Assembly: GCF_026210795.1 (NCBI RefSeq)
Contig: NC_089430.1
Span: 5,208,001 to 5,272,000 of the forward strand
Direction: 5' to 3'
Origin: Rhizophagus irregularis
Lineage: Eukaryota; Glomeromycota; Glomeromycetes; Glomerales; Glomeraceae
Length of the DNA: 64,000 bases
Each line of letters opens with the position of its first letter. The stretch's first letter is position 1. The notes beneath the pieces are model-generated. The model saw only the letters and a program-made list of their open reading frames with translations. It ran no database searches and was not told where the DNA came from. This document shows positions 1 to 64,000 of this stretch, one piece after another. The position numbers and the translations under genes are program-made.

Positions 1-165
1 TTTAAGTTTAAACTAATTTTTGTTTGAACACTCAACTTCCACTTTCACTCTGTCTTCACATGCAACAGTTAAACTTTTGATTGATTTAATCTAACCCGCT
101 ATTTTGCAATTAAACTAGAAAGTTTCATATTTACGTTATCTATTATTGCACAAATTTTAAATTAA
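1..165. repeat. Left arm of a long-distance inverted repeat
   Basis: The first ~165 bases reappear in reverse complement at about 22041-22203. Shared landmarks are the stretches CTCTGTCTTCACAT and ATTTTGCAATTAAACTAGAA, with scattered differences. No coding potential is seen. It is either a dispersed repeat with two opposite copies or the termini of something larger; the window begins inside or at the edge of it. Confidence 0.75.
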
Positions 166-1221
166 ATGATAAAAACTTCATAAGAAATGAAATTAGCGTC
201 CACCAAATAATATCAGCTAGTATGATTGTGCGAAACGCAGTTTTTTCTAATTAATTTTGGCAAACTAAAGTTCTAAAATGAACTGAAAAAGAAGTTCAAA
301 AAATTGCGTATAGATCGAGTAGCTTCATTCCAGATCCCGTATTCATTATATCACTTTCATTATCAGATAGTTCAATCTTTTTTTATTTATTTTTCACGCA
401 AGCATCTTCAACGCTGGTGTGTGGAGTAGAGGTTTGCATTTGGGCATATTTTGAAACCCGGACCGGCCCAGACTCGGACAGATATTCTTATAAAATTGTG
501 TTTTCATGTTTTTATTGTTTGTTTTGAAAAAAGTTGTATATAATAATATACAGTGATTTCCAGCAAAATAAGATTTACATAGGACCCCCGAGAAATACTT
601 AAAAAGAGCGGTGCATAAAAAGGCAACAATACAGAGTTTGCGTAGAACGAACAAAAATAACGGGCAGATCCTTCCTTTCTTGGATAATTCCAGGCGGCAT
701 TATGTAATTCTGACACTGAAGGAACGCGTAGGGTCGGTAGGGATAAAGTAAACGATGATATGGCGTTCTTTTAGCCAAGTTAAATCAGTATAATTCTGGC
801 CTACTTATACATCTGGAGGAATACGGTATAACACCATACGTCTATTTACAGTAATCTGTAAAGTATAAAAAATAATAAAATAAATTTTTAATTTATAATA
901 TAAGGACATTACAGATTTACAACTTAAAACTTTATTTAACGTTATTCTCGGTCAAAAACCGCACTGCTGTTAATCACAATGTAAATAAATAAATTTGAAT
1001 CCCTCCATCTTATACTAAAAGTTATTAATTATAGTAAATATCTTGTAAACAAATATATATATATATATATACTGTATATATATATAAAGCTTGCTATTTT
1101 TAGATTAAGATAAATATTAAGTATGAGTAGAAAAGTAAAATTAATATAACAGAAGATAAACCTACCATCTAGAGAAAGTTTCATATGTATATTACAATAA
1201 ATTTGAATATTTTTTATTAAG

Positions 1222-1318
1222 CAATACCTGACGAACCATTGTTAATAATATTATCATTTTGCTCATCATAATCAACAGAATTTTCTGGTCCGGAAATATC
1301 ACCATCAATTTTAATTGA
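1222..1318 (-). pseudogene. Orphan 3' end of a kinase C-lobe exon
   Basis: Read on the minus strand, this fragment gives NSVDYDEQNDNIINNGSSG, matching the conserved end of the catalytic exons of the three large kinase genes (NSDDYYEQNDNIISKELSG in gene B). Even the TCAG/GTATTG splice donor that follows that exon is preserved. Nothing upstream of the fragment looks like a kinase domain, so this is a solo remnant. Together with the orphan copy of the kinase 5' flank at 5.9-8.35 kb it may mark the position of a lost fourth paralogue, the P450 gene now lying between the two relics (inference). Confidence 0.75.
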
Positions 1319-1602
1319 GAAGTATAAATTTGTAATGAATAGGTTCACACTTCACATGAAGAGCATTATTTAAGGATGAAATATGATTTTTTTTGCATTT
1401 GACGAATTAAATTTTACTGGAGATCGGAAAAGATATGATTTTTATTTTTAAAGTTTATTGACACGTTTTGCTTTTCTAAAAATAAAGAGGTTCGTAAAAA
1501 CAAGATTTTTTTACTTGTAAAAAATGCAATACACTTGTACGACCTAGAAAAAAATATTAAATATTTTATTAAAATAATGGATGGCATGATAAAAAAATTC
1601 AG

Positions 1603-1799
1603 TATAGTTAAAATTATACATGCCACCCAAATTATTTTGGACTGCCGTAATTATAAGTAAAATCCCAAATTCAATTATGGCATCCCAAATTATTTTGGCA
1701 CTTTACATAGTAAATTATATATAAACCGAATGAATTATGACATCCCAAATTATAATTATGGCATCCCAAAATAATTTGGGCAGCATGTATAGTTAAAAT
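1603..1799. mobile_element. MITE-like element with CCCAAATTATTTTGG inverted repeats
   Basis: Terminal inverted repeats of about 25 bp (ACATGCCACCCAAATTATTT and ACATGCTGCCCAAATTATTT, one reverse complemented) enclose ~125 bp containing further copies of a CATCCCAAATTA motif. A 12-bp direct repeat, TATAGTTAAAAT, lies at 1603-1614 and 1788-1799 and may be a target-site duplication. No ORF is present. It is non-autonomous by appearance; the superfamily is unclear. Confidence 0.5.
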
Positions 1800-2231
1800 A
1801 ATCTTTTTTGATTTCGATTATTATTGTGAAAAACTGAAAAGGTCTAAGGAATTAATGATTAATCTCACACGCTTATAAAAAAATGTAAAAAGGGACTTTG
1901 AAAAAAATAATGACTAATTTTAAATATTAAACAAGGATTAAGGAATTATTGCGTCGATAATTTTATTGTCTATGTTACTTAATAATGTAATATAATTACT
2001 GCGCAGTAGATCATGAGGGCTCCTGCGCCAATGGATGCGGATTGGCCATCGGAACGTGCATATGACTTTACAGCAATCAACCCGGGACTTGTATTTAATA
2101 AATCACGATGACGAAAAATAAAAATTGATTCTTTAATCCCCTGTCGCACTAAGTGTCACTCATGATCACCTTCATACTAATTTTTAAAAATTGCGCAAAA
2201 TAGTTGAATGACACGCTCCAGGAGATTACCC

Positions 2232-2304
2232 ATTTATTTCATGGAAGGGGTTTTTTCCCTAAGGGAAAAAAATCATATTATTCCATACTCCCCATGAAAT
2301 AAAT
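2232..2304. repeat. Nested perfect inverted repeats (cruciform-capable)
   Basis: An outer 13-bp arm (ATTTATTTCATGG, 2232-2244) pairs with CCATGAAATAAAT at 2292-2304. Nested inside is a 10-bp perfect palindrome arm, TTTTTTCCCT with AGGGAAAAAA, at about 2251-2271. It could be a small foldback element or a terminator-like hairpin; no gene ends next to it, so a foldback element is favoured. Confidence 0.5.
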
Positions 2305-2765
2305 AGTACTAATCATACTTCTTTTTCAGCCATTTCCGATCGCTGCAGAAGCCATTCAAATCCCCAACGCTCACAATCCTAACAAATCATATTCAAAATC
2401 TTTGAACTCATTATCCTTACACTTATTATCTTCATTTTTTTTTTAGTCATGAATAATTTTGTTACACTTTATAATTGTAATATGTAATAATCTTAAAATA
2501 TTTCGCAAGAATTAATGTCTTTATTGTAAAATTAATTAATAAATCGCAAAATTGAATAATAATTTGAAAATTTTATATAATATGATTTTTAAATATTTTA
2601 TAATGTTTGCATATAAAGATATAATTTTTTTTAATCTATTTTTTATTCATAAGGATATTACAAACAGGATTTTGAATTTCGTGACTATATTTTTCAGGAC
2701 TGTGAGTGTCGGGTTTTGTGTTATAACAGGATTCTGATCGTTGAAATTTCGTAGTAAATCCGATC

Positions 2766-3140
2766 GCTGCAGTAAAAAAAAAAATTTTTTTTTGGTTTTT
2801 TTTTTCTCTCCAGTTTTTTCTTTGATGGTTATACTGAATTTATTTAATTTCTTATTAAACCAAAATTTTATTTTTTTTTGGATGTTTCTTTAACGGTTAA
2901 ACCGAGATAACGGTTAAACCAGAATTAATTTTTTTTTTCTTTCTTTTGAAAACCGTATTTTTTTTAACTTATATTTTTTTTATTTTTTTCTCTTTTTCCG
3001 GTTTTTGAAAACCAGATTTATTATTTTTTCATTCTCTCCAGTTTTTAAAAATCTTTTTTTTTTTGCGTTTTTTTAAACCAGATTCTTAATTAAAAAAAAA
3101 TTATTTTTCTTTCTTTGTTTTTTTTTTTGTTCTTTTTCCC
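2766..3140. repeat. T-rich low-complexity block with repeated CAGTTTTT/AACCGG motifs
   Basis: Long T runs are interrupted by repeated short motifs such as CTCCAGTTTTT, GGTTAAACC and CGGTTTTTGAAAACC, some self-complementary. Similar blocks occur at about 6960-7400 and 8380-8620. No coding capacity is believable here. Confidence 0.6.
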
Positions 3141-3305
3141 TACAGGTTTGAATTAGTTGATCGGATTGACGTCACGCTACTGCGTTTATGGGGTAAAATT
3201 TATCACATGAAATTGTAAGGGAGATCTTGTATAAAATATTGACGATCTTGAATCAAAATCAAATTTAGAATGACGTTATGTAATTTAAATATCAAGTGAT
3301 CGATC

Positions 3306-3314
3306 ATATATAAA
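3306..3314 (+). promoter_or_regulatory. Candidate TATA box of the P450 gene
   Basis: TATATAAAA lies about 120 bp upstream of the P450 start codon, with an A-rich leader (3338-3420) between. This is the placement expected of a fungal TATA box. No transcription start can be read from sequence alone. Confidence 0.4.
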
Positions 3315-3435
3315 ATGATTTTCTCACAAATACAAAAAAAAAAAAACATAAATATCCTAAATTAAAGTAGCTATTTAGCAACAAAAAAAAAAAAATAAAA
3401 AAAAAAATAAATGAAAAAAGAAGAGAAACGTCAAG

Positions 3436-5146
3436 ATGATTTTTAAACCATTTGAAAATTTTGAAATTAATGATTTTATTTTACCACTCTTTACAATATA
3501 TGTCGCATATTATTATTATAGATATTTTACTCGTGTTAATCCCTTACCTGGCCCTTTCCCATTACCATTAATTGGTACTTTTCCTTATGTTATTTGGTTT
3601 AGATTGATTAAAAAAGATGCCACAATGTTTTTTAAATTTTGTTACGATAAATATGGTGATATATATGAGACTAATAATTTTGTTCGATGCATAGTTTTGT
3701 GTCGAACAGAATATATTGAAGATTTATCATCATCAAAAAGTAAACTTGAGATGAGATGTCCAGATTATGAAGGATTAAAAGAATTGGGAGTTGTAGGAAA
3801 AGGAATAACTTACAATAATAATTTTAACTCGTGGACATTTAATCGTCATTTTTTTAATCAAGCTATTTTGTCACCGAAGTTCACTAACGAGGTTATTGAT
3901 TGGACAAACGAACTTTTCAATGAATTAGAAAGTTATTGGAATAGATTATTTCTTAAAGAAGAAATTATTAAAGAAAATAAAAATAAATTGGATTTTATTC
4001 AATGGTTTAGTCATTATAAAAATGATATGATTATTAAATTATTAACTGGTGAAAGATCTTATTCAATGGAAGGTTATTTTATTACTCTTAATAATAAAAT
4101 ATCTGATCATCAATCAACAAGAATCAAAGATTCTGCGAAATTATTTCAAGCAATTTATAAATTTCAAATGAGTTATTTCATCTTTTTCGTATTTCCTTCT
4201 TTTTTACGACATCATGTTCCATTTTTTAAAAATATAGCGAATGATATACTTCAAAAATTAGATTTTATCAATCAAAAATTGGATGCAATTATTAAGAGAC
4301 GTAGACAAGAAATTGAAGATACACCATTGAATGAATCCTTACCTCATGATATATTAACATCGATGATTATCAAAAATACACTTCGTGATGGTAATTATAT
4401 CGAAACTGGTGCTAATAGATTTATGTCTGACAGTGAAATTCGCGTCAATTTACTCGATGGAATTATTGGTGGCACTTATAAAGTAAATTTTTAAATAATT
4501 TTTAAATAATTTTAAATTATTGAAATTTAATATAAATGCACTTAAAATTATATTAACAATTCTTTTATTTCTAATATAGTCTGCAAATATGCTTTCATTC
4601 ATTATCTATTATATTGCACATCATCCAATTGTGAAAATGAAAATGTTAGAAGAAATTGATAATATATTTCAAGGTGATACAATTCGACCAATTACTAAAG
4701 ATGATTTTTATAATTTAAAATACTGTGAAGCAATTGTAAAAGAAGTAGCTCGAATTTTCCCAATCATGTACTCGAATATAAGATATATTGATGAACCTAA
4801 AGAAATAGCAGGATATCAATGGCCAGCTGGTATAACATTTCTAGCTAACATTAAAGCTATTCATAATAAAGATGATTATTGGGAAGAACCTAATAAATTT
4901 AATCCTGATAGATGGATGGATGAAAATTTTGAACCAAAGAAGGATTCTTTTATAATGTTTGGTACAGGTTTAAGATTATGTCCAGGAAGAAAGTTAGCAA
5001 TGATTGAATTAGTTTGTTTGATGGCTTTATTGTTTAGAAAATATGATATTAATTTAGTAGATATGAATTCTCCTGTTAAAACTAAATGTGATGGTCTTTT
5101 AGTTTGTTGTGTCGAATTATTAGTTGAAATTAAACCAAGAAATTGA
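3436..5146 (+). CDS. Cytochrome P450 monooxygenase, two exons, atypical I-helix
   Basis: Exons 3436-4482 and 4580-5146, joined by a 97-nt GTAAAT...ATAG phase-0 intron, give 537 residues, a usual length for a microsomal P450. In order: a membrane anchor around residues 14-31, a proline hinge PLPGPFPLP (37-45), helix-C WTFNR (133-137), I-helix GGTYKS (345-350), K-helix EVAR (404-407), a PDRW element, and the haem loop FGTGLRLCPG with ligand Cys483. The expected role is haem-thiolate oxidation of a lipophilic substrate at the ER with a P450 reductase. The I-helix normally reads A/G-G-x-D/E-T-T/S; here Tyr and Lys replace the acid and the threonine used for oxygen activation, at residues next to the intron. 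Substrate and CYP family cannot be assigned. Confidence 0.9.
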
Positions 5147-5924
5147 TTTTCTTATAATTAAAAAAAGTATGGATTATAGAATAGCGATAGCATTATGTAA
5201 GTAGTTAGTAAATTATTTTCGTCAATATAATCATTTTTTAACTACGTGAAAATTATTGATATGAAAAATCAATATAATTGTTTTTTTAACTACACAAAAG
5301 TCACATGTGACAGATAGTGCGTGACAAATGGGATTTTGCAGATGCCCATGAAAAATGGATTTTCGCGCAACGCGAACGGTTGCAATATCGACGTAAATAC
5401 ATACATCGTATCAATAAAGTATCTATCTAAATACAAACAAAATATAAAAACCAAACTATCTAAACCTAAACACACTATGCTACATAAAACTCAGCGACAC
5501 CACGCTTTTTGTGTCTTTTTTGTTTTAGTGCAAAAGTCTGAATCCTTATTTACCATACCAGATACTGTAAATAACTTGATTAACGCATTTCATTCCTCAG
5601 TATTTTTTCCATCAATTTTACCAATACTCTTTCTTACTAATCTCTATGGCCTATGCGGCTGTTATATCGTTGACACACTCTCCCTGAGCGGACCGTTCGA
5701 ATAACAAATTTTGGCGTCGAAACTAAACTCCCATGCTTTATCATCCCGTGACTACATAAATCTAATCTATTTAATCTATTTTCTGACAAATCAAAAACTT
5801 TTACCTAACACAATATTCTGGAATTTTAACCCTAAACTTTTATTTACTCTTTCTAAACTAACTCAAACTTATCTTATACTAACTAATCCGGTTTTCCAGG
5901 CTCACTGCTAAATTTGATCGTCAA
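5147..5924 (+). other. Region with an unrecognised 127-codon ORF; probably mobile-element debris
   Basis: Downstream of the P450, 5321-5704 is open for 127 codons and is followed by another open stretch to 5911. The plus strand is pyrimidine-biased and less AT-rich than its surroundings, with repeated CTAAAC-type triplets. I recognise no domain, and no promoter-like context is obvious. It more likely represents a fragment of a repeat than a gene. Confidence 0.3.
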
Positions 5925-6340
5925 CACGTGATTTACTGCGGTTGTTGGCGACCTAAATAAAATTAGCTGTTACACATAATTCTTGGCAATCAGCGATTTG
6001 TTACTCCAGTGCATAAATAATTATGCGCTACATAGCACGACTTTTGCATTAGACTGGTGTTAAAAAAGAATGAACGCAGTAAAGTCACTAGCTCTGTCAT
6101 ACTTTCCATTTAAAAAAAATCACAAATTCGGGTTGGCAGACATAAGTATAAATTGAATATTTAGGTGTAAAACTGATAGAATTAAATATTTCGCTTTATT
6201 TAGATTTCTGAAAAATGTGATAATTATGTTTAATGGTAATTTTCTCTGTTCTCAGTATTCTAAAAAAAATAAACTGAAACATTATGTGAATGGCAGAGTA
6301 GCAAAATATGTGTAACCAATCCTCTATCATTCTATAACGC
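5925..6340 (-). repeat. Orphan copy of the kinase 5' flank, part 1
   Basis: The stretch matches the sequence upstream of genes B (near 32830) and C (near 46330): shared blocks include ACACAGAATTCTTGGCAA-like sequence (here TAATTCTTGGCAATCAGCGA), CTCTGTCATACTTTCCATT and GTGTAACCAATCCT. No kinase gene lies on its left, so this flank has lost its gene. The copy is split by a T-rich insertion and resumes at 7795. Confidence 0.65.
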
Positions 6341-7794
6341 GAAACGCGTGATACTGTACACCTGCGCCATGTAAATTTTCGTGGCTAATCTAATGCCGGT
6401 CGTTCAGGACAATGCGATCGGCTGCCATTTAAGATTTCATAATGAACAGGACACTTGGCAAATTTTTATGTCGAAAGTACGAAATTAGCTGTAATTAATA
6501 ATTTTTCTTTAATTACTTTTTTTTGGTCTTCCTTTAAGACCGACCGATTTTTTTAATTTAATAATTTTTTATCGGTCTTTTTATAGACATCATTTTTCGA
6601 ATTTTTTTTCCCGCGTTTTTTCTTTTTTAGTCCTGTTGTAGACCAAATTTGACCATGTCCAATCCAGGCAATCCTTACCATCGGCTTAAATTGTCGGCCC
6701 AATCTAATAATGCCCTAAGACTGTACCAACGATGATCTCCTAATTTAGGTCGATGGTGAGGTTTGGAACATGGTTTGATTTGGTCTACAACAGACCGTTC
6801 GATTTTTTTTATTAACCCCATCTAGATTAAACTTCTATATAAATAATTTGAATTGTGTAACACAGAAAAACGGGATATGTCTGCACCTGATATATTCATC
6901 AAATCCAGTTAATGAAATTTGATCAAAAATCGAAAAAAGTAAAAAGTTTTCTTAATAATCATTTGTTTTCTTGGCCATTTTTAAGCCTATTCTCTTAGAA
7001 TGATGCAATTGGCAGAATATTTTTTAATTTTCCTTTTCAGTATTTTTTTCCAAAATTTTTTTTTTCGAAAAGAAACCATTTTTTGGTTTTTGTTCTTTTT
7101 CCAAACTGAAAAATTTTTTTCAAATTTTTTTTTCGATTTTTTTCAAACTTTCCTTTTTCGGTTTGCTTTTTTTCAGCTTGATTTTTATTTTAAACCTGAA
7201 AAAAATTTTTTTCAACTTCCTATTTCGGTTTGGTCTTTATTCTAAAACCGAAATTTTTTTTTCAAACTTTCCTTTTTTCGGTTTGGTCTTTTTTTAAACC
7301 GAAATTTTTTTTTCAAGTTTTTTATTTTTTTAAAACTGATTTTTCTATATAATTTTTTTTTTATTTTTATATATTTTTTTTAGTTTTTTTAGACTTGAAA
7401 CTAGATCATTGGTCGGATTGTGCTGCGGTGTTATGGTAAGCACCTTTTTTCTGATTCTTATTTTTTAATGATAATTTTTTTCCTAATTTTTTTGTTAATT
7501 TTTATTTTTCATTTAGGTTAGATCAAGGCCATCGCTGTAATATAATCATTTTTTTATTTGAATACATATGGTTCGCATGATTTTTTTAGTTAGAAAATAT
7601 ATATCCAGCCAAATAAAAAAATAAAATTGATAATTTATAATATCTGAATTTCTCAAAAATGATTTATTATTATATCATTAATTCTATTGCAACGCAACAG
7701 GTTACAGCTAGTATGGAAATTAAATGTTTAAAAAAAAGTTTTTTTATTATTTTATAATGACACTGTTTTTTTTAAATGGTAATTATTGTATCTT
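6341..7794. repeat. T-rich insertion with GGTCTT/AAGACC and AAACCGAA hairpin motifs
   Basis: The stretch interrupts the flank repeat. It includes a GC-richer patch (6345-6430), repeated complementary motifs (GGTCTTCCTTTAAGACC near 6530), a block of TTTTTTCAAACTT/CGGTTTGGTCTT repeats (6960-7340), and ends near the motif GCAACGCAACAGGTTACAGC followed by TAGTAT at 7689-7715. The same end motif recurs at about 17965-17998. It may be a non-autonomous element; I see no coding capacity. Confidence 0.5.
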
Positions 7795-8350
7795 TGTTTC
7801 AGGATTGATGGATACTATATAATATATTTTTTATTAAGATAAAAGTCATTGTTTAATAGCTACATTATTACTGTTCACTTAAATGTTTTTCATTTTCATT
7901 TTTTTTATTTGAAAAAACAATTCTTTTTGTAAAAACAGAAGAAAAAATTTGGTTCGTATTGTTCGCGCTTATATTTTCCATTTATGTTCAAGACACTGTT
8001 TCTGGATACATGAGCCCGCAGTAGAAATATTTAATGAAATAGACGAGGTTAAAATGTTATATTTAACGAAATAGGCTTAGACTTTTTTTCTTTTACTTTT
8101 ATCATAGGTAATAGTCATATAAATAATTAATATTTTATTTTATTCTCAAAATTTTAATTTATTAATTTTCCAAAAAATCTCTTTTTTAATGTATCGGTAT
8201 TTTGTACTCTTTTATATTTATTTTTTTATTAAAAATTATAAAACTTTAATACAAGAAATTATTTTTTTTCGCCTTACGCAAAAAAATAGTAATAATTCTA
8301 ATAATTATATATAATCTATATATAATTAAAAATAATTTGGATTAATCAGC
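7795..8350 (-). repeat. Orphan copy of the kinase 5' flank, part 2
   Basis: Homologous to 33190-33760 and 46735-47660: shared blocks include GATGGATACTATATAATATA, AAGATAAAAGTCATTG, GAAGAAAAAA(T/C)(T/C)TGGTTCGT and CCGCAGTAGAAATATTTA. There are no ORFs. With part 1 it forms a fourth copy of the duplicated flank. Confidence 0.65.
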
Positions 8351-9452
8351 CGCAGCAGACCACATATCTAAGTTACCTTTTATACCTTTTTTTTACCAGG
8401 TCTTATACTGAATTTAATTAGTTTTTGTTTTCAGTTTTTTTTTTTAATACCAAAAGATTTTTTTAATATTTTTTTTTATTTTTCAGTTTAACCTTAAAAA
8501 TTAATTTTTTTTTTTAATTAGTATTTTTATTTTCAGTTTTTTTCGCTCAAATCTTTTTTGTCAGTATTTTTTATTAATTATTTCGTCTTTTTGATCACTT
8601 GACCGAAATTTTTTTGGAGAAAAAAAATATATAACTAAAAGTTAAAATGAAGTCTCTTCACACAATTACCCAGTTTACCATCAAGAAACATCTTTTTATA
8701 ATAAAAATCCTACAAGAAGAGACGGAAAATAAAATTTAATTTTACGAAAATATAGACAAAACGCAAACAGTGATCGACCCGGAGAATGAAAATTCCATCT
8801 TAAGGTTCAAAATTCTAAAGAAAATAGCTCACGAAAAAGAGAAATGAAAGTGGAAAAAAGAATTTGAAGATCGATGAAGAGATTCTAAAAAGAAAGAAAA
8901 TGAGTATGTGCGAAATAATTTAATTTTATATTTTTTATTTAATTTAATAAATATTAAAATATGATGAAAAATTTTTGCATGATTCATATCGATATAGATA
9001 ATTGAAATAGTGATACTATTTTTATGTTATATTCTTTAATTGTATACTCAATAAACGTATTTATATTGCAAATATTTTTAATAATGAAAGGAAAAAATAA
9101 TATTTCTATAAATAAATCATTGATATAATAATAATTGAATAAATTAAAAATAATAACATAAAGTCCAATAATAGAAGGTACATTTATATTCATCACCAAG
9201 AATTCACTTTTATAATGGAGGTCGATGATTCAGTTAGATCGGTTAGGACCTCGAAATATATATATATAAAGGTCAGAAGTAACCAAAAAAGTTTTTTACC
9301 GCATTTAGGGCCGGAATTATGATAATTTCGGTTAGTATCCAAAAAAGATAGATTTCAATAGTTATTATCTATAAAAGGAAAGATTTTCATAATTAGTTGT
9401 TCAGTTTTTCGCGTATATTTCGAGGTAATGAATAGACAAGCGTCCGTCATTA
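8351..9452. other. Intergenic, nothing recognised
   Basis: Contains a T-rich block (8380-8620), a purine-rich stretch (8640-8910) with a 29-codon ORF of no recognisable family, and a patch near 9300-9340 with GGCCGGAATTATGATAATTTC of the kind repeated elsewhere in the window (15.9, 34.9, 38.9 kb). No gene is supported. Confidence 0.6.
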
Positions 9453-10141
9453 GGGTGAGACGTCGCCTAATTAATCAAAGCTATGTCAGCAACATTGATT
9501 ATTTTACTATAATCAGATTTTTCATGTTACACGGATCAATTTTTTTTAAATTTTTAAATTTGTCCGTTAAGCAAATTTTAAACGATCACTTTTAACGTAA
9601 AATTAAATTATTTTTGACCAAATAAATTATCAAATAATATGTTTGCTTTTCTTCACGATCATTATCTTCAATATTTTCCTGAATAGCATCATATTAACAA
9701 TTGACACATTTAAAATGTTTCACCGCATGATGAAAACATGGGTTTACCTTCAAATTTTTATGACAAGTCTATAAATGGTTTAAAAACAAAGTTACGTTCA
9801 AATATTTCTCTTTATCATATAAAACTTTAAAGATTTGGTGCTTTATTAGTTCAAATTTTCTTTTAAGCAAATATATCAAATCATTTTTAAAACCTTTGTA
9901 AAAAAAAAAAACGTAATTACTTTGAGATGGCTCTTAAGAACAGTTTTCAACCAAAAGAAAGTTGAAAAATGTACACAATATTCGCAAGAAACTTTTAGAG
10001 TCTTGAGTTTTATTTCATAATAAATTATTGTAAAAAAGTTTATTTAATAAATTTTATAGTTTTGCATAGTATAAAATCTGATTATAGTAATATAATCAAT
10101 GTTGCTGACATAGTTTTGATTAATTAGGCGACGTCTCACCC
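9453..10141. mobile_element. 689-bp MITE with ~70-bp TIRs and TA target duplication
   Basis: The left end GGGTGAGACGTCGCCTAATT and its reverse complement at the right end (10071-10141) form inverted repeats of ~70 bp with only a few mismatches. Both ends are flanked by TA (9451-9452 and 10142-10143), the target duplication typical of Tc1/mariner-type elements. The interior has no transposase ORF, so the element is non-autonomous. The near-identity of the arms suggests relatively recent activity (inference). Confidence 0.8.
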
Positions 10142-10407
10142 TAGTACGTCATGTACAACAATAGTTTTACATTAAATCTTTTCATTGTTTCAAGATCTAT
10201 TATTATAAAATCATATTCCACTCACGTTAGGTATACAACCTTATTACAAAATTATTTTACCAATGCTCAAATCTAATCAACAATATTTTAGCAAGATGGT
10301 TTTTGATGGATTTAAGTAATCAGTATTGCATTATTCAATTTCAGATTTTCAGAATAATAAATCGCGCTATTACATATAGTAATAATGTAAATCTGTAGAT
10401 TGAAACC

Positions 10408-10530
10408 CCAATAAAAAAGGTTTGTGCTAAATTTGTGCCAAACGGACTATAAAATTCGAACAAATTCTAAACAAATATCGTATGATTAACCCATTTGGCA
10501 CAAATTTAGCACAAACTTTTCTCATAGGGA
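10408..10530. mobile_element. Small foldback element, GTTTGTGCTAAATTTGTGCC arms
   Basis: Arms of roughly 35-40 bp, sharing GTTTGTGCTAAATTTGTGCC and then AAA, face each other around a ~45-bp spacer (10416-10445 against 10491-10520). There is no ORF. The length and fold-back structure suggest a tiny MITE; a target duplication was not identified. Confidence 0.6.
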
Positions 10531-11147
10531 ATGATAAAACTCTTGTTTTTAGTTTTTCAAATATGGTAAACAAATTTTTTAGAAGCTGGTTTATTTTCAA
10601 ATTTTAGTCAAGTAATGTCATTATTTCACATTATTATATATTATTTAAGAGTAGCAAGTTTCTAAAGGACTTTTTCGAACCAGGCAATGTATTGTGTTAG
10701 TTCCATTATCACATAAAACATGTAAGTTAATAAGCGCAAAATGTTAATAAATATTATAATTGCAAAATATCAGCAAGAAAAATATCAGCAAGTTAATTTT
10801 TAAATTTACAATAATAAATACTTTTTGCATTAAATTTATTCTTTTATCGCACTCTATATTTTAAAAATTTAAATAGTTATTTATTTAATCAATTAATACA
10901 AACATATATAATTAAATATGAAGTCATTATGACTTAAAATCCTACCTAACATAATTTTTATAGTATATGTAAAAAAAAAATTGCAGTTCAAATAATTCAA
11001 ATAATTATAGGAAAAAAAAATTAATTGACTATCTATCTCCTGAAAGCCGATGTTATGCAAAATTTTGGTAAATTTTTTTTGAAAAAAAAAAAATAATAAT
11101 TTTATAATTCAGCAAAAAACTAAATAAAGATATATATAATTATAATT
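10531..11147. repeat. 3' flank of kinase gene A, shared with gene C
   Basis: From about 10910 the sequence (CATTATGACTTAAAAT, then AACATAATT and an A-run followed by TTGC(A/G)(G/A)TTCAAATAATT) matches about 39620-39720 downstream of gene C. The A/C segmental duplication therefore extends past the stop codons. The part before 10910 is AT-rich, with nothing recognised. Confidence 0.6.
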
Positions 11148-14100
11148 TTATTCTATTCTAATTTTTTTTCTTTCACTCTCAGATTCGTTAATTTGACTTA
11201 AAAAATAATTTTTTCTTTTACTCCCTGATTCGCTATTTTGACCTAAGAAAAAAAAAGATTATATAAATTACGAATAAAAAAAACATAAAGTTATTATGCA
11301 AATATTGATACTTACTATCTTCATTAACATTCAATTGAGAAATAGTAGAAATTTGTGAAGATTCTATTTAATAAATTAAGGCTTATTATTAGTATTTCGT
11401 TATAAATTAATAGTTTTAAAGTTATAAGTGGAATATGTACCATTCTCATTAATATTCAACTGAGAAATATTGATTTGACAAGATTCTATTTAATAAATTG
11501 AAATTTTGTTATTAGTATTTTATAAACTAGGTACTAAGACATTACATAAGTATGCTATATACCATAAGTATTAATATTCAATTGGGAAAAGTTAAGTTGT
11601 AAAGATTCTATTTAATAAATTGAAGATTGTTATTAGTGTAATATTGGCTAATTATATTTAAAAGTAACAATACTGTTTATTAATGTTTAATGAATTACTG
11701 TTCGGTTGATTTACATACCTGAAAATTCTCTGCTTATTATATTATCATTTTGTTCATAATAATCATCAGAATTTTTTGGTTCAGGAAGATTATTATAATT
11801 AAGTAATCTACTTGTATAAATAGCTTCTGAATGTGTATTATATGATAAAAATGAATTAGCTGATGTTATACTGCTATTTGATGAATTATTGTTTATTTCT
11901 TCTGCTTCCTTAATTTGTACCTGCAATTCTATTGTTTGTTTATTATTAGATTCATATTGCCATCTAAATAAAATGCTAATTATTTCTTTTGCTATTGGTC
12001 GATTTAATGGATTGGCATCTAAGCATCTTTTAATTAAATGTACAATTAATTGCGGTACTTTAATGTTAAACCTTGGTCTAAGTCCTTTGCAAATTTGTAT
12101 TGCTAAATTATTATCATGGCTTAAATCATAATATGGGGGCAATCCAGAAATTACTTCATACATTATTATACCAAAACTATAAATATCGGCGGCTTTGGTA
12201 TAATTTTGTCCTCTTAAAATTTCAGGAGCTATATAAGGCAATACACCATATATCTTATTTTTCATATCTTCTAATTCATTATAATTTGCAGGTTTACATA
12301 ATCCCATATCAGTTATAGCAGATTTATATTTAAACTTTAATATATTTCCAATATGTAAATCTCGATGAATTAATTCCTTTTCATGAATACATTTAAGTCC
12401 AACAATAATATATTGTAAATATTCAAACATTTTATTCCAATTAAGATTATTATGTTCTTTATCTAAATAATTTCGTAGATTGCCATCTTCTGCATATTCT
12501 AAGACCATCATATAATTTTTCGTTTTTGGATCTTGGGTTATTCCATAAAATCTAACAATTATATTATTATCTGTTTCTACTTTATTATGCAGTATAATCT
12601 ATAATGCAATAAAATATTTTAGTAAAACTAACAATCTAGGGAATGATGATAAAAAATAATAAATTAAGTATCAAATTATTATACCTCATTCATAAATTCT
12701 AATGTAACATTTTTTGAATTGTCCAAACTTTTCAGAGCTATAAACTTATTTTCATTATACCTTTCCCAATTTTGATTTTCACTATCCCATTTAGTAATAT
12801 ATCCATCAATCCAATTTGCTCTATACACTTTGCCAAATCCACCTTTTGCAATATATATGATATCATAAAGTCTATCATAAGGTATCCATTCCAATGCTTC
12901 CTTTACATCTTTATGAGTTGATAGTTGGGTATATTGAATAAATTTATCAATATCATCATTTCCACTAGTCCAATCTATGAATTTCTGTTGAAAGAAAATT
13001 GCATTACATATTTTATTGCACTTTTTACATTTATTATTCAAAGCCATCATATAATTTTTTGTTTCTGGATCCTGAGTTATTCCATAAAGTTTATTAATCT
13101 ATAAATAAATATTTTATTAATAAAAAATTAAAAATTTTGTAATTATATTATCAAATAAAAAATTTATTATACCTCTTTCATAAGTTCTGATGCAATATTT
13201 TTTGAATAATCTAAGTTTTTCAGAATTACATATATATTTTTGTCCTTTCTTATCCAATTTTGATTTTCATTATCCCAACTTACATCTCTTTCATAATAAC
13301 TTATATTTCCATCAATCCAATTTGCACTATATGCTTCATCTTTTGCAATATATTTAATATTATACAATCTATCATAAGGTATCCATTCCAATGCTTCTCT
13401 TACATCTTTATGAGCTGATAACTGAGTATCTTGAATAAATTTATCAATATCATTATTACCACTAGTCCAATCTATGAATTTGTGTTGGAAGTGTATTGTA
13501 TTACATATACTATTACACTTTTTACATTTATTATTGAAAACCATAATATATCTTTTTGTTTCTGGATCTTGAGTTATTCCATAAAATTCACATTCTATTT
13601 TAATCTATAAATGTAATAATACTTATTAGTAGAAATTAAAATATTCAAAATTTTGCTAGATAAGTTTACCATACCTTATTTATAAATTCTAATGTAAAAT
13701 TATTTAAAGTATTTAAGCTATTCAAATTCACAAATATATTGTGGCCTTCTCTATTCCAAATTTGATTTTTATTATCCCAATAACTTATATTTCCATCTAT
13801 CCAATTTGCTCTAAACACTTTGCCAAATTCATCTTCTGCAGTATATTTAATATTATACAAACTATCATAGGGTATCCATTCCAATGCTTCTCTTATATCT
13901 TCATGAGCTAATAACTGAGTATCTTGAATAAATTTATCAATATCATTATTACCACTAGTCCAATCTATGAATTTATGTTGAAAATGAATTGCATTGCATA
14001 TTTTATTGCATTTTTTACATTCATTTTTCAAAACTATCATATAGTTATCTGTTTCTGGATCTTGAGTTATTCCAAAAGGTATATCAATCTATAAATACAA

Positions 14101-15663
14101 ATATATTAATAGGAATTAAAAACTTCAAAATTTTATTGGTATTAAATTATTATACCTCATCATTTGTAAATTTTGTTCTAATATTTTCTAAATTATTTAA
14201 ACTTCTCAGAATTACATCCTCACTTTCATATCTTATACAATTTTTTATCATATTATTCCAATATTTTATTTTTCCATCGATCCATTTTGCTCTATACACT
14301 TTACCAAATTCATTTTTTGCAAAATTATCCAGTCTATCATAAGGTATCCATTCTAATGCCTCATTTACATCACAAGCTGATAGCTGAGTATCCTGAATAA
14401 ATTTATCAATATCATCATTACCACTAGTCCAATCTATAAATTTCTGTTGAAAATGGATTGCATTACATATCTTATTGCATTTTTTACATTTACTATTCAA
14501 AACCATCATATAATTTTTCGTTTCTGGATCCTGAGTCATTCCATAAAATTCATATTCAATTTTAATCTACAAATATTATAAATGTTAGACAACTAAATTT
14601 TAAAATTTTGTTGAGTAATAAGCTTATTAGTAGTATACTACCTTACTTGCAAGATCATATGTAAGATCATTTGAAGTATTTAAACTTTTCAAATTCACAA
14701 ACATATTATGATTGTTTCTTTTCCAATTTTGGTTTTCATTATTCCAGTAAGAATCATTACTTTCATGATTATCTAAGTAATAACTATTGTTATAACCTTT
14801 ATCATAATAGTAACTCTTATAACCTTTATCATAATAACTTATATTTCCATCAATCCATTTTGCTCCATACACTTCACCAATCTCATCCTTTGAAATATAT
14901 TTAATATCAAAAAATCTATCATAAGATATCCATTCTAATGCTTTCTCTACACTATTATGAGCTGATAACTGAGTATCTTGAATAAATTTATCAATATCAT
15001 TATTACCGCTGGTCCAATCTATGAATTTATGTTGAAAATGAATTGCATTGCATATTTTATTGCATTTTTTACATTTATTATTCAAAACAAGCATATAATT
15101 TTTTGTTTCTGGATCCTGAGTCATTCCATAAAATTCATATTCAGTTTTAATCTACAAATGTAATAATATATTAGGAAATAAAATATTTATAATTTTTTAG
15201 GCAATTAATAAGCTTACTAGTATACTACCTTATTTGCAAGTTCAAATATAAAATCATTTGGAATATTAAAACTTTTCAAATTCACAAACATTTTATTGTT
15301 TCTTTTGTTTCTTTTCCAATTTTGGTTTACAATATCCAAATAACTATAACTACTATACCTCATGTATTTACCAAATATATTTTCAACAACCCAATTTGCT
15401 CTATACACTTCACCAAACCCATCCTTTGAAGTATATTTAATATCATAAAATCTATTATAAGGTATCCATTCTAATACCTCTTTAACATTATCATGAGCTG
15501 ATAGCTGAGTATCTTGAATAAATTTATCAATATCATTATTACCACTAGTCCAATTTTTGAAATTTTGTTGAAAACGCGCTGCAAAACATACGCGATTGCA
15601 TTTTTTACATATCTCGATTATCTTGTTAGCATTTGATGGCTTTACTAGCCCAAAAATCTCCAT
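11148..15663 (-). CDS. Kinase gene A: six N-lobe modules plus one catalytic C-lobe (TKL family)
   Basis: Eleven exons close in one frame (3729 nt, 1242 residues): 15663-15229, 15151-14642, 14566-14156, 14088-13675, 13604-13173, 13098-12685, 12598-11719, 11607-11563, 11485-11441, 11363-11316, 11242-11148. All introns start GT and end AG. The first six exons each encode a Cys-containing leader, the WTSGN and EWIPYDR motifs and kinase beta1-beta3/alphaC. Exon seven supplies beta4, the hinge and a complete C-lobe: HRDLHIGN, TDMG, PYIAPE, DIYSFG and an NPLNRP Arg. The tail is Ser/Gln/Asn-rich and ends in a basic KRK...ERKKIRIE stretch, possibly nuclear. Activity is expected only with the last N-lobe (KGGFGKV, IALK). 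The exact start is uncertain: a phase-0 acceptor lies 18 nt upstream of the chosen ATG. Substrates are unknown. Confidence 0.8.
11316..11607 (-). repeat. Tail mini-exon array of gene A (45/45/48 nt, phase 1-1)
   Basis: Three tiny exons (11607-11563, 11485-11441, 11363-11316) lie in ~110-120-bp repeat units. Each begins AATCTT after an ATAG acceptor and ends one base into a codon before GTATAT, GTACAT or GTAAGT. Translations are ESLQLNFSQLNINTY, ESCQINISQLNINEN and ESSQISTISQLNVNED. Because all junctions are phase 1, any of them can be dropped without frame loss. The preceding C-lobe exon ends CAG/GTATGT, also in phase 1. Confidence 0.75.
12685..15663 (-). repeat. N-lobe exon array of gene A (6 modules)
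   Basis: Modules in coding order, with glycine loop and beta3-Lys context: 15229-15663 KDGFGEV/VNLK; 14642-15151 KDEIGEV/VNLK, with an inserted Tyr-rich YYDKGY repeat; 14156-14566 KNEFGKV/VILR; 13675-14088 EDEFGKV/VNLN; 13173-13604 loop partly deleted (KDEAYSA)/VILK; 12685-13098 KGGFGKV/IALK. Introns are also homologous between units, so exon and intron were duplicated together. Two modules have lost the beta3 lysine altogether (Arg, Asn). Confidence 0.85.
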
Positions 15664-15669
15664 GAGCAA

Positions 15670-17110
15670 GAATTTTACAATCTATTTATAAATTCAGTTT
15701 AAGAAGATAATTAAATATAAAAAAGCTAAAAAAAATTGTGCAGATTAAAAGTTCCGGGATCATATAAATAGAAAGTCAAAATGCAACAACCACGTGATAT
15801 GATGTCGTGTGGCTTATATTAAGATATCACGTACAATACCAATTGAATTTATGAGTAACGATGATTCTGTTACAGGCAAACGCCGAAACTCGGCCTTAAT
15901 TTTGGTTAAAATTAAAATTCGGCCGAAATTATGACATAATGTCACGTGTCGTTACATTAATTTCCTAAAAAGGCAATTTGTTCCCAGTAGCTACGCGGAT
16001 TTCCTAAGATGGAAATTTCAATGTCGATCATTTTCCTGGCCAGAATCACACCCTAAAAATGGCCAGAATTATACCAATAATTTCGGTCAAATTTCGGACT
16101 AATTTCGGCGGCAAATTTATTTTTGATTGCTACAAAAAAGTTTCGGCCTTGGCCTAAATTACTTAATTCGGCAAGAAACCTTACAGTGAGTGAGTGACAA
16201 CGGCAATTCGTACCAGATCACTGATTCTGTCATACTTTCCATTTTGAAAAAATCAACACGTTCGCCAAATCTTCGACTGTGTTTTGTACGTCAAAAACTA
16301 GCTGCGGAAATGTTTATTGACGATAAACTAATACAAGATTCCAAAACGTTATATGAACGGCAAATATGAAGCATTTTGTATAGGATATAACAAGTATAAA
16401 GTGTAACGACCCTTTATCATCACACCATCGAACAATTAAATATTTTAAATATTGGTCTACAACCAAAAAAATAAAAAGATTCTTTTTATTTTTGAAGCCA
16501 CTCTTTCTAAATGACACATTTGTATATATTTAAAACCTAATTATTTGTTTCAGTATAGATTGATATATAATAATTTATTTAGTTTTTATTAAAGAAAAGT
16601 TATTGTTGTTTTCCATTTTATATTTTTAATTTCTTGTAAACTTGTTTAATTGACATAGCCATGTTTTTCATTTCATTTTTTTTTTTGAAAAAATTCTGTT
16701 CCTGGGTTACTCATTTTACGTTGAATCCGCAATAGAAACATTATAAGGTTTTCAAAAATTTTTGAGACGTTCATTAAAAAATGATCTGCAATCACATGAC
16801 ATATATGTGAATTTTTGTAAATCGGAATCTTTTTTTACTAAAATTTTATTAAACTTTAAAAAATTAAACACCCACTTAAATTTAAATAGTAAATAGTGAA
16901 TAGTAGGATTTATTTTTGTTTAATTTATTAATTTAAATATAAAAATTAAAATATAATGTTAAAATGGATCAACAATATTATTGAGAAGAAAATTATAAAA
17001 TAAATAAAAATTCTTTGCAACTTACTTTATGTAGACATAGTTTCTTCGTAAGTAATATTATATACAGTACATCATATCTAACGCCAATAAAAAATGCATA
17101 AAGTTAAACA
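15670..17110 (-). repeat. 5' flank of gene A, copy of the duplicated kinase flank, with an inserted GGCCGAAATTA-rich element
   Basis: Blocks at 15755-15860 (CATATAAATAGAAAG, CACGTG, CACGTACA) and 16200-16760 (CTGATTCTGTCATACTTTCC, GCGGAAATG, AAGTGTAA, CCGCAATAGAAA) match the flanks of B and C. Between about 15862 and 16190 is extra DNA rich in CGGCC(G/T)(A/T)AATT motifs that B and C lack at this position, probably an insertion. No gene is supported; the short minus ORF around 16314-16517 is not conserved in the other copies. Confidence 0.6.
15791..15796. promoter_or_regulatory. CACGTG element upstream of gene A
   Basis: The palindrome CACGTG sits 128 bp upstream of the gene A start. The same E-box-like hexamer is 149 bp upstream of gene B and 151 bp upstream of gene C, each time followed by a second CACGTA motif 40-50 bp away and accompanied by a TATTTATATG/CATATAAATA box nearer the start. 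A bHLH-type regulator is possible but not shown. Confidence 0.4.
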
Positions 17111-17735
17111 ACTTCCACCAAAAAAAAGAAATAAACATCAAAAGAAATAAACTTATAATTATATACAAAAAGCTCATACCACTTCTAATTGTTCTATAAA
17201 TTAATTTTCGTCTCTTTTATTAAAAACGCATAAATTTTTATTATCAAATGTTATAATAAATTTTAATAAAAAAAACAATTATTAATTGATAAATCACATT
17301 TTTTCTTCTGAAATAAAATTTTATTAAATAAATACACAACACGTTTTAAAATACCCATTTTATTATTTTTTGCAAAAAAAAACTACTTTATTATTCTTCC
17401 TATTCCTGACTTTTTTCTGCTCTTGTTGCCATTCTTCCTCGTTTCTTTCTAAAGAGCACTTCTTCCCTTTTATGCAATTAGTAGATTCTATATCCTTTTT
17501 TTAGGCGGGTTCGATAACCGTGCTAAACAAGTCGCGTTAATTTGATTATAAACATTTCTCATTTAATGAAAAAAGAACTCTTTTTGATGTATAAGTATGC
17601 AAACATGATATATGTGCCCTTTATATATATATATATTAAAGTCCTATTATATTATATAAGCATGTTCTTGTTTATAATAATAGAAAATCTTAAAAAAATA
17701 ATATAATAAAAAATAGATAATTAATACATTACAAA
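17111..17735. other. Intergenic, nothing recognised
   Basis: Strongly AT-rich with short homopolymers and a TATATATATA tract near 17625. No ORF, RNA or repeat boundary could be supported. Confidence 0.6.
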
Positions 17736-17880
17736 CTATACCTTTTGAATGAATAATTATCTATTCTTAATTTTATTTTTCACTTTTATTTCTATATTTT
17801 TGTCTGTTATTATACAATTTACTATCTTCATCAATGTTCAATTGAGAAATATTAAATATTCTAAATGATTAATTTAATAG
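17736..17880 (-). pseudogene. Relic of a kinase tail (A/C-type mini-exon and probable last exon)
   Basis: On the minus strand, 17820-17856 encodes NISQLNIDEDS-like sequence followed by the characteristic GATA/GTAAAT donor, as in the last mini-exon of genes A and C. About 40-80 bp further, a Lys-rich stretch ending in a stop (NIEIKVKNKIKNR) sits where the basic terminal exon should be. No catalytic exon precedes it. This is a second orphan 3' end. Confidence 0.55.
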
Positions 17881-18339
17881 TATTTTATAAATTTCGAATT
17901 TTCTTTTTTTTAAAAAAAATGAGTTAATTAATATATATACCAGAAATTTCATCTTGTTGATTTATCCTATCGCAACGCAACAGGTTACAGCTAGTATATC
18001 AGATTAATTATATCAATTTACGATTGAAGATATTTGACAGGCTCAGATAGTGCCGAGTAAGTGACATAATCTGGATCATAGAACACACTTTTCTAAATCC
18101 TCATAAAGATACAAAGAACAATTGATTACAATCACGTGATATCCTTTGATCACGTAATAAGATTTTTAGCACAAAAAAAAGGGGTCCTATGACTTTGCAT
18201 TATATCACGTACATTACACATACTTTTTCTTGTTTTTTTTGAAATTTTTTTCGTCGCCACCTTACGTGATTGACGTCATTTTCAGCCATTTTGAAAATGG
18301 CAATAATATCATGTACTAAGAACGGTTAATATTATACTT
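17881..18339. other. Intergenic with repeat end motif
   Basis: Holds the GCAACGCAACAGGTTACAGC + TAGTAT motif at about 17968-17998, also found at 7689-7715, and a 17-bp near-palindrome GCCATTTTGAAAATGGC at 18284-18300. No gene is supported. Confidence 0.55.
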
Positions 18340-18625
18340 GAAACACTAAGGGAATATTTACAAAGAGCGAAATAAGCTATAGGTAATAAAAATCATTGAA
18401 AAAAATTATGATAATCAATAATCGATAATAATATTAACTTCACTTCGCCCATCAAATAACAAAAAAATTTCGAAAAACAAAACAAGTCATTTTTAAAAAA
18501 TTGTTCAAGCAACAATCAAAATTAATCAAACAATCATCACTATCAGTCAAGTCAGTTATCATTGTTTCTTCTGAAGTAACTTTAATGAAATTTATTTACA
18601 TTGACCTAACGCTATAATGAAGATT
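18340..18625 (+). pseudogene. Decayed duplicate of the small gene at 19.7 kb
   Basis: The start (GAAACACTAAGGGAATAT...) resembles 19413 onwards (GAAACATTAGGGAGAATAT), and the end is open for KSVIIVSSEVTLMKFIYIDL, similar to KPIVIVTSEVTEK at 19.7 kb. It lacks a good start codon and the TATA box seen in the other copy. It is best read as a degraded tandem copy of an unknown small gene. Confidence 0.4.
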
Positions 18626-19409
18626 TAAATTTTCTTAAACGATTTTATAGAATAAATCGACTTACATTTTTTAATTTAAATTTTTTCAAAGATTACTTTT
18701 TAATAAATCTTTGTAAAATTTAAAATTTTAGATACTCCTGAATATCAGTTCAACCGTTTATATAATATTTGTATATAATATTTTTTTTGATTTTATTACC
18801 AATAAATAAAATAAAAGTTTTTTTAATTTTACATAAAAATAAATTTCTAATTTTTGTTAAACTTGTTATAAATTACTTCAGACGATTAATATTATTTTTT
18901 ATTCTGTAATTTGTAAATTTTATTAATTTTTCCTCATTATCTCGAAATAATAATATTATTATTTAGTTATTATTTTCCCCAGAAATATATGCGATTTTAC
19001 TTTTTACGTAGCGTTAGAATATCAATTAACAAAAAGATTTATCAGTTATTGAATATATTTATTGTAATACATAGTAATTATTTTTGAATTTCATTTGTTT
19101 TCATTGTAAGATTTATTTCAAAATAAAATATTATCGTTATCACACAGAGATGTATCATGACAATGAATGTAGGCTAGTTTCAAATTATGCACGAACGTAT
19201 ACAAATAAAGTTAAATTTAAAAAGCCTAAAAATATTGTTCTAACTAAAAATATTAATTTGTGCTGACGTTATATACTTGTCAATTTACTTATATGGGAAT
19301 ATGGCTGATTGTAACACATGATGACATGAAATAATATTGCTAAATAAGTTTATACCAATCTTTAAATGATTTCTTAAAAAAGGATATACCAGATCTAATG
19401 GTTTAAAAC
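18626..19409. other. Intergenic, nothing recognised
   Basis: AT-rich. A 60-codon plus-strand ORF near 19084-19266 has no recognisable features and a non-ATG start. It is left unannotated. Confidence 0.6.
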
Positions 19410-19950
19410 TTTGAAACATTAGGGAGAATATCAAAAACGAAACAATGCGATGTATAAGGAGGAAATAATAATGAAAAATGAATTACATAATAAGAAACAA
19501 TATAAATTATGTAAAATTTTAATTTTCCACGATGATAATAATTATTTTAAACGCCTAAAATTTGTTTGTTCGATTTATTATAAATACACTTTTGCTTCAC
19601 CTCATCAAAAAAAAAAAATTCAGAGAACAAAAAAAGAAACTAATCAAGTTAATCAAAAATCAAACAAATATTAAATTCTCAAAATTCTTTCTCAATCAAT
19701 AATGAATCCAACAATTATTACCTCTAAACCAATTGTTATTGTCACTTCCGAAGTAACAGAAAAGCCTGATGGCAATCCTACAAACTCATGTTCTATAATG
19801 TAATGGAAATTTCTTCTATGAACGACGGTACAAACGACTTCGGTTATTACATGGAAAAACCTACGAAGATCAATTTTAACCGAAAAAATTATACTTAATA
19901 ATGAAGTTACTATTCGTTGCAAAAATGCCTGGTGCTATTATTTTTATTAA
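19410..19950 (+). pseudogene. Unknown small gene, probably broken by two in-frame stops
   Basis: A consensus TATAAATA (19579-19586) precedes an A-rich leader and an ATG at 19702. The frame reads 33 codons (MNPTIITSKPIVIVTSEVTE... to SCSIM), meets TAA at 19801 and TGA at 19819, and then stays open to 19950 with a conserved-looking stretch (TTVQTTSVITWKNLRRS, then ILTEKIILNNEVTIRCKNAW). The promoter-like context and a tandem relative at 18.3-18.6 kb suggest a once-real gene. No family is recognised. Alternatively only the 33-codon peptide is made. Confidence 0.35.
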
Positions 19951-22040
19951 ATTTGTTCATAATAACTTGTTTGTATTTATCATAAAAAAAGTGTCTTTGT
20001 AATTTAAAATTTTATTTGTAATCTTTATATTTTTGTATATTTTTGTATATTTTTATTTACTCGTTTATTAAAATAATAAAATGGAAATTTTTTGATTTTA
20101 CATAATTTACTAATTATAAATTATCTAAACATCCTTTTGCTACGCTTCAATTTTCCAAAAACTCTATTTTTCATTAAAATAAAAATGATGCAATTATTTT
20201 TATTTACAACTAGCCATGTGATCAACTCCTTAAAAAAATGCTATTTTAATCATCATTGATCCGTCGAGAATATTGATTTTTAACAATAGTAAATATTGTA
20301 TATTGTTAATTGTTGTACAACATGTACAACGGGAATATTAATCAGTCATCCCGCTCCCACTTATTAATCACTGTCACATCCCTTCGCATTTCCATAATCC
20401 AAGTAGGTAATACGGAAAGTAGTATAGTAGGATCGGCTTGCTGAAGTAACGTACACAGTAGTAGTATTGCAAATTATACAATAATATATGTATAACAAAA
20501 AATCACTATGTAATACAATAATAATCAGTCGATCAATATTTCTTTGCCAATAAGGGAAATATTATTTATGGAGAAGTTCTTAAGATAAAATTTTATGTGA
20601 AAATCTATAACACAAAATTAGATAATAAAAAATTTTATAATATAGGCAAGTAATATATTCTCACCTGATATGGAAGTTACAGAAATACATATTACAAAAA
20701 ATGAGAATATACCTAATTGAGAACGTTTCCTGCCTGTAATGTTCCATTTCATTCCTATTATATTTTTCTAGACGTAACTTATGTATTTAGTATGTAAGTA
20801 CTTAAAGTAAATTTTTTATATATTGAAATATAATTTTTAATATATTGATTATTAATTTCCATTTATTGAAAAGTCTGCATATATCTCATCAAGACAATAT
20901 TTTTAGGAAAAAATATTTTAATTGAAACTTTTTTGAAAGTATTGGTAACCATTTTTACAAACATTAGATTCCAGAATTTTTTACTCTATAGTCTTTAGAC
21001 GCGTTGACTTAAACTCTAACGTTAAAAAAAAAATAAAAAAAACTAAAGGGTATTAGGCATGTTGAACTACTGGACAGTTCAGCTTTTTTTTCACAATTGA
21101 TGAATTTTTTTATTGGGTTATAATTGGCCAAAATCCTGTAGCGAGTGTAGCCTCAGCGTATTATCTTCAATATTTTGGTTTGACCTTATTGATTATCGCC
21201 AAAAAAGTGAATCTTGTTAAAGTATATTTAAACTTTTCGTAATGTGCCGGATTATAATGGAGATCTTATCATACCGCACTGATTGAGATACTCTGAGTCT
21301 TATACAGAAAACCTGGTTCAAAAATTGAATAATACCTGAGGTATTTTGTGAGGGGTACAATATAATTTTTACCCGAATTAAGCTTAAGTTATCAGAATTA
21401 AGGAGGTATTAATTGAAAGTAATAAAATTTTGTATCTAGTAAAATTCCGAGCCTAGGTCTTATAAATGGGGTATTCTCAAAGGGAGTATCTTAATACAGT
21501 AAGTGCGGTACGGTATTTGTTAAACAATTATCTTTTTATATTGTTAGAGACGATATAATAGATATAGAAAATATTTAATATTTGCTGGGACTCACCATAT
21601 TGTTTCTTTATTGGTGCACGTCTACTATTGTAAATGAGATAAAAATAGAATTGGACTTGCACTTGAATTAATTGGGATCACGTGATTAATGTTTGGCCGA
21701 CATTATTTGTAATTCTATTCTTCTTCCGAACTGGGCAAAATTATGGAGTATTTTTTGGCCCACACTTTGACTTAAAAAAATTTTGGTTTAAGTGTTACAT
21801 ATCATACCATACATTATAACTTTTATAAAATTTTGATAAATCAACAATGTTAAACTCTAATTTAAAATAAAAAGAAGTCTCATTCAATTGAATATAGGAT
21901 GTGATAGCTTTTTTTTACTATATTTGGAACGACCTTAATTGTTTATTTTATTTTTTTTATATAGTAAACTATTGTGATGAGTGGCTCATACACTCGTACT
22001 ATAATTAATTTTTTGAATTTCGTTGACTTAGTTATTAGTT
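19951..22040. other. 2.1 kb without a recognisable gene
   Basis: AT-rich single-copy-looking DNA. The only structure noted is a GTTGTACAACATGTACAAC imperfect palindrome near 20311-20331. No ORF of more than ~60 codons with coding character, tRNA or repeat boundary could be supported. Confidence 0.6.
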
Positions 22041-22203
22041 TGCAATTTATGTAATAGTAGATAACATAAATATGAAACTTTCTAGTTTAATTGCAAAATA
22101 GAGGGTGAGGTTAGATTCTATCAAAATTTGTATAAATGTATGTGAAGACAGAGTGAAAGTGGAAAGTTAAGTGTTCAAACCAATATTTATTTTAAACTTG
22201 TAT
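22041..22203. repeat. Right arm of the long-distance inverted repeat
   Basis: Reverse complement of bases 1-165 with scattered substitutions (AAACTTTCTAGTTTAATTGC, then CTCTGTCTTCACAT on the opposite strand). It is the partner of the first feature in this list. Confidence 0.75.
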
Positions 22204-22559
22204 GATAAACTTCTTTCTTACAAGTTTGAGTGATTATTTAATGCCAAATAAACTAATGGCATCAATTCATTGTAAGATTTTATTTTTATATATATTAATT
22301 TCATTAATTGTTAAATTTTATATAAAGTTTATTGAATATACAATAATTCAATTATTTAAATGTTCTTTGTTTTTCAGATAAATATAAGAAAATTGTAATT
22401 CTAAAAAAAAAAAATCAAATTTAAAATCATAGCAGTTATTAAATAATATTACAATAAAAATTTAAATAATACATGAAAATTTTATATACTATGATATTTG
22501 ATAAAAACTTTTTAATTGTTTTACTTTTGGATTTTACAACTGTTTTATCTGACTTATAA

Positions 22560-22745
22560 ATTATCATCATCAAGGAATATCAATCTGTTGAGAAATACGA
22601 ATCTTTTTTAATAAACTAAAAATAATTAATATCTTATAAGTCAATATTTTTTTAAATCATGGATTATTAATTAATACCTAAACATTTCTTGCCCATTATA
22701 TTATTATATTTTCGATTGTAATCAATACGGTGTAACCTACGTAAT
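22560..22745 (-). pseudogene. Orphan 3' end of a B-type kinase gene
   Basis: Minus-strand 22675-22740 reads DYNRKYNNIMGKKCLG, a diverged version of the end of the catalytic exon (DYYEQNDNIISKELSG). Downstream, 22565-22610 reads RISQQIDIP then stop after an AAAAAAG acceptor-like site, matching the ISQQID tail specific to gene B. The catalytic domain itself is missing. It lies about 1.2 kb beyond the 3' end of gene B. Confidence 0.6.
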
Positions 22746-23939
22746 ATATTGTAAGTGCTTATTAAATCTTAATAGCCGAAGTTATTTGACTTCATACTCA
22801 ACTATAATTTGTTAGAGCTAACGTGCTTTAGATTCTCCAATAGACTTATACAAATCGAATACTGTTGGGTTCGTAATGCACTTCCTAATTAACTGAAAAA
22901 GAAGTCATTTATTTCTTTGAAAGAACAGAGAGTGAATGATCACTAAGAATAAGAAGAACTGTCATGAATGACAAGAAGAAATGTAAGAAGTGATTCTTCA
23001 ACAAGCTGATAATATACTATAAATTGTAGAAAAGAAAAATATTATTGAAATGAAATGGATGATTTGGTAGTAGAAGTTATTTAATTTGGTACTCAACTAT
23101 TATTTGTTAGAGTGAAACCATCCGTAAGTTATTTTTTTATTTAAATCATTATTTTATTTCAAAGAATTGAAGAAAAATTGTATTTAATTAATACATTTAG
23201 TTTTTTCCAAAATAAATGATTTTTATGTTTCTTCAACGTATTTAAATAAGCTTTCATTACTATGTCATATTAAATACATTTTGACTAGACGTAACCAAAA
23301 TTATAAATTATGGTCAAATAATAAACTAATATAATTTATGAGTTTAACTATATAAATTATCTAACTAAATATACGAGTATGAGCACAGTTACATAAATTT
23401 AACAATTACTAGCAAAAGTAAATTTGAATGGGTTTGAAAATTCACTTCTAGCTATTTGTCTTTTCTATTTTACAAACTATAGTAAACTAAATAAAAATTT
23501 TCAGTTTCAAATAAACATTAAAACAATAAAAAGATCCTTTCGCATAAAATCTGCTAAAAGGACCATTTTTTTCTGTTGTGAAAATAAATGACTTATTTTT
23601 TCAAAATATACACTAACGGCATAAAAGGCCTTTGTAATTAAAAATTTACATATAATACAATATTTTAAATATAAAATATAAATCAATAAAAATTTATTTG
23701 TTCAATAAATATAAAAATATAAATATAATTTAAACAAAGAAATTCTATTTAATGTTTATTTTTATCCCTACTTAGTAAATAACATTCCAATTTTGATATA
23801 TTTTTAAAAAAAATTCGCAACTCAATTACAGAAAAGTAAAAGAAAAGTAATAATCTACTGAATAAGATTTTAAAAAACTAGAATGCTAGATAAATTTAAA
23901 TTTTACCACATCAATCCAATTTACAATTTAGAATCATAG
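22746..23939. other. Intergenic with a ~45-bp direct repeat
   Basis: AGAAGTTATTT-type sequence followed by TACTCAACTATnATTTGTTAGAG occurs at about 22776-22820 and again at about 23074-23118. Otherwise this is AT-rich DNA without gene features. Confidence 0.5.
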
Positions 23940-24046
23940 CTATCTATCTATTTGTGAAATATCAATTTTAGAAATATCAATTAGTTGAGAAATATCAGTT
24001 TGTTGAGAAATATCAATTTGTTGAGAAATACCAATTTGCTGTGATT
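23940..24046 (-). repeat. Terminal exon of gene B with tandem (I/T)-D-I-S-Q-(Q/L) repeats
   Basis: A phase-1 exon of 34 sense codons plus stop encodes about five imperfect copies of a six-residue unit (GISQQI, DISQQT, DISQLI, DISKI, DISQI). It corresponds in position to the mini-exon tail of genes A and C, which share the ISQL core. Here the repeat has expanded inside one exon rather than as separate exons, and the basic terminal exon is absent. Confidence 0.65.
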
Positions 24047-27000
24047 CTTTTTAATTAAATGAGATATAATTAATATTAATTTTTCAAAAATAAATAAATA
24101 AATAAATAAAATTATTAACCAATACCTGACAATTCCTTGCTTATTATATTATCATTTTGTTCATAATAATCATCAGAATTTTTTGGTTCGGGAAGATTAT
24201 TAAAATTAAGCAACCGACTTATATAAATAGCTTCTGAATGTGTTTTATATGATATACCTAAATTACTTATATTTATATTACCATTTGGCAAATCATTATT
24301 TATCTTATCTGCTTCTTTAACTTGGTTTTGAATTTCCGCTTTGCCATAAAACAGTTCAAATTTCCATTTATCTAAAATTCCTTTAATTTCAGCTGCTGTT
24401 GGTCGCTTTAATGGATTTGCATCTAAACATCTTTTAATCAAATGCACAAGTAATTGTGGTACTTTAATATTAAACCTTGGCCTAATTCCTTGGCAAATTT
24501 TGATTGCTAGGAATTCATCATGACTTATATCATGATATGGAGGTAATCCAGAAATTACTTCGTACATAATTATACCAAAACTGTAAATATCAGATGCCTT
24601 AGTATAATTTTGTCCTATTAGAATTTCAGGAGCTATATAAGGTAAAATACCATATATATTTTTCTCTGAATTTTCCGATTTATTATAATCTGCAGGTTTA
24701 CATAACCCCATATCTGTTATTACAGTTTCATCTTCAAACTTTAATATATTACCAATATGCAAATCTCGATGGATTAATTCCTCTTCATGAATATAACTAA
24801 GTTCAAATGCAATATCATATAAGTTACTAATCCTATCAATCCAAACTAGATTTTTATGATTTATATCCAAATAATTTCGTAAACTCCCGTATTCTGCATA
24901 GTCTAAAACCATAATATAATTCTTTGATTCAGGATCCTGAGTCATTCCATAAAATTTAATAGCTTTATAATTGGAATTTATTTTATGATGTAATATAGCC
25001 TGTATAAGATGCAAAATAAAATATTACGATATGAATTTAAATTTTCATTAAATAATTAATTAATTAAAATACCTCATTCATAAATTCCAATGAAATATTT
25101 TTTGAATTATTTAAACTTTTCAGTGCTACTAACATATCTTTATTATATCTTTTCCAGTCTTGATTTTCGTTATCCCATTTTTCTATAGGTCCATCAATCC
25201 ATTTTGCTTTATAAACCTTAGCAAATCCACCTTTTGCAATATATTCAATATTATTAAATCCATCATAAGGAATCCATTCTAATGCACTCGATAATTTACT
25301 AGCTGTATGTGCTAACAGCTGGGTATCTTGAATAAACTTATCAATATCATTATTACAACTAGTCCAATATTCAAAATTTCTTTGAAAATGTTGCACATTA
25401 CACATATAATTACATATTTCACAGCTATCACTTAAAATTATCATAAAATCTTTTGTTTCAGAATCTTGAGTTATTCCATAGAATTTGTAATTTTTTTTAA
25501 TCTGTAAATATATTATTAATATATCAATAAAATTAATAATTTTTATAAAATTTAAATAACAAATTAATCATTACCTCATTTATAAATTCTTTTGTTATTT
25601 GTTTTGAATTATTTAATGTTTTTAGTATTACAAACATATTTTTATTAGATCTTTTCCAATTTTGGTTTTCATTATCCCATCTTTCTATATATCCATCAAT
25701 CCAATTTGCTTTATACATTTTGCTAGATTCATCATTTGCAATAAATTTAATATTATAAAATCTACCATAGGGTATCCATTCTAATGCTTCCTCTATATTA
25801 TAATGAGCTGATAGCTGAACATCTTGAATAAATTTATCTATTTTATTATTACCACTAGTCCAGCTTTCAAAATTATGACAAAAGTGAATTGCATTACATA
25901 TTTTATTACATATATTACATCTATTACTCAAAACCATTAAATAATCATTTGTTTCTGTATCCTTAGTTATTCCATAAAATTCGTGTATTATTTTAATCTA
26001 TAAATATAATGTGTTAGAGAAAATAAATACTTATAATTGAAAAAAAGATCATCATACCTTATTTGTAAATACTAATGTAAGATGTTCTGAAACATTTAAA
26101 CTCTTCAATCTCACAATCATATTATGATCTCCTCTTTTCCAATTTTGATTTTCATTATCCCAGTATCTTATATTTCCATCAATCCAATTTGCTCTATACA
26201 CTTTGTTAAATCCATCTTTTGAAATAAATTCAATATTGTAAAATCTATCGTAAGTTATCCATTCAATTGCTTTTAATACTTCATAATTATTAGAATGCAT
26301 TGATAACTGAACATCTTGAATAAATTTATCTACAACATGATTACCACTAGTCCAATTGCTAAAATTTTGTCGAAAATGTATTGCAGCACATATATAATTA
26401 CATTTTTTACATATAATATTCAAAACAACAAAATAATTTTTTGTTCCTGGATCCTGAGTTATTCCATAACATTCATGATATATTTTAATCTACAAACGTT
26501 ACATTATATTAGTAAAAATTACAAATTTTATTGAATAATCTTACTTATTATACCTTATTTATAAATTCTGATGTAAGATTGTTTGGAGTACCTAAACTTT
26601 TCAACTTTACAAACATATTAAACATATTAGGATTGCTTCTTTCCCAATTTCGATTTACATAATTCCAACTTTGAAAATTCGATATATAACCATCAATCCA
26701 ATTTGCTCTATACACTTCACCAAAATCATCTTTTGAAATATATTTAATACCATAAAATCTATAATAAGGTATCCATTCTAATACTCCCCTCAAATCATCA
26801 TGAGCTGATAACTGAGTATCTTGAATAAATTTATCAATATCATCATTACCACTAGTCCAATCTATAAATTTCTGTTGAAAATAAATTACATTACATATTT
26901 TGTTACATTTTTTACATTTATTATTCAAAACAACAAAATAATTTTTTGTTCCTGGATCCTGAGTTATTCCATAACATTCGTGATATATTTTAATCTACAA

Positions 27001-30000
27001 ACGTAACATCATATTATTAGTAAAAATTACAAATTTAATTGAATAATCTTACTTATTATACCTTATTCATAAATTCTAATGTAAGATTGTTTGAAGTACC
27101 TAAACTTTTCAACTTCACAAACATATTATGATTATCTCTTTCCCAATTTTGATTTACACAATCCCAATATTCCATATTTCCATCAATCCAATTTGCTCTA
27201 TACATTTTACCAAACTCATCTTTTGAAATATATTTAATATCATAAAATCTATCATAAGGTATCCATTCTAATACATTATTTATTTTATAGAATGTATGTG
27301 CTGATAACTGAGTATCTTGAATAAATTTATCAATATCATCATTACCACTAGTCCAATCTATGAATATATGTTGAAAATGAATTATATTACATATATTATT
27401 ACATTTTTTACATTTATTATTCAAAACCATTATATAATTTTTTGTTTCTGGATTCTGAGTCATTCCATAAAATTTATATTCCATTTTAATCTACAAATGT
27501 AATAATATGTTAGAAAAATAAAACTTTAAAATTTTGTTGAGTAATAAACCTATTAGTATGCTACCTTATTTGCAAATTCAAATGTAAGATCATTTGGAAA
27601 ATTTAAAATTTTCAAATTCACAAACATATTAAGATTATCTCTTTTCCAATTTTGACTTACATAATCCCAATATCCCATATTTCCATCACTCCATTTTGCT
27701 CTATACACTTCACCAAACTCATCTTTTGAAATATATTTAATACCATAAAATCTATCATAAGGTATCCATTCTAATGCCATTTCTGCATTACCATGAGCTA
27801 ATAGCTGAGTATCTTGAATAAATTCATCAATATCATCATTACCACTAGTCCAATCCATAAATTTCTGTTGAAAATGAGTTGCATTACATATTTTATTGCA
27901 CTTTTTACATTTACTATTCAAAACCATCATATAATTTTTTGATTCTGGATCCTGAGTTACTCCATAAAGTTTATGGCTAAATTTAACCTACAAATCAAGC
28001 AATATATAAATAAATATTAATTCTTCAAAATTTTAATAAATAACCTATTATACCTTATTTATAAATTCTAATGTATGATTGTTCAGAGTATCTAAACTCT
28101 TCAAATTCACAAATATATTAGGATTGCCTCTTATCCAAAATTGATTTTCATTATCCCAATATTCTATATTTCCATCAATCCAATTTGCACCATACACTTT
28201 ACCAAACTCATTTTTCGCAAAATCATACAATCTATAATAAGGTATCCATTCTAATGCTTCCTCTACATTATTATGAACTGACAGCTGAATATTTTGAATA
28301 AATTTATCAATATTATCATTACCACTAGTCCAATCTATGAATATATGTTGAAATTGAATTGCATTACATATACTGTCACATTTTTTACATTTATTATTCA
28401 AAACCATCATATAATTTTTTGTTTCTGGATCCTGAGTCATTCCGTAAAATTCATATTCAATTTTAATCTAAAAATATAATAATATATTAGAAAAATAAAA
28501 TTTAAAATTTTATTGAGTAATAAGCTTATTGGTATATTATACCTTATTTGCAAATTCTAGTGTAAGACTGTTTGGAGAAATTAAACTTCTCAAATTCACA
28601 AATATATAAAAAATGTTTCTTTCCCAATTTTGATTTTCAATATCCCAATACTTTATATTTCCATCAATCCAATTTGCTCTATATACTTTACCAAACTCAT
28701 CTTTTGAAATATATTTAATATTATACAATCTATCATAAGGTATCCATTCTAATGCCATTTCTGCATTATCATGAGCTGATAGCTGAGTATCTTGAATAAA
28801 TTTATCAATATTATCATTACCACTAGTCCAATTTTCGAAATTTTGTTGAAAACGTATTGCATAACATATACAATTATTACATTTTTTACATTTATTATTC
28901 AAAACCATCATATAATTTTTTGTTTCCGGATCCTGAGTAATTCCATAAAATTTATATTCAATTTTAATCTGCAAATGTAATAATATGTTAGAAAAATAAA
29001 ATTTTAAAATTTTGTTGAGTAACAAGCTTATTGGTACTATATTATACCTTATTTGCAAATTCTAATGTAAGATTATTTGGAGTAATTAAAATTTTCAAAT
29101 TTACAAACATATTAGGATTGTTTCTTTCCCAATTTTGACTTTCATTATCCCAACTTCCATAATAATCTATATTTCCATCAACCCAATTTGCTCTATACAC
29201 TTCACCAAACTCATCTTTTGAAGTATGTTTAATATCATATAATTTATTATAAGGTATCCATTCTAATGCTTCCTCTAAATTATTATGAGCTGATAGCTGA
29301 ATATCTTGAATAAATTTATCAATATTATCATTACCACTAGTCCAATTTTTGAAACTTTGTTGAAAATGCAATACATGACATATGCGATTACATGTTTTAC
29401 ATTTATTATTCAAAACCATTATATAATTTTTTGTTTCTGGATCCTGAGTCATTCCATAAAATTCATATTCAATTTTAATCTACAAATGTAATCATAGGTC
29501 AGAAAAATAAAATTTTAAAATTTTGTTGTGTAATAAGCTTATTAGTATACTACCTTATTTGCAAGTTCAAAAAATGTAAGGTCATTTGGAGTATTTAAAC
29601 TTTTCAAATTCACAAACATACCAAGATTGTATCTTTTCCAATTTTGATTCACATAATCCCAACTTCGAAAATTTGATATATAACCATCAATCCAATTTGC
29701 TCTATACATTTCACCAAACTCATCTTTTGAAATATATTTAATATCATAAAATCTATCATAAGGTATCCATTCTAAAACTCCCCTCAAATCATTATGAGCT
29801 GATAACTGAGTATCTTGAATAAATTTATCAATATCATCATTACCACTAGTCCAATCTATAAATTTCTGTTGAAAATAAATTACATTACATATTTTGTTAC
29901 ATTTTTTACATTTATTATTCAAAACCATCATATAATTTTTTGTTTCTGGATCCTGAGTCATTCCATAAAATTCATGTTTAACACTGATCTACAAATGTAC

Positions 30001-32470
30001 AATATATTAAAAAAAATAAAGTATTTAAAATTATTAATTAAACTTATCATACCTTAGTTACAAGTTCAAAAGTAAGATCATTTGGAGCATTTAATCTTTT
30101 CAAATTCACAAACATATTAGGATTGCTTCTTTCCCAATTTCGATTTACATAATTCCAACTTCGAAAATTCGATATATAACCATCAATCCAATTTGCTCTA
30201 TACACTTCACCAAACTCATCTTTTGAAATGTATTTAATACCATAAAATCTATCATAAGGTATCCATTCTAATACTCCCTTCAATTCATAATGAGATAATA
30301 ACTGGGTATCTTGAATAAATTTATCAATATCATGATTGCTGCTAGTCCATTCATTGAATTTATGTTGAAAATGAATTACATAACATATACTGTCACATTT
30401 TTTACATCTATTATTCAAAACCATCATGTAATTTTTTGTTTCTGGATCCTGAGTTATTCCATAAAATTCATATTCAATTTTAATCTACAAATGTAATAAT
30501 ATGTTAGAAAAACAAAATTTTAAAAGTTGGTTGAGTAATAAGCTTATTAGTATGCTACCTTATTTGCATGTTCAAATGTAAGGTCATTTGGAAAATTTAA
30601 ACTTTTCAAATTCACAAACATATTAAGTTTATCATTTTTCCAATTGTGATTTACATGATTCCAATATCTCAGATTTCCATCAATCCAGTTTGCTCTATAC
30701 ATTTCACTAAACTCATCTTTTGAAATATATTTAATATCATAAAATCTATCATAAGGTATCCATTCTAATACTTCCCTCAAATCATCATGAGCTGATAACT
30801 GAGTATCTCGAATAAATTTATCAATATCATCATTTCCACTAGTCCAATCTATAAATTTCTGTTGAAAATGACACATTTTATTGCACTTTTTACATTTATT
30901 ATTCAAAACCATCATATAATTTTTTGTATCTGGATCCTGAGTCATTCCATAAAATTTATATTCAATTTTAATCTACAAATAAATGTAATAATATGTTAGA
31001 AAAATAAAATTTTAAAAGTTTGGTGAGTAATAAGTTCATTGGTATATTACTTTATTTGCAAGTTCAAATGTAAGATCATTTGGAGAATTTAAACTCTTCA
31101 AATTTACAAACATATCAATATTGGTTCTTATCCAATTTTGATTTAAATTCCAATAACTATAATTTTTATATTCTGTAACATATTTGCTATTTATTTTTAT
31201 TTTTCCATCAATCCAATTTGCTCCATACACTTTACCAAACTTATCTTTTGTAATGCATTCAATATTATGCAGTCTATCATAAGGTATCCATTCTAATGCT
31301 TTATTCACATCATAATGAGCTGATAGCTGAGTATTTTGAATGAATTTATCAATATTATCATTACCACTTGTCCAATCTATAAATTCCTGTTGAAAATGAA
31401 CCACATTACATATTTTGTTGCACTTTTTACATTTATTATTCAAAACTATCATATATTTTTTTTTTTCTGGATCCTGAGTTATTCCATAAAATTCATGTTC
31501 AACCCTAATCTACAAATGTACAAAATGTACAATATATTAAAAAAAAAATAAAATATTTATAATTGTTAATTAAGCTTATCATACCTTATTTGCAAATTCA
31601 AATGTAAGATCATTTGGATTATTTAAACTTTTCAAATTCACAAACATATTAGGATTGTTTCTTTCCCAATTTTGATTTACATAATTCCAACTACGAAAAT
31701 TTGATATATAACCGTTAATCCAATTTGTTCTATACACTTCACCAAACTCATCTTTTGAAATATATCTAATATCATAAAATCCATCATAAGGTATCCATTC
31801 TAATACTCCCCTTACATCATCATCATGAGCTGATAACTGAGTATCTTGAATAAATTTATCGATATCATCATTACCACTAGTCCAATCTATAAATTCCTGT
31901 TGAAAATGAATCACATTACATATTTTATTGCACTTTTTACATTTATTATTCAAAACCATCATATAATTTTTTGTTCCTGGGTCCTGAGTCATTCCATAAA
32001 ATTTGTATTCAATTTTAATCTAAAATGTAATAATATGTTAGAAAAATAAAATTTTGAAATTATGTTAAGCAATAAGCTCGTTAGTATACCTTATTTGCAA
32101 GTTCAAATGTAAGATCATTTGGATTATTTAAACTTTTCAAATTCACAAAAATATTAAAAATGTTTCTTTCCCAATTTTGATTAGCATAATTCCAATATTT
32201 TATATTTCCATCAACCCAATTTGCTCTATACACTTCACCAAACTCGTCTTTTGAAGTATATTTGATATTACAAAATCTATCATAAGGCATCCATTCCAAT
32301 GCTTTATTCATTTCATAATGAGCTGATAGCTGAGTATCTTGAATAAATTTATCAATATTATCATTACCACTAGTCCAATTTTTGAAATTTTGTTGAAAAC
32401 GTATTGCATAACATATACGATTACATTTTTTACATATTTCGTATGGCTTAACTAGCTCAAAAGAATCCAT
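23940..32470 (-). CDS. Kinase gene B: fifteen N-lobe modules plus one catalytic C-lobe (TKL family)
   Basis: Seventeen exons total 7386 nt and close to 2461 residues without a stop: 32470-32090, 32019-31585, 31509-31051, 30972-30559, 30484-30053, 29988-29554, 29479-29048, 28968-28543, 28467-28054, 27987-27565, 27490-27062, 26994-26554, 26489-26058, 25997-25575, 25501-25073, 24999-24126, 24046-23940. Modules are ~138-153 residues and joined in phase 0. The C-lobe exon keeps HRDLHIGN, TDMG, PYIAPE, DIYSFG and NPLKRP, so phosphotransfer looks possible with the final N-lobe (KGGFAKV, VALK), whose last loop glycine is Ala. The last exon encodes a hexapeptide-like ISQQID repeat. Annotation pipelines may split this locus into many short models. 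Whether all modules enter one mRNA is not known. Confidence 0.78.
25073..32470 (-). repeat. N-lobe exon array of gene B (15 modules)
   Basis: Loop/beta3 state in coding order: 32090 KDEFGEV/VNLK; 31585 same; 31051 KDKFGKV/VNLK; 30559 KDEFSEM/VNLK; 30053 KDEFGEV/VNLK; 29554 KDEFGEM/VNLK; 29048 KDEFGEV/VNLK; 28543 KDEFGKV/VNLR; 28054 KNEFGKV/VNLK; 27565 KDEFGEV/VNLK; 27062 KDEFGKM/VKLK; 26554 KDDFGEV/VKLK; 26058 KDGFNKV/VRLK; 25575 NDESSKM/VILK; 25073 KGGFAKV/VALK (numbers are exon low ends). The alanine of the usual VAIK motif is restored only in the last module. Exons starting at 26058 and 26554 share QDPGTKNYFVVL and are probably nearest duplicates. Confidence 0.85.
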
Positions 32471-32489
32471 GAGCAAAAATTTTGCAACC

Positions 32490-35400
32490 TATAAATAAAT
32501 TCAGTTTTAAGAGGATAATTAAATATAAAATGGCCAAAAAATTTTGTGCAGATTAAAAGTGAAAAAAGTATTGCTTCGTTCCAAGATTATATAAATAGAA
32601 AGCCAAACATGTAACAATCACGTGTAATGCATATCATGTGACTTACATTAAAGAAATCACGTACATCATTGTAATGCCGGCTGGATTTGTTGAATATCAA
32701 TTGAATTATGTATACGGTCTTGAAGAAAGATGTATGGAGCTGGTCCTTCACAAATTCAAGCTCTTCCACAACAAAAAATTATCGAAATAGTTCTTTAGTT
32801 TACGTATTTCCAGCGCAGTAAAAGTAAATACTATTACACAGAATTCTTGGCAAATGACGATTTGCTACTTCAATGCATAATAATTATGTGCTGCAAAGCA
32901 CAACTTTCCGGAATAAGCGCAGCAATTGCACAAGGTTACTGACTCTGTCACACTTTTCATTCGAAAAAATCATTCGTTTATTTTCGGAAGGCTGTTTTTG
33001 TACGTCAAACAATTAACTGCGGAAATGACTATTTTCGTTATATGAGTGGCGAAGTACGTTGTGATAGGATATACAAGTGTAAAGTGTAACCAATCCTTTA
33101 TCGTCAAATAAACAATCAAATATTGATATAGGACCAAAGAAATAAATTTTTAAATAACACCTATTGTATATATTTTAATACCTAGGATCTTTTTCATGAT
33201 AGATGGATACTATATAATATATTAATTATTTTATTAAGATAAAAGTCATTGTTGTTTTTCCAATTTATCCTTTTAAATTTTTCGGTAAAAAAATTGTTTA
33301 ATCGAATACCCGCGTTATTATTATTCACTTGCTTTTTTTTTACTTGAAAAAAAAATTCTTTTTTGTGTTCTTTAATAAAACCCGAAGAAAAAACCTGGTT
33401 TCGTTTATATTTTCCACTTAAGTTTAGGTCACTTTTTCTGGGTCCATGAAACCGTAGTAAAAATATTTAATAAAATAAGTAAGGTCAAAAATTTTAACGG
33501 AAATAGGCTTTTTTCTTCTTACTTATTCTTATCATGTATAAATAATCAATATTATATTTTATTTTAATTTATTTACTTCCCATGATCCCATCCAATGAAA
33601 AAAAAATCTTTTTATTTAAGTACCGTTATGTATACATACCATTTTTATATATTTATACAAGTCTTATTGTAAAGCATGTTTTTGATTAACCAAAATATCG
33701 ACATTTTTTTTTTTCTTTTCCAATGTAGTACAAGAAAATAAATAAAATAGTAGCAAGCAAAAAGGAGAAATTAATAATTGGTTTTTTTATCTCATAGAAA
33801 AAAGAGCGTTGAAAAAGGACTTTCTGAAAAAAAAAAATAGTAACAATTGTAATAGTAATAGTAAATCAATAAAATTCCTAAAAAGGGATGTAATTGATGT
33901 AGCAAAAAAAAATAAAAACTATCCGCCGAATTGCATATCATCAATGAAACATACTGTACTAACAATTATAAGTAATCATTATTATCAAAATTTATAATGA
34001 AGTTGTCAAAAGAACGATGTGGGTAAGTCAAGTGATATATATTTGTGAGACGTACGTGAGAGATTATTTCTTATTATTTATTTGGTGGAGTTATTGTTTC
34101 ACAAAAAAATTGAAAAATTCAAACGCGCGAAAGGCCGGGCGGTTTATTTTTTATTTTAAAATAGTTAATTTTATTTTTCTTTTAGAAAAAAAATTTTTTG
34201 TCAAGGATATAAAAAAAGCAAAAAGATATTCTAATATTCAATTTTTTGAAATTATGATTATATTTCTTTTTTGCGAAATCAATCAGGGACTTAGAGGTTT
34301 TTTTATTTTTCACTACAATTATATGTTTTATACTTTTAGTTTTACGTGTCTCTACCTTTCATTTTTAAAATAAATAAAGTGTATTTTTCCCACAAAAAAA
34401 GAAGAAATTTTGTTTACATTGATTGTCTTTCCTTTTTATTATTATTATTACTATCACTTATTATTATTTTTTAATCTTATTATTATTCATTCATTGGAAA
34501 TAATAATAAAAACAATAATAAAAATAACATTTGATAAATATCATTAGGAAACTTAATATCAACTAACATGAGGAAATCTTAAAATCAAGCGGTCTTTTTT
34601 TTATGAATGACAAATCTTTTAAAAATTTTGTGGTTTAGTTAAGTTAATTTTCGGTGAGAATCGGTTTGCTTTAGTTCGTTTTGGATTATCGAATTTATTT
34701 TGATCTTTTTTTTTTTGATATAAAAAAGAAAATTTTCTTCTTGCATCAGAATTGCCAAAAAATTCAATAGACCAGAGTTTTTAACTTAATTTGTTTTTGT
34801 TCGATAAAAATGATGATAAAGTACATTTTTTATTTTAAAGTTTCGTAATGCGCTTTTAATCATGATAAAGTAACTACGCTAGAAGTCACTGTTTTACAAC
34901 CTGGACCGGTACTATATCAATTTTGTATAAAAACAAAAAAATCGGCCAGCTTAATTTCGGCCAAAATTAAGTCGATTTTGGCCAGAATTACGAAAATCAG
35001 GGTTTAACGAAAAATCATGCGCCGGCCTGGACGAATTTTGAAAGAAAATTTCCGGCCCAAACCGGATCCGGGCCGGGTTTCCGGGTCCCGGGTCCCGTAT
35101 GCAGGCTTCTACCAATCGACCAATTGTTAATCAAATCATGAGAACGTGATTAGCAGTAATTGATTTGAAAAATTTCCATGCGGAAAACAAAAAAGAGATT
35201 GTAAATATTCCTATATTTTCTATTAAAAAAAAAAATTATTGAATTTCTTCATGTAATAACGATAAAATGATTTATTATTTTTTTTAAAAAAAAGGATAAA
35301 AAAAAAATTCGTACAATTTTTTAAGAAATATGTAAAAAAGAATCCAATGAATAATAATAAAATAGTATAAAAAGAAAAACAAATAAGAAAAAATTCCTAT

Positions 35401-35545
35401 ATAAAAGTGCAAAGATCACCAAATTAAAGAAAAGGACGATAAAAAAAAATACATACTGTATGTGTATAAATTAATTGCCTATTATTTTGAACCTCCAAAC
35501 AATGCAATCCTCTCCGCATTATATTTTGTATAAAAAATATAATAG
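32490..35545 (-). repeat. 5' flank of gene B, homologous to the flank of gene C
   Basis: Collinear with about 45990-49670. Shared blocks run from TATAAATAGAAAGCCAAACA and GTGACTT...CACGTACATCATTG near the start, through GTGGGTAAGTCAAGTGATAT and GAGACGTACGTGAGAGAT, to TTTTGAACCTCCAAA and AATGCAATCC at the far end. Short ORFs here are not conserved in frame. A ~230-bp GC-rich segment at about 34885-35118 (CCGGATCCGGGCCGGGTTTC) is absent from the C copy and bounded by TAGAAG...CTTCTA, so it is probably an inserted element. CACGTG lies at 32619-32624. Confidence 0.75.
32619..32624. promoter_or_regulatory. CACGTG element upstream of gene B
   Basis: E-box-like hexamer 149 bp upstream of the gene B start, embedded in a block conserved with gene C (AATCACGTGTAATG), with CACGTA about 35 bp further upstream on the coding strand. 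Function is inferred only from conservation and position. Confidence 0.4.
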
Positions 35546-35564
35546 TAAAATATTATTTATGCAA

Positions 35565-36080
35565 AGTAACTTTTGGAATTTGGATCACTCATTTTTTTTT
35601 ATTAAATATGAACCGCAATAGAAGTATTAACGAAATAGATTGGTTAAAACGTTTCATTTTAACGGAAATAGACTTTTACATTACTCCCACCATAAATTAA
35701 CAATAATTTTAATTTAAGGTAAAGTACATTCAGTTAGTACAAATATTTACGAGAAAAAAAAATTAAATTTTTTTTTTCAAAACCATTTTTAATAAAGTTG
35801 ATAAATTTTGGCAAAAACTAAAAAGTTTTTTTTTTTTGAATTAAACAGCCCAAATATAGTAATAAAAATGTTAAAAATCAAATTCCTGCGAAAAATGATC
35901 AATTGATAATAGTCGATAAAGCAAAAAAAAACTATAATTCGCCGAATTTCATATTATGACTTCAATGATAAATGTATTATCGGAAGTATAAGAAAAGTGA
36001 AACAATTACCGTACTGTAATTTTTTAAAATATAAATATCAAAAGAACAAGTTTCTCAACAAAAAAAAGTTTACTTTTATA
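35565..36080. repeat. Second, partial copy of the kinase 5' flank next to the first
   Basis: Immediately after the B flank ends, sequence resembling its middle part starts again: CCGCAATAGAAGTATTAACG, TTTCATTTTAACGGAAATAG, CGCCGAATTTCATAT, GTATTATCGGA and CAAAAGAACAAGTTT. These match about 47040-47130 and 47870-48065 upstream of gene C. It indicates tandem duplication within the flank itself. Confidence 0.55.
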
Positions 36081-38631
36081 TGAAATTTTTGCAGGAACCC
36101 AATTATTCGTATTTATCACGTGACAACGATGTTATTTTGACGATCCCAAAAAATTTTCGATTACGTCATAATAACAAATTATAATATTTACTAGTAAACA
36201 GTATCGAAAATTGTCCAAAAAAATTAATCCATGGGGATTTTCAATTTATTATATAATATTCGATGGATTAATTACTTTACAAAATTCTAATATCTGAAAA
36301 TTTTAAATTTTCACATTTACGTATTTTTTTTTAATGGAATAAATTAAATTTTATTCTAACACATGGCTTTGAAACCCTTTATACCAAAGCGAAAAATTAA
36401 GTATATGGCGTAACAAATTCACCATTGACTAATAATATTATTAAGCATTTAAAAATAGCCAAAAGGCTTTATTTGGTTTACTTTGGCAAAGTAAGTGATT
36501 TAAATGCATTACGTGCTTTTTAGAGAAAAAAGGGCTTTTGTAATTCAGTTTCAGAAAATAAGATGATAAATAATGGTATAATAACTCTACAATAAATAGG
36601 TTTATTAAATACACCTTAATACTTGATAGTGAGGGAATGAGACCGTCATAATTAATAAGATCAATACTGCGCCTCATACCTCGGATGACAGTAGTTGTTT
36701 ATCTATCTAGTAATAAGTCAACTATACGTTTTAAAGTCCACTTTTTTAAAATAAACCATTATGAAACATTTTTAGCCAGTTATTTTTCATACAAAGTATA
36801 TGACAATCACGTGAGAGATAGTACGTGTAGTAAATAAACTTTATACAATACTATTGGAATAACATTCTTTAATTCTATAATTTTATAAGTACTACTATAC
36901 AGTAAATTTATTATTTTAATAATTTTAATACAAATTTAGACTTTTATGACATACTTGTATAATTAACTTATTAGAATATTTAATACAGCATGTAATTTAT
37001 TAAATAAATTTATTGTTTTAAAAATACAATAAAATTGAAATTATCAATGAAATTGTTGTCTCTACATTATAGTTTCACGTTATAATGTTATAAAAATTAC
37101 GAATTTTTATCATTTTTATATTACATATTTGTAATTTCACAATTTTTATTTATGTAAAATATTAACATTTTCAAATAATTCGTTATTTTGTTTCAATAGC
37201 AATAATCACGTAATAATCACTTACGCTTATATAAAATTTCAATAATCAAATAATTATAAGAATTCTGGGTCAGGGTTCTCATATTATAAATCCGGGTCGG
37301 ACTGGGTTGGCATAAAATATATTTTTTGAGGCCCGAGCCAGGTTTTAAAATATGGGCAAATGAAGACCTCTACTTCACCGGCAATTATCACCTATTTATT
37401 CGCATAACATTGTAAGAAAAGGGAAAGCTCCTCTATTCCATTAAGAAGTGATTGTCCTATTTATATAAAATTGTCAAGAAATTATTTTTTTGTTCTTTTA
37501 TTTTGTACATCATTTTAATTTCTTATATTGTCACTACTCTAATATTTTTATTAAAGACTTAGCTCTAGTGTCAGTAATCATCTTACCTTAAATATTAACA
37601 CTTGATTTAATTACATCTTATGAAATAAAATTTTATATTCTTACATTGCAGTTGTCATTTTAATATAAAAGTTTTTTGCTATATTTATGAAAATATAAAT
37701 ATGATAATGATTAAAACTTGTTTATATATTAAGAAAAATTAAAAGAATTAAATATAACCGATGTTTATTTTTAAGTTTTTATAATCACCGGTGAAGTTTA
37801 ACGAATTAATCTGGGATAAAATATGGATCAGTTCTGTTGGAATAAAATATAGGAAAATCCGGGATGAAATATGGATTAATCTATTTCATCCCAGATAATT
37901 TTGGGGTTGGGTTTAAATGGAAATATAGATAAATCCGGGTTTGATCTAGGGTTTAAACCCCAGACTTTTGATCAGTATCGCGCGATAATACTACACATTA
38001 TCAAGGTTAGTATTATACTTGAATCTCAAAAAATTTTAATGGGTGTTATCAGTACTTTAGAAATTATGAAGAATCAGATATTTATGACTAAGGCTGTAAA
38101 AATGTAAAAAATAATCAGTGATTTGGTAGATAATATCCATAATATTAAAGTATATAATATACTAAATTTTTTCATCATTCTGTTAATAAGTTAATAAAGA
38201 ATTGGAATTAATATAAATTTTTTGCTTAAAAGAATCAGATACTAATATACTTGATAATACAAAAAGAAATAAAAAATTTTCTATAACTAAAGGAGGTTGT
38301 TTTCATTTATTAAATTTTAATGTTAATAAAAAATTTTTTTAATTTAGATTGTATCTTTCAATACGAAATAACAAAACTCAAAATGAATGAAGCGAAATAC
38401 TTGATGATCCTACAAGAAATCAATTCTAGCGATACTAGTAACTTAGAAATTACTATGACACAAACAATCTGTTAAATAATGGAATTTTTAAAATAGAATA
38501 ATTAAAATGATTAATATTGCAGATGCCAAAATTCTATTTTTTTTATTACTGTATTTGCTATTATCAATATTGTACGCAAATAAACTACTGACGTTCAATA
38601 TTGTGCAATAATAAGTAATTGATGCAGTATA
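36081..38631. other. 2.5 kb intergenic, only weak signals
   Basis: A GC-richer patch at 37265-37380 (GGGTCGGACTGGGTTGGCAT, GGCCCGAGCCAGG) resembles repeat patches at 0.4 and 35.05 kb. Around 37800-37980 there are repeated GGGAT(A/G)AAATATGGAT units. The stretch 37901-38107 is open for 68 codons, but without recognisable features. No gene is supported. Confidence 0.55.
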
Positions 38632-39154
38632 CACAGTGAAATTCGATAAACCGGATATTCGATAAACCGGATTTGGGCCTAAACCGGACTTTTTTGCTGG
38701 AACCAAATCACGTATATTAAAATAGGCTCGATATACCGGAGTTTACTAGTAAAAGCTCGATATTCGCTATAACGGATCAATTTTCTAACCAGCTATAGTA
38801 AAAATGATTCGATAAACCGGATCACGTGACTGGGAACCAATAAAATTTAAGTAACGTGATTCGGTAAATCTTAAATTTGGCCAGAATTATAAAAATCTTA
38901 ATTCCGGCTGAAGTTAAGTATTACTTATATATTCAATTAAAATATTTTATATTCATTTTCATGACCTCTATAACTTAAAACTAGATGAAAAAATCAAATT
39001 ATAGTGTATATTAGTTTTATTAGCATGAAAATTTTTTAAAAATTCAATATAATAGATTTTCAATATATCGAAATTTTTTCGCTAAACCGGATATCCCGAT
39101 AAACCGGATATTTTTAGTGGAACCGATAGATCCGGTTTATCGAATTTCACTGTG
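38632..39154. mobile_element. 523-bp pogo-like MITE (CACAGTGAAATTCGATAAAC ends)
   Basis: Perfect inverted ends (CACAGTGAAATTCGATAAAC, continuing CGG) are flanked by TA at 38630-38631 and 39155-39156. CAGTG-type ends with a TA target duplication are characteristic of pogo/Fot1-type Tc1-mariner elements. The interior has several further CGATAAACCGGA-type copies and no transposase ORF. Two intact ends with intact TA suggest a fairly young insertion. Confidence 0.8.
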
Positions 39155-39917
39155 TATTACTTTACATAAAAAATAAAAAATATCAATCAAATAAAATAAG
39201 CATGTTCCTAGGGCATGCAATAATAGATGTAATAGAATATATTGTTTGTTTTGCAATTTTTAAAGCTTCCTAAAAAATATTACCGATCAATGTCAGAATA
39301 TTTGTAACAAAATAGTAAAAACTCTATTAAGCTTGAATCTGAAGGAAGATCACATAACGGATTACCTAATGCAAACAATGCAGAACTTATTATATTAACC
39401 ATAGTAAAGCTAAATCAAGAAGTAATGGTTGTTGATAGTGTTTCAGACAAGTAGTTAAAAATTCTCCAATATCATTGATTTTAATGCGAAAATACTCGCT
39501 ATAAATTGTATATGTTAAATGGTATTGAAGTTGAGATGAAAAGTATACTTCTAATATTATATATTGATTTTATTTAAAAAAAAAGATCGAACAAAAGAGA
39601 AAAAAAACACGCATTAGTTAAATATGATCATTATGACTTAAAATTCTGCTTAACATAATTCATATCCACTTTTCATTATGTAGTAAAAAAAAAATTGCGA
39701 TTCAAATAATTATAGAAATTATAGAAAGCAAAAAAAAATAAATAAATAAATAAATAAAAATTATTCAAATTTAGATCCATCCACCTAGATTTTAAGAAGT
39801 CAATGTTAAGCAGAATTTTAAATTATAACGACAAATTTTTTCTTTGAAAAAAAGAATGATCTATAATTAAATTTGGTATAGCAGCAATAATCTGAATAAA
39901 GATATACAATTATACAT
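39155..39917. other. Intergenic and 3' flank of gene C
   Basis: At 39326-39457 the plus strand is open for KLESEGRSHNGLPNANNAEL followed by ~23 more codons to a stop; its amino-acid composition looks protein-like, but I cannot name it, and no start codon or partner exon was found. From about 39620 the sequence is the duplicated 3' flank shared with gene A (10910 onward). Confidence 0.45.
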
Positions 39918-41918
39918 TTATTCTATTCTAATTTTTTTTCTTTCACTCTCAGATTCGTTATTTTGACTTAAGGAATGATTTTTTCTTTTACTTCCCGATT
40001 CGCTATTTTGACCTAAGAAAAAAAAAGATTATATTAATTACGAATAAAAAAAAAACATAAAGTTATTATGCAAATATTGATATTTACTATCTTCATTAAC
40101 ATTCAATTGAGAAATAGTAGAAATTTGTGAAGATTCTATTTAATAAATTAAGGCTTATTGTTAGTATTTATAAACTAATATTTTTAAAGTTATAAGTGTA
40201 ATATTTACCATTCTCATTAATATTCAAATGAGAAATATTAATTTGACAAGATTCTAGTTAATAAATTGAAATTTTGTTATTAGTATTTTTAAACTAAATA
40301 TTTTTTGATGTTATAAGTGGAATATTTACCATTCTCATTAATATTCAATTGAGAAATATTGATTTGTAAAGATTCTAGTTAATAAATTGATACTTTTAGT
40401 ATTTTATAAACTAGGTACCAAGACATTACGTAAGTATGCTATTTACCACTAGTATTAATATTCAATTGAGAAAAGTTAAGTTGTAAAGATTCTATTTAAA
40501 AAATTGAAGATTATTATTAGTGTAATATTAACTAATTATATTTAAAAAGTAACAATTAATACCGATTATTAATGTAAGTAAATTACTGTTTGGTTGATTT
40601 ACATACCTGAAAATTCCTTGCTTATTATATTATCATTTTGTTCATAATAATCAACAGAATTTTTTGATTCAGGAAGATTATTAAAATCGAGTAATCTACT
40701 TGTATAAATAGCTTCTGAATGAGTTTTATATGATAGACTAGTTGAAGGTATACTATTTGATAAATTTTTGTTTATTTCATCTGCTTCTTTAATTTGTTTT
40801 TGTATTTCAGTTGAATTTCCTAATCTCCATTTCCATAATTCATCCCTAATCTCTTTTGCTTTTGGTCTATTTAATGGTATTGCATCTAAGCATCTTTTAA
40901 TCAAATGCACAATTAACTGAGGTACTTTAATATTAAACATTGGCCTAAGTCCTTGGCATATTTTTATTGATAAAATTCTATCATGGCTTATATCATGATA
41001 TGGGGGTAGTCCAGAAATTACTTCATACATAATTATACCAAAACTATAAATATCAGCAGCTTTAGTATATTTTTGTCCTCTTAAAATTTCAGGAGCTATA
41101 TAAGATAGAACACCATATATATTGTTTGTTGTATTTTCTGATGCATCATAATCTGCAGGCTTACATAATCCCATATCAGTTATATGAATAACTTCATAAT
41201 TTTTAAGAATATTCCCAATATGTAAATCTCGATGAATTAATTTATTATTATGAATATTCTCAAGTCCAGATGCAATACAACACAAATATTTAATCTTACT
41301 ATCCCAATTTAATTTATTAAAAGCTGTATCCAAATAATTTCGTAAGCTTCCATCTTTTGCATAATCCATAACCATTATATAGTCTTTTGTTTCTGGATCT
41401 TGAGTTATACCATACAGCTTTATAATATAAAAGTTATCTTTCACTTTATTATGCAGCATAACCTACATGTAAAATGCATGTAACAAATATAATATAAGAA
41501 ATTAAGATTCAAATATATCATTAAACAAAAATTGTATGATTACCTCTCTTATAAATTTTAATGTAACATTTTTTGAATTATTTAAACTTTTTAAAGCCAC
41601 AAATTTATTATGATCTTCTCTTTTCCAATTTTGAATTTCATTATCCCATTTGCCTATACATCCAACAAACCAATTCGCACTATATACTTTTCCAAACCCA
41701 CCTTTTGCAATATATTTAATATTATGAAATCTATCATAAGGAATCCATTCTAATGCTTTTTTTACCTTATGATAAGTATGCTCTGATAGCTGAGTATCTT
41801 GAATAAATTTATCAATATTATCATTGCCACTAGTCCAATCTATAAATTTCTGTTGAAAGTGAATTGCATTACATATTTTATTACATATTTTGCATTCATT
41901 ACAATGCAAAACCATCAT
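39918..41918 (-). CDS. Conventional single-N-lobe kinase readable from an internal ATG of gene C
   Basis: Downstream of the frameshift, an ATGATG at 41918 opens the canonical ninth module (41544-41918). Splicing to the C-lobe exon, four mini-exons and basic last exon gives 1509 nt, 502 residues, without interruption. This protein has one N-lobe (KGGFGKV, VALK), a C-lobe with all catalytic motifs, and the A/C-type tail. Its layout is that of an ordinary TKL kinase of this lineage. A promoter for such a transcript would have to lie in the preceding intron or module, and none was recognised. Whether it is used is inference. Confidence 0.45.
40088..40491 (-). repeat. Tail mini-exon array of gene C (45/45/45/48 nt)
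   Basis: Four phase-1 mini-exons (40491-40447, 40374-40330, 40253-40209, 40135-40088) encode ESLQLNFSQLNINTS, ESLQINISQLNINEN, ESCQINISHLNINEN and ESSQISTISQLNVNED. Gene A has three; the ~120-bp unit holding the additional one here is nearly identical to its neighbour, so copy number changes by unit duplication. The last exon (40012-39918) is basic, ending RKKIRIE. Confidence 0.75.
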
Positions 41919-44900
41919 ATAACTTTTGTTTTTAGATCCTGAGTAATTCCACAAGCTTTGTTAATCTACAAATAAAAAAATATTATTAAAAAAAATTAAA
42001 ATTTGCAATTATATTATCAAATCTAAAATAATTTCACCTTCATAGATTCTGATGTAATATTATTTGAATAATTTAAGTTTTCCAAAATTACAGATATATT
42101 TTGATTCTTTCGTTCCCAATTTTGATATTTATTATCCCAATAACTTATATTTCCATCAATCCGCTTTGCTCTATATACTTCACCAAACCCACCTTTTGCA
42201 ATATACTTAATATCATACAATTTACTATAAGGTATCCATTCCAATGCCTCTTTTACATCACAAGCTGATAGCTGAGTATCTTGAATAAATTTATCAATAT
42301 TATCATTACCACTAGTCCAATCCATGAATTTATGTTGAAAATGAATTGCATTGCATATTTTATTGCACTTTTTACATTTATTATTCAAAACCATCATATA
42401 ATTTTTTGTTTCTGGATCCTGAGTTATTCCATAAAATTCATATTCAATTTTAATCTACAAATGTAATAATATGTCAGAAAAATAAAATTTTAAAATTTTG
42501 TTGAGTAACTTCTTAGTATATTACCTTATTTGCAAGTTCAAATGTAAGATCATTTGGAGAAGTTAAACTTCTCAATTTCACAAACATATTAGGATTTCTT
42601 CTAATCCAATTGTTATTTACACTCCAAGAACAAAACATATAATAATTCTCACCTATGTTTCCATCAATCCAAATTGCTCTATACACTTTACCTAACTCAT
42701 CTTTTGTGATATATTTAATGTCGTACAATTTATTATAAGGTATCCATTCTAATGCTTCATTTACATTATCATGGACTGACAGCTGCATAACTTGAATAAA
42801 TTTATCAATATCATTATTTCCACTAGTCCAATTTTTGAAGTTTCGTTGAAAATATATTGAATTACATATTACACTATTACATTTTTCACATATATCGTCC
42901 AAAACTATCATATAATTTTTTGTTTCTGGATCCTGAGTTATTCCGTAAAATTCATATTTAATCTAAAAATGTAATAATATGTTAGAAAATAAAATTTTAA
43001 AATTTTGTTAAGTAATAAGCTTAGTATACTACCTTATTTGCAAGTTCAAATGTAAGTTCATTTGGAGAATTTAAACTTTTCAAATTCACAAACATATTAA
43101 AAACGTTTCTTATCCAATTTTGGTTTACATCATCCCAATGACTATAATTATTATATTCCCAAACATATTTGGTACCTATCTTTCCATCAATCCAATTTGC
43201 TCTATACACTTCACTAAAATCATCTTTTGAAATATATTTAATGTTATAAAATCTATCATAAGGTATCCATTCTAATATTCCCCTCACATCATAATGAGCT
43301 GATGACTGAGTATCTTGAATAAATTTATCAATATCATCATTACCACTTGTCCAATCTATGAATTTATGTTGAAAATGAATTGCATTACATATTTCATTGC
43401 ACTTTTTACATTTATTATTCAAAACCATCATATAATTTTTTGTTTCTGGATCCTGAGTAATTCCATGAAATTCATATTCAATTTTAATCTACAAATGTAA
43501 TAATATGTCAGAAAAATAAAATTTTAAAATTTTGTTGAGCAATAAGTTTATTAGTATAATACCTTAATTGCAAGTTCAAATGTAAGATCATTTGGAGAAT
43601 TTAAACTTTTCAAATTCACAAACATGTTAAGATTGTTTCTTTCCCAATTTTGATTTTTATCATCCCAACAGTTAGACTTCCAACTATATATACTACCTAT
43701 ATTTCCATCGCTCCATTTTGCTCTATACACTTCACCAAACTCATCTTTTGAAATATATTTAATATTATAAAATCTATTATAAGGTATCCATTCTAATGCC
43801 TCTTTTGCAATATCATGAGCTGATAACTGAGTATCTTGAATAAATTTATCAATATTATCATTACCACTAGTCCAATTTTTGAAATTTTGTTGAAAACGTA
43901 TTGCATAACATATTTTTTTACACATTTTACATTTATTGCAATGTAAAACCATCATATAACTTTTTGTTTCTGGATCCTGAGTAATTCCAAAAGCTTTGTT
44001 AATCTACAAATAAAATATATTATTAAAAAAAATTAAAAATTTGCAATTTACATTATCAAATCTAAAATTAATTTTACCTTCTTCATAAATTCTGATGTAA
44101 TATTATTTGAATAATTTAAGTTTTCCAAAATTACAGATAAATTTTGATTCTTTCATTTCCAATTTTGATATTTATTATCCCAATAACTTATATTTCCATC
44201 AATCCGCTTTGCTCTATATACTTCACCAAACCCACCTTTTGCAATATACTTAATATCATACAATTTACTATAAGGTATCCATTCCAATGCCTCTTTTACA
44301 TCACAAGCTGATAGCTGAGTATCTTGAATAAATTTATCAATATTATCATTACCACTAGTCCAATCCATGAATTTATGTTGAAAATGAATTGCATTGCATA
44401 TTTTATTGCACTTTTTACATTTATTATTCAAAACCATCATATAATTTTTTGTTTCTGGATCCTGAGTTATTCCATAAAATTCATATTCAATTTTAATCTA
44501 CAAATGTAATAATATGTCAGAAAAATAAAATTTTAAAATTTTGTTGAGTAATAATACTAACCTTATTTGCAAGTTCAAATGTAAGATCATTTGGAGAATT
44601 TAAACTTTTCAAATTCACAAACATATTCAGTTTGTCTCTTATCCAATTTTGATTTTCATAATTCCAGTAACTTATATTTCCATCAATCCAATTTGCACTA
44701 TATACTTTATTAAACTCATCATTTGCAATATATTTAATATCATACAATCTATTATAAGATATCCATTCTAATACCCAATCTACATCACAAGCTGATAGTT
44801 GAATATCTTGAATAAATCTATCAATATCATCATTACCACTAGTCCAATCTATGAATTTATGTTGAAAATGAATTGCATTGCATATTTTATTGCACTTTTT

Positions 44901-45976
44901 ACATTTATTATTCAAAACCATCATATAATTTTTTGTTTCTGGATCCTGAGTTATTCCATAAAATTCATATTCAATTTTAATCTACAAATGTAATAATATG
45001 TTAGAAAAATAAAATTTTAAAATTTTGTTAAGTAATAAGCTTATTAATATACTACTACCTTATTTGCAAGTTCAAATGTAAGATCATTTGGAGTATTTAA
45101 ACATTTCAAATTCACAAACATATTAAGATTGTTTCTTTTCCAATTTTGTTTTACATTATCCCAACAATTATTATATTCATTACTTATGTTTCCATCAATC
45201 CAATTTGCTCTATACACTTCACCAAATTTCTCTTTTGAAATATATTTAATATTATACAATCTATTATAAGGTATCCATTCTAATGCTTCTCTTGCATAAT
45301 CATGAGCTAATAACTGAACATCCTGAATAAATTTATCAATATTATTATTGCCACTAGTCCAATCTATGAATCTATGTTGAAAATGAATTGCATTACATAT
45401 TCCATTGCACTTTTTACATTTATTATTCAAAACCATCATATAATTTTTTGTTTCTGGATCCTGAGTTATTCCATAGAATTCATATTTAATCTACAAATGT
45501 AATATGTTAGAAAAATAAATTTTAAATCTTGTTAAGTAATAAGCTTATTAGTATACTACCTTATTTGCAAGTTCAAATGTAAGATCATTTGGAGAATTTA
45601 AACTTTTCAAATTCACAAACATATTAGGATAGTTTCTTTTCCAATTATGTTTTAATACATCACCCCAATAATTATAACTATAATATTTATCAATTATGTT
45701 CCCATCAAACCAATTTGCTCTATACACTTTACCTAACTCATCTTTCGTAATATATTTAATGTCATACAATTTATCATAAGGTATCCATTCTAATGCATTA
45801 TTTACTTCATAGAATGTATGTGCTGATAACTGAGTATCTTGAATAAATTTATCAATTCCTTCATTACCACTAGTCCAATCTTTGAAGTTTTGTTGAAAAC
45901 GAATTGCGTTACATCTATAATTACATTCTTTACATATCTCGTAACCATCCGGCTGAACTAGCCCAAAAGAATCCAT
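41544..45976 (-). repeat. N-lobe exon array of gene C (9 modules)
   Basis: Loop/beta3 state in coding order (exon low ends): 45560 KDELGKV/VNLK; 45059 KEKFGEV/VNLK; 44562 NDEFNKV/VNLK; 44078 KGGFGEV/stop, then VILE; 43563 KDEFGEV/VNLK; 43033 KDDFSEV/VNLK; 42525 KDELGKV/VKLR; 42038 KGGFGEV/VILE; 41544 KGGFGKV/VALK. Two modules keep the glycine loop but have Glu in place of the ATP-binding lysine. Only the last has both. Confidence 0.8.
42038..42510 (-). repeat. Module nearly identical to 44078-44560 (recent internal duplication)
   Basis: Exon 42038-42454 with its upstream intron and exon 44078-44497 with its upstream intron differ at only a handful of positions over ~470 bp. The similarity continues on the other side into the preceding intron and the start of the next exon (41935-42037 against 43976-44077). 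The copy at 44078 has acquired TGA where this one has CGA. Confidence 0.8.
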
Positions 45977-45984
45977 GAACAAGA

Positions 45985-48900
45985 ATTTTACAACCTATAA
46001 ATAAATTTAGTTTTACGATGACAATTTAATATAAAAAGGCTAAAAAAATTTGTGCAGGTTAAAAAGTGAAAAAAGTATTGCTTCGTTCCAAGATCATATA
46101 AATAGAAAGCCAAACATTGTAGAAATCACGTGTAATGTATATCATGTGACTTGAATTAAAGAAGTCACGTACATCATTGTAATGCCGACTGGATTCGTTG
46201 GATACAGATTGAATTATGCATACGGCCTTGAAGGAAAGATGTATAGAACTGGTCCTCCACAAATTTCGAGCTCTTCCACAATAAAAAATATCGAAATGAT
46301 TCTTTAGTTTACGTGTTTCAGCGCAGTAACAGTAAATACTATTACACAGAATTCTTGGCAAACAACGATTCGTTACTCCAATGCATAACTAATAAATAAT
46401 TAATGAAAGAATAAAAGCGTTGACTCTTTCATACCTTCCACATATAGGCTTTGATTTGTACGTCAAAAAACTAACTGCGGAAATGCTTATTGAAGTAACA
46501 CGAAATTCCGAAACATTTATATGAGTGGCGAAGTACGTTGTGCAAAATAGAATAGGAATACACAAGTGTAAAGTGTAACCAATCCTTTATCATCAAAATA
46601 TCAAAACAATCATATGAAAATTAAAAATATTTTTTAAATATTGATCTACGACAAAAAAAGTTTTTTTATTTTAAATGACACTTTTTTATTTTTAAATGAC
46701 ACCTATTGTATAAACTTATTATTTTAATACCTAGGATCTTTTGTTTCAGGATAGATGGATACTATATAGTAATATATTATTATTATTTTTTTTTTTATTA
46801 AGATAAAGAGTCATTGTTGTTTTTCCATTTTATCCTTTTTAAATTTTTCGGCAAAAAAAAATTTGTTTAATCGACATAGCCACGTTATTATTGTTCACTT
46901 GCATGTTTTTCATTTTCATTTTACTTGAAAAAAAAAAAAAAAAAAATTTCTTTTTTTAATAAAAACCCGAAGAAAAAACCTGGTTCGTATGGTTCGTGCT
47001 TATATTTTCCAATTATGTCTAGGTCACTTTTTTATGGGTCCTATGAACCCGCAGTAGAAATATTTATTAATAAAATAGAACAAGGTTATTAAAAAAAAAA
47101 TGTTTCATTTTTAACGGAAATAGGCTTAGACTTTTTTTTTCTTTTTTATTTACTTCTTATCATAGGTAACACAATGTATAAATAATCAACATTTTATTTT
47201 ATTTTTTTGAAAAAATTTTAATTTATTAATTTCCCATCTAATTAAAAAAAAAAATCTCTTTTTTTTTTAATGTATCGGTTATATATATATACATATATGT
47301 ATTCTTTTTTATATATATATATAAATATATATACGAGTTTCTTATTATATATATAAACATGTTCTTGTTTATCCAAAATGTCGAACACTTTTTTTTTTTT
47401 CAAATGTTGTACTTTTTCTTTTTCTTTCTATACAATGTAGGACAAAAGAAAAAATAAATAAAATAGTAACAAGCAATAAAAAAGAGAAAATTAATAATTG
47501 AAATTATTTTTTTTTTTTTCTCAATGAAAAATAGAGCATTGAAAAAAGAACTTCCCAAAAAAGATTAATTTTATTTTTAAAACATTTTTTATTTTTTTAT
47601 TTTTTATTTTATTTTATTTATTTTTTTTTTAATTAAAAATTGATGAAACTTTATTAACGAAAAAAAATAAAATTTTTTTTTTTCGCCCTACGCCTCAAAA
47701 AAAAAAAAAAGAAAAATAGTAACAATTTGTAATAATAAATAATAAATAATAAAAAAAATATAAAAATAAAATAAAAAATTCCCGCGAAAAAATCAAAAAA
47801 GGGAACAAAAGAGAATATCTGATAATGCATGATCTGCGAAAAATTGATGGTTTATTGATGTAGTTGATGTTATCCGCCGAATTGCATATCATCTTCTATG
47901 AAACATATTGTATTATCGGAGGTATCGGGAAACATTAAAACAATTACAAGCACTGTAAGTCTGTAAGTCTTTAAGTACTGTTTAAAATAATAATTAAAAA
48001 AAATTTATTATTATTATTAAAAAATTTATTATTATTATTAAGTTGTCAAAAGAACAAGTTTATTACAAGAAAAGGGATGTTTGTGGGTAAGTCAAGTGAT
48101 ATTTATTTGTGAGACGTACGTGAGAGATTTTTCTTTTTATTATTTATTTATTTGGTGGGGTTATTGTTTCACAAAGAAAGAATTGAAGAAATTCAAAACT
48201 CGCGAAAGGGCGGTTTATTTTGGCAAAAAGATAAACAAATTTTTATTTAAATAGTTAATTTTACAGACAAAGACTTGGCAGAATTATTTAATTGGTGTTC
48301 AACTTTTTCATACTACACAAAATTTGGTAACATTTTTCCAATTTTTTTTTATCTCACGAAATACGAAATGTATCCTTTTTGCCTTTGCTTTAAAAAAAAA
48401 ATAGATACATTTGCCAAGGATATAAAAAAGCAAAAGGATATTCTGGTATTCAATTTTTTTTTTAATTATGATTACATTTTTTTTCTTTTTTGTGTGAAAT
48501 CTTAATCAGAGATTTTAAAGATTTTTTTTTATATTAAAACATTAAAACAAATAAATCATATTATTCACATCATCACATGAAATATGTGTTTCATACTTTT
48601 GGTTTTACGTATGTCCTACCTTTCATTTTTTAAAACAAATAAAGTGTACTTTTTTTCCCCACAAAAAAAAAGAAAAGAAATTTAAGGACATTTTGTTTAC
48701 ATTTGATTGTCTATCCTTTTTTTTATTATTATTATTATTATTATTAACATCACTTATTATTATTATTATTTATTCATTGAAAATAATAATAAAGACAATA
48801 ATAATTATAATAAAAACGTTTCATAAAAATAAATATCTTGATATATCATTATAGAAAAACTTAATAATCAAACTAAAAAAGAATGAACGTGGGATTTATT

Positions 48901-49680
48901 GTTTAAAACCTTAAAAAAATCAGGCGGTAATGAATGACTAATTTTTTTTTTTTTAAAAAAAAAATTATAGTTTAGTTGGGGTTAATTTTCGGTGAGAATC
49001 GGTTTGTTTTTGATTCATTTTGGATATTTTGAATTATTTTGGTCTTTTTGATATCAGAAATATCTCTCTTTTGCGCCAGAATTACCAAAAATTTCAGTTA
49101 CCGCAGAATATTTAACCTTATTGGTTTACGATGCTTGATAAAGTACATTTTTTAAAGTTTCGTAAATGTGCTTGATCATGATATAATAACTGTACGCCCT
49201 ATTGTTAATCAAATCACGAGAACGTGGTTAGCAGTAAATGATAAGCGACAATTTGAAAAAATATTCTCTGTGGAAAAAGACAAAAAAAAAAAAAGATTTG
49301 TGAAAAAAAGAAAAAAATGTTTCTTTTTAAAAAAAAAATTTATTTTTAATCAATGAATTTCTTTTTGTGATTAACAACGATTTTTATTTTTTTTTTAAAA
49401 AAAAATAAAAGATAAAAAAAAAAATTCGTACAATTTTTTTTTAAGAAAATGTGAATAAAGTTATTCCATGACAAAAAATGAATAATATATAAAAAAAGGA
49501 AAAAAGTAGAGAAAAAAAAATTCCTATGTACAAGTGCAAAGATCCTCACATTAAAGAAAGGAATGAGATAAAAAAATATATATGTGAAAATAATTGTCTA
49601 TTAATTTTGAACCTCCAAATAATGCAATCCTTCTCCTCCCCCACATTATATTTTTGGTTAAAAAAATATAATAATAATAA
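45985..49680 (-). repeat. 5' flank of gene C (longest copy of the duplicated kinase flank)
   Basis: About 3.7 kb matching the flanks of B (32490-35545) and, in part, A and the orphan copy at 5.9-8.35 kb. It is rich in homopolymers and AT microsatellites (47280-47360) that account for much of its extra length. It contains no conserved ORF. The homology to B stops about 110 bp short of the stop codon of the 91-codon gene at 49792. Confidence 0.7.
46127..46132. promoter_or_regulatory. CACGTG element upstream of gene C
   Basis: E-box-like hexamer 151 bp upstream of the gene C start in a block conserved with gene B; a CACGTA lies ~35 bp further upstream on the coding strand. Inferred from conservation only. 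Confidence 0.4.
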
Positions 49681-49791
49681 TAATAAAAAAACATTAGAAA
49701 AAAAGAATAAACCGAGAAAAAAAAAATAAAAGAAAATAAAATGTCCCGAGAAATATTACGATATAAAAAATATTATTATTAAAAAATAAAA

Positions 49792-50067
49792 TTATATTTT
49801 ACTCTGAATCGTACCAAGATACTGATGGAAATTACCCTCTTGAAAATTACGATAATATTGTTGAAATTCGGCAATATTTATGGTTCTTGCGCGTTGTGGC
49901 GCGGGAAGCGGTTTAACAACACCTTCTTGTTTACCAATATCAGCCATAGTTTGTAACATAGGATCTTTAAGTAATCTTTCAACAAAAGTATCTCTTCGAC
50001 GACGTCTTGGGAAGGTTTGTGAACGGGTAACTTCAGGTCTCACTTGTGGAGCAACGAAAGTTGACAT
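49792..50067 (-). CDS. Small Arg-rich hypothetical protein (91 residues)
   Basis: A complete ATG-to-stop ORF stands out from the homopolymer-rich surroundings by balanced composition. Residues 21-26 form an RRRRRD cluster, followed by a predicted amphipathic stretch (TFVERLLKDPMLQTMADIGK), a Pro-rich link and an aromatic/Gln-rich C-terminus (FQQYYRNFQEGNFHQYLG). No membrane segment is seen; the N-terminus (MSTFVAPQVRPEVTRSQTFP, then Arg cluster) would suit a mitochondrial presequence, but this is only a guess. TATATAAACAGG lies ~220 bp upstream. No family is recognised. Its 3' flank marks the limit of the duplicated kinase flank. Confidence 0.65.
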   Translation of the reverse strand: MSTFVAPQVRPEVTRSQTFPRRRRRDTFVERLLKDPMLQTMADIGKQEGVVKPLPAPQRARTINIAEFQQYYRNFQEGNFHQYLGTIQSKI

Positions 50068-53000
50068 TTGTGAAAAAGAGAATAAAGATATAGATAAAAA
50101 AAAATGTTATGACGGCGTAAACAATTTATTTTTTTTTTTTGATCTTATTTGTAGACCAAAGTGTAAGAAAACCCAGAGGCTTTGACGGATAAAAATAATA
50201 AAATTTTTCAAAAAAAATTGTAAAACACAATTTTATTTTATATTTTTTACGAAAAGAAATTTTTTTGAGAAAAAAAAAATGGACGCCTGTTTATATATAT
50301 ATATATATAGATAAATAGAGGTAACAACGAGAATAATAAAAAAAAAATATATATACAGATAAAACTAAATGAGTACACAGAGGACGGTGGTACAATTTTT
50401 GTTATTGTTTAGGTGCACCCCACGCTCACTGGATAAAATATTCCCATATAACTAAATTTTATTGGCGTTTTACTCAAAGAGAAATCTCACGCTTTTTTTT
50501 TTCTTATCAAAGAATGTCATCTGATGTAGCACAATTAAATTGGTTTTCAAAGATTATATGCAGTGTACTGTGACAATCAAATGGATTAAATATATTGAAA
50601 TAAAAAATTTTTTTTTATGATCAACTAAGAAAAAAAAAAAAAAGATTTTTAATTTCTCTTTTTCGATCGAACTTTTTTCCTTTTTACTTTTTGTTATCAA
50701 TGATCCCAATAAAAAATCAGGTGTTAATTTTATAGTTTCATTTCATACGCAGAGATTTCAAACCATACTCGTATGAGAGTAATGAGAACTCAAATGTGTA
50801 CCAAAGTGAAACTTTAAAAAAAAAAAAAAGAATTATTTGTTTATTAAGTAAAGTAAGTAATTAATTATCATGTTATAATCAGGATTTCGGATCTTTTTTC
50901 TTTGAAAAATATAAATTTTTCAATTTTTCCTTGTTTTTCATTTCGTACATTTCTTAATAGTTGATCATCAAATGCCCCACATTTTTTATCTTATCACAAA
51001 ATGTTTATTATGTAGTACTGCGTAGATCATCTATTTTAACCTGTTCGACTGCGGTGTAAAAAAATTTATATTCCCGATATTTATACCGACTGTATTACTG
51101 TATATACTGTAAGTAATACTTGTATATATAAATCAATATAATCAATATGCAGAATCATCAGCCAATAATATGATTTAATTTTGACATGTTTTCATTTGAA
51201 TATAATATATACGTTAATCAACAAATTTTCCAGCAATTTCTTTTAACCAATTAATTTTAATTGATTTAAATATTAAATACCTTATTAGTGTTTAGAATTA
51301 ATTTCCTTGGTTTAAAAAAAATTATTTCATTAATATTATGCTAATCTATGGTAGGTTACTTAATATTTAAAATACAGCTCCTGTCGGCCTTTTAATCTAC
51401 AAAATTAGTTTCAAAAAAAAAAGAAATTCTTTTTTTGGACATTAAAGTTTTTACTATTAGAAAAATGAGTAAAGAAAAGATATTCCACGCATATATTTTG
51501 CATGATCTTATCTTTTTCGGTTCCTATGTTACGAAAATATGACAATAGTTTAATATCTAAATTTAGTTTCATGAAAGGTTATTTTTTTCCTTTAACAAAA
51601 GAAAAGGTTTAATTAAATAAATTACTTAAGAATATTCATTTATAAAAAAAAAACAAGGAAATTTCCTTTAATAATATTCTTTCATATGCAAAAATCTGGT
51701 GACTACGAATGTGTTTCAACCTTCTATGCATAATTTTTCTTCTATATTTTTAAACTTTAAAAAAATTCCCCCTTACTTTCTTTCTTTCTTTTAAATTCGT
51801 TCGTTCGCGTTCAATATTACGTACGACAACAACGTCACTTAGACTTTTATAAACTTATAAACTTTACTATAATTGAAAAAAAAATTTTTTTTTTTTCTCT
51901 TTTATGATAAAAAAAGAAATAAATTACGGATTTATTACAATATTTTTAATATTTTTGTAACCTGATGAAACGCGAAACTTTTTTTTTCTTTCATGATTTT
52001 GACTTTTTTTGAAACTTCTAGATTATTTTATTAGATTATTTAGATAATAGAGATTATAAGAGATTATGGGAAAGGATATCATTATATTCACATGTTTTTT
52101 TAATGATTTTTTTATCTTTTGATAGTCTATCATTTCTCTTCTTATTGACGATTATATAAGCATTTTGTATTCTTTCTTTTATATAAATAAGGTTTGATTG
52201 TCTTTTTGACTTCCTGTTTTTCCTGCTATTTCTTGTTAATTTAATTTATAAATACGGCTCAAAGAATATATATATATATATTATAAGTTACTTATAATAC
52301 ATGTACTATACTTTTTCAATAAATTCAATAAATTCTGAAAAGTAAAATAAATAAATAAATAAAATAAATATAAAATAAAAATAAAAAATAAAATAAAATA
52401 AATAAATAAATAAATTCGGTATTTTTATAATTGGTTTAAATAATCATCGGATCTAAACTCGTTTTAATTAATAAGTTGGTGAATTATGTTGTGTCATGTT
52501 AATCCACTTATAAACTGTAATACTTGTAATACTTGTAATACTATGAATAACTTATTATGGAACCATCCAAAGGTGTGGTGTTACCCGATTTCTGTTCTTA
52601 ATTAACCATAAAAATTTTATCGTCAAACTGAATAAAGTAAATTGATACATGATACCATCAAATCAAACAAATTTGGCTTATCTACTTTTTAATACCTGTT
52701 ATACCTTGTTCAACAGAAAAAAAAATTGAAATTTTTTTTTTAAAAAAAAAAGGAATCAAAAAATAGAAAGAGAAAGAATAATATTAGAAAAAAAATTACT
52801 TTTTCGTAATATTCATATAATTTTTAATAAATCGATATACCAATACGCCCAATATGGTACAATAAGGTTCATATGACCTTTTTTTTTGTATATATCGGAC
52901 TATCGGTTAAATTTTATCCGTAAAAATATTGGTTTTTTCGGACTTCGGTTCAATTAAAAGTTACTCGAATCCCGTTGAAGGTACTTGAAGGTTCCAGTAA

Positions 53001-53321
53001 ATAATATGTCCAATATGACGGTATGAGTGTATGACGTTTATTAATATGACGTTCAAGTTATTACTCGTAATTTAAAAATATTGAAATTATTTTCTAGATT
53101 GTTTATAGCTTACGAATTTTTTTTTTTATTCCGTATTCCGTATTTCCGTATTTCCGTATAATAGGAAAAATTCTCTATAAATATGGGTCTTGAAAACTTT
53201 TGGATGAATAAATCATTACATTTTTTTAATATTTTTCTTTTAAAAGATCAATTACAACCAGATTAACAACAAAAAAATATATTCAAATATTTTCAAATAT
53301 ATTTCAATTTCTCAAAAAAAA
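50068..53321. other. 3.2 kb intergenic between divergently transcribed genes
   Basis: AT-rich with long T and A runs, TATATA tracts near 50290, 52265 and 52375, and repeated AATAAATAAATA. It must hold the promoters of the 91-codon gene (-) and the PB1 gene (+). No ORF, RNA or mobile element could be supported. Repeated TTCCGTATTTCCGTAT near 53135-53160 is the only regular motif noted. Confidence 0.6.
53176..53183 (+). promoter_or_regulatory. TATA box of the PB1-domain gene
   Basis: TATAAATA lies 139 bp upstream of the ATG, followed by an unspliced A/T-rich leader. The same consensus octamer heads the small gene at 19.6 kb. Good position and perfect consensus. Confidence 0.55.
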
Positions 53322-54419
53322 ATGGCAAGCATCAAAGTAACTTTTGGTCAAACTTCTCGTAAATTTACTATCCCTTCAAATACAACTTGGTCACAATTTG
53401 AATCTCAATTACATGATCTATTCAATATACCATCTGATACTTCCTTTTCAATTTCTTATATCGATGAAGATGGTGATGTCATAACTTTATCAACTGATAC
53501 TGAATTACAACAGATCCTTTCAGATCAAGAATCTTTTGGTACAAATGTTAAATTTAATATTTATACTTCTGAAAATTCTGATAATAATGATTGGGTTTTG
53601 GAGAACGCTGAAGAAAAAGATGATTCCGTCGTCACTATAAGTGATGATGAAATTACTTCCAAAAAAGATGATGAGATTATAGCTTATAATATTGGTGATC
53701 CTAGCGAAACTGAAAATACTGAAAACAATGAAAACAATGAAAATGTTGAAAATGTTGAAAATACCGAAAATACTGAAAATATTGAAAATACCGAAAATAC
53801 TGAAACGGAAATTAACCAAGTTGTTGACGTTCAAACGGAAGAACAACAGCCGGCTGTTGAAATGAAAAGTTACCCTCGAGTCACAGTAACGGACGAAAAA
53901 GATGATCCTTTATTTGAATCAACTCTTCCAAAAGAAAATTCTGAAAAACAATTTGAAGATTTACTAACTCCTGTTGATTCCGTTAACAAAGAACAAAATC
54001 AAGAAAATCCTGTGACTCCTGCTGAAACTCCAACTGAGTCTTCGAATAACGCTAACGCATCTCCCAATACCCCCGATGAAAATAACGAGGAATCCGATGA
54101 TGATCCAAGCGTTATTTTCATTTTTTCATCAAGACCATATATTCAACGTACTTATTATAGACCAAGAGTTAATTTATTCAATAGCCTTTTAAATGGTCCT
54201 ACACATTTCGATCACTTCAATCATTTCAATCATTTCAATCACTTCAATCACTTTGGACATTTCGCTAGACCAAGTAGACCAAGAACACCTAGTTATGGTT
54301 TTAGAAGAAATCCTTATTTCGGATCTAGAGGTTGCGGGTTAACTTCTAGAGGTTTTGGTGGTTTTGGTGGTTTTGGTAGTGGTTTTAGTAATGGAGGTTT
54401 ATATCATTTTGGGTTATAA
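53322..54419 (+). CDS. PB1-domain protein with acidic linker and His/Phe- and Gly-rich tail
   Basis: Single exon, 365 residues. Residues 3-82 form a PB1 domain: a basic beta1 (SIKVTF, Lys5) and a full OPCA motif, YIDEDGDVITLSTDTEL, at 46-62. Having both surfaces suggests a type I/II PB1 able to form head-to-tail oligomers. A long acidic, disordered linker follows with TEN/ENV repeats (about 125-165). The C-terminus has an FNH-F-NH repeat run, then a GFGGFG low-complexity stretch ending YHFGL. No other catalytic or zinc domain is visible, so it is probably a scaffold or adaptor (inference). It lies ~400 bp upstream of the co-oriented NAD kinase, whose N-terminus also looks PB1-like. Confidence 0.85.
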   Translation: MASIKVTFGQTSRKFTIPSNTTWSQFESQLHDLFNIPSDTSFSISYIDEDGDVITLSTDTELQQILSDQESFGTNVKFNIYTSENSDNNDWVLENAEEKDDSVVTISDDEITSKKDDEIIAYNIGDPSETENTENNENNENVENVENTENTENIENTENTETEINQVVDVQTEEQQPAVEMKSYPRVTVTDEKDDPLFESTLPKENSEKQFEDLLTPVDSVNKEQNQENPVTPAETPTESSNNANASPNTPDENNEESDDDPSVIFIFSSRPYIQRTYYRPRVNLFNSLLNGPTHFDHFNHFNHFNHFNHFGHFARPSRPRTPSYGFRRNPYFGSRGCGLTSRGFGGFGGFGSGFSNGGLYHFGL

Positions 54420-54816
54420 ACTTTTTAAAGATTTTTCTAGATTAGTATAGACATTTTTTTATAAATATTTATTTATTGTTTACTTATTATTTATTATTTT
54501 AAAAATTACTTATTGTTTATTATTTTAATAAATTATGTTTAAAATTTTTTATTGTTTTTAAAAAAAACAAATATATGATTTAATGCCTTTTGGCAATTTT
54601 TTTTGTAATTCGTCTTGTATAAATCAAGTTTAAAATAAAATAAAGTCGATAAAAAAAATGAAGTAATTTCTATATTTATAAATTCGTCACGAGTTAACTT
54701 ACTATGGTTGAATGATTACATCATTTTGTATAAACGTAATAAAAAGGGGAAAAATCATTTGTAATTTTCTCATAAAAATCTTTTTTATATTTTTTTATAT
54801 TCTCTACAAAAAAAAA
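54420..54816 (+). other. Spacer between the PB1 gene and NAD kinase
   Basis: About 400 bp of AT-rich DNA holding the 3' UTR of the PB1 gene (AATAAA-like signal near 54527) and the promoter of the NAD kinase. Nothing else is seen. Confidence 0.6.
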
Positions 54817-56895
54817 ATGTCAGACGTGGATTCAAAATTGGATATAAAGTTAACTTTTCGAGAAGAATCCGTTTATGTGGTAATCGAAAGTATGTTTGTG
54901 GCGCAGCATTTTTTTTTTATTATAATATCGTACAGAGTTTAACCAAAAATATATATATGTATAATATTATACCTCGTTATAACTAATACTTTTATCATTA
55001 TTTAATTATTAGAAAATAAATTGAATTATGAAGAAATTCAAAATCAATTCATTAAAAAATTTGAACATTTCGTTCCTGAAAAATGTAAAATACAATGGAA
55101 AGATCGTGATTGCGACTGGATCTTGTGGGAAAAAGGTAACTAATATATCAACCCTCGAGATGATTTAATAATTCTGCATGATTTGTGATTTGTGATTTAA
55201 ATTTTTTTTTTAAAAAAAATTAAAAAATTTGTAATCATTAATACCAGATGATGCTGATGATGTTGATTCTATTAAGATCATAAAAAGCATGGCGAATTAT
55301 AATCACAACATACTTAATTTTCGAGGAGTTATCATCGATCATGTGGTAAATGAAGTTTTTTTTTAAAAAAAACGGATTATTCGTTGTTTAAAACTAAAAA
55401 TTTTAAAAATTTTAATTAGCTGGAAAATATTAACGGTGGTGATACTTTGAGTGTAAAAGCATTAGTCAAAAGGTAAATAAATAATTCTTACAATGTATGA
55501 CCGAGTCAAATGTTATTTAATTATATATATCTCTCCTTACTTATTAGTTACAATCATGCACTTAATGAAAATCGTAATATGGCTGAACGAGGTATTCAAC
55601 TTGATATTATACGTCATATAATGATTGTCACAAAACCTAGTGATCATAGGTTAATTGATTCTACGCGTGAAGTGGCAATTTGGTTAATTGAATCTTATCA
55701 TCAAATTCACGTTTATATTGATCATAATTTTAAGAATGATTATGAGAGCGTGATCTCTGAACATGAAAATTACAAGAATCGAATTCATTTTTGGAGTACA
55801 AATGAGACACGTGAAAATATTGATTTAATCGTTACCCTTGGAGGAGACGGGACGGTCTTATTTTCATCATGGATGTTTCAGCGTGACGTACCACCATTGT
55901 TATCATTTCACCTCGGTTCCTTGGGTTTCTTGACCTTATTTGATTTCGATGATCATCGACGTGTTTTACGTAATGTTATCGAGGAAGGTGGTGTACGCAT
56001 TAACGTCAGAATGCGCCTTAATTGTTCAATTTATAGAAATAATAAAAAAGAAATAGACAATATCGATTTCAATTCTGAGCCATCTGAAAGTTTTCAAGTG
56101 TTGAACGAATTATATATAGACCGTGGTGATGCTGGGAACATGTTAGAAATGATATTGGTATGCATATATAAATATATACTTATGTAGTTATAATACTTAT
56201 GTAGTTATAATATTTAATAAAAATTGTATTATTCTTAATAAGTGCATGGATGGTTGTCAAATTACGTCAATTTGGGCTGATGGTCTTATAATGGGTAAGT
56301 TAAGTTAATATTATTTGTATTTTATTTTATTTTTTTAATTCCAGAATTATTGAAATTTTTTTTTTATTTTTAATTGATAGCAACAAGTACAGGATCTACA
56401 GCTTATTCGGTATTTAGTTAAATTTTCTCTTCAAATTAAATTAATTAGATTTTTGAAAAAGCTCTTATATTTACATACACTATATGTCATTTAGCTTTCT
56501 GCCGGAGGATCTCTTGTTCATCCTGATCAAAATTCCATCTTGATTACTCCAATCGCACCACACACACTTACAGCAAGACCAATGATTATTCCTGGATTCA
56601 AAAAGATAAGCATCAGCGTTCCTTTTACAAGTAGAATCTCTGGTTGGGTAAGCGATAAAACGACTTATCAATAATATTTGTAATTTTATAGGTTTTAATA
56701 ATAAGATAATTTTTTTTATAGGTTTCGTTTGATGGTAGGAATCGTACTTCACTTGCTCTTGGTGATACCATTGTGGTTACTGCTTCAACATATCCTTTGT
56801 TGTCAATATGTCGAAAGGATCCTTATGAAGATTGGTTTCGTGGATTAAGTCAAATTCTTAATTGGAATCATAGAATTCCTCAAAGACCAACCTAA
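54817..56895 (+). CDS. NAD kinase, nine exons, with PB1-like N-terminal extension
   Basis: Exons 54817-54889, 55013-55135, 55248-55345, 55420-55472, 55548-56157, 56243-56294, 56381-56409, 56495-56647 and 56722-56895 join to 1365 nt, 454 residues, all with GT-AG introns. The enzyme phosphorylates NAD(H) to NADP(H). Family hallmarks are LGGDGT (213-218), the HLGSLGFL segment, VLNELYIDRGD with the NE pair (302-303), ATSTGSTAYSLSAGG (337-351, Gly/Ser-rich site) and a late beta-sheet PFTSRISGW...VSFDGR. The first ~80 residues (KLTF, then WKDRDCDWILWEKDDADDVD) resemble a PB1 fold with a basic beta1 and an acidic OPCA-like loop, which is not standard for NAD kinases. There is no evident mitochondrial presequence, so cytosolic action is likely. 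Confidence 0.88.
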
Positions 56896-58717
56896 CCTTT
56901 TAAGGGATCTTTTCGATTTCTGGTCTGGTGGCTGTTATAATATAAGTTGAAAAATATATTATTTCAAAAAAAAAAAAATTCGGTTTGGTTTGATTAAAAA
57001 ATTTGATTTAGGTAATATTTAAATTAAGGATTTTCTTTAATAAGACGCGTAAGATAATTCACTAGAGAAGAAATAGATAAGGATTTTTTTTTTTGTATTT
57101 ATATTTACCATATACTGTATGTAATTTATCTATTATAGTAAATTTCGTCATATTTATTTTTTTTACCGCCAAACTTTAAAAAAAAAAGTTTTTAACGCCT
57201 AAAAAAAATTTAATTAAATGATATACAAATTCATAATAAAATTTAGTAAGAACATCAATCACGAGTGATCACGGGATCAATTTTAACATTTGTATTTACA
57301 CTATCTAAATATAGTGTAGATTAAGGCTTTGGATTTGTTGTTCAAATTTTCTGGATCTAAATTTTTTTAGAAAAGGCTTATTACTTTGTTCAACTACATC
57401 ATACTTTTACTATCTTTAGAAAAATACTCGATTTGTTTTTCATATCTAACCTCATTCATGAATTTAAATTATAGGATAGTATAACGGTTATCACATATAA
57501 ACACGCCGCGGACAAAGCACCAGTCCTTATTAGTATTAAATTTATATAATAATATTTTATTATTTTAGTTTTTTTTTCTAAAAGCATTTTTTATTAGAAA
57601 TAATGCAATTGATTTTTTTTTTTTTTTTGGCTTACAAATATTTTAAAGATTAATTTCTTCTGATAATCTATTTATTTAAATTTTATGCGAATTATAATTG
57701 AAATCAAGATTACTTTTTTGATATTTTCAAGAATGATTTCATATTAACGAGAATAAATAAAAAAATATAAGTTTCAAATATAACAGATAATTCCGGTTCG
57801 AGTAACGAAATGATGAAGTTTACTGTCAATATCAGATTTTGACTATTTTAATGACGATCAATTAATAATGGATGATAATAGAATAGTAGAGTCACATTCC
57901 CGTCTAATGCAAAAAGCAACTAAATTAATTCACTAATTTAGCTTGCTATAAATATATCTATAGGAAGTAATCGATTAAATTCAATATGCTGAGTATGCTT
58001 CGACTTTCGTTTAGTTTCGGTAGATAGACGTTAAATACACTTGGTCATTATATATTTTCACTCGAAAATTTGGCGAAGTTGGCAATGGTAGAACAAGTTT
58101 ATGCGAGTAATATGGTCAAAACAGTCCCATCGTCACGACAGTTCAGCATGTGGTCAGATCGGTTAAAAAAGAAAGTTTATTATCATTACTAAATCGTAAA
58201 CCCTATAAAAAATTGTTTTGGAAAATTGATCATATGTCGGAGTTTTTGAAATAAAAATAACTCTCATTCAGGCAATCAGGCGATCATAGGCGATCATTAA
58301 CGTCACATCTGCATTTAATCGGAGTGAGAAGACCTGAGGTTACATAAATCATTGGATAACTATTTTTAACATCATATTCTAACGTTTTATCCTCGATCAC
58401 AAATTATTCTTTTATTCTTTATTCCCTTTGTTCTTCATTGATAATAACAACATTATATACTAGCTGAAATAGTGTAATAAAGTATATTTATCGGTACTAA
58501 CCAAAAAAAACCAAGTATTTCCGGAAACGGTTCAGGAATTGCGATAATTGCGATGTATTAAAGGGGGGCGTTTGTACGGGAAAACATAATTTATATTTAT
58601 CCACTTTTTAATTCACAGTAAAAATATACCCCATCATTTCAAAAAAAAATAATAATAATAATAATATTTCATTAACTGTTAACATAAACACTTCACTTAA
58701 TATTCCAAATTCAAAAG
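56896..58717. other. 1.8 kb intergenic
   Basis: AT-rich. At 57470-57529 is a tRNA-like half: TAGTATAACGG is an exact A-box match (TRGYNNANNGG), and TATAGGA/TCCT could form part of an acceptor stem, but there is no T-arm or B-box (GGTTCGA), so no tRNA gene is called. Runs of AATAATAATA near 58650 precede the next gene. Nothing else is recognised. Confidence 0.5.
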
Positions 58718-60011
58718 ATGTATTGGTTAACATCTTTATTATTCTACAAAACCTTCTTATTATTTAGCTTATTCACTACGTTTGTATTATCATGTTCTCC
58801 AGAAATCAATAATGAGGATGTTTTTTCAATAAGTCGATCAGATGAACCCAAGAATCGATTTCAACTATATTATGGTGGAGTGTAAGTTACAGTAATTTGT
58901 AAAACTATACTTTATCATTTTCTATAAAATAACAAAAATATTTTTAAATTCAATTTTAAAAAACTGTACAGGAAACCGACTGTTGCTATTTATACAGTAA
59001 ATGGTGATGATAAACCAGTTTCTCATGAAATTTTTCAATTAACACAACCTGCATCTGATTCTTATGAGTTTCGACCGTTTCAAGACTTTTATCGAACACT
59101 TGGTAAATACAATATACTGTATATATATGCATATATATATTTTTTTAATAAATAATATTAAAAAAGATATTATATATACTATATATATTTTTATTAATTT
59201 TAATCAATCAAAATAATCGTTAATCAATCATATTTAAAACGTGATCTTTTTAAATTTTTAAATTTAAATAATAGTTATTGAAATGAACAACGTAATTCCT
59301 TTTCAACTAAATTATAAGTTAGTATTGTATTTTAATCTTTTTATATAATTTTTATAATTTGTCGTATTTTTATCGATCAATTTGATCAATTCTGATTTAA
59401 TTTACTCTTTTTTTTAAAAAAATATTAAAAGTGCTGGTTCTGAAAATCAAAGATTTAGTATTGTTTGTGATAAATGTAATAGTCAGACAAATTCTGCTGA
59501 TTGGGCACCATATCATACTTCATGTTCGATAAAGGTAAAAATTTTTTAACCTTTATATTTAATACCTGTTTTTATTAATGATAAGCAATTTCTAAGTTTG
59601 ATTCTATTATTTTTTTCTTAAACAGAATAAAGCATCTAATCTTTGTGTAAAGAGTGTAGGTAACAATAATAATTTGATTCAGTCTGATTGTGGAAGTGCG
59701 ATGAAATGGGATCTTATTGGGTATATTGAATTTTTTTTTTAAAAAAAAAAAAATTTTTAAATCTTCTCTTTTAATTTAAAAAAAATTCGATCAATAATTT
59801 ATTTAATGGAAATTTAAATAGGAGAGTATCACCTACAGGTTCGAGTCAAACTCCTATAAAAACCGATCCTAATAACGTTCAAATCTCAAAAGGTGGACTT
59901 GCAGCAACAGTTCTTGGATCTATCATTGGAACGAGTCTTATTGCTCTCGCGGCTGGTTATTGGTTTATCAAACGTAAAAGAATTTATCCTGGTCATGCAT
60001 TAAATACATAA
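58718..60011 (+). CDS. Secreted or type I membrane protein, six exons, unknown family
   Basis: Exons 58718-58881, 58972-59102, 59276-59318, 59432-59534, 59626-59720 and 59822-60011 join in frame to 726 nt, 241 residues; intron ends are GT-AG. It has an N-terminal signal peptide (residues ~1-25, LLFSLFTTFVLS then Cys), a ~175-residue ectodomain with VCDKC, a DWAPYH segment and Cys at SCSIK, NLCVK and SDCGS that could form disulfides, a Ser/Thr/Pro linker, and one transmembrane helix (GLAATVLGSIIGTSLIALAA, ~203-227) followed by a short basic tail KRKRIYPGHALNT. It is assembled from small exons too short to appear as long ORFs. A cell-surface role is inferred; no family was recognised. Confidence 0.72.
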
Positions 60012-60652
60012 TTAATAATTTGATTTTATTATATAATTTTATGTACTTTAGTGATATTATTAATAGATTTTTTTTAAATAAATTTTGACTAAGTTCAATT
60101 AACACGTTTTTTTTATTTACAATTGAAAATCGTATATTAACACAAGAACAAATTAGCAGCAATATTCTTTACTTTGACCCTGCCTTTATTAAAAAGAATT
60201 CTTACTTTTGGTCAAGTGGTTTTTGTTAGAATGAGAAAATTTGCGTTTTGTATTTTTATATATATACCCTATAAGAAATATGTATACGGAAAGGATACGT
60301 TTTGTACACATTTTTTGTACGTTTCTATAGATTCCGTATACAAATTCCGTATATTTTTATTTTTATTGAACAGTAATAGTTAGCGAATACAAATTTTATA
60401 AACATATCAAAAATGAAAAAGTAAAATAAAAAAATGAACTAAACTATCAGAAGAATCTACTTCGACGGTGGGGCAATTAAATACGAAACTATTAAAGATA
60501 TAACCAACTACACCTAAAAACCATTTCATTAATTAACCCACTACCTCCCATACACTAGCCGAAACTTGGTAAGTTGAAGCCCGCCCTGCAGAAGAAAGTA
60601 AAATTGACCCTATAAAATTATATAAATCAAACTACTAAAATCTACGATGGCG
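60012..60652. other. Intergenic and probable 3' UTR of the retrotransposon
   Basis: From about 60440 to 60652 the base composition is less AT-rich (CTTCGACGGTGGGGCAATTA, GAAGCCCGCCCTGCAGAAG) and lies just downstream of the retrotransposon stop codon on the minus strand, as expected of its 3' UTR. No poly(A)-type tail or target duplication could be defined. The 69-codon plus ORF at 60174-60383 is not believed. Confidence 0.45.
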
Positions 60653-62454
60653 CTACGAAGTAAGATTAGTATAAAATTCTATTATATTTTTACCAAAATA
60701 AATATAATTCCTAACACTATCTAAAGAATCATAATGAATAATATTATTATTACTACTATTATTACTAGGTAATGAACGAACGCTTTTGAATTCTAATTTT
60801 TTCTTTTTAGTTAACCCTATAGAACGTTCAAATTCCTTCAAATACGAACACCTTGGAATCCAAACTTCTTCGAATATCGTATTAAAAATAAACTGTCTCA
60901 TTTGAACCAAAACATCGACAACATTTTTCTTTGTAGTCCAGGAATTCAATAATTCTGAAAGCGACATAGGTATAATACCTTTAATCAAGTCAATAAAAGT
61001 AAACACGTTAGGATCATAAGATATATCCCATATATCAAGTGCCATAAGAGCATTAAAATCTTGTATATTATCATTATATTCTAATATCCAAGTCAAGAGA
61101 TGATTAATAGTTTTATCTCTAATGTTGTTAATAATATCATAATGACCACTACATGTCCAGACATGATTAAAGGTTTCGTCTTGTAGACCACATATAGGGC
61201 ACATCCAACCATCATATAAATCAAGCAATGATTTCTTCATCTGTTCAATTGTAGGAATTTCTTCAATTAACAAGTGAACTTTTTGAGCTTTCATTTTAGA
61301 AGAAGAAACAGAAGTTTCATTGTTATTTATGTCACAATTTAAACAACTAAATGTGGATGTCCAGTCAACTTCTAATGTACGATATTTAGAATTTCTATTC
61401 AAATTAACAAATTTCTCTAATCCTTTGTAGTTGCAAATATTTTTCAAAAATGAGCGCAGCTTATTTTCAATAATAATCCCATTCCAACAAGGAATAACTT
61501 TCATCATACAAGCGTTCTGTCGAAAAACTATATAGCGATCCTGATCAGCATGTGCAAGTTTCGCCAAATTATCTACATAATTATTACCCATATCATCACC
61601 ATGAGCAACTACCTTAAACATTTCCACATGCAAGTTCAATGTTAATATAATTCTACATAAAATAGACCATAAGAAATTATTATTAGCCTTGAAATATTCT
61701 CGTGAGGTTTGAGAAAACCTTGATTTCTTTAATTTTTCAAACTGAGTAATTATGTTAAGCGAATCTGTGTTAATTCTAACTTTACTATTTTTTGGAACAA
61801 CGCTTAATGCTAAAAGAACAGCTAATAATTCTCCTCTATATGCAGAAGGCCATTTATCAATAGTAGAATAAAATTTGACGTGAGGTATATCAAACAAATC
61901 ACTAATCTGAGCGAAGGCGCAGCTAATACTACATTGTTCAGTACCTAATTCTATTAATGAACCGTCAGTGTAAAACTCAAAAATATAATAATTATTATTG
62001 TTAAAAGGAGCTAATGTTCGTTGGATAGTTAATAAGTCATTTCTTGAAGTTGAAGAATCTAACAATTCCAAAATTATGTTATCTTGTATTTGTGGAGAAA
62101 TTACGTGATTTTGCGTTAACGCTCGATGTATAATATCATATTTCTTTTTCGCAAAATCAAAAATGTTAAAAATATTAAATTCTATTAAGTTTGTAGGTTG
62201 ACTAGGTGCAAATTGAGAATCTGTTAACAATGGTACTAAACATTCCCAGTCAGCAGAAAATGTACAAGGTGATCGTGTTGATAATGATGCATTAGCAGCA
62301 CATCCATATTCCATACATTGATATATATAAGTATGTGTATCAGTACATTTAGACATATCAATATGAAAATGTTTAATAATAGGTCGTTGTGTTTCATCTA
62401 TTCCTTGAATTTTACCAATAACTACGGAGTTAAATTGTGAATTATAAACTGCTA
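60653..62454 (-). CDS. RNase H and zinc-knuckle part of the non-LTR element
   Basis: Open from about 62454, with the first ATG at 62356 (567 residues from there). RNase H signature residues, numbered from that Met, are Asp131 (YTDGS), Glu176 (RGELLAV), Asp198 (NTDSLNII) and Asp262 (NNYVDNLAKLA), the last preceded by VVAHGDD. The domain would remove the RNA strand during target-primed reverse transcription. About residues 388-407 hold CPICGLQDETFNHVWTCSGH, a C-x2-C-x8-H-x4-C zinc site of the RT-associated type. The reading frame is -1 relative to the RT block and continues open upstream of the ATG, so it probably belongs to the same polyprotein. Confidence 0.75.
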
Positions 62455-64000
62455 TTAAAGATCTATTTTTTTAGTAATATTATATGATCGAGGCTCTTCC
62501 ACATTGTCAACACGAGCGCTAAACAATTGTGTTATATTATGATTCAAATGAACACCATCTGAAGTAATTAAATTTCTAATATCAGAATACCATTTAGTTT
62601 CTTTCCGTTGTGAAAAAACAGGAATATAAGCCTTAATAAGTATTTCTTTCCATAATAATAAACGAGATTTATCACCCGAAATAATTTGATCTAAAAATAA
62701 AATATTTTTTTCACGAAGTCTCTTCCTATGTTTAGAATAATATGCATTATCTACCACATCTTCTAAAGGAATTTGACCACCTTTGATTGTTGGAAAAGTA
62801 TTAATATCTAAATTTTCTAACGAAATATTATTATCGTAACATAATAGAAGCATATTAAGGATATAATTATTTTTTCGTGTATGCGGAACACGATTATAAG
62901 GAAGTTTTTCTATCAATGGACGCGATGTCCATAATTGATCCTGTAAGGACTTTAAGTGAATTTCAGTAACTTTTCCTAATAGACCATTGTCGTTAAGTTG
63001 AATACAAAAATCTGTAATTTTGGATTGAAGTTGATTATCGTAAAAATCTCTATATCCATATATATATGGATTATCGAGTATAGCGTTAGGCGCAGAACGA
63101 GCGAATTTTAATTTGTTTTTAAACATCCTTCTAAAAGGAATAATTAAAGCTTCTGTTTGAGTTTTCGATAAAGCCATAACTTGCGACCAGTATTCAACTC
63201 TAGGAACGATAATTCTATTAAATATATATAAAATATGTTTATCAGTAATCTTCTTTTTGTACATAAGATTAACTAGATGATCTATTTCATTCTTGATCTT
63301 GAACATCAAATAATTTCCGTCATGTTTAATATTGAAATATACTTCCAGGATACACATAGGTTTGTGTGGATGTTTGGCTTTAATATTAATTTCTTCACGA
63401 CCAAACTTGATTAAAATTTTGTCATTATAATTATGAGAATATCTACGCTTCTCAGTTGTAGTCCTCATCATAAGCTCAGACTTTTCTTTGTTGATTTGAA
63501 TATCGTTAAGGCGATAAAATGTATCAGCAATGTATAACAACTTTTCCAATTTTGATTTTTCATCAGTAATCCATTGAGTATCATCCATGTACGCCATAAC
63601 GGAAACATGTTGTTGATTGAATACACCTTCTTCTTGAACCACTGATTTTGATATACAAGAAATATTATATCCCAATTGTTGTTGGTCAATTTCTGCCAAA
63701 AGAGGATCGTAATAAATATACCAAAGCAACGGTGAAATAACTTCTCCTTGATTGATTCCTGTAAGAACATCATAAGGTGCAGTTTTTCCATACGCAGTGA
63801 TAACTTGATTTTTTCTATCTTTAAAAAGCTCTAAAATAAGGGACGAAAAATCGTTAGGAATTTTAATTCTATCCATCGCTTTTCTGAGTTGAAAGATGTT
63901 CACACGATCATAAGCCTTTCCCATATCCTGAGAGAGTATCCATAATTCATTATTATTATCGATTGAATCTTGAATAACTTCGTTCATAATCCTTATCGGT
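62455..64000 (-). CDS. Reverse transcriptase part of the non-LTR element (partial)
   Basis: Open from the window edge to the stop at 62455. Numbered from the Met at 63987, motif A is SQDMGKAYDRV (Asp21), motif B is GINQGEVISPLLW (~78-90) and the catalytic motif C is AYMDD (132-136). Fingers and the upstream domain lie beyond position 64000. The block ends TKKIDL-stop immediately after the A-run where the RNase H frame takes over, so the stop may be an artefact of a 1-nt indel. Length and motif integrity suggest an active-looking polymerase domain. Confidence 0.8.
   Translation of the reverse strand, partial: PIRIMNEVIQDSIDNNNELWILSQDMGKAYDRVNIFQLRKAMDRIKIPNDFSSLILELFKDRKNQVITAYGKTAPYDVLTGINQGEVISPLLWYIYYDPLLAEIDQQQLGYNISCISKSVVQEEGVFNQQHVSVMAYMDDTQWITDEKSKLEKLLYIADTFYRLNDIQINKEKSELMMRTTTEKRRYSHNYNDKILIKFGREEINIKAKHPHKPMCILEVYFNIKHDGNYLMFKIKNEIDHLVNLMYKKKITDKHILYIFNRIIVPRVEYWSQVMALSKTQTEALIIPFRRMFKNKLKFARSAPNAILDNPYIYGYRDFYDNQLQSKITDFCIQLNDNGLLGKVTEIHLKSLQDQLWTSRPLIEKLPYNRVPHTRKNNYILNMLLLCYDNNISLENLDINTFPTIKGGQIPLEDVVDNAYYSKHRKRLREKNILFLDQIISGDKSRLLLWKEILIKAYIPVFSQRKETKWYSDIRNLITSDGVHLNHNITQLFSARVDNVEEPRSYNITKKIDL

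What the first reader, a model, noticed from the sequence alone, without database searches (positions are those of the whole stretch)
11148..46000. Poly-N-lobe kinases: tandem arrays of kinase half-domain exons feeding one C-lobe
Three neighbouring genes have 6, 15 and 9 tandem exons, each carrying a leader plus kinase beta1-beta3/alphaC, followed by a single catalytic C-lobe exon. I know of no kinase family in which only the N-lobe is amplified 15-fold ahead of one C-lobe. Frame closure over 11 exons (gene A, 3729 nt) and 17 exons (gene B, 7386 nt) with consistent GT-AG sites argues strongly against these being unrelated fragments. Predicted proteins are 1242 and 2461 residues.
Basis: partly seen in the sequence, partly recalled or inferred. 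Interest (0 to 1): 0.92.

Follow-up and report, generated by a model that had tools for sequence, protein, structure and literature searches.

The report
Kinases with long strings of half-domains
In this arbuscular mycorrhizal fungus, and in its relatives, some genes encode a long string of apparently dead half-kinase units in front of one complete kinase; only the last unit keeps the usual ATP-binding residues, which points to an undescribed kind of repeat protein attached to a signalling enzyme.

Summary
Minus-strand genes with 6, 15 and 9 tandem module exons each end in one catalytic C-lobe. Genes A and B close to 1242 and 2461 residues; A equals, letter for letter, a database protein named Ypk2p. 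Gene C is broken twice in this assembly. Twenty further loci, chosen because a module search showed clusters, each hold one array of at least 5-16 modules plus one C-lobe. Each internal exon is beta4-beta5 of the preceding N-lobe fused to the leader and beta1-alphaC of the next. A sharp rule holds: the module next to the C-lobe keeps the Gly pair (23/23 vs 5/189 others) and the VAxK alanine (22/23 vs 0/186). Upstream modules lost these, but frames, leader and splice sites are conserved. The rule recurs in a second Rhizophagus clade (there carried by the Gly pair), Acaulospora and Gigaspora. Twelve other C-lobe loci each show one N-lobe exon. Best reading: linear concatemers, one active kinase at the C end plus pseudo-N-lobe repeats for docking or regulation. 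Transcripts and function were not tested. Passages seen in four papers do not mention this architecture.

The parts
15229..15663 (-). gene A module 1 (first exon, ATG at 15663; leader + b1-aC)
14642..15151 (-). gene A module 2
14156..14566 (-). gene A module 3
13675..14088 (-). gene A module 4
13173..13604 (-). gene A module 5
12685..13098 (-). gene A module 6, last: GGFGKVY, IALK, NE intact
11719..12598 (-). gene A C-lobe exon (HRD, DMG, APE)
11563..11607 (-). gene A C-terminal small exon 1
11441..11485 (-). gene A C-terminal small exon 2
11316..11363 (-). gene A C-terminal small exon 3
11148..11242 (-). gene A terminal exon, stop
   Evidence: closes to 1242 aa
32090..32470 (-). gene B module 1 (ATG at 32470)
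31585..32019 (-). gene B module 2
31051..31509 (-). gene B module 3
30559..30972 (-). gene B module 4
30053..30484 (-). gene B module 5
29554..29988 (-). gene B module 6
29048..29479 (-). gene B module 7
28543..28968 (-). gene B module 8
28054..28467 (-). gene B module 9
27565..27987 (-). gene B module 10
27062..27490 (-). gene B module 11
26554..26994 (-). gene B module 12
26058..26489 (-). gene B module 13
25575..25997 (-). gene B module 14
25073..25501 (-). gene B module 15, last: GGFAKVY, VALK, NE intact
24126..24999 (-). gene B C-lobe exon
23940..24046 (-). gene B terminal exon (six-residue QIDISQ-type repeats)
45560..45976 (-). gene C module 1 (first exon, ATG at 45976)
45059..45490 (-). 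gene C module 2
44562..44981 (-). gene C module 3
44078..44497 (-). gene C module 4, in-frame stop
43563..44003 (-). gene C module 5
43033..43488 (-). gene C module 6
42525..42962 (-). gene C module 7
42038..42454 (-). gene C module 8 (near copy of module 4)
41544..41965 (-). gene C module 9, last: catalytic residues present, frame-shifted near its 5' end
40607..41462 (-). gene C C-lobe exon
40088..40491 (-). gene C four C-terminal small exons (40491-40447, 40374-40330, 40253-40209, 40135-40088); the terminal exon was not modelled

Best explanation
These are multi-exon kinase genes of a PF07714-type (TKL-like) family of Glomeromycotina. An exon-intron unit of about 490-500 bp was tandemly amplified in front of a single catalytic C-lobe. 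The unit arose when sequence at the hinge after beta5 in the C-lobe exon was joined to the leader in exon 1, giving a composite exon (beta4-beta5 | leader | beta1-beta2-beta3-alphaC) with phase-0 ends; it then multiplied by unequal exchange (inferred from anatomy). Splicing is constitutive and linear, giving leader-N-lobe repeats in a string (inferred from splice phase and deposited models). Only the last repeat plus the C-lobe forms the ATP-binding, active kinase (strongly supported by residues, not assayed). Upstream repeats are pseudo-N-lobes: they keep the predicted fold and an almost invariant leader but have lost the glycine pair and VAxK alanine, and often the alphaC Glu. They most likely act as an intracellular repeat scaffold that docks partners or substrates or regulates the single kinase (function inferred, perhaps 40%).
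Against: No transcript was seen. dN/dS of upstream modules is closer to 1 than that of last modules, so part of the array may be relaxed. In clade II 123 of 422 upstream modules keep the VAxK alanine, so there the rule rests on the Gly pair (0/422 vs 53/60); 8 of 77 clade I and 9 of 60 clade II modules next to a C-lobe lack one of the two marks. The beta3 Lys is kept in 163 of 186 upstream modules. Broken modules exist, gene C is broken twice, and one of the 23 arrays (L022) has its C-lobe match in two pieces. 28 of 175 database proteins had no C-lobe match at the cut-offs used: some, such as P0161, have a divergent C-lobe, others may be annotation splits or another product. Packing of b4-b5 of one exon on b1-b3 of the exon before it was not checked on coordinates. 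No partner or ligand is known.
Confidence: 0.75

Rival explanations
1. Alternative splicing array: all module exons have phase-0 ends, so one or a few could be chosen per transcript and joined to the C-lobe, making many kinases with different leaders.
For: Junctions are phase 0 (204 of 212), so every choice keeps frame; the number of exons resembles known exon-choice arrays (recalled).
Against: 0 of 186 upstream modules keep the VAxK alanine and 5 of 189 the Gly pair, against 22/23 and 23/23 in the module next to the C-lobe: most upstream choices would give kinases without the usual ATP contacts. Introns are short (median 72 nt). Deposited models join the exons in series.
Confidence: 0.12
2. 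Arrays are a tolerated by-product of unequal exchange: only first exon, last module and C-lobe matter, and upstream modules drift.
For: w of non-last modules (0.67, 86 pairs) exceeds that of last modules (0.50, 11 pairs); copy number varies from 5 to 16 in the loci read; gene C carries breaks.
Against: Neutral simulation gives w of 1.16-1.32 and stops in 60-99.5% of lineages at 5-20% divergence; leader w 0.40 and beta3 w 0.32; near-invariant leader residues; recurrence in Acaulospora and Gigaspora.
Confidence: 0.08
3. Each module is a separate short gene or gene fragment.
For: Internal modules hold Met codons near the beta5-leader joint.
Against: The first exons of A, B and C share an M[DE]xFxLVxP start; internal exons open at beta4 right after an acceptor AG and close at a donor in phase 0; deposited multi-module models.
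Confidence: 0.03

Closest known systems
Expanded protein kinase families of Rhizophagus irregularis (PF07714; PMC6123716, PMC3886924, PMC8647823, passages seen)
   Same: The same species and family; the single-module two-exon kinases are the evident ordinary form.
   Different: The passages seen describe gene number, domains, methylation and transposon neighbourhood; none mentions N-lobe exon arrays. In the proteins scanned, Pfam gives one kinase match per protein and no kinase match to upstream modules.
Pseudokinase-kinase tandems such as JAK and GCN2
   Same: A catalytically impaired kinase-derived unit lies in front of an active kinase in one chain; the best sequence and Foldseek match is a JAK.
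   Different: There the pseudokinase has both lobes and occurs once (recalled); here only N-lobes with a leader, up to 25 in one predicted protein (P0182).
Plant tandem kinase resistance proteins (for example Rwt4; PMC10027608, abstract in listing)
   Same: Kinase-derived units duplicated in one chain, some inactive. A partial kinase duplication that binds an effector in RWT4 is recalled; no paper listed holds that term.
   Different: Two or three units, mostly whole domains (recalled), not long exon arrays.
Three complete kinases in a row in R. clarus (P0188-P0190)
   Same: Related kinases, tandem units in one protein.
   Different: Layout MCMCMC: whole kinases repeat, not N-lobes.

Membership tests
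Eukaryotic protein kinase, PF07714/TKL-like (last module + C-lobe) | PF07714 match over the curated cut-off | tested here: met
   P0001 residues 817-1081, 151 bits against 23.1; C-lobe exons of A, B and C 129-137 bits
Eukaryotic protein kinase, PF07714/TKL-like (last module + C-lobe) | Gly loop, beta3 Lys, alphaC Glu in the N-lobe | tested here: met
   Gly pair 23/23, Lys 23/23, Glu 22/23 last modules; the remaining one (C9) ends before the aligned column and reads RE
Eukaryotic protein kinase, PF07714/TKL-like (last module + C-lobe) | HRD, DFG (here DMG), APE in the C-lobe | tested here: met
   All three window genes read HRD..N, DMG, APE; DMG keeps Asp and Gly
Eukaryotic protein kinase, PF07714/TKL-like (last module + C-lobe) | Phosphotransfer activity | not testable with these tools
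   -
Pseudokinase domain (upstream modules) | Kinase fold with catalytic residues lost | tested here: met
   N-lobe secondary structure predicted in each module; Gly pair and VAxK Ala lost; the fold of upstream modules was not matched separately
Pseudokinase domain (upstream modules) | Both lobes present in each unit | tested here: not met
   No C-lobe match over 200 bits between modules of any of 23 arrays
Tandem kinase proteins | Two or more kinase or pseudokinase domains with both lobes | tested here: not met
   Layout M(n)C, one C-lobe in the 23 arrays
Mutually exclusive exon array | Exons of equal phase | tested here: met
Mutually exclusive exon array | Each alternative gives a working product | tested here: not met
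   Upstream modules lack ATP-binding residues; inferred from sequence, not assayed
Mutually exclusive exon array | Transcripts with one chosen exon | not testable with these tools
   No reads available

The most novel reading that the evidence does not exclude
Glomeromycotina have made the kinase N-lobe itself, with its WTSGN leader, into a repeat protein: strings of up to about 25 pseudo-N-lobes, arisen in at least two and probably in three lineages, that serve as a fast-changing intracellular recognition or docking array wired to one kinase, with diversifying selection on the linker between leader and beta1. This would be a new class of repeat receptor-like signalling protein.
Probability: 0.35. 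Interest if true: 0.93.

Novelty: new variant of a known kind. Interest (0 to 1): 0.82.

Why it matters
Amplifying only half of a catalytic domain, with loss of its catalytic residues in nearly every copy but the one that meets the other half, is an unusual way to build regulation into an enzyme. The residue rule also gives a clean handle on an open question: why these symbionts keep so many kinases. It makes testable which part of each protein is the enzyme and which is the sensor or scaffold. In the proteins scanned, Pfam sees one kinase domain and no kinase in the array, so such proteins pass as ordinary kinases in annotation.

Tried and rejected
Separate short genes: rejected because internal exons open at beta4 right after an acceptor and close at a donor in phase 0. 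Exon choice as the main mode: judged unlikely because of the residue rule, but not excluded without reads. Pfam on seven single module exons: two weak hits on A6 (E 0.11 and 0.18), none on the other six. Module tree of 208 rows without the trait columns: last modules need 14 changes (shuffled mean 22.1) and do not form one clade; few columns, so weak. Clade tree of 97 rows: Acaulospora rows and the one Gigaspora row form one group at 100/100; the 35 clade I rows sit in a starred 95/86 group together with 11 single-module rows and one G. cerebriforme row, and no clade II row, which suggests separate amplifications; the bootstrap had not settled, the root is a midpoint, and loss of arrays in the singles is not excluded. 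Second AlphaFold2 model (P0071) was poorer, pLDDT 66.8. Literature: nine searches, seen as listings with starts of abstracts; passages seen in PMC6123716, PMC3886924, PMC8647823 and PMC10234402. None of what was seen describes N-lobe arrays; most subscription journals and preprints are not held.

The 20 array loci were chosen because one search showed clusters, so 23 arrays is no estimate of their share among kinases. One search scored 150 of 4724 candidates. Some loci may cut off the first modules, so module numbers are lower bounds. The protein lists show 120 of 420 and 120 of 182 hits.
Full report
What is in the window. The window is G000:C2:5208001-5272000 of a 146.7 Mb assembly in 32 contigs. 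Contig lengths 4919323 and 5344717 equal those listed for OCT59 proteins of Rhizophagus irregularis, and PMC10234402 describes a 32-chromosome DAOM197198 assembly annotated with Illumina and Nanopore RNA (passages); so this is most likely that assembly. Three minus-strand genes carry 6, 15 and 9 module exons and one C-lobe exon each. The A protein is in public databases as 'Ypk2p' of R. irregularis DAOM 197198w, 1242 aa, identical over its full length. Among the first 120 proteins fetched, no module core of genes B and C had an exact match. Gene C has an in-frame stop in module 4 and a frame shift near the 5' end of module 9, either real decay or assembly error.

Anatomy. An internal module exon is not simply leader + b1-b3/aC. 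It opens with FYGITQDPETKNYMMVL, the b4-b5 stretch that the C-lobe exon also carries after the second half of aC, runs into a Cys-x2-Cys-x3-Cys leader with WTSGN..ID.FIQ..QL and LEWIPY, and ends in b1-b2-b3 and the first half of aC. So each N-lobe receives its b4-b5 from the next exon, and every module is a complete N-lobe after splicing. In the 12 control loci the module match starts at column 21-28 in 11 and 72 in one (L035), that is, without b4-b5, and is followed by the C-lobe: the ordinary two-exon form. The composite exon is what a duplication from the leader of exon 1 to the hinge of exon 2 would produce. That step is inferred.

How general. A module search of the genome scored 150 of 4724 candidates. 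Twenty loci were chosen because that list showed clusters; each holds a regular array and one C-lobe (split into two matches in L022), giving 23 arrays with the window. Of 212 junctions 204 allow phase-0 GT..AG introns of 60-156 nt; 6 of the 8 exceptions touch broken or fragmentary modules. As a control, 12 of 12 further C-lobe loci taken from down the PF07714 list show one module; L029 is the same place as L003, and each stretch reaches only about 1.5 kb upstream of the module. Of the eight best PF07714 loci, L005 and L006 show 2 and 3 modules, L003, L004 and L007 one, and L001, L002 and L008 none.

The positional rule. In 214 module rows (23 last, 191 others; rows with no letters at the site dropped) the Gly pair of the loop is present in 23/23 last and 5/189 other modules, the VAxK alanine in 22/23 and 0/186, the beta3 lysine in 23/23 and 163/186, the alphaC Glu in 22/23 and 47/186; Gly pair, Lys and Glu together in 22/23 and 1/191. 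Arrays share ancestry, so these counts are not independent. The rule repeats in database proteins: Gly pair and Ala together in 69/77 last and 1/345 other modules of clade I, and 51/60 and 0/422 of a divergent clade II. The clades were split by C-lobe score, so clade I proteins with a partial C-lobe fall in II; 28 of 175 proteins without a C-lobe match and partial modules were left out. In clade II the alanine alone does not mark the last module (55/60 against 123/422); the Gly pair does (53/60 against 0/422). In Acaulospora morrowiae (P0161, P0170) and Gigaspora rosea (P0183, P0185, P0186, P0207) the last module reads GGFG and VALK or IALK and the others do not. This is the strongest evidence that the module beside the C-lobe is the one that works with it, and that upstream modules do something else.

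Selection. Over 86 disjoint non-last pairs w is 0.67, against 1.16-1.32 in a neutral simulation with intron base composition; over all 749 non-last pairs used the median is 0.72. By region: leader 0.40 (0.35-0.48), b3 0.32 (0.22-0.48), b4-b5 0.65, b2-b3 hairpin 1.15 (0.85-1.71), linker columns 66-71 2.24 (1.63-3.23). In last modules (11 pairs) the Gly loop is 0.10 against 0.78 upstream. The linker value rests on six codons with gaps and may be inflated by alignment; columns 66-71 also stand at 2.06 in last modules. Gene conversion between modules was not modelled.

Other species. Up to 19 modules + C-lobe in R. clarus (P0121, 3061 aa), 25 in R. irregularis P0182 (3396 aa), 7 in Glomus cerebriforme P0145, 12 in A. 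morrowiae P0161 and 4 in G. rosea P0183; G. cerebriforme P0109 has a single module per kinase (layout MCMC). R. diaphanus has arrays too (P0011, P0016). In the lists shown, module proteins that bear a species name come from these six species; the three weak hits outside them (P0175-P0177) show no module. P0117, P0127 and P0184 (12, 16 and 18 modules) are OCT59 gene models, from the annotation that used long-read RNA; support for these single models was not seen. P0183 begins with a long region followed by hydrophobic stretches before the modules (seen by eye), which suggests that in that protein the array lies on the inner side of a membrane next to the kinase.

How it most likely works. Shown: the anatomy, the frames, the residue rule, the constraint, the recurrence. 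Inferred: linear splicing; an inactive string of N-lobes folded one after another; one active kinase at the C end; a docking or regulatory role of the string. I favour a scaffold role because the leader is among the most constrained parts of the module while ATP contacts are lost, and because N-lobes are common regulatory surfaces in other kinases (general knowledge). Exon choice remains possible at about 12%.

Known or new. The kinase expansion is known; passages in PMC6123716, PMC3886924 and PMC8647823 treat it as numbers of genes and domains. Gene models with this structure are deposited, but what I saw does not name the architecture. In P0001, P0117 and P0161 Pfam matches one kinase unit; the other matches are to unrelated families, below cut-off or without a stretch that passes on its own, apart from weak ABC1 and fungal-kinase matches in that same unit. 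I therefore call it a new variant of a known kind, with the larger claim kept as the novel case.

Noticed in passing
window 11316-11607, 40088-40491, 23940-24046: The C-terminal ends also carry tandem repeats: 45-48 nt exons with a period of about 121 bp encoding SLQINISQLNINEN-type peptides, and in gene B an 18-bp repeat inside one exon.
   Followed up: partly
window 44078-44497 and 42038-42454: Gene C modules 4 and 8 are near copies, as expected from a recent duplication inside the array; module 4 carries a stop.
   Followed up: partly
database proteins P0013, P0017, P0024 and others: 28 of 175 database proteins parsed had no C-lobe match at the cut-offs used. Some have a divergent C-lobe (P0161); others show modules only, either annotation splits or arrays without a kinase.
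   Followed up: no
R. clarus P0188-P0190: Proteins with three complete kinases in a row (MCMCMC), a different mode of amplification.
   Followed up: no
Gigaspora rosea P0173, P0183, P0185, P0207: Long N-terminal region, then 2-4 N-lobe modules and a C-lobe: receptor-like layouts with a short array. Hydrophobic stretches before the modules were seen by eye in the printed sequences of P0173 and P0183; the other two were not looked at.
   Followed up: partly
module columns 66-71 (between leader and LEWIPY): dN/dS above the neutral level in upstream and in last modules (2.24 and 2.06); may be real diversification or alignment.
   Followed up: partly
window 3415-5146 (+), 53244-54419 (+), 55501-56187 (+), 60653-62470 (-): Cytochrome P450 (Pfam match in the second of two open frames), PB1-domain protein, NAD kinase N-terminal domain, and an ORF with an RNase H domain, perhaps of a retroelement.
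   Followed up: no
G000:C2, about 4.8-5.8 Mb: Roughly two thirds of the listed module matches lie in this stretch of one chromosome (by eye; only 150 of 4724 candidates scored), a regional cluster that includes the window.
   Followed up: no
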